Positions 1-64,000 of a DNA stretch of 64,000 bases are shown here, piece by piece. This DNA is from Chloranthus sessilifolius (lineage: Eukaryota > Streptophyta > Magnoliopsida > Chloranthales > Chloranthaceae). Below the pieces are notes generated by a model. That model ran no database searches. It was given only the letters and a program-made list of their open reading frames with translations, and was not told the origin of the DNA. The stretch lies in assembly GCA_021018995.1 (NCBI GenBank), contig CM037586.1, positions 11,002,247 through 11,066,246 of the forward strand, in the 5' to 3' direction. How positions within the stretch are numbered: position 1 is the stretch's first letter; each line of letters starts with the position of its first letter. A program made the position numbers and the translations under genes.

Positions 1-266
1 TGCACAACGTGCTCCACGTGTCAATGTTACGAAAGTTTGTGAAGGAACCACTCATGTTTTAGATTATCAACTAATCGAACTCTAAGAGGATCTAGCAGTG
101 AAAGAGGAGAAGATACAAATTTTGAACCGTAAGGAGTAGATTTTGTGGACCAAGCAGATTCCACTTGTGCTAGTATGGTGGTGAAATCACCCAACCACTG
201 CCGCCACTTGGGAGCACGAAGCAGAGATTCACGATCAATACCGAAATCTTTTTTATTAAAGGTTTG
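1..266 (+). pseudogene. Tekay/Del-type gypsy pol C-terminus (integrase tail/chromodomain region), degenerate
   Basis: The first bases read HNVLHVSMLRKFVKEPTHVL, almost the same phrase that ends the integrase of the Tekay element at 42546 (HNVFHVSMLRRYICDPTHVL). A decayed stretch follows that matches the 'ILDRKE..LRTKRIPLVLVRW' chromodomain segment, with in-frame stops. Chromoviral integrases of this lineage end in such a chromodomain, which is thought to direct integration. The fragment is cut at 267 by the start of a Tat-type LTR. The rest of the element lies outside the window to the left. Confidence 0.8.
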
Positions 267-1777
267 TGTAGACACCCAAATTTGGCCCAATGCCCGATCG
301 AAACATACTTTGAGAAAGTTGCGCTCCCCGATCTTCCAGTAGCATCTCCCATACCCTTAGGAACCTTCCCATACCATTAGGAACTTTTCCAAAACCCAAG
401 CTTGAGAAGATCTCTTCGAGACTCAAACCCTATTCTGTTGGAAGGAGGATATTCTTAGCTTTGCAAAAAGCTAAGAATCGCCTCAATCCGAGTCATATAC
501 CAAAAGTTATGGCGAATCGAATTTGGGCTGAGGTGAGGCCTTTTTGCCTAGCATGTGTGATATACACGCTAGGCTATTTCTGAAGAAATGTGGCCTAGCA
601 TGTATAATAACGCTAGGCCATTTCTGAAGAAATTTTACCTAGCATGTATAATATATACGCTAGGCCAATTGACCTTCTTCCTCCTAAGTGTGGGCCCCAC
701 GGCGGGCTCTGAACTTCTGGGGAGTACTGTACATATGCCTGGCGAGTATAATATACACGCTAGGTTTAGCTACAATACTTCTTGGATTTTGCCCAAATTT
801 CACTTTTGGGGTTTGACTTGTTGACCATCCTAATGTTTAGGGTGGATTACTTTAGGACTGTTGCACCCTCATTAACCCTATTTGTAACCCCCTAGCCATT
901 TGAAACCCCACCCTATCATATGCCATTGAACCCTATTCACACTTATCCATAGCCTTGAAAACCCAAAATCCTTAGATTTAGGATTACCTAGTTGCTAATC
1001 TCATAAGCATTTAAGTATCCCCCTAACCTACCCTTTCTCTATAACTAAAGAGGCATCCCCCCTTGCAAATGGCTTGAAAAATTTTCAAAAGAGAGAAAGA
1101 TTAGAGATTTCCTTCTCCCCTTTGGTGCACCAAACCCATACAAATTTCAGAACTCAAAAATCCCTTAGCTTAGGTGAGAACCCTCCCTTAAAACCCATCT
1201 GCCATCAAAAATCCCTTAGCTTAGGTGAGAACTACCCCTAGCCTTCTTCTCCTACCTCTTAGCTATTATGCCTTAGAGGTTAGAAGCCATCTTTCAACCC
1301 CTCAAGCTACCAGAAGCTCACCAAGTGCACCCACGCGAAGGTTCACAACTGTGCTACAAGGGCCTGAGAGCTCATGCTCTCCCCTCTATCCCTCTATCTT
1401 CTTTGCTTTCCCTTTATCCTTGAATTTGTGTCGTTACGCCATTGAAATACTTGATGATTGTGGGGCGCGTAAATATGATCAAAGTGCCTTAGGGCAAAGG
1501 GGGGGTGCTATTTTTATATTTCATTCTTCCTTTGTTTGGCCATAAGTAGAGATCGCTTATGAGCGGGTTGTTCGCGTGCCTCACACCTTTGTGATCGATA
1601 ACCACAACCCCTACCCAAGAGCCTTTCACGTAGACCGCAATCCGAGTCATATTTGGCATTTCGGTGTATTTTAATATTGATTTAGGTTTCCCGGGGCACC
1701 AAAAGCTCTGGGTGGTGACTCTAGTTTTATCAAGAGCGCATCATCGCGACGGACTCATGAGTGCCCACGATTGCACA
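267..1777 (+). repeat. 5' LTR of the Tat/Ogre element
   Basis: It begins TGTAGACACCC directly after Tekay coding sequence and ends ...TTGCACA just before a tRNA-type primer site. The GGTGGTGACTCTAG phrase about 70 bp before the LTR end is typical of Tat LTRs. No second LTR is in the window, so the borders rest on these motifs and not on LTR alignment. It contains a palindrome array at 546-764 and no convincing protein gene. Confidence 0.65.
546..764. repeat. Array of four 26-29-nt quasi-palindromes in the Tat LTR
   Basis: Sites at 546-574, 593-618, 638-664 and 738-764 each read roughly CCTAGCATGTATAA then ATACACGCTAGG, so each can fold into a hairpin. The first three are 44-47 bp apart and are joined by a linker containing TTTCTGAAGAAA, itself an inverted repeat. 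The same motif recurs downstream of the LTR (2621-2788). Confidence 0.8.
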
Positions 1778-1779
1778 GA

Positions 1780-1799
1780 TGGTGACTCTACTGGGGAGT
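1780..1799 (+). promoter_or_regulatory. Primer binding site of the Tat/Ogre element
   Basis: TGGTGACTCTACTGGGGAGT lies 2 nt after the LTR end. It differs slightly from the TGGCGACTCNRCTGGGGA primer-site pattern of Tat/Ogre elements, where a tRNA primes minus-strand DNA synthesis. The tRNA identity (arginine in many Tat elements) is inferred from the family. Confidence 0.75.
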
Positions 1800-3197
1800 A
1801 GCTAGTAGAGCTTCCACTTGAAGTTTGGCTTGCTGTTTTTATTTCATTTTCACAAACATTTGTTTGTGTTCTTTTCTTTCTCTCATACTCACCCCTATGA
1901 TTCCGTCAATTTTTCTCACCCCTACAATTTCGTCTATTTTTATTTGCCCCTACTTTTTCGTCATTTACATGCCTTAGCTGATTGGTGGGCCTACTTGAGT
2001 ATTATCTTTACTTTCATTTACTTTCGGTCATTTACATGCCTTAGCCGATTGGCGGGCTTACTTGCGCATTTACACGCCTTAGTCATTTGGCTGGCCTACT
2101 TGAGCTTTTACATTTTCGCAATCATATCATACCAGTGGACGCCGGCCGTAGAGGTGGCACGGGATCATCACAACCCATCTTTGAACCTAAGTAAACTCCC
2201 CTTTTTAAAAATTGAATTTAAAATTGAACCTTAAAAATAAACTAAGGGACTTAATTCATTTTTATGTTGGGTAGATTTTAAAGGGTGGAAATTTAGGCAA
2301 CGATACAAATATCCCGATTATTAGTACGGAAGCAGCTCCTAGTGGTGATGTCAGGAAAAGTAGCACCCCATCTAGTATCTGAGAAGGCGCTTGCGTCAAA
2401 GGTATATTGGGTGGGTGACTGATCTGGTTACGAAGCTTAAAGCCCTTGGAGAGTGCGTTTAGTTGCCCCGAATCAATCTTGTATCCCTAGGTTTAGAGAG
2501 GAGGGACCGATTACAACAAAGAAAATCAGTCCTCGAAAGCACCGCTTCCTGAAAACCAAAATAATAGAGTAATTTCGAGCCTATTGTTTGCTGTCAAAAT
2601 ATAAGTTTACACTTTATTTTGCCTAGCGTGTATACTATACATACTAAACCAAATATCCCCAGAATTGCTCTAGCATGTATAATATACACGCTAAGCCAAA
2701 AATCCTCATATTTTACCTAGCGAATATCATACACGCTAAGCCAAAATCTTCAGATTTCTGGCCTAGCGTATATAATACATATGCTAAGTGTATTTCTGGT
2801 TGGGCAGCTCGGATCTGAGGCTTTTTCTCACTTCACCTGAGTCTCCCGCTTAGCGGTTTAGTACCTACGGTAGATCCCACACGTTCTGACACCTAATACA
2901 CCCTCGCCAGTCAAAAAAGGTTACCCTCTTATTGACTTTTTCTGAGGGATCGGGTTGTCGTGTAGATTCTCGTGCCTTCACATAGAACAAAGGTTTTCCT
3001 TTGTTTTTTCCGTAGCACGTCGGGGTTCCGCCGTGGGAAATATTTGGGGTATGAACGCCGCCCGAAACGAGAATTCTAGGGCCCTGAAACTCATCATAAA
3101 AAGGTTCATTTTCTTTATCCAAAAATTAAAAACAAACAAAAACTGAAAAAATTAAAATCCAAAAAGAAAGATAGCTTGTGATGCTGACACAACGGCA
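1800..3197 (+). other. Untranslated leader of the Tat/Ogre element
   Basis: About 1.4 kb between the primer site and the first gag-like frame. Long leaders are usual in Tat/Ogre elements. No protein is recognised. 1818-2234 is open but reads as low-complexity Phe/His/Tyr-rich peptide from pyrimidine-rich DNA. The notable content is the second palindrome array at 2621-2788. Confidence 0.6.
2621..2788. repeat. Second palindrome array, internal leader of the Tat element
   Basis: Four sites at about 2621, 2669, 2715 and 2761 carry the CCTAGCGTGTATA...ATACACGCTAAG pattern seen in the LTR, spaced 46-48 bp. The linkers contain TCTTCAGA-like sequence, the reverse complement of the LTR linker. The arms are partly decayed, but each still pairs. 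Confidence 0.75.
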
Positions 3198-4765
3198 TTG
3201 CCTTACCCTTCGTTATCCAGTAGGGGAAGGAGAAGACGGGTTTTTGGTCCTCACCCGAGGAACCCGTACCCAACCTGCCAACAAACCATGTCATGGGCGG
3301 TTGATCCAGTTTATGCCAATCCCGATTCAATACCGCTACCCTCCCCCACACGTTCCCATTCAGAAGAAATGTTTACATCCATCCCACTCACCCAATCTCC
3401 ATTTACCATCATCGGACCCTTCGTTGCACCCATATTTCCATCCACGTCCTCCACATTCCCTCAAAGTCCATCCCATTCTTCTCCCGTAGCCACTACGAAT
3501 TCCCCCTCCATATCTAACATACCCAATTTCCCCACATTTTCCCAAAATCCAAATTTCAGCCAAGTCATACCCAATGTTCCTACACCTACACATACCATGC
3601 CCATTTGTTCAAATCCACCACATATCCCCCCATCTACCCAGGCCATGCCCAATTTTACCATGGCCATGCCCAAATTTTCCCACACACCCATCTCATCCAT
3701 ACCCCACATTTCCCTTCCGTCAGATGCCCCATTTACATCCATCCCCTCACCCAATCCAATGGCCATGATGAACGAAATGGTCAGGGCCTATATAATATGG
3801 AAGGCCTCACAAAGCAGCATCCCTCATCCATACCCATCCCATGCACTCCTAAGTTTCCATGCCCCTTTTCTCCAAAGCTCCCATCAACCCCCCATTATTT
3901 ATGCCACCTAAGATCCCCATCAACCATGGGGTCATTTCAGTGGGCCTCAGGGCCCATACCCCAGACCCACCAAGGCCTAATGGCCCAAACCCAAGCCCAC
4001 CAGGGCCCAATCCCCAAGCCCACTAGGGCCCAATCTCCCAAGCCTATCAGGGCCTAATGGCCTAAGCCCAGCAAGGCCCAATGGCCCAGACTCCCCAAGG
4101 CCCAATGGCCCAGACCCAGTAAAGTTCCATACCCTATACCCACGCCCATCAAGGCCCAAACCCGGGAGCCCCAGTCTCCCATCCTCTCTCATTCCCCCAA
4201 TATTCCACATACACCTAACAGGCCCCCATTCCACCCCAAATGATGCACCCATCTCACCCAACCTCCCAACCCAATATGAGCCCTATTTTTTCACATACCT
4301 TACACCCAACCCAATATGGGAACCCATCCTAAACCAACAATCATCCTCAAATCACTTGTCGCCCTACCTCTCAAACCCATCCCCATGGATTCCCGCCAAA
4401 TGTAGTGGCCTCATCACACACCAACTCAAAATTCACCATTCACTCACCCCATCACCTTGCAAGTGGCTCATTAGTGTTTACACCATGTGCAATGGTCCCA
4501 CGCGGCACCCATCCAACCCACTCAGAATCAACAGGATAATCTCACCCTCACCCCACCATATGTGGACCCACAATATGAGGAAGATGAGATCAGGAATAGC
4601 AGGGCCTATGCCAGGGCATTCATCAGCTTCAATCCCCCACCACCCGTGTTCACTAACCCACCGGTAGCCCAAAGGGAATGGAGGTCGCCCATTAAAGGAC
4701 CGGACCCACCGTCCAAAGAGTCAGAGCTATTGAAAGAGCAAATATATAAGATACAGAAATAGCTG
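3198..4765 (+). pseudogene. Tat/Ogre gag N-terminal region, proline-rich, broken
   Basis: The frame from 3198 to 3911 encodes about 237 residues very rich in Pro, Ser, Thr, His and Met (repeats of 'MPNF', 'SIPHP'). It is followed by frames shifted relative to each other up to 4765 (ending ...KESELLKEQIYKIQK, a likely coiled-coil start). Proline-rich N-terminal gag extensions precede the capsid domain in this lineage. The region is broken by stops and at least one frameshift near 3900-4060, where GC-rich minisatellite sequence sits. No catalytic motif is present. Assignment depends on its position between the primer site and the recognisable gag core. Confidence 0.55.
3955..4185 (+). repeat. 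GGCCCAATGGCCCA-type minisatellite in gag
   Basis: Irregular tandem copies of a 20-30-bp unit built from CAAGGCCCAATGGCCCAGAC and variants such as CACCAGGGCCCAATCCCCAA. It is much more GC-rich than the surrounding AT-rich DNA and probably caused the loss of reading frame in gag. Confidence 0.7.
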
Positions 4766-6530
4766 ATGAAGATGGGTGGAGCTGAAATCTATGTCACGAA
4801 CTTTTCTGATTTTATGTTTATTCGGGGAAGTTCCTTTGTCCCCAAAATTTAAATGCCAATCTTCGACAAGTACAATGGCATGGGTAATCACATTGTACAT
4901 CTCAAGTCCTACTGCGGGGACATGTGCCAGTATGGGGGGATGAGCGTTTACTCATAAAAGTCTTCCAGAAGAGTCTCACAGGCCCAGCTTTAAGGTGGTT
5001 TACTTCCCTTGAGCCATTTATGATCAAAATATGGAAGGATCTGACTCACTTGTTCCATGAACAGTATGTCTATAACATAGACATTGAACCCTGCAAATCT
5101 GATTTGGCTCGGTTGAAATAGAAGCCCGATGAACCTTTCAGCGATTACCTTGGGTAGTGGAAGGCATTGGCAGCTCAGGTTAGGAACAAAATATTTGATG
5201 ATGAGCAAATCAAGATGATCTTGAAGAACACTCTACTGGTCATTTCGGATTTTTTAGTATACCAACAACAGTCTAGCTTTGCTGACTTGGTAAGAAATGC
5301 CAACCGATGTGAGGATGCAATAAGAGAAGGGCAGTTAAATAAAATCACGAATAGCGGGGTACAGAGATTCACTGATCAGAGGAATGAAAGAAGAGTCGGG
5401 GCAGATATACAGACGGTCGTCAATACACGACCTAATACTAGTATAACTCCATTCCAGTTCAGGGCAGTATAGCCAGCCCCGACCGGAAGCGAGCCAATGC
5501 AGGAATCGAAAATGGACAGGGGACACAGATTATCCCAGAATAGAGAAAGGCCCATTTTGATTGAGTATTTATACCTTTAGGGCAGTCTTTGAATATCCTC
5601 CTGCCTTTGTTAATTGAGAAGGGTTTTGTCACCGTGCTCCAACCCCTATCTTCGCCGACTCCGATCCCAAGAAATTACGATCCCAATACCCATTGTAATT
5701 TCCACCAAGGGACAGGCCACCCCACTGATTGTTGTTTCCCCTTGAAGCACACAATATGAGACTTGATAGAGGTCGGCAAGATCATTCCTCCAACGCTTTC
5801 CCAGGCTAACCAACATGCCAATATACATCAGGTATCGTTACCAACCCATCCACCAGGTGGAGTAGGTCAAAGGCCAACGATCAACATGATAGAGGATGAT
5901 GATGAGGAGTTTGACCCTTCAGAGTATATCCACACCCAAGAAGATTTTACAACACCAAGGCAGAGGGATCAGGAAGATAGAAGCATTTGAGTAATTGAGC
6001 CTCTGAAATTGGCTCATTACTTTCCCAATCCCACACCGCCAACAGAGCCCTTAGATTTAAGGGTATATTTTCCATCACCGGTTCTCGTTAGCTATGTCCA
6101 AACCAACTCATACCAACCATACACAACAGCCCCCACCAATTACCAGAGGGCCCCTATCCCCTTCCGACACCGGTTAATTATCAACGACCTACCCTTATCA
6201 CGCCACCCCTGATATAATCATTCACCATCCCCAACAACCCCATTTGACCCAATTTCTCCACCTCTCTGCCTCTTACAGAGGTTAACCTAGTATCACCCGC
6301 CCATCCCAGTCCATTCACTCCATTCCAAATCTCGGGACTAACCTATGATCCCCATCAGGTCCCGCTCAGTTATAATCAGACAAATGTCAATACCAGTAGC
6401 AGCAGAGAGGGAGCAGTGGATTTTATCACTCGGTCAGGAAAAATCTCTAAGCAACTGGAAGTACCAGCACTAGCCCAATTGGGAGAGAAGAAAAAACCTA
6501 CTGCAGTGAACCCCTTCGAGAAAATGGGCT
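4766..6530 (+). pseudogene. Tat/Ogre gag core (capsid/nucleocapsid region), broken
   Basis: Translation gives a recognisable retrotransposon gag core: 'MPIFDKYNGMGNHIVHLKSY' then 'KSLTGPALRWFTSLEP', 'WKDLTHLFHEQYVYN', 'PFSDYL' and 'RNKIFDDEQIKMIL'. These are the usual landmarks of the plant gag domain that packages RNA into virus-like particles. In-frame stops interrupt it where glutamine codons are expected, for example near 5121 and 5158 (CAG to TAG). A degraded tail up to 6530 includes the acidic segment 'MIEDDDEEFDPSEY' near 5886. It would have been translated as part of a gag-pol polyprotein. Confidence 0.75.
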
Positions 6531-6534
6531 GAGA

Positions 6535-7680
6535 GCACATACTAGAAACTCAACTGAAGAGGATGTCAGCCCACATCACAGTTTGAAACCTGTTAATGAC
6601 ATCCCCACTTCATATCTAAGCTCTGATGTGAGAGCATTGAAAAATGCACATGTGTCTATCCAAGTAAGCCCAGACGAAATGGGACATACAATTGGGTAGG
6701 TGTTGGCTCCCTATGCCATCTCCTTTTCATATGCCGATCTGCCAGAGGAAGAAAATAATCATTCCAAACCCCTTAATATCACTGTAGAAGCTAGAAACTT
6801 GTTAATTCCATTGGTATTAATCGACAATGTATCTGCCTTGAATGTGTGCCCTCTGAGAACTGCTACCAAGATAGGGGTGGATCCCTCCGCTTTCAGGCCA
6901 CCAAGAATAAGCGTAAGAGGATTTGATAATATGAGAAGATAAATAATTGGAGAAGTCGATCTTGAGCTCATGATTGGGCTAATGACCTTTTCCATACCGT
7001 TCTAAGTAATGGACATCAAATCCACCTTCAATATGCTATTAGGGAGCCCCTGGTTACATGAGGTTGGGGTAATACCTTCAACCCTGCATTAAAAAATTAG
7101 ATTTTTGTTTGAGCAGAAGATCATCACCATTATAGGTGAAGGGCAGGATGAGAGAGAAAAAGCTACCCATAGCATCGAGAACCCCTAAGTATTGGACATG
7201 TCGCACATAACCGAAGGCACAGATCTCCATAGCTTTAAATATGATGTCTCAACAGTAATCCCTAGACCCCTCGAAAGCATCATTATGAAGACTAGTGGTG
7301 GAATGGTTGCAGCCATAGTCATGCTCTAGAAATGGGGCTATCATAAGGCAAGGGGTTGGGACCTCGTCTACAAGGTAGGAAGGAGCTAGTCAGGGTCAAG
7401 GCCGGACAATAAGTCAGATTTGGGTTAGGTTATAAACCCACGAAAGAGGAAGTCTGAGAGGCTAAGGAGAAAGCCCGAACCATTGTTGCTGCTAAAGCCC
7501 TAGGAATAGACTTAGAGGAAGAAACCCATCCTAGACCTCACATATGGAATACCTTCGTGAGTTTGGGGGTCGTGAAGATTGATCAGAATGGGGCAACACA
7601 GCTGATCCCGCACAAACCGGTAGCCACCGTTCACCCAACCAATCCCCAAATCCTCCCTCTGTTGGTTTATTTGCTTGTGT
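6535..7680 (+). pseudogene. Tat/Ogre protease and protease-RT linker, truncated
   Basis: The frame contains the aspartic-protease active-site phrase 'VLIDNVSALNVCPLRTA' (about 6815-6870; the family usually has D-N-G-S-A-L-N), then 'FNMLLGSPWLHEVGVIPSTLH', the flap-to-C-terminal part typical of Tat proteases. The linker before reverse transcriptase continues to about 7650 ('RPHIWNTFVSLGVV'). Stops occur near 6942, 7005 and 7091. Gly to Val in the active-site triplet is visible, so the copy would be inactive even if in frame. Reverse transcriptase should follow but is missing because the Athila-1 LTR starts at 7681. Confidence 0.7.
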
Positions 7681-9659
7681 TGTTCCTTATTATATAAAAG
7701 AATGATAGAAATATGGCAGCAAAAATAAAGACTGGCAAAGACAGATTACAGGGGAAATGAAAATGGATTTAAAATCAGAACCCACAGCACAAAACAACCA
7801 CAGTCCTATAAGATCTAGGGCTGTTGTAGCAAGTTTTGATAAGAGTTTGTCCCACAGGGATCTATGATCTAAAAAACTACAGTAAATCTCCATATCTGAT
7901 ACAGATCTGGTAGCTTTAATCTAATCTATCCTAAACTAGGAAAACAAGGCAAAGAGATGGTGTTTTTAGGTGTCACTAAACTAAAAACAGAAATCAAAGA
8001 AAGGAGGTTTAAGAAGGATGGAAATGGTTTGGTTAACTAAACAGAAAATGGGTGAGAAGTATATAGCTAGCAATTGATTTTCACTAAAAAAGTCATGGCA
8101 GAGCAGAGCAAAGCCTGGATCTACAGTTGTCCTTCATTTGGCTACAAGCTCAAATGCAAGAAAGAAGAATTCAACCCAACCTTGAGATATGGATTAGGCC
8201 TAGGGCTATATCCTGTCCACTTGAATGGTCACAGGATATCCCAGGGATATACTCTAGTCATGGGGGTTGAAAAGTTAGAACAGGAAAACCACTGCAGCCA
8301 CTATGTTCGCAAGGCTATAAGCTCATGCATCTATTGGTGCAGAAAACCTATAAAGATCTAAATGCAAAATACTAGAGATTATAGATTTAATGGAACATTA
8401 AAGATAGCTTTTCATTGTTCAAAAGTTACTTACAATGGATTAGCCCTCAAGGCTGCAGTCTCTGCAGACCACAGACCTTTTGCAATGATCTCACACAGTC
8501 CTTTTACAGCTTTAAATCAATCCTATCTATTACAAAGAACTTAGTCAGACATGCTGAGCTAAGGAAAGAAGAAAATAAAAAGATGACCTAACCCTAAAAA
8601 TGACCAAAGGCAAGACTATCGTCACGTATCCTCTTACATCAGACCCTTTTTCTGCATTCTTAGCATGACTTTTGTACAATCCAAAAGGTAGCTTTTTGCC
8701 TTGGCGAATCAGAGAAGAGGAGAATCAAAATAGTTGGATCCACTGACGTGGCTCACTCTCAGCCTAGTATTTCCCCAAGTCATGTGGAAAAGCACAACAC
8801 ACTTTGGGAAATGTACCAAATGCTGTGGAAGTTTCACAAATGCCCCTGAAGTCTTAAAATGTATGCTGGAGCCTGAGCTTCAATAGGTTGAAGCTTCAGA
8901 ATGTGAAACTCGGGTGGATAGAATGCTTCTTGAAGAGTTCTCGAGTGGCTGGGATGAATCAGTAGTTCAACTTCACAGGTTCTAGTGCGTCAGGCATATC
9001 TGCTCGACAAGTTCAGAAGGCAGCTTGAGTGGATGGTTCTGAAGTTATTAAACTGCTCGACAGGTTCAGTGTTAAGCATTCTTTTGGTTGCTCGACAGGT
9101 TAAATACAACATCCACTCGACAGGTTCCATGGCTTCAACTAGGATGTGCTCGAGAACTACTCGAGCTTGAAGTGGTGAGGGTGCATCTACTCGAGAACTA
9201 CTCAAGCATATGTTGTTTGAAAGCCTAGATCCTCTAGAGAGCTGCTTGACATTGGATTTCTGGAGGTGTAGTTTGCTCGAGCTGCTCGAGTTGAGATTGT
9301 TGAAGGTGTTTAACTGCTCAAGTTGTATGTTCTACTTCTTTGCTATTTTGTATAGTCTGCTGTAGCACTCCAGTGTTCTTGGATCCCACCTTTCTCTCTC
9401 TGCTGGACTTCTAGGGGTCTAGGACATGCTGAATAGCCCACATGGTGGGGATCACCATGGTGCATTCTCTGTGTTTCCATCAGCTCCAGTTCTTGGCTCT
9501 AATTTCTTTCTTCTTAGCACAAATTATATGTACTGTTGCACTACGCTGTAGTTTATTTCTAACTACAAAAATATATTGAAAAATTAATTATTAAACAACT
9601 CTAAGGTCTAGTAAGGGCTAAGTTAGGAGGCGAAAAGTGGTATAACTCAGTGATTAACA
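7681..9659 (-). repeat. 3' LTR of Athila-1
   Basis: The LTR is bounded on its 5' side (minus strand) by the GGTTTGGGGGTG polypurine tract, and it starts TGTTAATCAC. The other end is placed at TGTTCC (7681), where Tat coding sequence stops. The phrase GTTTGTCCCACAGGGATC near 7846 resembles the 'bread-and-butter' CCCACAGRGATC block found in Athila LTRs. Open frames inside (for example 8074-8361) resemble nothing and are taken as chance. Confidence 0.6.
8935..9330. repeat. Cluster of CTCGA-type palindromic motifs in the Athila-1 LTR
   Basis: At least ten CTCGA cores occur here (e.g. 9003, 9056, 9091, 9116, 9149, 9160, 9190, 9281). The first group shares GCTCGACAGGTTC. 9148-9166 is a perfect inverted repeat, GCTCGAGAACTACTCGAGC. 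Spacing is irregular (11-53 bp). Related motifs recur in the internal spacer at 14555-14885. Confidence 0.7.
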
Positions 9660-9671
9660 CACCCCCAAACC
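9660..9671 (-). promoter_or_regulatory. Polypurine tract of Athila-1
   Basis: Minus strand GGTTTGGGGGTG directly precedes the LTR start. Such tracts resist RNase H and prime plus-strand DNA synthesis. The equivalent position in Athila-2 (17761-17771) has AGTTTGGGGGTG. Confidence 0.75.
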
Positions 9672-11680
9672 TAACCTTTGCTAGTCCTCGAGCAAAGAAA
9701 AAATTAAACAATTATTCTAAAAATTTAAATGCCACTTTCGTGGGGAGCACAGATGCATTTAGCTTATGCATCAAGCCTTTCAAAACCCTAGGTGATCCCT
9801 AGTGGAGGAGTGAAGTCTCCTGAGGGTTTTCAATGAAGGTACCCACAAACTTTATAATAGAGCAATTAAATGTAGTGCAAACAATGTCAAATCACATTTC
9901 ATAGATAAAACTTCATTCCACACCTTACTCTTTTCAGATTTAGAGGAGTTCAAACATAATTGCAAACAATTTAACACTTAAATCAGAATGTATGTCTATC
10001 ACAACCATTTAGCTTACATCAAGAGTGTAGTGTTTGAAAATTAGTACTAAACTCATCATTAATTCAAGAATCAGGTTTAGACATTGCCCTAACAAATTTA
10101 ATTTCAAACCCAATCCTTTCCAGGGTTATCTCTTAACAAAAGAATTCAAGGGTGTACACTTTCTCTACAGCTCAAGATCAGTTACAGACCTCAAACAGGC
10201 CTGCAAGGATGAGCATAGGCATTGCTTCTAATTTCTGACATCCTCATGTTCTTTCATAGTAGATTAGACATCCCCTTATCTCCACATAGCAACTCATTCC
10301 ACTTTGGATCAATAAGGTCTTTAGTTGGGTTGCGTAGGGTTGAGTTTTAAAAAGAATGACAGGTATAGAAAGGGTTCAAAACTGAGAAATCAATTAAGGG
10401 GGGGAGGTGATTCATGACTTCACCTTCTTCATCACAACACTGCATTATCTTCTTTGATAATTTTCATATCTAAAGTGGCCAGCTTCTTCTCTCCTTTAAA
10501 ATTTTTCAGATGAAGTGCTTCTTTTGACTTCTCTTTCTTTTTCTCTTTTTATTTTTAAAATTTTTTTTTATTTTATTTTATTTATTTATTTATTTTTTAT
10601 TTTTTTTTATTTTTAATGAATTGCCACAACTATACAACTGACACACTGTTTCTTCTAAGTTTCTTCTCTTATCCTTCCACTTCCACCAAATGTTGAACCC
10701 TACTGACCTATCTTCAATATCTTCTTCTTTACCTTCTGAAATCTCAGAGTGAGGGTAAGGCTGAATTAGGTCAATGAGGTTTAGGTTCAACTACTCTGGT
10801 GTTTGTTAAAGAAAAATGAACTTTAAGGCTCAAAGAGTGTATACAAAGGGCAGTTCAATAGATAGGAATTTTAGGCTCAAATTGTTCAAATGATGGCCTT
10901 AAATCATCTCCTTAATGTCATGAGTTCTGCCAAATAGTTTCAATTTGGGGTGCCTAACTTCTAATGAAAAGGTATTGGTTCAGTCGTTCCTTAGAGCAGA
11001 AAAATTACCAAAGACACTCTTGAAAAGAATTTTTTTTTTATAGGCCCAAATGTCACTGGGTATGTCCTCACCTTTTTCTCTCCTATCTGGTTCACTAAGT
11101 ACTGATTGTGAAAAAATTTCTTGATGTCAACTTCATGGAGGTGATCAATTTTAATAGGATTTCAGTTTTAAAATAACTACTATACATATTTAATTTCATC
11201 TTTCTTAATTAGTTAGGTGGAAATTAACTTTATTTATTTCAATCTAACTTACACTGCAGCACTAAGTTTAACTATTTCATTGGTCTATCCTGCCATACCC
11301 CCAAACTTAAGATAAACAGTGTCCTCATTGTTTCAATAGATTTGTATTTAGGGGCAGTAGGATATAGCAGCAAATAACCAAAATACAACAGAAAATGAAC
11401 ATTTAGCATAAAATAGTAAGAAAAGAAACTAATTACGATGCAAGTTGGCACAAAAAGAAAATTTCATTAACAAAATTACATATTATACAAGTGAAAATTT
11501 TCTACAAATTTACAATGACAAAAAACACAAAACATTTACAATCAACTCTTGACACAACATCAACTACAAAAAAACAACATATACAAAATAACTACAGCAA
11601 AATTCCTACATGTGGTTTGAATCAGAATCTAGATTTATGGGGTCTTCTGATTTCTCCTTGCCCTTCTTCACATTATCAGC
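9672..11680 (-). other. Non-coding region between the env-like ORF and the polypurine tract, Athila-1
   Basis: About 2 kb with no supported gene. The first 150 bp share 'GGGGAGCAC.GATGCATTTAGC..ATGCA.CAAGCC' with Athila-2 (17815-17900), which shows the two elements are related. It contains a T/A-rich low-complexity tract (about 10545-10617). At 11285-11332 there is an internal CTTAAGTTTGGGGG tract next to AACAATGAGGACACTG (minus strand), a block typical of the Athila 3' region. Confidence 0.6.
11285..11332 (-). promoter_or_regulatory. Internal G-rich tract with CAATGAGGACACTG block (Athila-1)
   Basis: On the minus strand AACAATGAGGACACTG is followed by CTTAAGTTTGGGGG. The same pair occurs in Athila-2 (19550-19580, partly decayed) and in the inverted Athila piece (24756-24791, ACAATGAGAACATTG then ACTTAAGTTTGGGGG). 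Athila elements generally have this block after the env-like ORF. Its function is unknown; a second plus-strand priming tract or an RNA processing element are possibilities. Confidence 0.55.
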
Positions 11681-14186
11681 TTATGCAGCACCAACCTTTG
11701 TTCTTAAAGCAGCTGGTTTTCTCTGTTTGGTGTTGCCTTGCTTTTGTTGTGGCTCCTTAATTGAGATGCCTTTAGTTGCTGCTGGTGACTGGATATCTTT
11801 GACACCCAGAGATGCGAGAGTGGCTGCTAATGACTTAGCCAGCCTTGACGATTGGTTGGCCCTCTGTTCATAAAGTTTGTACATAGCCACGACAATGTCT
11901 AATTTTTCTTGCATGGTTCTCATTTCTTTCTTATAAGCTAGGATAATAGCTTCTAACCTTCTCCAGTTGGTAGTTTTCATTAGGTCTAGCTGCTCTTCAC
12001 AGGTCTGCAGCACATTTTGTCTCACAGACTCTACCAGCACACACATATCCTTAGCCATGTAAGGATTTTCTTGCAAGAAAGCTATAAGGGTAGGTGTTGG
12101 AGGTCCTAGAGATTGGTCAGCAGGGGCAATGGCCCAATTTGATGGATCATGGGCAGAGACTAACATGACAGTAAGCTCAATACCAGTGTGTGTAGATGGG
12201 GAAGGCATGGATGGTGGGGCAAGGGTCAGCTCCCCGTCAGTGGTTTTAGTTTGGGTCAAGGTTGAGGATATGGAAAGGGGAACTATAAGTAGCTCTTAAT
12301 TTTTGAAATCAGTTTGTGTGGCAACATCAACTGTTGCCACTGATGTAGAAGGCTGCTAGTAAAGAGGAGGGTGGGGATAGGGGTAGGTGTGGGTGGTTGG
12401 GGTGTAGGTATAAATGTTTGAAGGGTTGATTGGATGGAGTTAAGGCTTGCTTGGATAGTGGCTTGGTTTTCTATGTTGGTATGGATTTGGGTTTGGAGAG
12501 AGGTTAGGAGGGTAATGATTTGGGTTAGAGGGTCAGGTACGGTTGGGGTTGGAATTGGTTGAAATGGGGAAGTGGGTGCATGGGTAAAGTGGTAAGGTTG
12601 TGGGGATTCAGGGAGAGCAGTGTACTCATGCCTGATATCCTCCACAATGAAGTCTATCAGGGCTGAGTACCCCTTTGTGGTGAATTGGTCTTGGGTCATA
12701 TGGTATTGGTCTTGGTAAGGTGAAAGTGGAGGGGTGTGGGTAGGAGAGGTAGTTGGGTTAATAGGCTCACTGGTGTTAGGTGGTTCAATGTCAGTAGCCA
12801 TTGGCTCACTGCCATCATAGGTAAGAGAAGAAGGTGGGTCAGTTGTTGGGCTTGGTATGTCAGTGGGTATGGGAATGGATGGGGTTGGTTTTGTGGATGG
12901 ATGATGGGTTTTCTTCTTGTATGTTTTATTGATAGGGGGTGTGGGATGGTTGAATGGGAAAAAGATAGGAGGAGTTGGAGTTGGAATGGAAGTTATGGTA
13001 GGTATTGTGGAGGGTGGAGAGGCTATTAAGATGACTGGTGAGGGTGCTGCAGAGATGACTACAGATGTTGTTGCAAAGGTGGTTGTAGCTGCATCCCCAG
13101 GGGTGGCTATAGCAGTGGCTATGGCAGGAGCTTCTGAAGTGGTTGTAGCTGGCTCTTTCTCCTCTTTCTTATTCATTAGTGTGATACTGATGCTCCATTG
13201 CTTCTTTCTAAATACCACTGGTGGTAGTTCATTAGTGGCCTCCCCCATTTTCCAAGCATACCCTCCCCTCTTGAGCAAGGTAGTGATGAGCGTGCTATAG
13301 GGTAGCCCTTGGAATTTTGCTTCTTCTGTACCTTCCCATGGATGTCCTTCATCCCTTCAAAGATCAGCTGGGCAGTATTAAAGAAATGCCCTAAGGAGGA
13401 GTATAATGCATCCACTATGGGGTGCCTCCTTTCCAGGTGATACCCAGCTACAAAGATGTTCTTCCTAAGTATGTTGTCCATGAAAAGCAGATTGGGGCTA
13501 AAGTCACTTCTTATTAATGAATCCTCTGATGCGTTCTTCCAATTAGTCAGCTGTTGGGAAATCACTGTGATTGAGGCACTGAGTGGGGCTTCCAAGTTGC
13601 ATGATGGGTCATATATGGCAGGGATGCCCAGTACTTGTGCAATAGCAGTTATGTCCACAACCATTTCAACGTCATCTGTTAAAATAACCAGCACAGGCTC
13701 CTACCCCTTTTATCCTCCTCCAGACTCCTTCAATCTGATATTTTGGTACCATAGCCTCACCAGTCTAGGGTACACCACTTCTTCTAGAGGTTGTAATAGT
13801 GAATCCAGGGAGGCCTTGGTCAAGAACTCTATGGCTTCCTTAGCCAGGTCTTCTTTAATGAAGAATGTCTTATCAAAGGCTGTCTCTGGTACCAAACTAA
13901 GGGTAGCCACAAAATCATTTGGGGTGATGAATGGGTAAGACTCTGGGGCAGCTCCTTTTCCTTTCTTTTGTTTCTTAGATTTGGGCTCTTGGGTGGCAGC
14001 TCTGGATTTTTTCTTTGGGGCTGCTAAGTCACTCAACACAGCTTTTTGCTTAGGGTTTGCCACAAGGGCTTCAGGGGCTGAGGATAAGGCTATCCTCTAA
14101 GATTTCCTACTTTGTGTAGGGGGTTGGGTTTGGGCAGGCCTAAGTAGGTCCGATAGGGATTCTTCAAAATCACTATCGGGAGCCAT
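11681..14186 (-). pseudogene. Athila env-like ORF, broken into three frames
   Basis: The minus-strand frame starts near 14186 (MAPDSDFEESLSDLL), has a stop near 14097, and continues at 14063 with a Lys-rich basic stretch (nuclear-signal-like). The second frame (13694-13176) carries the 'plant transposon protein' domain found in Athila third ORFs ('VLVILTDDVEMVVDITAIAQ', 'FFNTAQLIFEGMKDIHGK'). A frameshift leads to 13278-12283 ('LLKRGGYAWKMGEATNELPP'), then a long Pro/Thr/Ser-rich stretch. The last frame (12259-11681) has a Glu/Lys/Leu-rich coiled-coil-like segment ('NWRRLEAIILAYKKEMRTMQ') and a basic tail. Together these cover about 800 residues, the usual size. No transmembrane segment is obvious, so 'env-like' refers to position only. 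Confidence 0.7.
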
Positions 14187-15101
14187 TAATATCCTAATTT
14201 CTATGCAATAAATCAAAACCCTAGATTCCCTACAAACTCAACAACACTCAATCCACTAAAGAAGTCCTCTACTCCGTAGCAAAAGGAGTCTCAATCTAAT
14301 GGAAAATATGTAGAAACCGAAAATGGACTGAGAAACCGAAAAATTACCTAAACTAGGGTTTGCTATGACAGTCCATAGTGGACCAAATCTGAAACTTCTT
14401 GGTATGAAATGAGTGGCCTGAGTTGCTTATCGAAGTGATGGAAGCAATGGGTAAATGGTGGAGCAAATGGTGCAGATAAGAAGGATGAAGAAAATTTGGT
14501 CGGCTGTCTGTGTTCGAGTGTTTTATCAAGAAGATAGGAATGAGAGAATGCACTGCTCGATAGGTTTAAAACTTAAATCTCGAGCTTCAAGAGGCTGGGT
14601 GCTCAGAACAAAACAGCTTGAGAGGATCTCGAGCAAATTACAAATATGCACTTTAGCCTATCGAGTTTATATGTACTGCACGAGAGGCTGGGACTTTCAG
14701 CACAAACAGCTTGAAAGGATCTCGAGAAAATGCCATTTATGCACAATAGCCTGTCGAGGCTTGTATTTGCTTCAGGTGAACTGGCTTGAGAGGTTCTTTT
14801 GCAGGGCCAGAACCTCTCAAGAAAGCCAAGTACACATATGAAATGTCTCGAGAGGATGCCTGAAGGCTCCTGATCCTCTTGAGAAGGCTAAAAAAACACA
14901 CAGTTCACTCTTGTGCCGACAAGCACACTCTCATACATTAAAGATCAATGGTTTATAGTGCTAAACACAGAAATTCACATATAATGCATATCATAAAAGT
15001 GCACACATCCAGATTTTTGAACACAGACCACAAAAAGAGCAATATTTACATAAAATAAAAACACAAACTATAGCTATGATACATATGATACATGTTGGAG
15101 A
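14187..15101 (-). other. Spacer between pol and env-like ORF of Athila-1, with palindromic repeats
   Basis: No gene is supported. 14555-14885 holds roughly two 105-bp tandem units (around 14580-14690 and 14690-14800) containing AGGATCTCGAG, CCTATCGAG and CCTGTCGAG. CCTGTCGAG is the reverse complement of the CTCGACAGG motif of this element's LTR. The ORF at 14455-14841 on the other strand is a by-product of the repeats. Confidence 0.6.
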
Positions 15102-16320
15102 TCACTCAACAGTGGGAGGTTCTTGCAAGTGTATGGTTTCAGAGGGCTCCACAATATTATCAATACAAAGTTTGAGCCTCTGATCATTTACTTTTATGAC
15201 CCTTTCAGAAGTGGGGTCCATGATCTCAACAGCACTAGATGGGAATGCATGAATTACAATATATGGCCCATCCCATTTGGATCTTAATTTTCCTAGAAAG
15301 AACTTGAGCTTTAAGTTAAAAAGCCATACCTTAGCTCCATTAGTAAATTCATTCCTCAGAAGGTTCTTGCTAAAGAAGGCCTTGGCTTTCTATTTTGGCA
15401 TTGGAATAGGCATCCAACCTTAGTTCTTCCAACTCAAACAGCTGTAATTTCCTGTTTAATCCAGCAGCAGTTAGATCCATGTTTAAACTTTTAATGACCC
15501 AATAGGCCCTGTGCTCTAACTCCACTGGGAGATGAAAAGCTTTGTCATAAACCAGTCTGAATGAGGACATCCCTATAGGGGTCTTATAGGCTATCCTATA
15601 AGCCCACAAAGCATCAGTCAATTTCAATGGACAATCCTTCCTATCTGTCCTGACTGTTTTCTCCAGGATATGCTTGATTTTTCTATTAGAAATCTCTACC
15701 TGCCCACTATTCTGTGGGTGGTATGGAGTGGCAATCCTATGTGTAATAACATACTTTTTGAGTAAGCTCTCAATTTTGTCTGTTACAGAAATGGCTTCCC
15801 CCATCATTGATAATGACTCTAGGGGTGCCAAATCTAGAGAATATATTTTCTTTTACAAACTCGAGGACAACTCTGTGATCATTTGTCCTAGTGGTAATAG
15901 CTTTTACCCATTTGGAAATATAATCAACAACCACAATGATGAAATTAAAGCTCATTGAAGGAGGGAAGTAACCCATGAAATCTATCCCCCAGACATCAAA
16001 TAGTTCAACAAAAAGGATGAGTTGCAATGGCATTGAATCCTTTTTTGATATGCCACTCATTCTTTGACATCTCAAGTAGGTTTTGTAGTGTTCAAAAGCA
16101 TCCTTAAACAAGGATGGCTAGTAGAAACCACACTGTAACACCTTGACTGCTATCTTTTTTCCTCTAAAGTGACCCAGTGACCCCCATAGGCATTTTCATG
16201 ACATATAGTTAAAATACTATGGATTTGACTTTCAGGGACACATTTTCTGATCACCTGGTCTGCACAATATTTATAAAGGTAAGGATCCTCCCAGAAAAAG
16301 TATTTGACTTGTGAGAAGAA
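15102..16320 (-). pseudogene. Athila-1 integrase (pol C-terminal part)
   Basis: Minus-strand reading begins 'FFWEDPYLYKYCADQVIRKC' with the zinc-binding histidine/cysteine region, then 'CQRMSGISKKDSMPLQLILF' and the catalytic core ('FDVWGIDFMGYFPPS' with the first Asp, '[17 protein letters not shown]' with the second). After a frameshift near 15800 comes '[20 protein letters not shown]', in which the third acidic residue is the Glu of QVE. A second frameshift near 15372 leads to the C-terminal 'KLRSKWDGPYIVIHAFPSSA' domain, ending at a TGA at 15104-15102. Integrase joins element cDNA to host DNA. The gene is cut at 16320 by the Athila-2 LTR. Confidence 0.8.
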
Positions 16321-17760
16321 TGATCGGCTTACTATGTGTATCTAATTAAGTCTTAACCTATTACAAGCGCACAATGAAAATTATAGAGCTAGTATAGGAT
16401 CGTTCCCATGAAGATAGGTTATATTTTTTTTTATTTTGGTTTCTGAAAACTTATATTTATCTTTTAAGTTCCTAAACTACTGAAGAAATATGAATAAATA
16501 ATTATTTTTAATCTAAATTGTATAAAATAAATCCCAAATCCTCCTACTTCAGATTATAGTCGTCAATCACAATCTTTAGCTATTGGATATTTATAAAATT
16601 AAACAGTACCATTATACCATATATCAAGTTTTCTAGCATTGGGCGTGAATCAATACTAAAATCCTATCAATACATATTTAATCTAATCTACAATCTCCTA
16701 AAACTTGGGCTGCAATCAAATTCTAGAAAATTGAAGATAGAAAAATAAAACCGTTACACTAATATACAAATTCCAACCTGAGTTATCAATTCAAATTAAA
16801 ATCTAAAGATGTTTACAAAACAGAAAATCTAAACTAGAAAGTAATAAAATTATATCTTTCACCCCTCAACAACAATCATCAATTGCTTCTAAGAAACTAC
16901 AGATATCTACTCTAATCTTCAGCTCCCAATTACAGGTCTCAATTGCTCTTGAGAAACCTTGGATATCTAATCTACAAAGCAATAAAAATCTACTCTAAAT
17001 TGATCGGAAGAAAACCCAACCTCAGTAGTCAATTGATGAAGAGAATTTCTTCGATAATTATTCCTAGACCAAGCCCTCCTATTTATAGATCATAAGGGGT
17101 CAGTCTCTAATTCTAATAAAAGAAACTATTAAAAATAAAAGTATCCTATTATAACTCTAACTCCTAATTTTATTCCTCCTTCCTTTTAATGGTTGATGCA
17201 CTTTTAGAGTGTTCTCTGATTTTTAGCAATAGAGTCCTTTTAAGAATTTTCTTCGTCAATCTCTCAAATCCGTGATTGGTCAAACTTCTAATTGTGGAAT
17301 ATGCATGGCGGTGTAGAATTTCACACATGATCAGCAGCACTGAAAGGCTTCATTCTGTAAAATTGTAAACTATGATTTCTTCTTTCTTTTCTTTGTGGAA
17401 AATCGTAAATCACAATTTTCTATTCTCAGTAGGCTTCCAGCTAACTACTTTTCACTTTCTTTTATATCGTCTTTACTTTAAACGACTTTTCTTTGGAGAA
17501 TCGTAAATTACAATTTCTCTCTTTCTTCAGTACGTTGTTCTGCAAAATCGTAAAACACGATTTTTCATTTCTTTATAGGTGAAGGTTTATCTTTTACGCT
17601 CAATTGTCTTTTTACTACTTTATAAGTTCATTTTGACGAATATTAACAGTTTAGATCTATTTTGCTAATTTTTCTTAATATTTGAATATCATTAGTAGCA
17701 AACTATGGTCTAGCATCACTAAGTTAAGGGTGATAAATTGGCAAGTTATGTGATCGATCA
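16321..17760 (-). repeat. 3' LTR of Athila-2
   Basis: Plus-strand ends are TGATCGGCTT...TGATCGATCA, so the LTR has TG...CA termini on the minus strand with a TGATCG inverted end. It adjoins the polypurine tract at 17761. GGATCGTTCCCATGAAGAT at about 16398 is the CCCA...GAT block shared with Athila-1. Bases 16880-17100 (AATTGCTCTTGAGAAACC and neighbours) are repeated in reverse orientation at 25970-26138. Confidence 0.75.
17360..17563. repeat. AAATCGTAA-type palindromes in the Athila-2 LTR
   Basis: Sites near 17360, 17400, 17498 and 17545 follow AAATCGTAAA.NACGATTT with variable decay (e.g. AAATCGTAAAACACGATTT at 17545-17563). The same motif recurs in internal DNA of this element at about 18675 and at 20476-20540. 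Confidence 0.7.
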
Positions 17761-17771
17761 CACCCCCAAAC
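17761..17771 (-). promoter_or_regulatory. Polypurine tract of Athila-2
   Basis: Minus strand AGTTTGGGGGTG immediately upstream of the LTR start TGATCGATCA. It matches the Athila-1 tract in sequence and position. Confidence 0.75.
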
Positions 17772-18707
17772 TTAAGCTTTAGCAAATAATTATCTCAAAA
17801 CTATAAATTTAAATGTCACTTTCGTAGGGAGCACGATTGCATTTAGCAGATGCAACAAGCCTTTTAACCCCTAGGTGATTCCTAGTGGAGGAGTTGTAGT
17901 CTCCTGAAGGTTTTCAGTGAAGTTACCTACATAGTTCAAATATAATTTTTTTCTTTTTAAAATTTTTTTAAAATAAAACAAAAGATAAAAATCTAAACTA
18001 ATTTTTTATACTAACGACATTAACTAATATAATCAACTAGCTTAATCATCATACAGTTATTATGATTTCCAAAATTTTACAATTCCTTTGTCTTTACTTT
18101 CCTTTATAACAGTTATCCTTGACTAAAATTCCGACAATTTCAATTCATAATAAATAAGAGTTTATGCATTAGTGAAAAGTTTATTCTTCATAAATTTTCT
18201 AAACTGCAATTTTTAGAAAATATTTTCATTCAAATGCTCACTATTGACATACTCTTAAAAAAAAATCGAAACTTCTTGGATTCTCACGATAGTATATCAG
18301 AAAAAAATTTAGTCAAATATAATTGCAAAAAGATTTTTAATCTCCTAGAAAAAGATAATCTATTCTATTCATATGAATCCCTGTACAATCCATAGTATCT
18401 ATTATCTATATCTCTACTAGGCTTATGCTTCTGTAAATCGAAAATCAGAAAGGTCTTTCCTTTGGCTTGTAATGGGACTTTGGGTTTTAAGGTGTCAAAG
18501 AAAGGTAAAAAAGGATTCAAAGTTTTTTTTTTTGAGAATTTAATTCTTCTATTCCATCTTTTCTTTCAGCTTCAGTGTCAGTAAGTATCTAAAAACTTCT
18601 TCCCATTTTTTTTGCTATTTTGTAAATCCCATTTTCTTCTTTTTAGAATTTTTTTTTTATCAACAATTTTCTTTGGAATCGTAATTTACACTTTTTCTCC
18701 CAATATA

Positions 18708-18738
<31 letters not shown>

Positions 18739-20024
18739 TCAATTGTACCCTTTTTCTCCATATCTCTTATCTTTTAACTCATACTCCTTTCACCCCCTCT
18801 TCTCTCCTCTCTTTTGCATTCTAAATTCTCAAAAAATTGTAAGGGTTAAAGGTTGAAAACTTTGGATAGTACATCTGGTTAAGGGTTTATAAAATTTTGG
18901 TACAAAAAAATTTGGTTTAAGCTTCTAATATGGGTTCAAAGGATAAAATATTTATGGGATTTTGGCTTTTTAGCTTTGATTTATCAAAAGATAGCCTTAA
19001 ATCATCTTCACGATTTACTAGCATATATGTCTTATTGCTTTGATATTTCTAACAGATAGTTCTAGATAAAAAAATTAGGTCATCATATTCATAGAATATT
19101 TTTATTCTAAATTTAACAATATGAGATTTTATATAAGTATAGAAGTTCAAGAAAAAATTTCTTGAATAAGACAGCTTCTCTCTCAAAGAAAGGAAAATAT
19201 GGCTCTAGATCTCACTGGTTTATAGAACTTTGAAACTATAATCTAAAATATTACAGTTTAGATCAATCTATTATTTTAAACATTCATTCTAATACAGTAT
19301 TCCAGAGATTAAATATGAATAAAAACTATTTTATATTCTGATTATTGAACTCCTACCATAATGGATCGTAAGTTTTCTAGATTTAAAAATTTTCTATCAT
19401 AACTCCTATATGATGATTAACTTAAAGAAAACAAATTTTTTTAATTTTTATGTAAATTCTATTCTAAACAAAAACTAAACTTGCAGTAGAAATAGAGAAA
19501 AAGTCTCTGCAAAAATACAATATAAAAAACTATTCTATAACCAGGTGTATATCCCCTCCAAACTTAAATCTGGCAATGTCCATATTGGCAAAAAAATAGG
19601 GAATACCAAAATTACTTATGCTTACTGATGTTGCACTGGTGGAAAAACCTTAACGTAAGAGAATCCCCCAAACTTGAGGAAAAACTCATCCGGGTAATCA
19701 CAGATCATAAGTAATCAAAAATGAAAATGAAAGTTAGTAGCTACATCAGTCGGTTAGTCAAAAGGAAATATATTATAAAGAACTGAAATATTTACAAGGA
19801 AGAAATTGCTGTAAAGAGAAAACTAATTACATAAAATAAATCCTAGGAAAAATCTAAACACACTCTAAACTAAAACATTAGCAGCAACGTTCGAGAGGAA
19901 ATATTCTTCCATAAAAGTCGGCCCTCGGCATCTAACCAAAATACGCTACTCAAAAAGGTTGTACACCCTCCCGGTTCCGGTAGGTTCGTCCAACAGAAAA
20001 GGGAAAAAGAAAAGGGCTAAGAAG
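17772..20024 (-). other. Non-coding 3' region of Athila-2
   Basis: About 2.2 kb of very AT-rich DNA with no gene. It has the same opening block as Athila-1 (17810-17940), an AT dinucleotide run (about 18706-18730) and G-rich tracts on the minus strand at about 19553-19567 and 19664-19680. Bases about 18800-19570 are clearly homologous, in opposite orientation, to 24780-25560. Confidence 0.65.
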
Positions 20025-20240
20025 ATGAAGGGGGTGATGATGGAGGAGATATTTGATGGTTGGGGGAAGGAGATGATGTGTTCGTTGATGATTCTGGGAA
20101 AGGGAGGGAGGCAAAAAGGTCTATAATTTCATTGATTAGCCGGCTTCTTTCTTCTAACAGTGCGGTGACCTCTTCTTCATGACGTTAGATGAGGCGTGAA
20201 AAAGCCTCAGTGATCTCCGACCAGTTTGGTTGTTTTGCTA
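20025..20240 (-). pseudogene. Remnant of the Athila-2 env-like ORF C-terminus
   Basis: Minus strand reads 'NWSEITEAFSRLI', a stop, 'RHEEEVTALLEERSRLINEI', then a Ser/Pro-rich tail. It corresponds to the 'NWRRLEAIILAYKKEMRTMQ' coiled-coil segment at the end of the Athila-1 env-like ORF. The domain-bearing front of the ORF is not recognisable, so most of it has been deleted. Confidence 0.5.
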
Positions 20241-20640
20241 GGGCGAGAGGAATGATGGTTGTTTGGATGGGAAGTGAATGTTTTATAGTTAGTCCAGGTT
20301 GGGAATTTGAAGGGTTATATTAAATGAAAGTTATAGCCTGGCGTTGAAGAATGCAAAATGGTTGGTTGTGTTTTTAATGCAGGAGACGTGCCTATATAGT
20401 GTAAATCAATGCAGTGCCTATGTTATTAAAGGTCATGCCTATTAAATACATAGAGTGAAGGGATGTTTTCCCAGCAATCGTAGTCACTAAGATTATACGT
20501 TAGAGAAGACATAGTTCAAGGAATCGTAATCATTACGATTTCTCGTTCTAGTGTAATACAGACTTCTATATTATATATTGTAACAATATTATATATATAT
20601 ATATATATATATATTATTTATTTATTTATTTTATTTTTTT
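20241..20640. other. Athila-2 spacer with perfect palindrome and AT microsatellite
   Basis: 20522-20540 is a perfect palindrome, AATCGTAATCATTACGATT. A diverged copy lies 46 bp upstream at 20476-20494. An AT dinucleotide run (about 20590-20614) and ATTT repeats follow. No gene. Confidence 0.7.
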
Positions 20641-21345
20641 GATGAGTCGGTAGCCCGACGATGCCCTGGCATATTTCATTCGTATACAGGGTCTTTTAAT
20701 GATATTATGGTCGCTGTTCCTTTTTCTTCTAATGATACCATCAGTTTAGGTCTCTGTTCATTAACCTTAAAAGTACGGTCGTCCTTGGGATCTCTGATAG
20801 TGATAGCCCCATGAGGAAATGCTTCTATAACTTTGTAGGGACCATCCGTACGACTTCATGGTTTTCCTAGGAATAACTTTAACAACGAATTATATAGCCA
20901 GACTTATTGGCCCAACTAGACTTATTGGCCCGACTCAAAACTCTTTCTCAGAATATGTTTATCATGGAATGCCTTGGTTTTGACCTTATAAATTTGAGTA
21001 TTTTGATATATATTGTTTCAAATTTCCTCAAGCTCATTGACTTCGAGTTTTCATTGCTTACCAAATGCAGTCAGCTCAAAATTGAGTGCTTTGATGGAAA
21101 GGTGACATGCCAATGGGAGTCTTATAAGCCGTTCTATATGTCCACAGAGCATCATTCAATCTCATGGATCAGTCTTATCTATAAGGGCGAACAATCCTTT
21201 CTAATATTCTCTTTATTTCTCTATTTGGAACCTCAACTTGTCCACTAGTTTGCGGGTGGTAGGGGGTCACAATTTTATGCGTAATACCATATTTCTTGAG
21301 CAAGCTCTCGATATACCTGTTACAAAAATGGCTACCCCATCGCTT
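20641..21345 (-). pseudogene. Athila-2 integrase, C-terminal half
   Basis: Minus strand from 21345: '[20 protein letters not shown]' (core end with the catalytic Glu), '[12 protein letters not shown]', a degraded middle, then the C-terminal domain 'DGPYKVIEAFPHGAITIRDP' followed by 'KDDRTFKVNEQRPKLM' near 20880-20740. It is the continuation of the integrase at 23858-24575; the two halves were separated by the solo LTR. Frameshifts and stops are present. Confidence 0.75.
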
Positions 21346-21706
21346 ATAATTGTGACAGCCCAGATTTCGGCACCCCGAAACCCGTGCCATCAGCACGATC
21401 GTCTTGACCGTGCCCCTTAGCTAAGCACGGAACATTGGCATATCAAGCATAAAATGAACTAATAAATGAAACTACGGAATTTAAATCTATATTAAAGCAA
21501 TTCTCCAAAAGACAGTTCTACCCTCATGACTCTGCATGAATGGAGAACCGATCCGAACCATCGATGATAGCAATCATCACGGATGGTTCGCCCCAACAGA
21601 ATAATCTCAAACTCAATATATACATGGTTTAACCAAAACAAGGCTTGACATACCAAGCCGTACCAATCTCTCTCAAAAAGCCCTCAAAGTGGCACAACGG
21701 AGTCCT

Positions 21707-21877
21707 CTAGAACAAGTCCTCAGGAGGTGGCTCCAACTCGTCTCCGGCCGCAAGGTCCGACTCACCGGGGTCAGTGTCTCCTAAAGCCTCGGCAGCTGCT
21801 AGTAGTGGACCTGCGACGTATAGTCTATAGGGTGAGCTACATCCTAGCTCAATAGGGAACAAAACACAGTTGAACAT
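21707..21877 (-). CDS. Conserved small acidic ORF in the solo LTR
   Basis: The 56-codon frame includes SSPYRLYVAG and ends ESDLAAGDELEPPPEDLF before TAG. It aligns with the Tekay LTR ORFs at 38702, 46458, 52077 and 56103 (SSPRLYVTG ... EELETPAEEFLP). The tail is strongly acidic. From the conserved Phe-Pro to the stop it has 51 codons against 50 in the other four copies. The DNA around the end of 'RLYV' (TATACGTCGCAG) could be a splice acceptor. The product is unknown; it may be an LTR-encoded micropeptide or the exon of a spliced transcript. Confidence 0.5.
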   Translation of the reverse strand: MFNCVLFPIELGCSSPYRLYVAGPLLAAAEALGDTDPGESDLAAGDELEPPPEDLF

Positions 21878-22828
21878 ATAAATTATTACTCACATATATT
21901 CCATGATATGCCATGCATGATGTGTCTATGCAATTTCGGATGAAACAGTTAAAAAGTATTACATTTTACTGGTAGTTTACTCGTGTCTTTTATTTACTCA
22001 TGAATAATGCTGAAAAGGCCTAAAGCAAAACTTAAACTTTCAACTTAAGTAATCCCCGAGCAATATAGCATCGAGCCCCGATGAGATACCCTTCATCATC
22101 ATCTATGTAGACACTTTTAACGTATTCTCTGGGAATACCATAAAGTACCCAAGCCCCTTTCCCCTGGGGATTGGTGGCGGGGTTTCACTTGTCTCAAATC
22201 AACACCCCTGGGGTGTGCTTACTATGTGCGGATAAGCCTCCTTGACCGCTTCTGATTTACCGACGGTCACGGATATCCTGCCGTGTCAGTTGTGGATATC
22301 CCGCCACGTCGGTGGGGTACCCTATCAAACCTCAAATAACAAAAATATCGGTGCCTTACATATAATTATTCACCGTGTAAGTGTGCTATCTTATATCAGT
22401 TAGGCCCTATCAAACATGATTCAATCTTGGATACATCCCTGGGATGTATCTATTTACTTGCATCACACCTGATGCTCTTATCTCTTTACTTCTTCATCCC
22501 CTGGGGATGGCTCATTATACTTACTCTTATGAGTGTTACTCACACACACTTTTCACAATTCTTAAGCAATAAATATTTGAATTTGAATTCTATATCACTA
22601 CATACATGCTCTTGTAAAATAAAGTACATGTTCAAGGTGTTCCCTACCTCAAGTCTTTGTTTGATCAACGCATCAAGGTCCCACGTGGCTCCTTGTGCAC
22701 TAGCTCACACATACCACCTATGGTACCACATAACATGTGAAACACATCACTAAAGATACAATAAAGGAGGTCCAAGACCCTCCAAGAACCTTAAAGTTAA
22801 ACTCAAAAGTTAACATAAATTAGCTCAG

Positions 22829-23265
22829 TCGATTAATCGAACTCCAAAATCGATTAATCGAAAGTCAATATCGATTAATCGATTCTCAAATTGATTAATC
22901 GAGATTTTCATTCGATTAATCGAATCCTAATTCGATTAATCGAAATTCTCAGTTCAACCAAGTCGATTCTCAATTCGAGTAATCGAGTTCCTAAGATCGA
23001 TTAATCGATCTCAAATCAATTAATCAAAAATTGAAATCGATTAATCGAAATCCCATTTCGATTAGTCGATTTACCCCAAGTCATTTCCTCCAGCCCCCTG
23101 GGGTCCACTGGAGGTTCCCAGTCGATTAATCGATACCCAAATCGATTAATCAAAATCCAAAGTCGATTAATCGAAATTCAATTCGATTAATCGAGATCGG
23201 GGTCCTCTGACTTTTCAACTTCTTGACCAATTTCGATTAATCGAAACCCAATTTCGATTAATCGA
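22829..23265. repeat. 17-site TCGATTAATCGA palindrome array
   Basis: Twelve exact and five near-exact copies of the 12-bp perfect palindrome TCGATTAATCGA. Starts: 22829, 22850, 22871, 22891 (variant), 22912, 22932, 22975 (variant), 22997, 23016 (variant), 23037, 23058 (variant), 23122, 23142 (variant), 23163, 23183, 23233, 23254. Most steps are 19-22 bp, mainly 20-21, close to two helical turns. Spacers of 8-9 bp differ in sequence, so the palindrome is conserved while the spacers are not. Confidence 0.95.
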
Positions 23266-23857
23266 AATTGCCAGATTCAGCCCCTTTCGAGCTATTCTTC
23301 CCAACCTTTTTCCACTCTTTTTCCTCTATTTTTCTACACTTTTTATCCTACATTTTACACTATTTCTAACCACTATTTACCCTTACAATCCATGCATTTA
23401 AACTACATAACTCTTACCTTCAATCAATCCCAAATTGATTTCAAATCCATGGTTGGAAAGGCTAGGGTTCCAGCTCTAGCTTGAATGGATTCTCCTCGCT
23501 AAATCGGCCTCTTTAATGCTAGAATCCCCCTTCCAATCCCTCACAATAATGCTTGCTTAACCTCTCACTTCTCTCTCTCTGTCTTCTTTACTCCTTCAAC
23601 AACCAATTTCTAGGATTTTAGGGTTATTAAACCCTTTTATCCTTCCCCCAGCTTGTGTGTTGAGCACATGCACCTCGATAGGTGTATGTGACTTCAGATT
23701 TACAACACACCCCACATAGCTACGCAAACTATCACATCGCATCTGCTCATTACACTCTATGCTAACTATTGAACTTCTATTTGGTCAAACCTATGACTGA
23801 TCGGGCACGGATCTCGAGGTCATAGTTTAGCGTGATTTTTCGGGCTATTACAATAAT

Positions 23858-24575
23858 AGCGCATGGGGTTCCAAACCGAGCAAATGTATTTTCTCTGATA
23901 AATGAGACTACCACCTTATGATCATGTGTCCCCGTGGCCACTACTTCGACCCATTTCGAAACATAATCTACAACTACAAGTATATATATGAATCCGAATG
24001 AAGGTGAAAATGGGCCCATGAAATCTATGCCCCATATGTCAAAGGGTTCTGCGACCAAAATCGGTTGCAGGGGCATCATGTTTCTTTGGGACATGTCTCC
24101 TGACTTCTGACAACGTTCACAAGCTTGACAAAAGTAGTGGGTGTTCTTAAATAATGATGGCCAATAAAATCCACATTGTAGTACCTTGGCAGCTATTTTC
24201 TTTCCGCCGAAGTATCCCCCACAAGAGTAGGTATGAGAAAATTTTCAAATATTATGGGTGTCACTATCAGAGATACATTTCCTAATTATTTTGTCATGGC
24301 ATATTTTAAATAAATCCGGGTCCTCCCAAATATAGTATTTGACATTGGAAAAGAAAATATACCAATCCTGCTTGGACCAAATTAGAGGGATCTTATCGGT
24401 GGCCAAACAATTAACAATGTTTGCATACCACGGTACGGTTGCTTGAATGGTAAAAAGTTGCTCGTCGGAGAAGGTATCATGCAGAGATTCTTTACTGATG
24501 GTTTCAGGCATTTCGATTCTAGAGAGATGATCCGCCACCACATTTTCAGGCATTTCGTTTATTATTAATCCAAAT
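23858..24575 (-). pseudogene. Athila-2 RNase H end and integrase N-terminal half
   Basis: Minus strand: 'MPENVVADHLSRIEMPETIS' (the ADHLSR motif closes RNase H in gypsy elements), 'FFSNVKYYIWEDPDLFKICH', the zinc-binding segment near 24200-24100 ('CGFYWPSLFKN', 'CERCQKSGDMSQRN'), then the core 'FDIWGIDFMGPFSPSFGFIY' with the first catalytic Asp and 'FARFGTPCAII', where the ATAAT duplication interrupts. The frame resumes at 21345. Integration is the role. A frame break near 24245 is present. Confidence 0.8.
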
Positions 24576-26138
24576 TTCTTTTGTTTCTTTTCTTATTATT
24601 ATTGCTTCTAATTTTTTTGGTTGCTATCGTTTTTGTGTGATCTATGTCGAATGTGATTTCTCCCATGTTTGGGGGGGATTGTTGAATATTTTTACAGAGT
24701 TTATGTTAGGTACACACATTATATATGGTAAAATTTTTGTAACCATTGTTTTGTGAACAATGAGAACATTGCCTTACTTAAGTTTGGGGGTACACACACT
24801 GTGATTATTACTCTTGCTTTTTGCCGAAAAAAAATATATATATAGTCTATGTATAGTTCTGAGTTTTTTTAAACATAAATTTTTAATTTTTAATTTTTGA
24901 ATAGTTAACCATTATATGTGCCATAGAAGAAAAACATGATTTCATAAACCTTACGATTCATCATAGTAGAAGTTCAATAATCAAATAATAGAGCAGTTAC
25001 GATTCATGTTTAGCCCTCTTGAACATTGTATCAGAATTGAATGTTTGAACTATACTTTGATTTAAATTATAATATTTAGATTAATGTTTTGAAATTTTAT
25101 AATCAATGAGCTTTTGAAACTTAGTTCCTTTCTTTTTGAGAGAGACTACTGTCTATTTGAATTCTAAATTTCTTGAATAGCTTGACTGCATTTAAAGAAA
25201 TCTCATATTACTGAAATTTGAATCAAATATTCTATATTTATGATGACTTGTTTTTGTAAAATTGTTTGTTATGCGCATCAAAACAATATGGCATCCTTGC
25301 CAGTAAATTGTGAAAATGATTTAAGCCAAAATCATTTGAGCCAAAATGCCAAAATCTCAGAAAATATTTATCCCTTGAACCCATATTGGAATCCTAAATC
25401 GAATTTCTTTGTACCAAAATCTTATAAACTATTAATCATATGTACTATCCAAAGCTTTCAATCTTTAACCCTTGATTTATAAGAATTTAGAAGAAGAGAG
25501 AAAACAAGGAGTGAAAGGAGTATGCAATAAAAGATAAGGGATACGCTAAAAAGGGTACGACTGAAAAAGAAAGAAAAATGAAGAAAAATATACGAAAAGA
25601 ACAAAAATCGTATCTACAATTCTACAGAAGAAAGGAAGCAAAAAGCTTTAAACGACATAAAATATTCATGGGGACATCTAAAAAAAAAAGAAAAAAGAAC
25701 AAAAAGGGATTTATAAAAAAAAAAAAAAGGAAAAAAAGTTATGCTATGTCACGGATCCGAGAAGATTGGCAAAAGCACCCTAAAGATCTCTGCTACTAAA
25801 AATTAAGGAGAAAAGTGTTGCACACATCTACAATATAAAGAAGTTTAGTTATTTTAGAAATCTTTTGTTTAGAAGTTTGCCTTTATTAGAAATCGAATAA
25901 TATAAATCGACCCCTTATAATCTATAAATAATAGGGCTCGACGTAGTGGAATTTTTATTGAAGAAACTCTCAGCATCAATTGACGACTGAGGTTGAGTTT
26001 TCTTCCGATCAAAAGTAGAGTAGAGTAGTTTAGATATCCAAGGTTTTTCAAGAGCAATTGACGCCTGCGATCGGAGACTGCAAGATTAGAGTAGTGTATT
26101 TGTAGTTTCTCAAGAGCAATTGATGCCTATGACTGAGA
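24576..26138 (+). mobile_element. Plus-strand Athila 3' fragment, inverted relative to Athila-2
   Basis: This stretch is homologous to the reverse complement of about 16900-19680. Landmarks: ACAATGAGAACATTG then ACTTAAGTTTGGGGG (24756-24791), GAACCCATATTGGAATCC near 25378, AATTTAGAAGAAGAGAG near 25485, and TTGAGTTTTCTTCCGATCAA near 25990. About 1.3 kb present in Athila-2 is missing around 25640-25850. The fragment ends at about 26138, immediately before F-box/LRR coding sequence. No gene; the Lys-rich frame at 25578-25799 is only A-rich DNA. Confidence 0.65.
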
Positions 26139-26662
26139 GATAAAGGATTTTTTTATTTGCTTTCGAGGCGTAAAAGAGCTAGTTCTCAACAATAAAGATA
26201 GAGCTCTGTATCTGATTTCTTTTGGTGCTTTCAATTTTAAAGAATTGGAGACATTGGTGTTGCAGAATTGCGAATTGGTTGTTCCTGAATGTGGTGAAAA
26301 TTTAGGCGTGTGTTGCCTTAAGAGCTTAGAAAACGACGGAGTTAAGATAACAAATAAAGATTTCGAGCGTCTTGTATCGCTATCTTTGTCTTTAGAGAGT
26401 TTGATATTGAAGAACTTTAGGCATTTGAAGAATCTCAAGATTGATGCACCAAATCTCTTATCGTTGAATTTGTGTACTATGTATTTCTTTGGAGAATGTC
26501 ACTCGATTGGTAAATTTTAGCATCGACTTCCGGTTATCTGGGTCTTCTATGTGTTTGCTCAAATTTAGGAACTCGCTTTTGAAGTGGAATAAGGTTGGGA
26601 GTAAAGATGAGGTTGAGAGTGAAGCTTAGAAGCTCATTAAGCTTCTAATTAGTGTCAAACAT

Positions 26663-26891
26663 GGATCAAACTTTCGTCTGATACCGATACGTATCGGACG
26701 ATACATATCAATATCGGAGGTCACCGATACGGTACATTGAATGTACTGTATCGATCAACTATATGTAAAGTACCAAACGATACATTCAATGTATCATCCG
26801 GTACTGTCCGATACCGATATGTATCGTCCGATACATACCGGTTTGGGCTCGGACGATACGTACCGGTTTTCCGGCATTTTGATCCATGGTA
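26663..26891. mobile_element. Short inverted-end DNA transposon (MITE) inside an F-box exon
   Basis: A 229-bp insert begins GGATCAAA and ends TTTTGATCC(ATGGTA), flanked by exact 8-bp repeats TCAAACAT (26655-26662, 26892-26899). Removing it and one repeat restores an uninterrupted reading across the exon (ISVKHIESL). The interior is built of CCGATACGTATCGG-like palindromes. An 8-bp duplication suggests hAT; extending to 9 bp with one mismatch would suggest Mutator. Confidence 0.7.
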
Positions 26892-27192
26892 TCAAACATA
26901 TTGAGAGCCTTTCCTTCCATTATTTCAATGCATTCCTTAAGGTAAGCTTCTCCATTTATTCATAAGTACTTGAATTTAGTTGTTGGAATTGTGCATGGAT
27001 ACCTTCATTTTCAACCCAAGTTTCTTAATTCTCAACCCGGGTTTCACTTATTTGTCCCAATTTATGCCACAATATATCTTGAGATAATGTTCCTACCATA
27101 TGACTATCAGATTTTGATTCTACATGACACCCATTTTGAAAATTGATTTGAGAATCACATTTGATGTATGACGACGATCATGTTCATTTTTT

Positions 27193-27306
27193 GATGTGTG
27201 CCACATAGAAACAAAACGTGGCCTTCTGATGAGAGACCCATGATGTAAAGATCTATTCTGTCGAAGATTGGGATGAAAAATGATCTCCATCATCTGATTC
27301 AAAGCA
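27193..27306 (+). repeat. Dispersed repeat, copy 1 (second copy at 59240-59354)
   Basis: About 115 bp beginning ATGTGTGCCACATA and ending GATTCAAA.CAG is shared with 59240-59354 at clearly recognisable similarity. It lies in the large intron-like gap (26942-27829) of the F-box pseudogene, where I see no other gene. Confidence 0.6.
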
Positions 27307-27829
27307 GCCAACAGTTAAGCTTGTGAAACCCGATTTGAGAAAAAAGAATCTTGGGATTAAAATAAAGGAACCCATTGTAAATTCAGGTATTTTTCTTAAA
27401 TTTTGGTGATAACTTTCACGACTTACTAAAATTTACATGAGCTTAGCTCTTGGAAAAGGTACCCATTTTTAATTCAGGTGTTTTTCTTCTTTAGCAATCA
27501 CAGAAACACTTTGATAAACATATTTGATCTTGACTGACTCAATTAAGGTACTAGTGCTTGTTCTATTAGACAATAAACATTGCATGTTTTGCACTTCATT
27601 CAAATAAGAATTGCAATCTTGAAAATGACTTCCATGACTTATTGAATTGTAAGTCATGGAATTGTAAATTGAGGTCTTTCTCTTGAAGTTTTGGAAGCGG
27701 GATTCTTCGTTTATTCAAAACTACTTGAATTTATCTCTTGCAACTGATCTCTTCAAATTCTTCACTTATTCAAGAAAAGGTATCCATACTTTTTTTTCGT
27801 TGTTTTCTTTGGTTCTAGCATTTATTTAG

Positions 27830-28559
27830 AGACGTGGTACCAGAGAGTTTGCCTCCTCAACAGCATCTGCTTAATCTGAAGAAGTTAATCATTGGAGTAG
27901 ACTTGTTTGATGTGAATGCTCCTTCTTTGGTTTCTTTCTTCCTTAGTAGCTGCCCTTGCAAGAACTTGTCTCACAAGTATGTCCCTTACCATTGTAAATT
28001 GTTGTTTGTTGTTATTGTGCTAATTGATATGCTAATGTTTTCAGTTTTGGTTATTGAAATTGCGAAGCCATGTGCCCTTCTTAATTCCTCTTATCTTTGG
28101 CTCTAGTGTTCTCCAAGTGACAAAGTGACTCTCGGTTTGCCTACCCAACTCCACCTCCTTAATTTGAAGAAGCTAATTATGGAAATCAAATACCCTAGTG
28201 AGAATGCTCCTTGTTTCATATACTACTTGGTTAAGATTTGCCCAAATTTACAAGAACTTTTTGTATAGGTAAGTCTCTTACCACGACGAATCTTGTTTGC
28301 TGTTATTATGCTGATTTTTATTCTAATTTCTTGAATTTAGTTATGGAAACTGTGAATCCATGTGTCCATGATTCCTTGTTTTATTTGGTTCTAGTGTTCT
28401 TCAGGAGACAAAGTGCCTCTGACTTTGCCTGCTCAATTCCACTTACTTTATTTGAAAAACTAACCCCTGGAATCGATTTTTCTTATGATGTGAATGCTCC
28501 TCCTTTCATAACTTGCTTGCTTAAGATCTGCCCAATTTTATAAAAACTTGTCATTTATG
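27830..28559 (+). repeat. Three tandem exon-intron units of the F-box/LRR pseudogene
   Basis: Exons 27830-27976, 28118-28268 and 28405-28559 are repeats of one another (LPPQQHLLNLKKLI, LPTQLHLLNLKKLI and LPAQFHLLYLKN; each ends with a Cys-Pro...KNL/QEL phrase). The intervening introns also align (TTGTTTGCTGTTATTATGCT). Donors decay along the series: GTATGT, GTAAGT, then CAATGC. Unit length is about 288 bp. Confidence 0.75.
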
Positions 28560-29133
28560 CAATGCCCCTTCCATTGAAAGATTCTTGTTTGTTATTATTA
28601 CTTCTTTGTGCTAACATGCAAAGCTTTGTTTTGTTCTATTTGTTAAACAGTGCAGTCTCAGCCAAACAAGGAACATGTTGAATAAGATTATTGGGAGAAA
28701 CAAGTGCCCTCAAAGTGTTTGATGCATCACCTCTTGAAGGTTTGTTTCTAACGGGCAGAAATAAATTGCGAGTTGACGAGGTTTGTGAAATTTCTATTAG
28801 TGAATGGACACCTTCTCAAGAAGGTCAGCGTTATTCGCTGGAAAAAGTTCAGAGACACTTAGGAGGGTTTGTGAAAGAATTGTATCCCAAGATGTTGTAT
28901 TGGAAGTCAAGTCTTTCATGTTATAGCTTACAATACATTGTTAGAATTTGTTAGTTGTACTTGTTATAAATAGTAGTTGATTTTGAATACACTACTTTTA
29001 TATTACTTAAAAGTAGTTTAGCGAGGGCTTATAGAAGATACTGTAGCTTAGGGATTTGACTCTGGCTTAGGGCTTCTCAAGTCGCTTTGACAATGGCTTA
29101 GCTAAGGAATCTCTTGATAAGGAATGTAGCTAC

Positions 29134-29294
29134 CACTACAAAAAATAAGACTATTAGTGGTAGCCAAAAACTGCCGCTATTAAAAAAAATTGTCTCTAAT
29201 ACCCTTGCTGCTAATAGTCTTTAATAGTTTTTTATTACTAACGACAGTTTTTTACTCTAAAAAACTGTCACTAATAATCTGTTTTTTTGTAGTG
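29134..29294. mobile_element. Small CACTA-type element
   Basis: 161 bp starting CACTACAAAAAATAAG and ending ATCTGTTTTTTTGTAGTG, with internal inverted CTGCCGCTATTA / AACTGTCACTAATAAT sequence that can fold. Flanking triplets are TAC and TAT, so the target duplication is imperfect. It has no coding capacity. Confidence 0.6.
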
Positions 29295-29460
29295 TATTAA
29301 TGAATAATTTTTTCATGTAGGAAATTTTTTCTATGTGGCGCTTCTTTTCATTTGGCAAAAAACTGCCGCTAATAATATATTCTTTTGTAGTGTACTAATG
29401 AATAATTTTTTCATGTAGGGGATTTTTTCTATGTTGCGCTTTTTTTTCATTCTATTACAT
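29286..29460 (+). repeat. Direct duplication of the CACTA end and its flank
   Basis: The stretch TTGTAGTGTATTAATGAATA and about 45 bp beyond (through ATTTTTTCTATGTGGCGC) is repeated about 97 bp downstream (from about 29383) with few changes. The copies are separated by AAAAACTGCCGCTAATAA. Confidence 0.7.
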
Positions 29461-29499
29461 TGTAAATTTTATTCTTTAGAAAGTGTAACCTTTGTTGTG

Positions 29500-30045
29500 G
29501 ATGAATTTTTTTTTTTTTTTTTTTTATAATTCACTGCAAATTATATTAAAATATGAAAAATGAAAGATGAGCCTAAAGCCACCTAAAGAGCAAGGAGCTC
29601 ATGGGGAGACAAATAAAACAGAGAAACAAAACAACACGACGGAGAGATATAAAAAACCTCACAAACCCAACCCCAAAACCCAAGGACAAAAAAAGCTCTC
29701 AAAGAATATCTCTCCTAACTGAAGGCCCCTATTAGCCGTTAAAGTGCAAGACTCCTCTTTACGAACTAATCGCCAATCTTGAATAGAAAAGGCACCCAAC
29801 AGCTTGAAACTCTTAGCCCGTTGAAGGATCTTGACCTTGATTTTTCTGCAAGGATGGAAAAAGAACAACATTTATTTTCAAAGATCCTATTGCTAAGTTC
29901 TTTCTATAGCATCCAAGGAACAAAAAAAAGAAACTAGATTCCAGCAATTGGATAAATTTCTTAAGTAATTTAGTTTGTACCATACAAAATTCAACATATA
30001 AGTTATGTTGGTCCACAACATTACATGGGTTCACCTTTAGGTATA
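29500..30045 (-). other. Possible retroposon 3' end with poly(A), minus strand
   Basis: A run of about 20 T's (29505-29525) reads as a poly(A) tail on the minus strand. Upstream on that strand is open but unrecognised sequence (30034-29659). A LINE or processed transcript end would fit; no RT or zinc-finger motif is visible, so the class is not assigned. Confidence 0.3.
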
Positions 30046-30359
30046 TCTCACTACGTCAAAACAATGAAAAAACTACTTTTATAGTGTCCAATATAGCCAC
30101 TGTTGTAGCAGTAGTATAATCATCAACCGTCAAAATCAGCGGTTTATTAGATTAAGAGAGTGTTTTAATTGATTAACCCTCATCAGACGCTATAAGAGAT
30201 ATTGCCGAATCAAACAAGATTATTATTATTTTTTTACTATTCTGAAACCCCCTCTCTCCTTCTTCGAAACCCTTCTCTCCTTCCCTTCTCTCCTTTTTCG
30301 AAACCCTTCTCTCCTTCGAAACCCTAGCCTTCATCTCCTTCGAAACCCTAGTCTCCATC

Positions 30360-30960
30360 TCTCTCTTCTTCTCTCTATTGAAATCCTCTTCGAAACCCTA
30401 GCTTTCCAATGGTTCCACACCCTCTTCTTTATCTCTTCTTCTTCTTCCTCTTCAACCAAGTCTTCATTTATGACAGAAACCTTAGCTTTCCTCTCAGTTT
30501 CTCAATTTCCAAAACTAGTGAGATTCCGACACCAAGATCGTCAAATTCTCAGTGCTCGAAGAAGCCGATTTGGAGAGCGGCGTGGTTTCAGCGACAACGA
30601 GAGTGTCGTCAAGGCTGTTGGAGGTTCCCTTTTCACCGGAAATCTAAATCTTATATCTAACGATCTGATGATGCAAACGAAGAAGGTAGAGAAATCTAAA
30701 TCTTATATCTAAAGATCTAGGGGCGTTTCTCGAGATTTTGATCCAATTTTTTCTTTTATTTGTGTAGAAATTGACTGGTATAAAGGGATTATTAGAGGAA
30801 CTATGATAAGCAATTTAGATATGTAGCTGCCGTTGCCGGTACTTCACTCGTCGCCGCCTCTTTAATGGCTTTCGCCTCTTCCGGTGATCGTTACGCTCTC
30901 ATTTCTTCTTCTCCGAAATGAGAGCGCAAGAAAGAGGTAATTTTCTCTTTTCTTTTGCTG
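30360..30960 (+). pseudogene. Unidentified captured 5' gene piece
   Basis: CT-rich leader with repeated TTCGAAACCCTAG phrases (30245-30400), then a frame that could encode 'FPKLVRFRHQDRQILSARRS' with Arg/Ser-rich composition typical of organelle transit peptides (30470-30660). A further segment, 'VAAVAGTSLVAASLMAFASS' (about 30817-30880), is hydrophobic. Frames do not connect cleanly. The base composition differs from the AT-rich neighbours, which suggests former coding sequence, but I do not recognise the gene. Confidence 0.35.
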
Positions 30961-33900
30961 TATTGGGGGTTTAATTTGAAGATATTGAAATTTCAATTTT
31001 TTTCTGTGTTTTTATTCCATTGGAATGATTTTTAAATAAAATCTGATGTTTCCTACGTGTTTTTGTGGTAAAAAACACGAATTTGGATCCTTTATATTTC
31101 TTGTGACAATTTTTATTTTTTTTCTGTATATAACATTTATGATGATTTATTAAGTGTATTTTAGTCTTTTAATTAAGAGGACTTGATTGAAATTAATGAA
31201 ACTATATGGAGTGTTAAATAATTTGTCAGCTATAATGGTAGAATTGGTATAGAAATGTTTTGTTAATTCAATAAATAAGAGGGAGGCTGAGTTTTTAGCA
31301 GAGTAAAAAGGGGTCTTGTAAATGAGAATATGCACCACAGAGAGACCACACAGTCAAATTCTATATCACGTGCCACAAATGACACGTGATCGCAAGTTAC
31401 ACCCATCCTTTAACAGTTCACCCAGCCCATTAGGGTTTTAAAAGAAAAAAATTATCTTTCAAACCATATATATTTTTTTTTTCGGGTTTTTTTTTGCTTT
31501 CAAGCCGCTCAAATCAAACCGAATTGGGGTTTGGCTCGATGCAGTTGGGTTTGGTTCGGGTTTCAATGCTGTTTGGTGGGTTTGTGTTCGGGTTTCGATG
31601 CATCTTTTTCTTATTTTTCTTTATTTTATTATTTTCTATCCGAAATAGGTGAAGCAGGGTGGTTGGGTGCAAATAAGAATGCTCTTATATTATTGACAAT
31701 TATTGACAAAAGTGATGCCAGATCTTATCGGTTCCAATAATTTAGCATGCATTATTAAAAGTAAAATAAAGCTATTCTTGTATTTTTGTGATGAGATTTT
31801 AGTTACTTATCTGATATGAGGTCTTATCAGTTCCAATAAATTGGTTTAGAATCTTATAAATTGTCCCTTAAAATTCATTTTTATTTTTTGAGGTTTTGGG
31901 ACTGACTCTCCTCATTTAAGCACTAAATGTTATTTAAATGATTTTACATCATTTATTGACTTATAATCTTAGAAATTCATATTGTCAATCATCAATTGAA
32001 AAATTATGGGTAAAAAAATTCATACTTTTTGAGAGATTCAAACCAACTGATCTGTGCACTCTAATATTTATTGGTTATTCTTAATTTTGATGGCTGATAT
32101 TAGAGTTCACCGATTAGATGGTTTACATCCAACTAGAAGCATGATCCTTTGCCTGAGACATATTCCAATGATGGAGTGCTACTTGAGAAATTTAGATTTA
32201 TTATAGATGTGTGCCATATGGCAAAATGATAAATCACACTTTAATGATAATTTAATGGTGGAAGATCATTTAAACACCATTTGGTGTTTAAAATGACAGT
32301 CATTACCCCTTCCATTTGTTATTTGCGATCTTATCATTCAAATCTCCTCAATCCTCCTCAATAGATAGCATTGGCCATCCACATCAGTTGTTGTCCTCAT
32401 TCTGGCTTTTCCAGTTCTTTATTGAATCGGTAATGCAAATTTCATAGAGAAGAAGGTCTTTCCAGTTCTCACCCATCAGAACTCTAGGGATATATAGGCT
32501 GCGTATAGCATAATTTTAACAAGCCCAATCGAAACAAATGTGGAAAATTTTGCCGCACTACAAAAAATATAGGCTAAGCTGACGGTGCCAAATTCCAGCC
32601 GTCGGCGTAGATATCCTTCAAATGGGTGGCTAGAGCATGCATGAGCAAATGGTATGTTGTTCCTATCGATCAGATGGTTAAAATCCTCCCATTATTGGTT
32701 TAATTTTGTGGTTGTCATATTCATGCAATGAACTCCCATGTGATTGGTTATGATACCATTAGCTTCCTATAATCCATAACATACTAAAATATTCATCATC
32801 ATTAACTCCGTTGTCATTGTCTTCACCTTGTCCCATCTATATGGGGTTGCCTCTGCAATCCTGCATGTCGTTTCTTAGCCCCAGTGTTCTCAAAGGCATG
32901 CCTAGGTGCATCCTCTGCGACCGGGCCTTGCATTTTAGGCCCAGGTGCAAGAGGCGCTTTGCCTTAATCCTTTTTCCTTTTTATTTAGTATATGTGAAAT
33001 GTCGTTTGAGATTTGAATGTTTGAAAGAACTCTATTAAGAATGAACTAGTCCCAATGGATTTAATTGGGCCGAGTTCAGACCAGGCTTAGACGGTCTGAT
33101 GTTTAATTGGGACCCTTATATAGAGGGCTGGGGATATGCGCCCAGGCGTAGAGCAGCCTCACTGTGTTGGTCCTGTCCAACCAATGAAATTCTTGGGACG
33201 AGAAGACAGAAGTATTAAACCCCAAAAAAGGTGTTGGCAGACCTGGTTTTTACTGTCCTCCCTTTGCATTCGAGTATGCACAAGTTTTGTTCTCCCTAAA
33301 TTCCCCATAAGGGCAGCCATCACGGCAATACTATGGTATTCGTGGCTGGATTTGTTAAAGACGTTACTAATTATTGTTTTTTCTTCTCGATCTGAAGAGA
33401 TCTTTGAATCTTCTGCTACTGATCTGTATATTCGAAGCTGTATTACTTTCTAAACTAACCACCTGCTCAATGGGATTAATTATTTAGTTTGATCAACTAT
33501 GGTAGACAAATGGATGTCAGATTTTCTTTTATGTCTTACAACTTAAAATATTAATTTTAGTTCAATGTGCAAGGCTATGCACAATGATATGGAGTTGTGT
33601 GGGCCACCATCAAATTTAAGCTGAGCCACATCTCAAAGTGGCGCACACGCTTATTCATCTAGATTGGCAAATCGGGGGTCACTTCTTGAATGGGTTAAAT
33701 CTCTTAAGTTGTACCTTTTAGGGATCCTTCCTCTGCTCAATGAACTTTTGTGGATTAACTAACCCATGACTAGGACTGCAAATGGTTCAGGTCAGAGTCA
33801 ATTTGATTATTTAAACTCTCTAACCTGACCTGTTTATTTGAACCCTGAATCCGAACTTGACCTGATCTGATTAGCAAAAACTCGGGTTGGATCGGGCCAA

Positions 33901-34773
33901 CTTAGGTTAAACTATAAGGTATGGAGTTGGGTGAATTCAGGTGGGTTTCTAACCCCGAAACTGGGACCCGAACCCAACCCTGTTCATAAACAAGTCAAGA
34001 TTTCTACACCGTTGGGTCGGGGTTTTGGACCCCAACCTTACCCATGGCAAGTTGGGTCGCTCAACCTGTCGGGCCAAGCTGACCTTTTTCATCCGTATCC
34101 ATACATTTAATGGTCACCCCAAAGTAAACAGTCGATTTGACATAAACATCCGATCTGACGAGTGATTTTGTGGCCTACGGCCCATCTAAGAGATGATCGA
34201 TTGGGTGGTTAGGATTAATGAACACATTCACTAGCTGACATAGTACCAATTCATATATTATTTCTTAGTTTCTTCAGAGCTGGTATGCATATGATGATTG
34301 GTTTCCCCCCAACACACACACAAGATAGAATTTTAGCATCCCAAGACTTTTAAATCATAACCTGGCTTAGAAAGTGGATGTTAGAACAATTGTAGGGTGA
34401 ATGATCTAGAAAGTAAAATATATTATAAAAAGATGAAGAATCATATCTATAGAACCTATCAAAGAACTGACTTATGGGTTCTACTGATATGATTCATCCT
34501 ATTGTCCATTTGCAAAGAATCTCCAAAGCAGAACTGTGAGGGTTATTTTGTTGTCCTTAACAGTGCTTCTATGTTTATGTTTCCCTAGAGATGGTGCATA
34601 ACCTTACACTAGTGCTTATCGACGCTAGGTGTAGGGGAAGTTATTCTGTCAGATCTGCAACAGTAGTATTTAGGCAATATAGTTAATGCAAAGATAATCT
34701 TCATAACCAATTCTACTTATTATTATTTGTTACTAATTTTAATCAGAGATGAATGTTCATATTTGTGATGCAG
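30961..34773. other. CACTA interior without a recognised gene
   Basis: Mostly intron-like AT-rich DNA. It contains a one-sided CACTA-type end (CACTACAAAAAATATAGG at 32556), and a G/C-rich patch with AGGCGC and GGCCCAGGTGC words (32870-32960). A stretch of alternating CGGGTTGG/GACCTGACC sequence (33785-34095) is typical of degenerate non-autonomous DNA elements. No open frame here resembles a known protein. Confidence 0.4.
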
Positions 34774-34909
34774 GAAACGCCTCTTTAATATGATAAATGA
34801 TGTTCCAAAGATCTTTGAGGTTGTGACTGGAACTGCGATAAAGCAAGTGAAAGAGAAGTCATCGACTACAAATCATAGCAGCAACAAATCCAAGCCAAAC
34901 CCAAAAGTG
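34774..34909 (+). pseudogene. Exon fragment of an Alfin-like PHD-finger gene
   Basis: After the acceptor TGATGCAG the exon reads '[20 protein letters not shown]' followed by '[20 protein letters not shown]' and ends at a possible donor (GTG|GTAAAA). This matches the conserved end of the DUF3594 domain and the start of the variable linker of plant Alfin-like (AL) histone-H3K4me3 readers. The C-terminal PHD finger and the N-terminal exons are not found nearby. Splice borders are intact, so it came from genomic DNA and not from a processed mRNA. Confidence 0.75.
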
Positions 34910-35717
34910 GTAAAAGCATTGCTATGTCCTCATCTTCCTATTTGGTGAAGTATTTCTGAAATGCTTAGTTGAGTAGTCGTAATATGTTGAGTTTGCATTC
35001 CTTAGAAATCGGATGGTCATGATCCCATCAAGTATATCTCATCACTGTAAATTGTTAAAAATATCCCCCCTGTTTGCACTAGAATTTTGTGCCTCAGTTG
35101 ACCTATAATTTGTTACAGGATAATGCAGCATCCTAGTATAACCCAGTAATTTGATATTTTGTGCTTTTTATTATCTTAATAGAGGTTCTAAATATAGTGG
35201 CATGTGCCTTTTTATGCCTCATTGGCATTTGGAGGAACTGCTAAAATATCCTCTGTTATTAGATGTGTCTTACTTATTAGGTTTTCTTGTTACTAATGGA
35301 CAGAAAAACAGGGTTCATGAAGGGTCCAACTTTGAATATTAGAAAAAATACTAATCCAAAGTGGTTTATTTATTTCCTTGCCATCTAATATGAACTGGAA
35401 TACCCTCAAATTTTGTATAATTTTCAAGTTCTTTTATGCTTTCCTTCTTACATAAGCCTAGATGCCTTAAGCCCCTGATTTGAGGGGCAAAACAGTCACA
35501 AAAATAAATTTTCTTAACAAATGCCATGCCCTATGGATGTAGTATCCAAAACGGGTTTTAAATGCCTTCAAGTTCTTGTTTCCATCATTAAATGCCTTAA
35601 TCTTCTCTATTAGAGTAAATGAGGAAGGCCAAAAAGTAGTACACTATTATCAATTTATTTTGGTTTGTTCCATTATCTTTAAGACAGTTGAAGACTATTT
35701 TAATTCTTTGATATTCA

Positions 35718-35803
35718 GCACCACCTACAGATATATCTGCAGCACCACTTACACATATCTGCAGCACCACCTACATATATATGTGCAGGGCATGTGGGTT
35801 TTG

Positions 35804-35859
<56 letters not shown>

Positions 35860-35871
35860 GGTGGTGCTGAC
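35718..35871. repeat. Hairpin element with long AT dinucleotide run
   Basis: Inverted ends CAGCACCACCTACA and TGTAGGTGGTGCTG enclose three degenerate CTGCAGCACCACYTACA units and a run of about 25 TA repeats (35805-35857). The 20-mer GACACCAAGAGTGATGTTTT occurs just right of it (35870) and again at 36016. Frames over the run (Tyr-Ile repeats) are not genes. Confidence 0.6.
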
Positions 35872-36479
35872 ACCAAGAGTGATGTTTTGCAATGTTGGTG
35901 GCAAAAGTTTTTGCAATGTTCATTTATTGTGGAACATGTGGCAGTCAGTGACATCTTTTTACCCCAATGTCTTAACTTAGAGCTAAAAATGATTAGGCCT
36001 AAGCTTAGTAATTCTGACACCAAGAGTGATGTTTTGTCAAAATTTTCAAAATTTGTTGCCAAATAGAAATTCTATCCAAGGGGAATATCCGAATATATTT
36101 CTTCTTACGTCCTCATGTTTCTGCATTGATAAAGTCTTTCCATTCAAACATCCTGAAAATATATAAATTATAGAACCATTGTGACTTTTTACTAGGTGGT
36201 CAATATTTTTGTCCCCGGATTACTTAAACATATGTATAAATTATAAGGTTTCTTTTTTACAGGTTGCAGCGCTTCAATTTGGAGACTTCTATGACATGCA
36301 ATATGTCAAAATGTATAACATTTTTATGGTGCAGTTACAGGTATTGCTTGCTGGCTATATTTATATTATATATATTTGTTTCGTAATTGCTTGCTGGCTA
36401 TGTATATATATATATATGCTCTAAGTCTACACTTGAACTTACTACCTGCATTTTGTATGATTTCCAATCCTTGGATCAG

Positions 36480-36764
36480 GCACTGAACCAAAAGGGGGTC
36501 AAAGAAGCAAATTCAGAGGAAGCAATAAGGCAGATTTTCAAGGATGACAAGTTGGGGGGTGATCGACAGGATATGGTTCATGGCATGTCAATGCTTTCAG
36601 TGGACCGTCTCATTGATCAGTCCTCAAAATAGTGGTTTCTTGGACAAAATATGCTCCTTGAGAAGAGCAAGTTGAAGATCATAAGTTGGCTCCAGTATCG
36701 AGGATTCAGCTGGGCAGTTACTAGCTTCATCTTGAAGAAGTTGGAGACCCAGTATCCGCCATAG
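36480..36764 (+). pseudogene. Exon of a plant RecX-like regulatory protein gene
   Basis: After the acceptor TTGGATCAG the frame reads 'ALNQKGVKEANSEEAIRQIF', then 'GMSMLSVDRLIDQSSK', a TAG (36630), 'WFLGQNMLLEKSKLKIISWL' and 'QYRGFSWAVTSFILKKLETQ' to a TAG at 36762. The closing segment has the Arg-Gly-(Phe/Tyr)-x-Trp triple-helix pattern of RecX, which in bacteria restrains RecA; plants have organelle-targeted homologues. Family assignment is from pattern memory. It is broken by one internal stop, and its other exons are not nearby. Confidence 0.55.
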
Positions 36765-37588
36765 AGATCAATTGACAGCTCTTCGAATTCCTCTTCAATG
36801 GAAACTTCAGAATATGGGAGAATCACAATCCAGTGTGCAACTTTGTAATATCCCGATATTTTTGAATCCGAGTTTGACTGATTTCGTGCACAAGTCCGGC
36901 ACGGTGATCAATGTCGCCATGGTTTTATTTAATAATAAGTCATTAAATAATATTTGGGTAGCTTTGTGTGGAAGGATTAGAGTTCAAAGTGTGATTGGGC
37001 AGTTAGTGTGAAAGTCGTGCACCGACTTGCGGTGTGCCGCTCAACACCAAAACCCAACCTTAAGATAAGAAAATAGAATTTGCAACTAAATATCCTTGAT
37101 ATTTAATTAGTTTTTCATTCGGTTATAAGAGAGAGGAGGTTGGTTGCTTAATGGCTAAGCTTTGCCATTTGAAATTTTTGTAGAGAGAGAAAGGGAGTAA
37201 GAGTTGAGAGAACCGACCCAACCTATTTGAGCACCGTCACCTTTGAAACCCTTGCGGTATTTCGATTGTGCAATCACCTACAAGCTCCGCACACTCCGTA
37301 CCTTTCGCAACGCTTGTGACGCGATCTTCGTTTGTGTTTTGAAGAGATGGAGATCAATCGTTGAAGAAATTCGACGATTTTGCTTCAAAACCCTCTTCGA
37401 CATTATTTCTTAAAGCTGTGGGATTAATCGGCAAAAAGGTTAGTTTTTCTTTTGATTTTAATAGTTTAGATTGTAGAATAAATCTTGTTTTAGTTTAGTG
37501 TATGTGTGTGTGCAAAAATAAAGCGAATCTGACAAGATTCGAGGGGAAAAATAGACCAAGGAAGTAACATGAAGGGTTCTGAACTCGA

Positions 37589-37771
37589 GAAATTCAAGGG
37601 TCGAATTTGGGTTTTTAAGCCTGATGCATTTTTGAGAAATTCGAGGGTTGAATTTGGGTTTTTAAGCCTGATGCATTTTTGGGAAATTTGAGGGTCGAAC
37701 TTAAATTCGAGGGTCGAATTTGGATTTTTAAGCCTGATGCATTTTTGGGAAATTCGAGGGTCGAATTTGGT
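37589..37771. repeat. 46-47-bp palindromic minisatellite, expanded in the 5' LTR
   Basis: Units of GAAATTCGAGGGTCGAATTT plus TTAAGCCTGATGCATTTTTG start near 37589, 37636, 37682/37701 and 37749. The first part is a palindrome with 8-bp arms, AAATTCGA-GGG-TCGAATTT. The 3' LTR has only the copies at 45457 and 45503. Confidence 0.9.
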
Positions 37772-38701
37772 CTGATGTGCCGACACTACTTTAGTATTTC
37801 GATCATAACTTCTTATCCCAAACTCGGATTGATGAGATTTTTGAGGCGTTGGAAAAAAGACAACGAGACCTATACGTTTATGAATTGACAAATTTGTGAA
37901 TCGAATGTTATAAAGGTCAACAATTAGGGTAAAGTAGGGATAAGTTTTCACATGAGTCAACGTTACCTTAAACTTGCCTGTTTCGCCTAGCTGTGAGGAA
38001 ATTTTAGGAACTTTGGCTTATATGATAATTAGTCGGTAACATGTGTATACATGAATGTTTGTAATGTAGATTAAAGATTGGAGATTGTTGAGTAGGCTTT
38101 TACTTTGCCTCTGATATGCTCGACTCTAAACTAAGGTAGGGGAACCTAAAACCTTATTTGCATTCTATTATAAGTTTAGGTTATCTTGTATAAAGCATAA
38201 ATTCCTAAATTTTGTTTGACACAGCATGATTAAGAACTGAGAAATATGATACAAATCAGAACTTTGAAACTTTGATATGAATAAAAACTCAGAATTTGAA
38301 TTTTCACACTTTGAACTTTGAATCAGAACTCTAAAAATCTGTGAATGTAGTATGTATACAAACTTTGATATATTTAGCATTTGCATTTGATTTGAGGCAG
38401 ATACGAATGATACCCTAGATCCTACCAACCATGTTGACGATAGTTCTATTTGGCGCAAGTTTCCCTCATAGCGTAGGGGCGTGTTGCTTTTCAGAAAATG
38501 GGTTCAAGAACGACGATGTTCAATAGGGCTTCCCATCGGTAACGTAGTCCGCTCTCATGCTATAGGAAATTTAGGAGATAAAATTAAGTTATAATTTTAA
38601 GACAAGAAGCATGCTAATTCAGAAGTTTTTGAATACATCAGATTTATGTTATCAGTTTTGACTCAGGATTAGAACTGGAGATTTAGTTTGCAAAGCATCA
38701 T

Positions 38702-38923
38702 TTGAAAACCATATTTAATCCGATTTCTGTCTTTTTGAAAACCTTTACTTATAATGAAATGCAAATAGACATGTTTCCTCTATTAAGCTTCGATGTTAGC
38801 TCACCCCGACTATACGTCACAGGTGCTGAATTTGCCTTAGGATCTGACGATCGTGATTTGGAGGACTCTGACTACATTGTTGAGGAGGAGTTGGAGACCC
38901 CAGCAGAGGAGTTCCTTCCTTGA
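38702..38923 (+). CDS. Conserved small acidic ORF in the Tekay-1 5' LTR
   Basis: 73 codons. The conserved part starts at FPLLSFDVSSPRLYVTG and ends SDYIVEEELETPAEEFLP before TGA. Four Tekay copies in the window keep exactly 50 codons from Phe to stop, and the solo LTR keeps 51. Most differences between this copy and the Tekay-2 copies fall at synonymous positions. The N-terminal half outside the conserved part is not preserved in Tekay-2. No known function. It could be a micropeptide or a 3' exon after the TATACGTCACAG acceptor-like sequence. Confidence 0.5.
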   Translation: MKTIFNPISVFLKTFTYNEMQIDMFPLLSFDVSSPRLYVTGAEFALGSDDRDLEDSDYIVEEELETPAEEFLP

Positions 38924-39002
38924 TCGAGATTAGTCATTTTGGTACTTTTGGATTAGAATCTTTTTAAATATTGGGCCCTAGGCCATTGTTTTATCTTTTT
39001 AG

Positions 39003-39092
39003 ATATCACTTGAGGAACCATCATTAGGAACCATTGTTTAGGTGTTTGGATTGGCCATCACTGGTGGTTCTTTCTGGTTCCTCTTGGTGATA
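39003..39092. promoter_or_regulatory. Hairpin near the LTR end, conserved in the Tekay copies
   Basis: ATATCACTTGAGGAACCATC (39003) is complementary, with small bulges, to GGTTCCTCTTGGTGATAT (39075). The same arms occur at about 46758, 52309 and 56328. The position between the small ORF and the LTR end would put it in the transcribed 3' part, perhaps near the RNA end site. Confidence 0.55.
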
Positions 39093-39262
39093 TTTTTTGT
39101 TAAAGCTTTTAAGCTTTTGTTCTCATTTTATTAGCTTTGCTTCTATTTAGATCTATGCTTATGCTGCCGGCTTCTGTTTGTTACGGCTTATTAAGAAATC
39201 AATAAGTTGATGAACCGGCCTTTCCTATACCTTAAGGATTGGAAAAGTCGGGTCGTCATAGT

Positions 39263-39274
39263 TGGTATCAGAGC
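39263..39274 (+). promoter_or_regulatory. Primer binding site of Tekay-1 (initiator tRNA-Met type)
   Basis: TGGTATCAGAGC two bases after the LTR is the complement of the 3' end of plant initiator methionine tRNA, the usual primer for chromoviruses. Confidence 0.9.
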
Positions 39275-39428
39275 TTAGGCTTTAGGTTTTATGAGAGACT
39301 GTGAGCCATAGCTCTAAGTAGGAAATGACATTAGGTCTGTCTAAACATAGGCTATGAGTGTTAGAGTTCTGTCAAGACATCGAGACCATCTGTTAATTGA
39401 AACCTTTGTTTCATTTTGACAGATCGAT

Positions 39429-39998
39429 ATGGCGCCTCGCAAAAGAGCCAAAACTGTACGTACTGGAGATAATGATCGTGAGCAAACTAAGCAACTGCTG
39501 GCGACAATGGTCAAAACGATGGCCTAACAGACTGCTCTGCTCACGACATTATTGCGAGACACTGCGCACACCTCTTCATCCACACAGGTTGAGTTATGCT
39601 CACGGTGTGGTAAGCAGCACAAGACAGAGATGTGTAGAAGGATCACAGGTGTGTGTTTTAGGTGTGGACGCATTGGACATCTGATAAGAGACTGTCTTGA
39701 ATTGGAGAGAGAGACGACAACATCGGCAACAACTAGAGCATCCGTAGTATGACAAGCCTTACGTATCTCTTCATTTGTACCGATTGATATGTGCGCAAGA
39801 TGCGGAAAGAAGCATAGGATGAAGAAATGCAGGCTCGCCTTGGGCGCATGCTTTAAATATGGTCAGAAGGGACATCTGGTGAAGGATTGCCCATACCCGA
39901 ATCAAAGGAATAAGGCTTCAACATCTATTCCTGGACCATCATCACCACACGATGCCCAACCAACGAGTGAAGTCATCGAAGGTATAACCCAGTATTGA
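39429..39998 (+). pseudogene. Tekay-1 gag remnant with two zinc-knuckle modules
   Basis: It starts MAPRKRAKTVRTGDNDREQT soon after the primer site, then jumps to the nucleocapsid end; the capsid part (about 250 residues in Tekay-2) is deleted. Two modules follow in tandem: CSRCGKQHKTEMCRR...CFRCGRIGHLIRDC, then CARCGKKHRMKKCRL...CFKYGQKGHLVKDC (second cysteine of the knuckle replaced by Tyr). Tekay-2 and related elements have one module. CCHC knuckles bind genomic RNA. A stop at 39752 separates the two. Confidence 0.75.
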
Positions 39999-40159
39999 TT
40001 GTCGAGAGTTTACCTTATTCTCATGTGATGAATGTTCTTAGAAGTTATATGCTATTGTGGCATTTTGGGTAATATCATAATGCTATCTTATATACACTTA
40101 AATGAAAACATAGGCATAAAACCTGAATACTTTACACTTGTATTAGAGTGTTGGCATAT

Positions 40160-40560
40160 GTGAAACTGAGGCATGAGTATTAATCGACCCTGGGTCTACT
40201 CACTCCTTTATTACCCCGATGTTCTCAACACGTATGGGCATTACGCCTGAGACGTTAGACTTTATATTAGTGGTGACAATTCCTACGGGTAGTTTAGTGA
40301 AGACCGACACCATGAACAAATCAGTCATCATTTGCGTGGAGGATCTTGAGACTAGGGCAGATGTGATATTATTGAATACGGTGGGTTTTGACGTGATACT
40401 GGGATCCGCTTACCATGCAAGCGTTAATTGCCTGAGGAAAGTGGTAACTTTTCGTCCTCCTATGGGAAAGTCATTTCGATTTTACGGAGTGAAGACTAGG
40501 GTAGCACCTTTTATATCAGCTATTCGAGCTGAATGTCTGATAAAGATTTTGGGCTTGCAA
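40160..40560 (+). pseudogene. Tekay-1 protease
   Basis: The reading '.LIDPGSTHSFITPMFSTRM' (aspartic protease active site, Asp at about 40183), 'PETLDFILVVTIPTGSLVKT', 'GFDVILGSAYHASVNCLRKV' and 'FRPPMGKSFRFYGVK' is collinear with Tekay-2 protease (54106-54470). The usual G-M-D-W before 'AYHASVNC' is shortened to G-S. After 'IRAECLIK' the similarity ends, just where reverse transcriptase should begin. Confidence 0.75.
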
Positions 40561-41302
40561 TATATATTTCTAGTTCATACAGGTATACAAATTTTTGAAA
40601 ATTGTGCCTACATGTTTGTGTTTTCTTTAGCTAAATGACATGAGATCAATCGGGTCATGTCTAGCTTGGCTGATGACTTATAATAGCAAATTATAGGTGT
40701 TACCCCTACGGCTAAGCCTGAGATTAGCGTTAAATATGTTCGGGCTTTGAAAAGGTCGATATAGAATAAAGACCAACTTTCAAAAAATTTAAATTTTGGA
40801 AAATTTTTGAAGTACACAGTTACTGCAAAATTTGAACCTCGAATTTAACATTCGAAGGTCGAATTTTGTATGGTCACTGACAGGGTTTTGAAGGTTTCTT
40901 TGGGTCTTTCTTCCTTCTTAGGCAAAATCAAGGGGATTAGGCTGTGTGCTTAATCAAAACGAGTGAGTCATTGCTTATGGTTTTAGGCAGTTGAAAGACC
41001 ATGAGAGAAATTATCTGACGCATGATCTCGAATTAGCAGCGATTATCTTCGCCCTGAAGATCTGGAGACATTACCTCTACGATGAAATATTTGATATATC
41101 ACCAATCACAAGAGCCTCATGTACCTATTCACTCAGAAGGACTTGAATATGAGGCAAGCGACGATGGATGGAGTTTTTGAAGGATTATGACTGCTCGATC
41201 CAATGCCATCCAGAAAAGGCAAATGTCGTTGCTGATGTTCTCAGTAGAAGGTCTTCAGCACAGTTATCACATCTTGTCAGTCAAATACAGAGATAGAAGT
41301 TA
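40561..41302 (+). pseudogene. RT deletion filler and RNase H remnant of Tekay-1
   Basis: 40561-40930 replaces the whole reverse transcriptase. It includes LTR-like sequence, CGAATTTAACATTCGAAGGTCGAATTT (around 40841-40867), the minisatellite motif of this element. From 40937 the sequence again matches the RNase H of Tekay-2 (GGATTAGGCTGTGTG..., 'DLELAA' region near 41025, '[11 protein letters not shown]' near 41140) but with frameshifts and stops. The ADVLSR-like end is at about 41230. Confidence 0.7.
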
Positions 41303-42770
41303 TTGGAAGATATGGCTTTGGGCAGCTCACGGTTCGATGTGAAAGGGTCAGGAGCATTGATGGCTACACTTGTCCTGCGCCCTACACTCTTCGAGAATAT
41401 TAGGAAGCTTCAGATGATCGATGATGAGCTGATGGCGATCAGACAAGATGTGGAGAGTGGAAGCAAGAAGGATTTCTCCATTCGAGCAGATGAGACCTTG
41501 TTGTTTCGAGACCGAGTATGCGTACCATCGAGTACTGAGCTTCGAGACACCATTCTGGACGAGGCTCACAAATCCATGTATGCCATACATCCTGGTAGCA
41601 CCAAGATGTATCAGGACTTGATGAAGAGTTTCTGGTGGCGACGTTTGAAACGCGACGTCGCTGAGTACATATCGCGATGCTTGGTTTGTCAGCAGGTTAA
41701 GGTTGATCATCAGAATCCTGCGGGTTTATTGCAACCTTTACCTGCACCAGAGTGGAAATGGTAATCCATTTCAATGGACTTCATCCTAGGTTTGCCGAAA
41801 ACACTGAGAAAGAACAATGCTATCTGGGTCATTGTCGATCGGCTAACCAAATCTGCTACCGTACAATACTACGTATACAGCCAGTAGACTTGTAGAGTTA
41901 TACCTTAAAGAGATTGTTCGACTGCATGGGATACCGGCTAGTATTGTGTCGACAGAGACCCGTTGTTTACTTTACAGTTTTGGCAGCGGTTTCAAGAAGG
42001 AATGGGTTCTCGTCTTGACTTCAGTTCAGCATTTCACCCACAGACAGATGGCCAGACTGAGCGAGTGAATCAGATCATAGAGGACATGCTGAGAGCTTGC
42101 ATGTTGAATTTTCACGAGTCATGGGACCAACACTTACCTCTGATCGAGTTCGCTTACAACAATAGTTTCCAAGCTAGCATCGGTATGGCCCCGTTCGAGG
42201 CTTTATATGGACGACGATGCAGATCGCCGTTGAACTGGGAAGAAGTGGGTGAGAAGCTAATTATTAGACCTGAGATAGTCGAGCGTACGATCGAGACGGT
42301 TCGGTTGATTCGTGAGAGACTACATGTAGCTTAGAGTCGTCAAAAATGCTACGTCGATCTCAAGCGGAGACATGTGGATTTTCAGGTTGGCAACAATGTG
42401 TTTGTTCGAATCTCGCCTACGAAGGGCGTTATGCGATTTGGAAAAAGAGGGAAACTAAGTCCTCGGTACGTTGGGCCTTTTGAGATATTAGGCCGAGTCG
42501 GAGAGGTTGCATACAGAGTGGCGCTACCACCGCAATTGTCGAGCATGCACAATGTCTTCCATGTGTCAATGTTGCGTCGATACATATGTGACCCGACTCA
42601 CGTGCTTGATTACCAACCCATCGAGCTTCGAGATGGTTTGACGGTGATTGAGGACCCGGTTCAGATCTTAGATCGCAAGGAGCATATCCTACGCACTAAG
42701 AGGATTCCTTTGGTTCTCGTCCGATGGCGGAATCATACACCGGAGAAAGCCACCTAGGAGCGCGAAGCTG
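41303..42770 (+). pseudogene. Tekay-1 integrase with chromodomain
   Basis: Three frames. 41303-41764 holds the zinc-binding HHCC region ('HPGSTKMYQDLMKSFWWRRL', 'YISRCLVCQQVKVDHQNPAG'). The core follows after a stop: '[13 protein letters not shown]' with the first Asp, then a frameshift (one base lost in the S-D-R-D-P codons at about 41950). 41963-42334 continues with 'SAFHPQTDGQTERVNQIIED' (catalytic Glu in QTERVNQ). 42374-42757 gives the C-terminal part, 'VGPFEILGRVGEVAYRVALP' and the chromodomain 'LDRKEHILRTKRIPLVLVRW'. It is the best-preserved gene of the element but is not continuous. Confidence 0.85.
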
Positions 42771-42865
42771 AGCTTTGATAACAATTTTCGCACCTTTTTG
42801 ATTGACCTTGTTGAGAAAATGCCTATAGGATGTTTCAACTTTGGACCCTTTTTTATGTACTTCTT

Positions 42866-42891
42866 ATTTATATATATATATATATATATAT
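42866..42891. repeat. TA microsatellite downstream of the integrase
   Basis: About 12 TA/AT dinucleotides. The minus-strand Tyr-Ile frame over it is an artefact of the repeat. Confidence 0.9.
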
Positions 42892-43150
42892 ACACCTTTG
42901 GAGGTGCAATATGATTTTTCTCTGTCTGTAGAATTTCGGTGTGCTACTTAATACTTCCTACTTTAAGGCGACATGAAAATTTTGGGTGATACGTCTATAA
43001 GTGGATGTTACTCTCTACTAATCATGTGAACTAAACCTGGCCACATTGTAAGTTACTTCATTTACTTCTACAAGTTACTTTCGGCTTGATACTTGCGTCA
43101 TAGCCGGGTTCCATAATTGGCAATGCGCTTCGACCACACACTCACCAACT

Positions 43151-43994
43151 ATGGGTTTGGCTCCTCCACGCCCTCAACCTGTCCCATTTCATGCAGTCAT
43201 CGCTCAGATGACCCAAGGACATCACGGCTCCGGCCCGTTCACAGATGCCGAATACTATGTGGTTTTTAGATGTAGTTTTTTGGCCAACCCTCTACCCTTT
43301 TGGCCATATATCGGAACAACGGGGGGGTCCTATCCAGCAGCTTTTGCTTTCGGCTTTTAAAGAACAGTGGTTCAATGCCCCCGGAATTGTATTTAAGGGT
43401 ATCATCAAGGCCCGTGAGAAGATGGACAAGCGGGTTAAGACACCGGCCAAGGGCATTCCCTATGCTCATTTGCTTTCTGCGATGATTGAGAATTTTGGGG
43501 TGAGACCAGCTTATGAGATTCCTCCTACTGAACCTCAATCCACAACTAGCCTCCGGCTATATGGTTTGGTCGATTAGGATCGAACCTACAATAGATTGCT
43601 AAAGGCTCCTAAAGGTGCAGTCGTTCCTGGTGAGGATGAAGAGGAGGATGCAAAGCACGCAGTAGCAGAGCCTGACGCTCCTGCACCCGACCAGCCCCCA
43701 ATGACCAACGTGCTCACCCTGTCAGAGTTTACTCGCTAGATGACTTCTGTGAGCCAGCCGATTCAGGAGCTCACACATCATACCAGCTCCATGAGTCGGG
43801 AGTTGGAGGTTCATGGCGGGGCTTTGACATACTTGATGCAGCACGCGTTTCCAGCAAACTATGCGACTTACATGGCAAACATCCGAGCGTCGGTTCACCA
43901 CCCTTCTACATCGGGAGCAGGTCCCAGCGTACCTACAGATGCGGGTGATAACGGCACGGATGATGACGATACTGACGGTGGGGACGATGACTAG
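43151..43994 (+). pseudogene. Extra ORF between integrase and 3' LTR of Tekay-1
   Basis: Frames 43151-43270, 43245-43577 and 43740-43994 join into one reading of about 270 residues: a Pro-rich start (MGLAPPRPQPVPFHAVIAQM), 'FKEQWFNAPGIVFKGIIKAR', 'KGIPYAHLLSAMIENFGV', a coiled-coil-like middle, and an acidic tail (GTDDDDTDGGDDD). The 'LPYG-LI-LL-GV' pattern resembles the plant transposon protein domain of Athila third ORFs, including the one at 13694-13176. Tekay elements normally have no gene here. The resemblance is inferred by eye. Stops and frameshifts show decay. Confidence 0.45.
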
Positions 43995-44710
43995 GCTTCA
44001 GCTGGTCAGGCTTCTAAGGTGGAGGACTAGACCAGCCTGTGTGTTGTTATGTTGTTTTTGTTGTCCTATTCATAGATTGCATTTATTTTTATGGATGCTC
44101 TAGAACCTTATGGTTCTATCTTTTGCTATTTCTTATAAACTTTTGTTTTGTGGCATGGAGCGCTAAGCTCCATTTTGTTTCATTATGTACTATTCAATCT
44201 ATGGATGCTCATGTAGTTTATAGCCATCTTTGTTTGGTTGTGGACTTATGGACTTCGATATCTGCGCATGTGCTTTCATCTATGGTTGTTCTTTTTCTTC
44301 ACATATGGTTGTGCCTTTGGTTCTTTTGCATTTTGTTTTGGTATTTATCTGGTTTTGTGATTCGATTTACTCGACCCTATCACTTAAATCACCTGTTTTG
44401 TGTCCTTTCTGTTTTGATTTGTACACCATGAGTCACGGTGAGGTTGTTTCCCGGCACGTGACACTCAGGGTGTAGGCATCCATGTACGGATGCAATCCAC
44501 CATGGCCCTTTGGGTGCCACATGCAGTACATCCAGGTTACTACGAATCCCATCCCTTGACTTGCGTGCCCTATGAGGCTATCGCACTGTGGCCCATATAT
44601 TTTTTGTTTTAGTTTTATATTTTCGGTTCCGTTTCGCCTGAAAGGTTTGGATGGGTTTCTTTCGCGCTTTGTTTCATTTGTCTTCTCCATTTTTGAGGAC
44701 GAAAATTCCT
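43995..44710 (+). other. Non-coding 3' region of Tekay-1
   Basis: T-rich DNA with Phe/Cys/Leu-rich chance frames (44039-44475). CCGGCACGTGACACTCAGGG near 44452 and CATTTTTGAGGACGAAAATTCC near 44690 are the kind of block that precedes the polypurine tract in Tekay elements. Confidence 0.5.
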
Positions 44711-44723
44711 AAGGAGGGGAGAA
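44711..44723 (+). promoter_or_regulatory. Polypurine tract of Tekay-1
   Basis: AAGGAGGGGAGAA lies directly before the 3' LTR start TGTAATATCC. It primes plus-strand synthesis. Confidence 0.9.
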
Positions 44724-47016
44724 TGTAATATCCCGATATTTTTGAATCCGAGTTTGACTGATTTTGTGCACAAGTCCGGCACGGTGACCAATGTAGCCAT
44801 GGTTTTATTTAATAATAAGTTATTAAATAATATTTGGGTAGCTTTGTGTGGAAGGATTAGAGTTCCGAGTGTGATTGGGCAGTTAGTGTGAAAGTCGTGC
44901 ACCGACTTGCAGTGTGCCGCTCAACACCAAAACCCAACCTTAAGATAAGAAAATAGAATTTGCAACTAAATATCCTTGATATTTAATTAGTTTTTCATTC
45001 GGTTATAAGAGAGAGGAGGTTGGTTGCTTAATGGCTAAGCTTTGCCATTTGAAATTTTTGTAGAGAGAGAAAGGGAGTGAGAGTTGAGAGAACCGACCCA
45101 ACCTATTTGAGCACCGTCACCTTTGAAACCCTTGCGGTATTTCGATTGTGCAATCACCTACAAGCTCCGCAATTACCTTTATCATCTCACGATCTTCATT
45201 TGTGTTTTGAAGAGATGGAGATCAATCATTGAAGAAATCTGACGATTTTGCTTCAAAACCCTCTTCGACATTATTTCTTAAAGCTGTGGAATTAATCGGC
45301 AAAAAGGTTAGTTTTTCTTTTGATTTTAATGGTTTAGATTGTAGAATAAATCTTGTTTTAATTTAGTGTATGTGTGTGTGCAAAAATAAAGCGAATCCGA
45401 CAAGATTTGAGGGGAAAAATAGACCAAGGAAGCAACATGAAGGGTTCTGAACCCGAGAAATTCGAGGGTCGAATTTGGGTTTTTAAGCCAGATGCATTTT
45501 TGGGAAATTCGAGGGTCGAATTTGGTCTGATGTGCCGACACTACTTTGGTATTTCGGTCATAACTTCTTATCCCAAATTCAGATTGGTGCGATTTGTAAG
45601 GCGTTGGAAAGAAGACAACGAGCCCTATAACTTTCATGAATTGATAAATTTGTGAATCGAATGTTATAAAGGTCAAAAATTAGGGTCAAGTAGGGATAAG
45701 TTTTCACATGAGTCAACGTTACCTTAAATTTGCCTGTTTCGCCTTGCTGTGAGAAAATTTTAGGAACTTTGGCTTATATGATAATTAGTCGGTAACATGT
45801 GTATACATGAATTTTTGTAATGTAGATTAAAGATTGGAGATCATTGAGTGAGCTTTTACTTTGCCTCTGATATGCTCAACTCTAAACTAAGGTAGGGGAA
45901 CCTAAAACCTTATTTGCATTCTATTATAAGTTTAGGTTATCTTATATAAAGCATAAATTCCTAAATTTTGTTTGACACAGCATGATTAAGAACTGAGAAA
46001 TATGATACAAATCAGAACTTTGAAACTTTGATATGAATAAAAACTCAGAATTTGAATTTCCACACTTTGAACTTTGAATCAGAACTCTAAAAATCGGTGA
46101 ATGTAGTATGTATACAAATTTTGATATATTTAGCATTTGCATTTGATTTGAGGCACATACGAAGGATACCCTAGATCCTACCAACTGTGTTGACGGTAAT
46201 TCTATTTGGCGCAAGTTTTCCTCATAGAGTAGGGGCTTGTTGCTTTTCAGAAAATGGGTTCATGAACGACGATGGTCAGTAGGGCTTCCCATCGGTAACG
46301 TAGTCCGCTCTCATGCTATAGGAAATTTGGGAGATAAAATTAAGTTATAATTTTAAGACAAGAAGCATGCTAATTCAGAAGTTTTTGAACACATCAGATT
46401 TATGTTATCAGTTTTGACTCAGCATTAGAACTGGAGATATAGTTTGCAAAGCATCATTTGAAAACCATATTTGATCCGATTTATGTCTTTTTGAAAACCT
46501 TTACTTATAATGAAATGCAAATAGACATGTTTCCTCTATTGAGCTTCGATGTTAGCTCACCCCGACTATACATCACAGGTGCTGACATTGCCTTAGGATC
46601 TGACGATCGTGATTTGGAGGATTCTGACTACATTATTGAGGAAGAGTTGGAGACCCCAGCAGTAGAGTTCCTTCCTTGATTGAGATTAGTCATTTTGGTT
46701 CTTTTGGATTAGAATCTTTTTGAATATTGGGCCCTAGGCCATTGTTTTATCTTTTTGGATATCACTTGAGGAACCATCATTAGGAACCATTGTTTAGGTG
46801 TTTGGATTAGCTATCACTGGTGATTCTTTCTGGTTCCTCTTGGTGATATTTTTTGTTAAAGCTTTTAAGCTTTTGTTCTTGTTTTATTAGCTTTGCTTCT
46901 ATTTAGATCTATGCTTATGCTGCTGGCTTCTGTTTGTTACGGCTTATTGAGAAATCAATAAGTTGATGAACCGGCCTTTCCTATACCTTAAGGATTGGAA
47001 AAGTCGGGTCGTCACA
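44724..47016 (+). repeat. 3' LTR of Tekay-1
   Basis: It begins TGTAATATCCCGATATTTTT and ends GGGTCGTCACA, followed by AGCTT. Scattered substitutions distinguish it from the 5' LTR. Only two palindromes are present (45457, 45503), against four or five in the 5' copy. Confidence 0.9.
46458..46679 (+). CDS. Conserved small acidic ORF in the Tekay-1 3' LTR
   Basis: Same 73-codon frame as 38702-38923, ending EEELETPAVEFLP before TGA. It differs from the 5' LTR copy by a handful of substitutions without any indel or stop. See the conservation argument given for the 5' copy. Confidence 0.5.
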   Translation: MKTIFDPIYVFLKTFTYNEMQIDMFPLLSFDVSSPRLYITGADIALGSDDRDLEDSDYIIEEELETPAVEFLP

Positions 47017-47890
47017 AGCTTAGTTGTTCTCGTTTGCAAGTTTCAAATCTTCAAATCGAGCTTTACAGCTGTGTAAGGTAATGATCCTCTAATTTTATCA
47101 TGGGATATAAATCCATGACTCCGAGATGGGAGATCATTTCCCATTCAGGGTAATGGTCCCTCTCTCTTCTCATGAGATATAAACCCATGACTTTGAACAT
47201 TATTTGTGCTATTATCGAGGGTGTATTGACAATTGGCATGAAATGCTTCTCTGGCAAGAAGCTTTGTATATAACTTACGGTTATTTATGCTATTTTTTTA
47301 CAATTGTATAAGTGAATCAAACACCATCCAAACCCATAATGGGTAGGTAATAGGATGTTAGTTTCTGAAATCTGTAGACAAGATTCTTTCTTCAAGTCAG
47401 TTTCTGAAATCTTATCTTGTCATACTTAAGTATTGCCTTCTCATGTATAAGAGAAGATCTGATTGCCCCCTGCCATTGTAAAGGCACGCAGAAGTATGTG
47501 CATTGATCCTGCCTAGATAATTGGAGATCATCGAAGGTAAGAACTAGTTGACCATTTAGTTTTCAGTGCTGTAGGCTGCATATATTATCATCCAGGTGTT
47601 TGACTATTCGAAATGGGTAGGGCTGTACCTGCTTCTTATCTAATGAAGTATTCATTTGCAAAGTTTTGGGATTGACCAGTTGGGCCTATTAAATCATTTT
47701 GATATTTCAAGGGCCATCTGCCTGTACCCTGTAAAGTATTAAGACACTACCATTTTATTTATTTATTTATTTATTTATTTGTTTTTTAATATCAGTTAAA
47801 TAATATAAACTTATTGTTGTTTTTATATGTTTCATTGTTGACCATAAAGGCGATTTATTAGCTGTTTGCCTTATTATGTTAGGAGGGCTT
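47017..47890. other. CACTA interior without a recognised gene
   Basis: AT-rich. It contains two related copies of CATGRGATATAAAYCCATGACT (47098 and 47177) about 80 bp apart and an ATTT run (47755-47780). It could include intron DNA of the AGO1 fragment that follows. Confidence 0.4.
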
Positions 47891-48300
47891 TGCTTTTGCC
47901 CACTGTACAGAGTGCAGGGCTGTGTTCCTATTACGTGCAAATGTGCCACCAGATCGCTGGTGGTTGAGGTTGAAGTTTCAGCTTCTCGTTGTTAGAGACC
48001 ATGCATTCATTTTTGTTTTTGTTCTATTGGTAAGCTTAAAATGTTTCTATTTCATGTTATTTTTCTTAATATATATTCCGTCAAAATGCAACAATAGTTT
48101 TTTGTTGGTAGAGATATGCAGTTTTCTTACTATATCTGATGATCCCTTCATGTCCATTGCAGTGCCTCCGACGTATTATACACATTTGGCTGCTTTCCGT
48201 GCGTGTTTTTACTTGGACTCAGAGACATCGGATAGTGGCTCAATGGCGAGTGGTGTAGCGGGCCGCCCTGATGGTGGTGGGCGAAATACATGTGCCCCTG
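47891..48300 (+). pseudogene. AGO1: C-terminal exons of an ARGONAUTE1-like gene
   Basis: The last exon starts after the acceptor TCCATTGCAG at 48163 and reads '[20 protein letters not shown]' then '[20 protein letters not shown]'. This is nearly the end of plant AGO1 (PIWI domain end; AGO1 has V-P-P-A-Y-Y-A-H-L-A-A-F-R-A-R-F-Y). The piece 'FAHCTEC' at about 47893-47913 corresponds to the preceding exon end (Y-A-R-C-T-R-S in AGO1), separated by retained intron sequence. The final conserved tail of AGO1 is lost after about 48300. The catalytic residues lie upstream and are absent. AGO1 binds miRNAs and slices targets. It lies inside the CACTA borders, same strand as the other captured pieces. 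Confidence 0.8.
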
Positions 48301-48539
48301 TGATTTTTTTTCTTTTATTTTGAAAATGGGCCATGAGGTCTTTAGAATATTAACTCTCTGCTTTTTTTTTTTTTTTTGAATAAAAGGATTGGGCATGTAA
48401 AGTTTAAAATGTTTAGCTGATTTGAATAGTTTGATCATAGGTTGAGATGAAACATTTTGCTTAAATAAAAGAATTGGACATCTATTTTTTTTTATTAATG
48501 ACATTGAATGATTTGCATTAGAGTTGAATGGATGTGTTC

Positions 48540-48931
48540 AAATATGAGATTAATAGCTTTTTTTATTTATATAATATTTTTTAAACCATTAAAAAAAGCA
48601 TTAAAAACATTGCACTAAAAAAAGCATAAAAAAAATATTATTTTAAAAAAAATCATTGACGTAATTTTATTTTTTTAAAATAGTATTTTTTCTTTTAAAA
48701 AAATTGCATAAAAAACCACTGCCAAAAGCAGTAGTTTTTTCTATGACTGTTAAGAACAGTTGTTGCTGAAGTTCATAAACCACTGTCTTGTATAGTGGTA
48801 AAAAAAAATCACTCCTTTTTTTACAATTGTTTGGGGCAGTGGTTTTTTGAAAAAAAACTACTGTCAAAGACAGTATTTTTTGAAAAAATCACTGTTTAAG
48901 GCAGTGGTTTTTTTGGCTTTTTCACGTAGTG
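48540..48931. repeat. Right subterminal repeat region of the CACTA element
   Basis: Alternating CCACTGYC / GRCAGTGG motifs in both orientations (48715, 48780, 48833, 48850, 48899) with A/T-rich links, ending TTTTTCACGTAGTG. Such short subterminal repeats bind the CACTA transposase in known elements. The sequence could form several hairpins. Confidence 0.65.
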
Positions 48932-49539
48932 TCTTGTGGTTTGATATCTCATTAGGAGAAAATATATTATCTTTGCAAGATTGTCGAAGATTTCATGGTG
49001 ACAAGCATTTGTTTGGGTTAAACCAAGATTAATATATCTAGAAATAAAACAAGAGTTGCGAATCAACTGGTCAGTGATAACTAAAATGTGGCAAGTTGTT
49101 TGCCTCTCGAATATTATGTTAATTTCTGAAAATGTAATATCTAGTACGCAAGCTATGCTAACTTTTCAATTTGGAAGAAAACTAAAAATTAAGACAACTA
49201 GTTAAAGAGTCAAACTCAAATTTTAACACCTCGTTTATGCTTGAAAACTGACAATTAACTTTTGTAGCAATAACAATACTACCATAGTTAAACCCAACGT
49301 TATAAGACCTCAAAAGAAAAATCTTTAGAATTTAGTTGTTGATATTATAATGATGCCACCTATGGCATGGGTAGATTGATAGTTGAGAGGAGCTCAACCT
49401 CATCAAGTTCAAGGATTTGTATCTTAAAAATACTTTTTCAGTATCGCGTTAAATAAATATGCGTATGTGAATAATATGAGTGAGATTATCAATGTTAGTA
49501 TTATACTATTATCTGGGATATACATGTTCACAGAAATAT
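48932..49539. other. Unannotated AT-rich stretch right of the CACTA end
   Basis: No gene recognised. It begins TCTTGTGGTTTGATATC, the right flank of the CACTA element, and leads into LINE coding sequence. Confidence 0.4.
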
Positions 49540-50429
49540 GAATGTTGAGGAAGAGTTGAGTATGATTGGGCTACTTCATGTTTTAAATAATTGTTGCAAA
49601 AATGTAGCCAATTGGGATATTAGGATTTGAATTTCACATTCCAAAGGTATTTTTTCTGTGAAATCTTTCTATTTGAATCTTCATCAGCAGTCAAGACAGA
49701 ATCTGAATTGGGTAAAGATCTGGAAGAAAAAGATTCCTTCCAAAATCAAATTTTTTGGATGGAATATTGGTTGGGGTAGAATTCTTACCATAGATAAGCT
49801 CAATCGAAAGGGGATGAATTTAATACATAGATGTGTTATGTGCCTTCTGGGAGAAGAATCCACAAATCATCTTCTTATTCATTGTTGGGTTGCTAAAAAA
49901 GTTTGGAATGCAGTCCTCTAGCAGTTTAAAATTTTATGGGTGTTTTCGGAATCATGTGTTGAGGTCTTAGCTGCTTAGATTAGGGTCGGATTTGAAGGAA
50001 TTAAGGGGGAATTTTAGAATTTTATGGATCTTATTGTTATGTAGTCTCTTTGGATTAAGAGAAATAATCGAACTTTTAATAGAAAAAGAAAGTATATTTC
50101 TATGATTCTTAATAGAAAAAGAAAGTATGTTTCTATGATTCTTAAGGATGTTCGAGATTTGGCTTTAAATTGGATCAAGATTGGATGTCGGTCAACGCGT
50201 GATGAAGATGTGGACTTTATTCATGAATGAGATAGCCTGTACATGTAGTCATTTTCCTCTCGTGTATGATTGTACTTTCTTGTAGATTTGGCAAATCCAT
50301 TGACTTGGCGGTGAGGTTTTATCGAGAGATGGGTAGCTTTTTTTAGGTTTGCTAGTATCTTGCTGGCCTTTTTTTGTTTGTGTTATTTTTTCAGTATAAT
50401 AAAGCTTATTGGTTATTGATAAAAAAAAA
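49540..50429 (+). mobile_element. 5'-truncated LINE (zf-RVT end with poly-A)
   Basis: Reading 'SKGIFSVKSFYLNLHQQSRQ', 'WKKKIPSKIKFFGWNIGWGR', 'RRCVMC'-type cysteine pair (HRCVMCLLGEESTNHLLIHC) and 'VWNAVL' match the zf-RVT region near the C-terminus of plant L1 reverse transcriptases. Downstream is degraded coding ('LWIKRNNRTFNRK', with a 30-bp duplicate of the 'ILNRKRKYVSM' codons) and a 3' end finishing in TTATTGATAAAAAAAAA at 50429. 5' truncation is usual for LINEs. Stops show it is dead. Confidence 0.8.
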
Positions 50430-50502
50430 TACTCTCCATTATCGACCAATTAATTTATTTAAATGGGGTAATTGAAATTTCATGGCATCATAGATTTGCC
50501 TA

Positions 50503-52564
50503 CGTAATATCCATGATATTTGGACCTATTTTTTTCGTTTACCTCGATAAGCGTGCTGAAAAATATTGCGGGATATTTTTGGGTTTTTAGTTAGCTTAGG
50601 GTTTGATGAGAATAGTGACCGAAGTATATTGGTTTTGGACTTGTTGAAGGCAGCTAAACCATAGTTTATAGTTTATGGAATTTATATGCGCTTAACATCA
50701 GAAACATGTGCAAGTCATATGGATAGAATTGCAAATAAGAAAATCTAGATATTTGGTTCTTATTTTATTTTATAAGGAGAGAGGCTATGAGGAGAAGTTT
50801 CACTTCTCTCTCTCGTGTGAAATTGAAACCTTGCAACCCTTGCCTCACCTTGATCTTAGATCGTGTGAGATTGTGAATCCCTCTCCCCATCTTGACCATT
50901 GAAAAGCTTTGTAAAGGGAATTGGATTAGTTTGTTGTAATTGGAAGGAAGGCTAGGGGAGAATGAAAAATTATGTGTGTGGTGTGGGTCTGACCTGTGCT
51001 TGTGAAGCAAGGTTTGAATGGACTGATTTTGAGGCTCTGGCCTATTAAACCTCCAAGTTTGGTTCCGGTGCTTGATTTTGGTGCAACGGGATCGATGGAT
51101 TAAACGTCAAGAGGTAGGCTTTTAAACCTCCATGAGTTAATTAAATTTATGTTTTTCTTAGAGTAGATTATAGTGAGTTATATTTAGATGAGCAAACTAT
51201 GGTTGAATGAGAAAAAGGAATTGGAGAAAATTGAGGGTCGAATTTTGATTTTAAAGCCTGACGAAATTTTGGAAATTCGAGGGTCGAATTTTGCCCTGTT
51301 TCTGGCCTTTAAATTTTTTTTTGGAAATTTTCTTGGCAAGCTTTTGGGTTTGATTTTTTTTTACCAATATTAACACTGGGAGTGTTAATCATTGTAGGTT
51401 TTGAAATATAGAGTCCATTGTGAGGATTGCCTTGCTTGTTTTGGACCGTTTTTGTTAAGGTAGGGGAACCCTAAACCTAATTTGCATTATATTATAAGTT
51501 TTGGTTATTTGTTGCAAACATTGAAATCTGAATTTTATAAACCTAGCATGATTAAGAACTCTGAAACTTCGATATAAGCACTCAGAAATTTGACCTTCCG
51601 AGCTTCATTTTCGAATGTGAACTTTGAATAAGAACTCCGAAAATCCGAAAAATGTATTAATTACATAACATACGATATGTTTAGCATTGCATTTGATTTG
51701 AGGCACATACGAACGAAACCCTAGATTCTACCAACCGTGTTGACGGTAATTCTATTTGGCGCAAGTTTCCCTCATAGCGTAGGGGCTTGTTGCACTTCAG
51801 AAAAAGGGTTCATGGACGACGATGATCAGTAGGGTTTCCCATCGGTGACTTTTTCCGCTCTCATGCTATATGTAATTTGGGAGATAAAATTAAGTTATAA
51901 ATTTAAGACAAGAAGCATGCCTAATTCATAAATTTGAAAACATCAGACTCACTGAATCAGCTTTTGGCCTTCTATTTAGAATTGGAAATTTGATTTGCAA
52001 AGCATCTTTTGAAAAACTTATTGATCCAATTTTGTCTTTGAAAAACCTTCACTTATGATAAAATGCTTTAGATAAGTTTCCTCTATTGAGCTTCGATGTT
52101 AGCTCACCCCGACTATACGTCACAAGTGTTGAGGCTGATTTGGGATCAGACGATCTTGATCTTGAGGACTCTGATTTCGTTCCTAAGGAGGAACTGGAGA
52201 CACCTGCTGAGGAGTTCTTTCCCTGATTTTTATTTATCCTTTCTTGGTATTTTGTTTAGAATTATTCTGAATTATGGGCCGAAGGCCGTTGTTTTGTCTT
52301 TTTGATATCACTCGAGGAACCATCATTAGGAACCATTATTTTAGGTGTTTTAGATTGGCTATCACCGGTGGTTCTTCCTGGTTCCTCGGGGTGATATATA
52401 TTATTTTGATTTAAGCTTTTGTCTTTGCTTACTCTATGCCTTGCCTCTGTCTTAGGTCTATGTTATGATGTCGGCTTCTATTTGTTACGGCTTATTGAGA
52501 AATCGATAAGTTGATGAATCAGCCTTTCCTATACCGAGAGGATTGGAAAAGTCGGGTCGTCACA
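50503..52564 (+). repeat. 5' LTR of Tekay-2
   Basis: It starts CGTAATATCC (the expected TG mutated to CG) and ends GGGTCGTCACA before the primer site. It holds two copies of the AAATTCGAGGGTCGAATTT palindrome 46 bp apart (about 51227 and 51273), the small ORF (52077-52226) and the end hairpin (52309). It is more diverged from Tekay-1 than the two Tekay-1 LTRs are from each other. Confidence 0.85.
52077..52226 (+). CDS. Conserved small acidic frame in the Tekay-2 5' LTR
   Basis: 50 codons from Phe-Pro to TGA: FPLLSFDVSSPRLYVTSVEA, then GSDDLDLEDSDF and EELETPAEEFFP. There is no ATG directly upstream in this copy (the Met codon is altered). Length is identical to the Tekay-1 copies, with no indel. 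Confidence 0.45.
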   Translation, partial: FPLLSFDVSSPRLYVTSVEADLGSDDLDLEDSDFVPKEELETPAEEFFP

Positions 52565-52566
52565 GT

Positions 52567-52578
52567 TGGTATCAGAGC
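52567..52578 (+). promoter_or_regulatory. Primer binding site of Tekay-2 (initiator tRNA-Met type)
   Basis: TGGTATCAGAGC, two bases after the LTR end, identical to that of Tekay-1. Confidence 0.9.
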
Positions 52579-52674
52579 AAGGCTCTAGGTTCAGAGTCTT
52601 AGGACTAAGAGTTAGATTGTCTTAACAATCAATATTGATCTATTGTTATTATTTTTCAACAATGGCAGATCAGC

Positions 52675-53983
52675 ATGCCTCCGCGGTTCAGAGGCAGAGG
52701 CCGAGGTAGAGAAGGACCTTGCAGGGCTCATCTTGAGGAAATTGATGAGGGTGTAGGTACCTCACATGGCAGAGAGAGATTAGCATCTGGCCCTAATGCA
52801 GAACCCTTGGAACTGCTAAGCCTGAGGGAGGAAATGTTGACTAGGTGTTGGCAGCCTTGGCCAACAATATAGCTCAGCAGACTGCGGCAATAGATCAACA
52901 AACGGAGCTACTGGCAGCCAGACATCAGCCAGGAGGATTCACTGAGTTTAGGAGGATGAGATCTCCTACATTCTCAGGACAGACAGATCTGATAGAAGCC
53001 GAGGCATGGCTTGATAAGATGGAGAAAATTTTTTAGGTGTTACAGTGTACAGATGTTGAGAAGGTACGCTGGGCAGCCTTCAAGCTATTGGGTGAGCCCA
53101 GTCCATGGTGGAAATCTGTCTCCAGGATACGGGAGCAGGACTACCCCAATACTCCATGGACTTGGGCAGAGTTCGTGGATACGTTCAACGATCAGTATTT
53201 TCCAAAGATCGTGCTTAACCAGTGGGAAGTCCAGTTTATAAAGCTGGAATAGAACAAGATGTCGGTGCGTGAGTATGGCGCAGAGTTTGATCGACTTGCC
53301 CGATTTGCTCCCTTACACGTGGCCACTGAGTTGATGAGGGCTCAGAAATTTCAGAGGGTTTTGAGGCCGAATATTCAAGAGAGGGTGTCGATGTGGGAGA
53401 TGGAGACTTATGCGGGTGCCATGGAAAAGGCTCTCATTGGAGAGAAAGACATCCAGAAACAGTATCTGAGGCGAGAGCAGGGAAATAGAAATCGATTTGG
53501 CCAGAGACAGTTGAGTGCGTCTGAGCAGGTGAACAAAAAGTCGAGGTTCTCTAAACCTCCTCACTATCCTATTCAGCCATCGTATTCCAGGCCGGCTGTT
53601 GCTTCAGGACCAGTATCGTCTTCCTATCAGTGACCACAGAGTTCTTCACCAGGGCGACCTTTCAGAGCCAGGAGCACTACTGCGAGTGGAGCTTCTGTGG
53701 CTCAGGGGTCATCACGGGGACCAGCTGTTACTCCTGTTCCTACTCCAGCATGTACACGATGTGGGAAACCACATAATACGAAGAATTACCGACGGAACAC
53801 TGGGGGATTCTTTAGGTGTGGACAGATTGGTCATATGATCAAGAATTGTCCTACGACGGACAAGGGAAGGACTACGTCAGTCTCTACGCAGAAGTCGACG
53901 CGACCTACAGTTCAAGGTCGAGCTTATGTGGTGACTGCACAGGATGCCCAAACGTCGAATGACGTGATCCAAGGTATCATTTA
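52675..53983 (+). pseudogene. Tekay-2 gag
   Basis: It starts MPPRFRGRGRGREGPCRAHL. A frameshift near 52840 leads to 'LAALANNIAQQTAAIDQQTE' (a coiled-coil-like stretch) and the capsid domain: 'FSGQTDLIEAEAWLDKMEKI', 'AFKLLGEPSPWWKSV', 'WAEFVDTFNDQYFPKIV', 'SVREYGAEFDRLARFAPLHV'. The nucleocapsid follows with one knuckle, CTRCGKPHNTKNYRR...FFRCGQIGHMIKNC (first Cys of the knuckle replaced by Phe). In-frame stops at about 53034, 53250 and 53631 replace glutamine codons. About 430 residues overall, normal for the family. Confidence 0.85.
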
Positions 53984-54105
53984 AGTTGAGATGTCAATTC
54001 TTGCATTGGTTCTATTATTTGATGTTTAAATTCATTAAAATAAAATTTGAACAAAATTGGAATCATTGCATATAATTAACAAACATTCTTAATAAAGGTA
54101 CCTTT

Positions 54106-55850
54106 ATGATGAGTCGTAGAGGCGACTTGAGTAAAACTGAAGCGCGAGTTTTGATAGACCCCGGGTCTACACACTCGTTTATTACTCCTCTTTTCTCTGA
54201 GAAGTTGGGTATTACTCCCGAACCCCTTGCTTTCATTTTAGACGTAAAGATTCCTACGGGAAGTTCGGTGAGCACGGATACATCATGTCAATCAGTCATC
54301 GTGATGATTGATGAGCACGAGACAATGACCGACATGATTACGTTGAACATGGAAGGATTCGACATCATTCTCGGGATGGATTGGATGGTAGCTTATCACG
54401 CGAGCGTGAACTGTCTACGAAAGATTGTGACCTTCCGACCGCCAAAGTGAAAATCCTTCCGATTCTGTGGAGTTAAATCAAAGGTTGCACCGCTTATTTT
54501 AGCTATTAAGGCTGAGCGCATGATGAGGAATGGTTGCAGCGGGTATCTGACTTACTTGCAAGATTCTACAAAAAAGAAGAATGACTTGGCTCTTATCACG
54601 GTGGTCTGCGAGTATCCTGATGTCTTTTCAGAGGACTTACCTGGATTACCACCTGATAGAGAGATTGAGTTCGCGATCGAGCTAGCGCCGGGTACAGAAC
54701 CGTTGTCTAAAGCTCCATATCGGATGGCGCCTACGGAATTGAAAGAGCTCAAAGAACATCTTCAGGAGCTGTTAGATAAAGGCTTCATTCGACCGAGTGT
54801 TTCTCCTTGGGACGCACCGGTTCTCTTTGTGAAAAAGAAGGATGGATCGATGCGTCTGTGCATTGATTATCGTCAGCTCAACAAGATGACGATCAAGAAT
54901 CGTTATCCTCTTTCACGGATAAATGACTTATTTGATCAATTGCAAGGTACAAAGTTCTTCTCGAAGATTGATCTGAGGTCAGGCTATCACCAGCTCAAGA
55001 TCAAGGCGAAAGATATATCCAAAACTGTGTTTCATACGCGATATGGCCACTATGAGTTCTTGGTGATGCCACTTTGGTTGACAAATGCGCCTGCATCGTT
55101 CATGGACCTGATGAACCACATGTTCAAATCACATCTTGATAAGTCTGTGATAGTTTTCGTAGATGATATCCTCATCTATTTGAAAACCAGAGAGGAGTAT
55201 GTGCAGCATCTACGAATGGCTCTTCAAACGCTCAGGGGCCATCAGCTGTATGCCAAACTCAGTAAGTGTGAGTTTTTGCTTGATCAGGTCAGTTTCTTGG
55301 GTCACGTCGTCTCTGAAGTGGGTATATCAATGGATCCTACAAAGATCGATTCCGTGGTGAACTGGGAACAGCCTACGACAGTTACAGAGGTCTAAAGTTT
55401 CCTTGGTCAGGCAAGGTACTATTGGAGATTTATCGAGGGTTTCTCAAAGATATCTGGTCCGCTTACACAGCTTACAAGAAAGAATGCGAAGTTCGACTGG
55501 ACAGAGCAGTGTGAGCAGAGCTTTCAGGAGCTGAAGCGTCGATTGACTACGGCACCGGTACTTGCTATACCTTCCGGCAGTAGAGGCTTCGCAGTGTACA
55601 GTGATGCTTCATATGGCGGATTAGGCTGTGTGTTTAATCAAAACGAGCGAGTCATTGCATATAGTTCTAGGTAGCTGAAGGACCATGAAAGAAACTATCC
55701 GACGCATGACCTAGAGTTAGCAGCAGTTATCTTCACCCTGAAGATCTAGAGACATTACCTCCACGGTGAGATATTCAATATATTCACCGATCACAGGAGT
55801 CTCAAGTACCTATTCACTCAGAAGGACTTGAATATGAGGCAACGACGATG
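54106..55850 (+). pseudogene. Tekay-2 protease, reverse transcriptase and RNase H (truncated)
   Basis: Protease (54106-54470): active site 'VLIDPGSTHSFITPLFSEKL' and 'GFDIILGMDWMVAYHASVNC', with a stop at 54450. RT (54520-55395, open for 291 codons): '[20 protein letters not shown]', '[20 protein letters not shown]', the catalytic '[14 protein letters not shown]' with both aspartates, and '[19 protein letters not shown]'. RNase H: 'FAVYSDASYGGLGCVFNQNE' (first acidic residue), 'HDLELAAVIFTLKI', '[20 protein letters not shown]', with stops from Gln and Trp codons (55395, 55672, 55747). It ends at 55850, where LTR sequence takes over; integrase is missing. RT copies the RNA into DNA and RNase H removes the template. 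Confidence 0.9.
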
Positions 55851-56590
55851 GTCAGTAGGGTTTCCCATCGGTGACTTTTTCCGCTCTCATGCTATATGTA
55901 ATTTGGGAGATAAAATTAAATTATAAATTTAAGACAAGAAGCATGCCTAATTCATAAATTTGAAAACATCAGACTCACTGAATCAGCTTTTGGCCTCCTA
56001 TTTAGAATTGGAAATTTGATTTGTAAAGCATCTTTTGAAAAGCTTATGGATCCAATTTTGTCTTTGAAAAACCTTCACTTATGATAAAATGCTTTAGATA
56101 AGTTTCCTCTATTGAGCTTCGATGTTAGCTCACCCCGACTATACGTCACAGGTGCTGAGGCTGATTTGGGATCGGACGATTTTGATCTAGAGGACTCTGA
56201 TTTCGTTCTTAAGGAGGAACTGGAAACACCTGCTGAGGAGTTCTTTCCCTGATTTTTATTTGTCCTTTATTGGTATTTTGTTTAGAATTATTCTGAATTA
56301 TGGGCCGAAGGCCGTTGTTTTGTCTTTTTGATATCACTCGAGGAACCATTATTAGGAACCATTATTTTAGGTGTTTTGGATTGACCATCACCGGTGGTTC
56401 ATCCTGATTCCTCAGGGTGATATATATTATTTTGATTTAAGCTTTTGTCTTTACTTACTCTATGTCTTGCCTCTGTCTTAGATTTATGTTATGTTGCCGG
56501 CTTCTGTATGTTACGGCTTATTGAGAAATCAATAAGTTGATAAACTGGCCTTTCCTATATCGAGAGAATTAGAAAAGTCAGATCGTCACA
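55841..56590 (+). repeat. Truncated 3' LTR of Tekay-2
   Basis: From the shared AACGACGATGG (55841-55851) on, the sequence follows LTR positions equivalent to 51816-52564 and ends AGATCGTCACA. It retains the small frame at 56103-56252 (50 codons, FPLLSF...EELETPAEEFFP) and the hairpin at about 56328-56420. The first 1.3 kb of the LTR is gone. Confidence 0.85.
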
Positions 56591-57470
56591 ATGTACAATC
56601 ACAAGAATCACAAAATACAATGATTTTTTATATGGTAAAATCCTATGGAGGGAATCATCTCCATGATAATCTAGAATCATAGACAATAAATCCACTATGA
56701 AAAATAATTGCTTACATAAGTTGACAAATGACATGCGGACTCCCTATATGGGAATCTTATTAAGCATTTCAAGCCGCAACGTGTTGAATTCATAATGCGT
56801 CCTCACAATGTTACATTTGATCACCTTCCAATCTCCAATGTGCACACGGTGATCCATTCTTAATTCCACAAAGTAAGCAAACACTTGAATCCAAGAGGAC
56901 TAGACCCACTTGAATCCACAAGCAAAATAATATATGAAAGATGAAACCAAAAAAAAAATTGTTTGAATGTTTAAAGCATAGATTTTGAGGATTAAAAAGG
57001 GTAAAAGAGATTAGGCTTTTTACTCTTCAAAAGATTTTTTTTAAAGGTTTGGTTTTGAAACTGTGACCCTAAAAAATCAGAAAGGATAATTTATAGAGGT
57101 AAATAGGGTTTGAAGTTAAACAGCTCACAGCCAATCCTGGTCATGGTTGACTGTGACCTGGTGGCGGTCAATTGTCACTTGGCTGTGGTCGACCGTCACT
57201 TGGTCGTTGTCGAGTGCCACCACAATTTTTTTATTTTTATGATTCCGATTCTGATTCTCGTTCGGCAAGATCTACACAAGGGGGAAGGTTATTAAAATAG
57301 TTTGAGACTATTGAAAACTGTTTTAGGTGCCTCAAAGATATAAGTCATCATGAATAATCTCTCCATACTAAAATCTTGAGAGCATCATCACTGTGACTTC
57401 CTCTAAATTTGGCAAGACACCTTGCGGGAGACTCGGGCTAACCGAACCTATTGACAGCCCTATAAAACAA
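56591..57470. other. Unassigned sequence with a 21-bp tandem repeat
   Basis: No gene recognised. 57139-57221 contains four consecutive 20-21-bp units (consensus GGTCGTGGTCGACYGTCACTT), each centred on a GTCGAC-like palindrome. The rest is AT-rich and could be an LTR fragment of another element. Confidence 0.5.
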
Positions 57471-57479
57471 GCAATCCAA

Positions 57480-57800
57480 AACCAAAAAACCGAAAAATGG
57501 AAATCGGTTTGGAATCTATTCGGTTTCAGTATTGGGTGCCAAAAATGGAAAACTGGTTGAGTAGAGAGAAAAAACCGATCCTAAAACTGAAAAAAATCGA
57601 AAAACATAAAAAAATCTCTTTCGAAAAAAATACAAAAGAGAAAATCAGAAAAAAATGGAAAACTGAACCAAACCGACCGAAAATGGATTGGTTCGGTTTC
57701 AATTCAGGGGATGGGGAACTCGGTTAACCGGAACCGAAACATTTCGGTTCGGGTTCGGTTTTAGGTGAACCGACACGAAACCGAAATTTGGGTTAACCTA
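57480..57800. repeat. CGGTTCGGTT-rich degenerate DNA-element sequence
   Basis: Alternating AACCGAAA / TTTCGGTT words, for example GAACCGAAACATTTCGGTTC (a palindrome at about 57731). A related patch with GAAACCGATAGTTATCAG twice lies at 58370-58460 and ends AACACCCCTA at 58510. This style is common in plant non-autonomous hAT-like elements. Borders were not found. Confidence 0.35.
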
Positions 57801-58032
57801 ACTTCCACCCCCGCATATGAGTATACAGTCCCAAAAAATGTCATGAGCACACACCAGACGGCTCATATGATGATCTACCACATGGTACACATCCCAAAAG
57901 ATGTCCATAGGAGGCGATCACCAGTGACAATGCTCACGCTCGAGCACCTGATACCTACACTCCCATCTCCTTTAGCGCGGGAAATGCTTCCCTGCGGACC
58001 GTTTTAATGCAGGTACAATCAAAAACCATTTA

Positions 58033-58240
58033 GGGTTCGTTCGGCACTTTCCTGCAAGAAACTCATAATTTTCTGAGGAAAACGAGTACCTCAGTTTCTG
58101 CCAAGAAAGTCATTTTCTGAGGAAAGTCATTTTCTGAGTGATTGTTCTTGAGTTACTCAAAAACTCATTTTCTTAAGAAAATTGACATTTTCTTGTGTTC
58201 TACACTTTCTAAAGAAAGTGTATTGTGTACTTCTACGCCT
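58033..58240 (-). repeat. Putative terminal inverted repeat end of the PIF/Harbinger element
   Basis: GGGTTCGTTCGGCACTTTC follows TTA (58030-58032), the usual Harbinger target triplet, and resembles the GGGYTNGTTTGGNA ends of plant Harbingers. The next 200 bp contain many TTTTCTGAGGAAA and TTTTCTTAAGAAAA inverted motifs. The opposite end was not found in the window, so this assignment is provisional. Confidence 0.4.
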
Positions 58241-58510
58241 TATAGCCGCGCGTATTTATGATCTTCATCAAAGCGGTTATATTGATCGGATAATCGTCAA
58301 AATTTATATGCTTTAAATTGGTAATGTGTTTAACACATTGGTCGATCAGATTCTCGAAGTGTTGTCTTAAACGTGTACACCGATTGGGACTTACTTGAAA
58401 GCCGATAGTTATCAGTTTAGTTTCGATTTGAGAAACTTGAAACCGATAGTTATCAGTTCGGTTTTGGTTTAGCATGAAAACCGGCCAGAACCGACCCAAT
58501 AACACCCCTA

Positions 58511-59520
58511 CCTATTTTTATATTTTTTACATATAAAATATTGGCTTGGGTCGCATTGACCCTGCACGACCGGATTTTCGCCAGACCCTACCCAACCTCT
58601 TAGTCGACCTGAGTTGGATGTCTCATTCATGATGCCTGACCTGGTAAAATATCAAGTCGCTCTATCGAATGACAGCCCCACCCATGAAATATCGTCCGTA
58701 CACGATCGTAAACTTTATTATAAAAATTTAATATAAATGAAAGAAATAGGAGTCAACATAGGGGAAAACATAATTACCAAGTAAGAAATCAGTAAAAAAT
58801 CAGTGAAGGAAAAAAATTAAAAAATAAATAAATAATTTGAGATATCGGCTCGACTCGTTACTGAAACCTTAATCCGATCCTTCCCGAGTAAAAATACATT
58901 TAAAACACAAAAATTACATTTTTCAAGTAATCACTTTTGTTTTAATAAAATGAGTTTTAATCGTGAAAGAACAAATTTTCAAAAAATGGCGATTAAAATA
59001 TTTCTATAAACAAATCGGCGAATTTGGTAACTATGACACCGCATTTAAACAAAGAAAATAATGTTGACTGGTGTCAATCAGACGATGCTAAGATTTTACC
59101 ATCCAAATCATGCATAAAAAGATCTTGAGATCACGAGTCTTGCATGAGACGGTCAAATGTTGATTCCAAATGACACACTTCTCAAAAAATGAACGTGATC
59201 AAAGAGTACCATCAAAAGTGATTCACGTTTACGATTTGGGATGTGTGCCACATACAACCAAAATCTGACCCTTTGATGGTAGACACATGATTTAAAGATT
59301 TATTGTGTGAAATCTTGGGATGAAAAACGTTCTACATCATATGATTCAAATCAGAAAACAATATCTTCATCATAAGAACAAACTCGTAGTAATATAAACC
59401 ATCATAATTTAGACTAGGAAACGAGTGTAATACCTACTGTACCATATTCGATTATACCATTACATACAACATTTTGGCATAATATAAACCATCATAATTT
59501 TAAAGTTATTTATAAAAGTT
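58511..59520. other. AT-rich stretch with a dispersed repeat copy
   Basis: No gene. 59240-59354 is the second copy of the repeat at 27193-27306. About 45 bp to the left (59175-59222) is related, in opposite orientation, to the sequence just left of the first copy, suggesting a fold-back element. Confidence 0.45.
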
Positions 59521-60466
59521 CAAACTAATATGCGATAGGAGAAGATGCATTGTCGTTGTCGTCACCATCAGACGAGTGGGTGGAAGTCATAGTACGCTCA
59601 GGGGTCCCAGTTGCAACATTCAAGCTATACAAATAATCACAAGGTCGGTACGTGTATAACCAATCCTCAGAAGAAGAAGAGTCCGAGTTTAAGATCACGG
59701 GGTTGCAACTCACCCCCTCGATTGTACCTTTTTCTTCTCAATGATCGATGGGCGGAAATGACTAGTGGGTGGTGCATAAGCGGTGTGGTGGTGTGAGCCC
59801 TTTCTTGGTACATAAAAGTTTGGGGGGGCACAAGTGGAAATGAAATGAGGGGTCGGGATGGGCTGTCTGTTGTATTTGGGGGTCTTTGTACAGGTTGTGG
59901 CATCGATGGGTCCAGTATTACAAGGTCAATCCTGCGATGGGCAGTTGGCGATGGTCCCCAAGATGATGAACCTGTACGAGAATGGGAAGATCTTGGTGTT
60001 CCAAACATTTCTGCAATGCAAACATATATTTTTTCCAATAAAAATATAGAAAGACTACACATTTATGATAATCATGAATGAGAAAACAAAATTGTTGAGG
60101 AATAGTCAAAAGACAACTTAATCACTTTATTTTCGAGATATAATAAAATAACAGAGACAGAATAATGATAATAATAATTCGTGTAAATGTTCCACAGATA
60201 CAATCTATGTGTACGCGAGCATCTGGTGTGGATTCTATCGCTCTATCTATAACATCGTCAAATTCATGACATCTGATATAATTGGACTATTCGTTTCGCT
60301 GTGCCGCATTTATATTATGGTCGTGCAACGCATTTATTACCTCTTCGTATGAATTGAATGAGCGATAATATGCTCCTCGAAAGCCAAGTACTTCTCTTGC
60401 GCATTCTTCCCAACTATTATAAATTCCAGGTCGTTGACCTATGAAGTCGACATAATATTTGACCAT
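59521..60466 (-). pseudogene. Gene with RNase H1 N-terminal (viroplasmin-like) domain, next to the Harbinger transposase
   Basis: After an acceptor-like TATTTGCAG the minus strand opens at ATG 60466: 'MVKYYVDFIGQRPGIYNSWE' then 'ECAREVLGFRGAYYRSFNSY', the signature of the small RNA/DNA-hybrid-binding domain at the N-terminus of RNase H1, also called the caulimovirus viroplasmin domain. One TAG (60286) interrupts before 'SNYIRCHEFDDVIDRAIEST'. A second exon after TTTGCAG (about 60015) continues with a Pro/Ser-rich region and an acidic end (NSDSSSSEDWLY, SSDGDDNDN) to a stop near 59524, with a probable frameshift at about 59730. There is no RNase H catalytic domain. It is co-oriented with, and starts about 145 bp after, the transposase. 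Confidence 0.6.
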
Positions 60467-60611
60467 GATATCTGCAAATATATAAAGAAACTTATGACGT
60501 TAAAATCTACGCATTAGAGAATTTAGAAATATAATTTATTGTCGTCATTATACATATTAAGGAACTATCATTATATTATACTAATTATATAATCCATAAA
60601 ATGTCAAAAAA

Positions 60612-61795
60612 ATATCAACTAGATTGTGCACTCCACATTCTGTGAGCTATGTCATCACGAAATGTGCTCATCCACTCACGATTCCATCTTGACTGTGTGC
60701 ATTCAACATCTAGATCTTCTTTCACGGAATCCTCATTCAGCAGCTCCACGCGTTCCTCTGGCCATTCACTGAAGAATGGATCTTTCCGATCATATGTTCT
60801 TATGTAATTGTGTATAACACAGCATGCGGTGAATATCCTCACTTGGGTTTTCAATGGAAACCTTGTGCGGACTTGGATAATTGGGAAGCGTTGCTTAAGC
60901 ACTCCAAACGTTCGTTCTACGACGTTACACAGTGACGCATGTCGCTTGTTAAATAATTATTCGGGAGTTGTTGGGGGATTGGAGCTGTTGAACTCCTGAA
61001 TATGATATCATACTCCACGATACGGAGCAAGAAACCCTCGCATATTCGAATATCCTCCATCAATAAGGTAGTACTTCCCAACTGGGACATGAAGTCTATT
61101 CTGAGGTCTAGAGAGGGCACTGCTCAAAACCTTTGAGTCGGGGCTGGATCCTTCCCATCCGGGGAGTACGTATTAGAATAACATGTCGAAGCTCACAACA
61201 CACATTACATTTTGCATTGTTGATTACTTCCGATTACGGAACCGTTGCGAATCTACCTTTGGAACGCTGATATCAATATGTGTGTCATCTATGGCCCCTA
61301 TGGCGTCCTTAAACCACGGATTGACTTGTGGATTATATAATATCTCAGGGGGGGTTGCACTGATTGCTTGTTTTACCAATTCTTGGTACAAGTCAAGAAT
61401 GGCATTCAGCACCGAATTAAAACAAAGACTAATGGTAGATCCAGAATGTTGGAATCTATCTTGTATGGCCCTATTCTTTTGATTCTGAGCTACCATATAT
61501 AAGAAGATTGTCACAGCCTCTTCCACCATCATCCTTTGGGTGTCTTTTAAGAGACCCCTCACCCTAAAAGCATTACAGAAGCTCATAAACGCAGGTGTTC
61601 ACATACGAAAAATTTCATATGTAATTTTTGGATGACCGTTGAGTGTTTCTTGGACATACATCGAACCCGTTAGAATAGATGTGTGACGACGTTGCCTTTT
61701 GGGGCCTAGTGTGATATAGTAGGTTGTGGCAGCATGGGCGACACCATCGTTATCATCGTTATTAGTTCATCATCAGATTAGGGAGAGTGCGCCAT
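60612..61795 (-). pseudogene. PIF/Harbinger transposase (DDE)
   Basis: Minus strand: 'GPKRQRRHTSILTGSMYVQE', a helix-turn-helix region 'RGLLKDTQRMMVEEAVTIFL', then 'FQHSGSTISLCFNSVLNAIL'. The catalytic core follows: first Asp in 'DAIGAIDDTHIDISVP', second in 'VVSFDMLF.YVLPGWEGSSP' with 'DSKVLSSAL', 'GKYYLIDGGYSNMRGFLAPY', then Glu in 'CNVVERTFGVLKQRFPII', and the end 'FTACCVIHNYIRTYDRKDPF'. It cuts and pastes the element at TWA sites with help from a Myb-like partner. At least two stops and two frameshifts (near 61610, 61224, 61020-60902) inactivate it. Confidence 0.85.
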
Positions 61796-61886
61796 CGAAC
61801 CTAAATATGAATTATAAAAATTATAAGGTACTCCCACATAAAATCGTACATCAAAAGAAAGTCAAGCAGATTCATTAATTCTGAAA

Positions 61887-63040
61887 TTAAAATAGTGCAT
61901 AATTTGGTTTACGGCCGATCCTACAGTCAAAACTAAGGCCACGGACCACCAAAGAAGGGGAATAGATAACCTTGGCGATTACTTGGGTGCATCGCCACCA
62001 CTGTCTCCGCCAACCGTGACGTAGTGGAGGCGACTGCACACAATATTTCATAAAATGCACATTGTCTATGTAGTCATTTGCCTTCATCTCTTCTAAAATT
62101 TGTATATATTGTTCAAGAGGTTTGAGTGTAGCCCCTCGTTGTGCTATAATATCGGAGATCTACTCTCTAAGGCCTCGTAACTCATCAAGAATTCTGTCTT
62201 GAAGGTCTGTGTTTTTTCTTTTCTTTCTCAAGTTAGTAGACCTTGAACTATCACACCCGCCCGGCGTAGATTGGCTGGTCGGTGTCGGCCCACTTTCCGC
62301 TGTGTAGGGAGAGTGTGCATGACCTTGCGCGTCTACCTGCTTCTTTATGTTCAAACTGGGGGTGGTTGGAGCCACCACTGTCAAAGTCCCCTAGGGGTAT
62401 CACCGGCTCTCGTGTACGAGGGTCTGCAGCATGAAACTCCTCAGCCCCAGTGTAGATGGTATTATCAAAAAGGAGGCGAAGAAGATCGTAGTCATGCACC
62501 TTTCTATTTTGGTAGTTCCTACCATATTGTTGCCCCTAGAGAGGAACATAAAGATTATACTTTTTATTAATAGTAAACCTATTGAGCGACATATAAATGT
62601 TACTAACTTAAAGAAGTCATCTCACCGGTCAATTGCAAAAGGTATCCCATATGTCTGGCTCCGCAAGGACCTCTTTTGTACGATCATCCCATCCAAAACC
62701 ACTTGTATTGATGAGTTTGTCCATTTGAGTGTAATGTGTTCTCACTGTTCTCAAGTGATTGTAACACTTCTCTTTCGTCAACTCATCGGTCTTCCCAATG
62801 AAGCAATGGTGAGACCAAAGTTTAGTGGTCAATTCTGGCCACACATTTTTTTGTCATGACCCATTAGCCAATTTCCGGCCTAAGTGTAATTGGTTAACCA
62901 TTTCCGTTATGAAGGCTGCCTCCATTTCTGGAGTCCATGTGAAATTCTTACCCTCATCGTTTGAGTCCCTCGCAACTCCTTTACCCTTAGCTGACCTACA
63001 AGCCATTGCTGTCGAGTCCAATATACAAGCAAAACTCATG
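61887..63040 (-). pseudogene. Harbinger Myb/SANT-like accessory protein gene
   Basis: 63039-62854 encodes a basic start and 'NFTWTPEMEAAFITEMVNQL', the trihelix/SANT-like fold. After a stop it continues 'KLWSHHCFIGKTDELTKEKC', 'HLRTVRTHYTQMDKLINTSG' and 'EVLAEPDIWDTFCN' (62844-62629), as in the Myb_DNA-bind_3 partner proteins of plant Harbingers. An intron-like gap separates exons at 62499-62160 (variable Ser/Thr-rich linker with a basic KRKNT motif) and 62155-61887. The product normally binds the terminal repeats and brings the transposase to DNA. Stops between the segments show decay. It lies upstream of the transposase on the same strand. Confidence 0.75.
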
Positions 63041-63728
63041 TTATAAAGGGAGTAAACTTAGACATCAGCATATGAGTTCTAATATGTCAGGGAAACGTTC
63101 AAACTTGTTCACTCACGATGCAAGTATAACAGAAGTTGGAATCTATACATTTAATGTATTCTCATGTTTGGTTGGAACCTATACATGGCCCTTCCATAAG
63201 GAGGCTACTAAAGTAACAATAGTTGAGACTGATCCCTTCTAATGTTTAAGCAACAAGTTTCTACAAGCACAGCTGGAATTACTGGAATCTACTATAACAG
63301 CTGATGAAATCTACCATTATAATATTGGGTAGCAGCTGAAGTAGATATGGCCAAGGTTGAATTGTTTGGACATGTGAATTTGGTGGGGTTTGTTGAATAG
63401 ACTTATGGCCACCAGATCCCAAAATCAAATAAGTTGAAACAAAATTCAAGGTCCTTGACAAACATGTGATGATGATAAATAAGAGAAATAGTGGTAACAT
63501 GTGTGAGTGATGTGGGCTTTGTTAAAGAAGAGTCCCAATTAACAATCCCATCACTTCAATTCTTTTAAAAAAAAGGCTTTTATCAGCCACTATGTTGTTG
63601 TAGTGGACATGTGCATGACCTAAATTGAAGTGATTGAAATGTAAAGAACCATAAAAAGGCTTTAATTTTGGTCGATTGTGGACATCAACTCTCCTAAGTG
63701 GACATCAATATGCAAACCCTTCATTGTA
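63041..63728. other. Sequence upstream of the Harbinger accessory gene
   Basis: No gene recognised. It would contain the promoter and the missing terminal repeat of the Harbinger element if the element ends here. TACTATAACAGC at 63290 foreshadows the tandem repeat that follows. Confidence 0.4.
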
Positions 63729-63900
63729 TATGGGGAGAACCTATAAAGACTAATCCATTTGATGCTATATAGCAGCTACTATAACAGCATCAGCTTTCAA
63801 TATGGGGAGGACCTATAAGGACTAATCCATTTGATGTTATATAGCAGCTACTATAACAGCAGCAACTTCCAATATGTTGTTGATAGCAGCTAGTATAAAA
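63729..63900. repeat. 72-bp tandem repeat
   Basis: Two adjacent 72-bp units (63729-63800, 63801-63872) begin TATGGGGAG and contain GCTATATAGCAGCTACTATA, with few differences. A shortened, diverged third unit follows, and the window ends about 100 bp later. Confidence 0.85.
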
Positions 63901-64000
63901 GGAGGTAGTTCCAATATGTTGCTGCAAATATTTAAAATCAATGACAAATTCTAATGCTTTATTTCTGAGAACTTCCGAAAATCAATAAATCTGTGTATAC

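Follow-up and report, generated by a model that had tools for sequence, protein, structure and literature searches.

Family-specific palindromes occur as repeated motifs (RMs) in Sireviruses, which belong to Ty1/copia and in which, according to the passages cited here, the RMs occupy the upper half of the LTR from 200-400 bp after its start, with 77 of 79 linker copies located before the ENV-like gene (PMC2829016). Arrays of short non-coding motifs are also known as the targets of the VANC proteins of VANDAL elements, where motifs are described as turning over from one related element to another by way of tandem repeats (PMC5735166 and PMC10398659, passages). Retand elements, as far as the passages of PMC11963269 go, combine family-specific tandem repeats with extra ORFs (TRP28, antisense) in the region from pol to the 3' LTR, and their TRP28 protein is predicted to bind DNA; these passages mention neither palindrome arrays nor an LTR counterpart. 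Finally, plastic CpG islands occur in the LTRs of Del (Tekay) elements, palindromes and a linker copy being unmentioned in the passages that describe them (PMC4029996). In the open-access literature, as represented by titles, the beginnings of abstracts and selected passages, we found no description of comparable arrays for Athila, Tat or Tekay elements, and among the matches listed for six of our motif strings in open-access papers, none was on retrotransposons by its title.

Palindrome arrays in Gypsy elements of Chloranthus sessilifolius

The window analysed here is a stretch of 64,000 nt of the C. sessilifolius genome (GCA_021018995.1, CM037586.1, positions 11,002,247 to 11,066,246, forward strand), and searches were extended to the 2.17-Gb genome that contains it. 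A distinct palindrome characterises each retroelement family. It is repeated within the first half of the LTR, and several elements carry a second array, located between pol and the 3' end or, for the Tat-like element, in the leader (Table 1). This agrees with the initial annotation, which had claimed one palindrome array per family, in the LTR and usually also internally, and whose quoted palindromes were located where it had placed them; the claim holds both within the window and beyond it.

Table 1. Palindrome arrays and the solo LTR in the window.
Feature	Position	Strand	Description
Tat-like LTR array	546..764	+	27-bp palindrome CCTAGCGTGTATA-N-TATACACGCTAGG; 3 ungapped units and one gapped
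Tat-like internal (leader) array	2621..2788	+	Palindrome of the LTR array; 3 ungapped units and one gapped
Athila-1 LTR array	8935..9330	-	TCGA-centred sites; about 330-725 bp into an LTR starting near 9659
Athila-1 linker array	14555..14885	-	Between integrase and downstream ORFs
Athila-2 LTR array	17360..17563	-	AATCGTAA-N-TTACGATT; 4 units, 1-3 mismatches
Athila-2 linker array	20476..20541	-	2 units, 3-bp gap
Solo Tekay-type LTR	21351..23852	-	2502 bp; ATTAT on both sides; inside Athila-2 integrase
Solo LTR array	22829..23265	-	TCGATTAATCGA; 17 units, 12 exact; about 590-1030 of 2502 bp
Tekay-1 5' LTR array	37590..37769	+	AAATTCGA-NNN-TCGAATTT; 5 units; 746-926 of an LTR of about 2.4 kb
Tekay-1 internal palindromes	40828..40867	+	2 units, in the stretch replacing RT
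Tekay-1 3' LTR array	45458..45524	+	2 units
Tekay-2 LTR array	51227..51292	+	2 units

The comparison with Sireviruses can be made on several points. First, a palindromic repeated motif is present in the solo LTR, Tekay-1, Athila-2 and the Tat-like element, and loosely so in Athila-1. Second, the motifs are concentrated in the upper LTR half in Athila-1, Athila-2, the solo LTR and Tekay-1. Third, linker copies lie before a 3' gene in Athila-1 and in four copies from elsewhere in the genome (L014, L023, L026 and L031), the Athila-1 ORFs being only putatively ENV-like. Against at least 8 units per Sirevirus element, we counted 17 in the solo LTR, 17 plus 23 in L014, about 4 plus 4 in the Tat-like element and 4 plus 2 in Athila-2, with only one LTR of the latter elements in view. 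Unlike in Sireviruses, the elements belong to Gypsy lineages rather than to Copia, the Tat-like element has an additional array in its leader, and the CGG-CCG core is lacking, although ACAATCGATTGT, a Sirevirus motif from Tnd-1, is similar to the motifs found here (passages of PMC2829016).

Detection of the arrays depended on the method. A blind scan for fuzzy palindromes returned at least two similar palindromes in 66 of 509 scan windows, as compared with 15 of 1280 shuffled ones, and recovered the sites at 594, 2671/2764, 9148/9275, 17399/17544, 20477/20523, 22856-23252, 37590-37750, 40828/40848 and 45459/45506; it missed the Athila-1 linker and Tekay-2 LTR arrays. Several unrelated places were likewise returned. 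With exact 6-bp arms, at least three units were found in 17 of 509 scan windows (0 of 1280 shuffled), confined to the solo LTR, the Tekay-1 LTR and two simple-sequence stretches. Within the window, the exact scan misses the Tat-like element and both Athila families; elsewhere it misses the Athila LTR of L016, and it was rejected as sole detector. The single best 9-mer was also rejected as a family motif since it failed at the Athila linkers, where the best 9-mers of Athila-1 and Athila-2 have one match each, equalled by 24 and 16 of 300 shuffles, respectively.

For this reason, 7-mer profiles of the LTR arrays were used instead, scanned over 1277 windows, the best window outside the array itself being scored. 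The internal site proposed in the initial annotation ranked first for the Tat-like element (2601, z of 16.1, next 3.5), Athila-1 (14551, z of 8.4, next 3.2) and, narrowly, Athila-2 (20451, z of 4.8, next 3.7). For Tekay-1 it came third, at 40701 with a z of 6.2 (next 4.1), after the 3' LTR (16.6) and the Tekay-2 LTR (8.8). Given that the solo-LTR profile scores 5.0 at an unrelated place, the sharing between LTR and linker in Athila-2 is weak. In line with the initial annotation, the motifs are distinct between families and common to distant non-coding parts of one element. A spacing near 46 bp, noted there for Tat, Athila-2 and Tekay, is not general: 13 of the 16 spacings in the solo LTR measure 19-22 bp.

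Features of the individual families

In the Tat-like element, the 23-bp core of the palindrome occurs at 7,770 genome sites and at none in the control. Arrays in its LTR and leader were annotated correctly, but the name Tat/Ogre is unconfirmed, with no Pfam match in two ORFs tested and a primer-site match no better than chance (1 observed, 1.18 expected). A second copy with a leader array was not found. L024 has an LTR array (TGGCGTGT.., 47-bp spacing) without a match in its interior at the mismatch limit used, the leader possibly lying outside the view. The inner half-sites of the Tat palindrome, GCGTG...CACGC, recall a NAC factor binding site given as TTGCGTG(6n)CACGCAA in the cited passage (PMC4106437). 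However, the outer bases are unlike, and 9 rather than 6 bases separate the half-sites; the assignment was rejected as a resemblance only.

The Athila-1 motif is a TCGA-centred site and not a long palindrome; CTCGAG is found 6 times in the LTR array and 4 times in the linker, out of 18 occurrences in the whole window. In Athila-2, whose LTR starts at 17760, the array lies 200-400 bp into the LTR, with a TATA-like box 273 bp downstream, and the half-sites are separated by 1 bp in the LTR versus 3 bp in the linker. Allowing a gap of 1-3 bp, this motif has 2,971 genome sites versus 3 in the control.

The TCGATTAATCGA array was considered as an Athila linker array and rejected, because it lies between LTR ends flanked on both sides by ATTAT within one integrase, and aligns at full length with LTRs elsewhere. 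Its o/e is 2.43 versus 0.88 for the LTR. The Tekay type shows a Met primer site, and SH3 and chromodomain regions after the integrase, to which the Athila-type integrase bears only a distant resemblance. Three different motifs occur among the Tekay-type LTRs. The distance of the array from the LTR start, given as similar for all three in the initial annotation, is about 590-1030 bp in the solo LTR and 746-926 bp in Tekay-1; no start was found for the Tekay-2 LTR, so that its distance is provisional. The arrays of Tekay-1 and Tekay-2 align with a score of 88 (shuffled, 8 +- 3), whereas the 300 bp on either side are unalignable (11 versus 9 +- 4, and 9 versus 15 +- 5). The internal palindromes of Tekay-1 are doubtful as a linker array.

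Independent copies elsewhere in the genome

The solo-LTR palindrome forms 110,537 close pairs in the genome and none in the control. In an independent sample of 20 loci of 10 kb taken at round coordinates (780 windows), palindrome arrays were found in 18 windows from 6 loci, and in none of 780 shuffles. The LTR-plus-linker layout recurs in three independent copies among these loci. In L023 and L026, the LTR profile ranks the element's own linker first of 1980 windows. The Tekay copy L014 has 17 LTR units and another 23 downstream of the chromodomain ORF, and between the two arrays the core is alike at 0.968, the flanks at 0.403; a TATA box (TATATATA) follows the second array by 10 bp and the ATG of an extra ORF by 240 bp. 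In the Athila copy L023, both arrays show spacings of 22/54/22/53/22, with a TATA box 31 bp downstream of the LTR array, and the sequences downstream of the two modules are unrelated (0.10-0.23). A linker array is present in L031, but neither L031 nor L033 yielded an LTR array. The arrays are thus not confined to single copies, as seen from the genome-wide counts, the alignable LTRs elsewhere and the independent copies with arrays in two places.

Conserved cores and array turnover

In the best-sampled family, that of the solo LTR, cores are constant and the intervening DNA changes. Unit number in the arrays shifts by gain and loss. Between copies, identity is 0.94-0.98 for the core, 0.82-0.91 for the spacer and 0.79-0.93 for the rest of the LTR, core units having been picked by motif likeness, which favours the core. 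Within arrays (136 units, 8 LTRs), the core reaches 0.90-0.95 versus 0.41-0.49 for 8-bp flanks. Units are spaced 20.4 bp apart (sd 0.84) in 99 of 128 cases, i.e. about two helical turns.

Part of this picture could be produced by neutral tandem repeats, where slippage or unequal exchange multiplies the palindromes and copying carries them from one part of an element to another. Indeed, the Tekay-1 LTRs differ in unit number (5 versus 2), the flanks of the solo array are alike at 0.42-0.44, versus 0.30 expected from composition alone, which is a trace of duplication, and the Tat leader and LTR arrays match over 131 bp in inverted orientation (72.5%). However, the core exceeds every other class, spacers included, in 7 of 7 solo-family copies, an unequal divergence, established for this family only, that is not the one expected of neutral repeats. 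Moreover, inverted-repeat arrays in the sampled loci outnumber mirror-repeat arrays (1 of 780 windows) by 18 to 1, and complement repeats also by 18 to 1, an excess that slippage does not explain; the two-place layout in independent copies adds to this. The neutral explanation, already disfavoured, is very improbable.

A further candidate is a role of the arrays in RNA, either as transcript hairpins for packaging or in small-RNA production. Predicted foldback is strong in the Tat arrays (z of -10.4 and -6.9), the solo array (-6.9 and -4.9) and the Tekay-1 internal palindromes (-7.2), and small RNAs are reported at the palindromes of Sirevirus LTRs in maize (PMC5311732 and PMC10760457, passages). 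In Athila-1 (-2.0 and -1.1), Athila-2 (-2.1 and -1.6) and the Tekay-1 LTR (-1.4), folding goes little beyond shuffles, so that it was rejected as the common denominator of the arrays. In the solo family, 53 pairs are altered on one side and 7 on both, none of the latter compensated. Given foldback that is strong only in some arrays and this lack of compensation, an RNA role is unsupported and seems improbable.

Possible functions of the arrays

We read the arrays as candidate family-specific promoter or enhancer sites, for the LTR and for the extra 3' gene. On sequence grounds, they are probably DNA-level binding sites for one or more dimeric proteins, serving the promoters of the elements. 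Repeated dyad symmetry, conserved cores, two distant non-coding places and family-specific motifs all fit dimer sites with motif turnover, as the initial annotation had proposed; its further suggestion of a packaging factor, like any other RNA role, is not supported. A promoter or enhancer function is suggested by where the arrays lie, namely, in the first LTR half, downstream of pol and, for one copy, immediately upstream of a TATA box and an extra ORF. The LTR array would drive the genomic RNA, and the extra 3' ORF would have its own transcript, driven by the linker array; the bound protein may hold the CpG-containing sites accessible; motif change could be rapid because tandem arrays can be swapped as a set. 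TATA-like boxes are found within 400 bp after 2 of 7 internal and 5 of 9 LTR arrays, with 0.2-1.2 expected per stretch. Being not above expectation, the TATA box was rejected as a feature marking the arrays in general, and only L014 and the LTR of L023 have a well-marked promoter.

As for the binders, host transcription factors appear considerably likelier than an element-encoded protein. The latter would be required if the elements encoded their own anti-silencing factor, for instance in the extra 3' ORF, which would bind the palindromes, remove silencing marks and co-evolve with the motif as VANC does. The similarity to VANC targets noted above, the extra ORF directly behind the second array of L014, and the presence of CpG in the arm in 16 of 18 array windows, versus 0.21 of 12-mers, all point in this direction. 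However, the VANC motifs described in PMC5735166 stand in one orientation, whereas the sites here are palindromic and belong to LTR retrotransposons. Furthermore, no Pfam match, and no DNA-binding or VANC-type domain, was found in five extra-ORF pieces or in the Athila-1 ORFs, which is weak as counter-evidence because the extra-ORF pieces are short and broken; protein searches with the extra ORF and the Athila-1 ORFs gave no relatives. We regard element-encoded anti-silencing as rather unlikely.

Alternatively, host silencing, integration or chromatin factors may exploit the sites against the element. A silencing factor would be compatible with the CpG content and with a location in non-coding DNA, yet purely harmful sites should vanish and the cores are preserved, which leaves this explanation with little probability.

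Returning to the promoter reading, it is tempting to speculate on a private Gypsy circuit, in which an extra 3' gene with its own palindrome-array promoter would encode a dimeric protein binding the same CpG palindrome there and in the LTRs, so that neither is silenced. The protein and its palindrome would turn over together, and families would therefore be insulated from each other; such a circuit would be VANC-like but independent, with a parallel in Copia Sireviruses. As a whole, we consider it unlikely.

By analogy, we read the arrays as probably working like the palindromic repeats of Sireviruses, but with different motifs and within Gypsy lineages. Palindrome arrays were earlier described as distinguishing Sireviruses; that Gypsy elements share the two-place plan but use unrelated motifs suggests that plant retrotransposons arrive at this solution repeatedly. 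One motif alone, with its 110,537 close pairs, represents a large store of potential regulatory sites in this genome, and the expression of extra or env-like ORFs in plant retroelements, an old question, becomes directly testable at the linker arrays.

Palindrome arrays within the window

The initial annotation assigned several retroelement families a palindrome array of their own, in the LTR and usually also in internal non-coding DNA, and the palindromes that it quoted were found where it had placed them. A blind scan for clusters of similar palindromes (8-bp arms, 500-bp windows) returned at least two similar ones in 66 of 509 windows of the 64-kb window, compared with 15 of 1280 dinucleotide-shuffled windows; most of the annotated sites were recovered, and the Athila-1 linker (the stretch between pol/integrase and the 3' end) and the Tekay-2 LTR were missed. 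With exact 6-bp arms, at least three palindromes were present in 17/509 windows and in 0/1280 shuffled ones, and these windows fall in the Tekay-1 and solo LTRs and in two stretches of simple sequence.

Sharing between LTR and internal DNA was evaluated with a 7-mer profile of each LTR array, scored across 1277 windows, with the following results. First, in Tat (z 16.1, next 3.5) and Athila-1 (z 8.4, next 3.2) the internal site had the highest score. Second, that of Athila-2 also ranked first, albeit by a thin margin (z 4.8, next 3.7), since the solo-LTR profile scores 5.0 at an unrelated place. Third, the Tekay-1 internal site was recovered, but in third place (z 6.2, next 4.1).

The anatomy of these elements is summarized in the table, under the working names Tat, Athila and Tekay, in part adopted from the initial annotation. 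For the Tekay-type elements, protease, RT, integrase zinc finger and SH3 domains have Pfam support; the integrase match in the Athila-2 piece scores below the curated cut-offs, and no Pfam domain was found in the Tat ORFs. The solo LTR interrupts a single integrase and leaves its two parts at 23780-24355 and 20991-21312. Athila-1 and Athila-2 have in common a 132-bp block preceding TTTGGGGGTG, and the Athila-1 linker array is positioned between the integrase and long downstream ORFs.

Features of the window and new motifs at sample loci (L-numbers, 10-kb loci elsewhere in the genome with their own coordinates)
Feature	Position	Strand	Remarks
Chromovirus integrase end	1-208		60% to Tekay-1 SH3 region; cut where Tat-like LTR seems to start
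Tat-like LTR	about 266-1777		boundaries read by eye
Athila-1 LTR start	9659	minus	behind TTTGGGGGTG
Inverted Athila-2 type copy	24946-26167 and 16834-19376		linker and LTR seemingly fused by deletion; retains single AATCGTA..TACAATT unit
Athila-2 LTR start	17760	minus	behind TTTGGGGGTG
Solo LTR	21351-23852	minus	starts TGTAATAGCCC, ends TGTCACA; ATTAT flanking both sides
Repeat of no assigned family	26660-26880 and L020:7880-8120		rich in CCGATACGTATCGG-like palindromes
Tekay-1 LTRs	36844-39262 and 44724-47014		each about 2.4 kb
Met-type primer site TGGTATCAGAGC, Tekay-1	39263 exactly
Tekay-1 lacking RT	40636-40931		about 300 bp unrelated DNA instead, containing both internal palindromes
AT-rich DNA	48715-48900		repeated ACCACTG...CAGTGGT inverted repeats
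Met-type primer site TGGTATCAGAGC, Tekay-2	52567		behind Tekay-2 LTR
Motif TCGCTCGAGCGA	L017		near Tekay-type LTR end
Motif TTGATCGATCAA	L019		element unclassified
Motif CCGATACGTATCGG	L020		element unclassified
Motif TCAATCGATTGA	L023		Athila
Motif GACAGG-9-CCTGTC	L031		Athila

Arrays across the genome

Throughout the 2.17 Gb genome, in which the window is C3:11002247-11066246, pairs of TCGATTAATCGA 5-15 bp apart number 110,537 per strand (0 for the reversed control), the Tat 23-mer with at most two mismatches has 7,770 sites (control, 0), and AATCGTAA-N(1-3)-TTACGATT has 2,971 (control, 3). Confinement to single copies, the outcome against which the initial annotation had set its reading, was not found: all seven solo-family copies, which were picked via motif hits and are thus not an unbiased sample, hold 11-24 units at the same LTR position. 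As an unbiased test we used 20 loci at round coordinates (780 overlapping windows), counting windows with at least three exact palindromes of one kind. Arrays appeared in 18/780 windows and 6/20 loci (L014, L017, L019, L020, L023 and L031), as opposed to 0/780 shuffles, and non-palindromic controls with mirror or complement arms gave 1/780 each. A CpG lies in the palindrome arm in 16 of the 18 array windows, compared with 0.21 of 12-mers in the sample, and is present in 9/10 array motifs compiled. A phage-like contig (L001:4980-5060) bears three TGTCGATTAATCGACA-like palindromes resembling bacterial operators; their resemblance to the plant motif is a chance likeness.

Two arrays within one element

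In the Athila locus L023, TCAATCGATTGA modules occur in the linker (470-655) and in the LTR (2632-2817), with unit spacings of 22/54/22/53/22 in both; the units are 0.875 alike, and the 30 bp following each module 0.10, 0.20 and 0.23. In L026, a relative of Athila-1 (integrase 84%), sites of the CTCGAG type follow pol and recur in the LTR. The L016 LTR has many CCTGTCGAGAGG-like sites, overlooked by the exact scan, and the L011 LTR bears sites of the L023 kind. L031 holds a linker array; an LTR array was looked for in L031 and L033 and none was found. When the LTR arrays of L023, L026, L014 and L016 were used as queries against 1980 random-sample windows, the top match was the own linker for L023 and L026; for L014, two sites in the LTR of L019, a member of the same family, came first and its own linker next; and L016 retrieved the L031 linker. 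The L023 profile matches Tekay arrays too (8.9 against 10.6), because ATCGATT is common to both motifs.

The Tekay element L014 has an LTR array of 17 units (1541-2069) and a second array of 23 units (8681-9315) past the end of its chromodomain ORF at 8539 (Pfam 22.4 bits, below the cut-off of 25.1). A TATA box, TATATATA, lies 10 bp past the second array. An extra ORF region, broken here, extends between the chromodomain and the 3' LTR (L014:8540-9998 and L034:1-1341, the LTR starting at L034:1342); an ATG at 9566 starts a 142-codon piece of it, and no Pfam match was found in the five pieces checked.

Core conservation and array turnover

Between solo-family copies, identity is 0.94-0.98 in the palindrome cores and 0.82-0.91 in the spacers, core columns being those that in the solo LTR differ from the motif by at most one mismatch, a choice that somewhat favours the core; LTR identity is 0.79-0.86 before the array and 0.85-0.93 after it. 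The core is the most conserved class in 7/7 copies, and CpG transitions account for 30 of its 67 changes. Unit spacings average 20.4 bp (sd 0.84) in 99 of 128 cases. Symmetric position pairs were altered on one side in 53 cases and on both in seven, with none compensated, and thus give no sign of a selected hairpin.

In a BLAST comparison of Tekay-1 with Tekay-2, alignment is limited to the array and to sequence from position 1289 onward, and the 300-bp flanks of the array score no higher in alignment than shuffled sequence does. The two Tekay-1 LTRs hold 5 and 2 units; arrays thus grow or shrink after insertion.

Comparison with known systems

The same plan is found in Sirevirus RMs, of which these Copia elements carry copies before an ENV-like gene (PMC2829016). 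In the accessible part of that paper, which does not cover Gypsy, RMs are termed Sirevirus-specific and missing from classic retrotransposons, seemingly meaning other Copia elements. The Chloranthus array elements, however, are not Sireviruses and have no CGG-CCG core, and are therefore not members of the Sirevirus RM class, although their arrays seem to work like RMs. Del LTRs have variable CpG islands (PMC4029996), and a 2023 paper describes retroelement cis-regulatory regions as often arrays of repeats, sometimes palindromic. Together with the RMs, these indicate that this kind of array is already known. No report of two-place arrays with unrelated motifs in Gypsy lineages was found in the accessible portions of the open-access literature.

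Proposed function

The most economical reading is that the arrays are putative dimer-binding sites serving promoters. A TATA-like box follows 2/7 internal and 5/9 LTR arrays within 400 bp, about the expected frequency; as such boxes outside L014 and the L023 LTR are about as common as expected, the promoter step is one that we infer. The internal array in the Tat leader does not fit a scheme of linker arrays; its role may be that of an enhancer, or it may serve an ORF upstream. On the promoter reading, the LTR array would serve the promoter for genomic RNA, and the linker array that for the extra 3' gene, a two-promoter layout that L014 and the L023 LTR show best.
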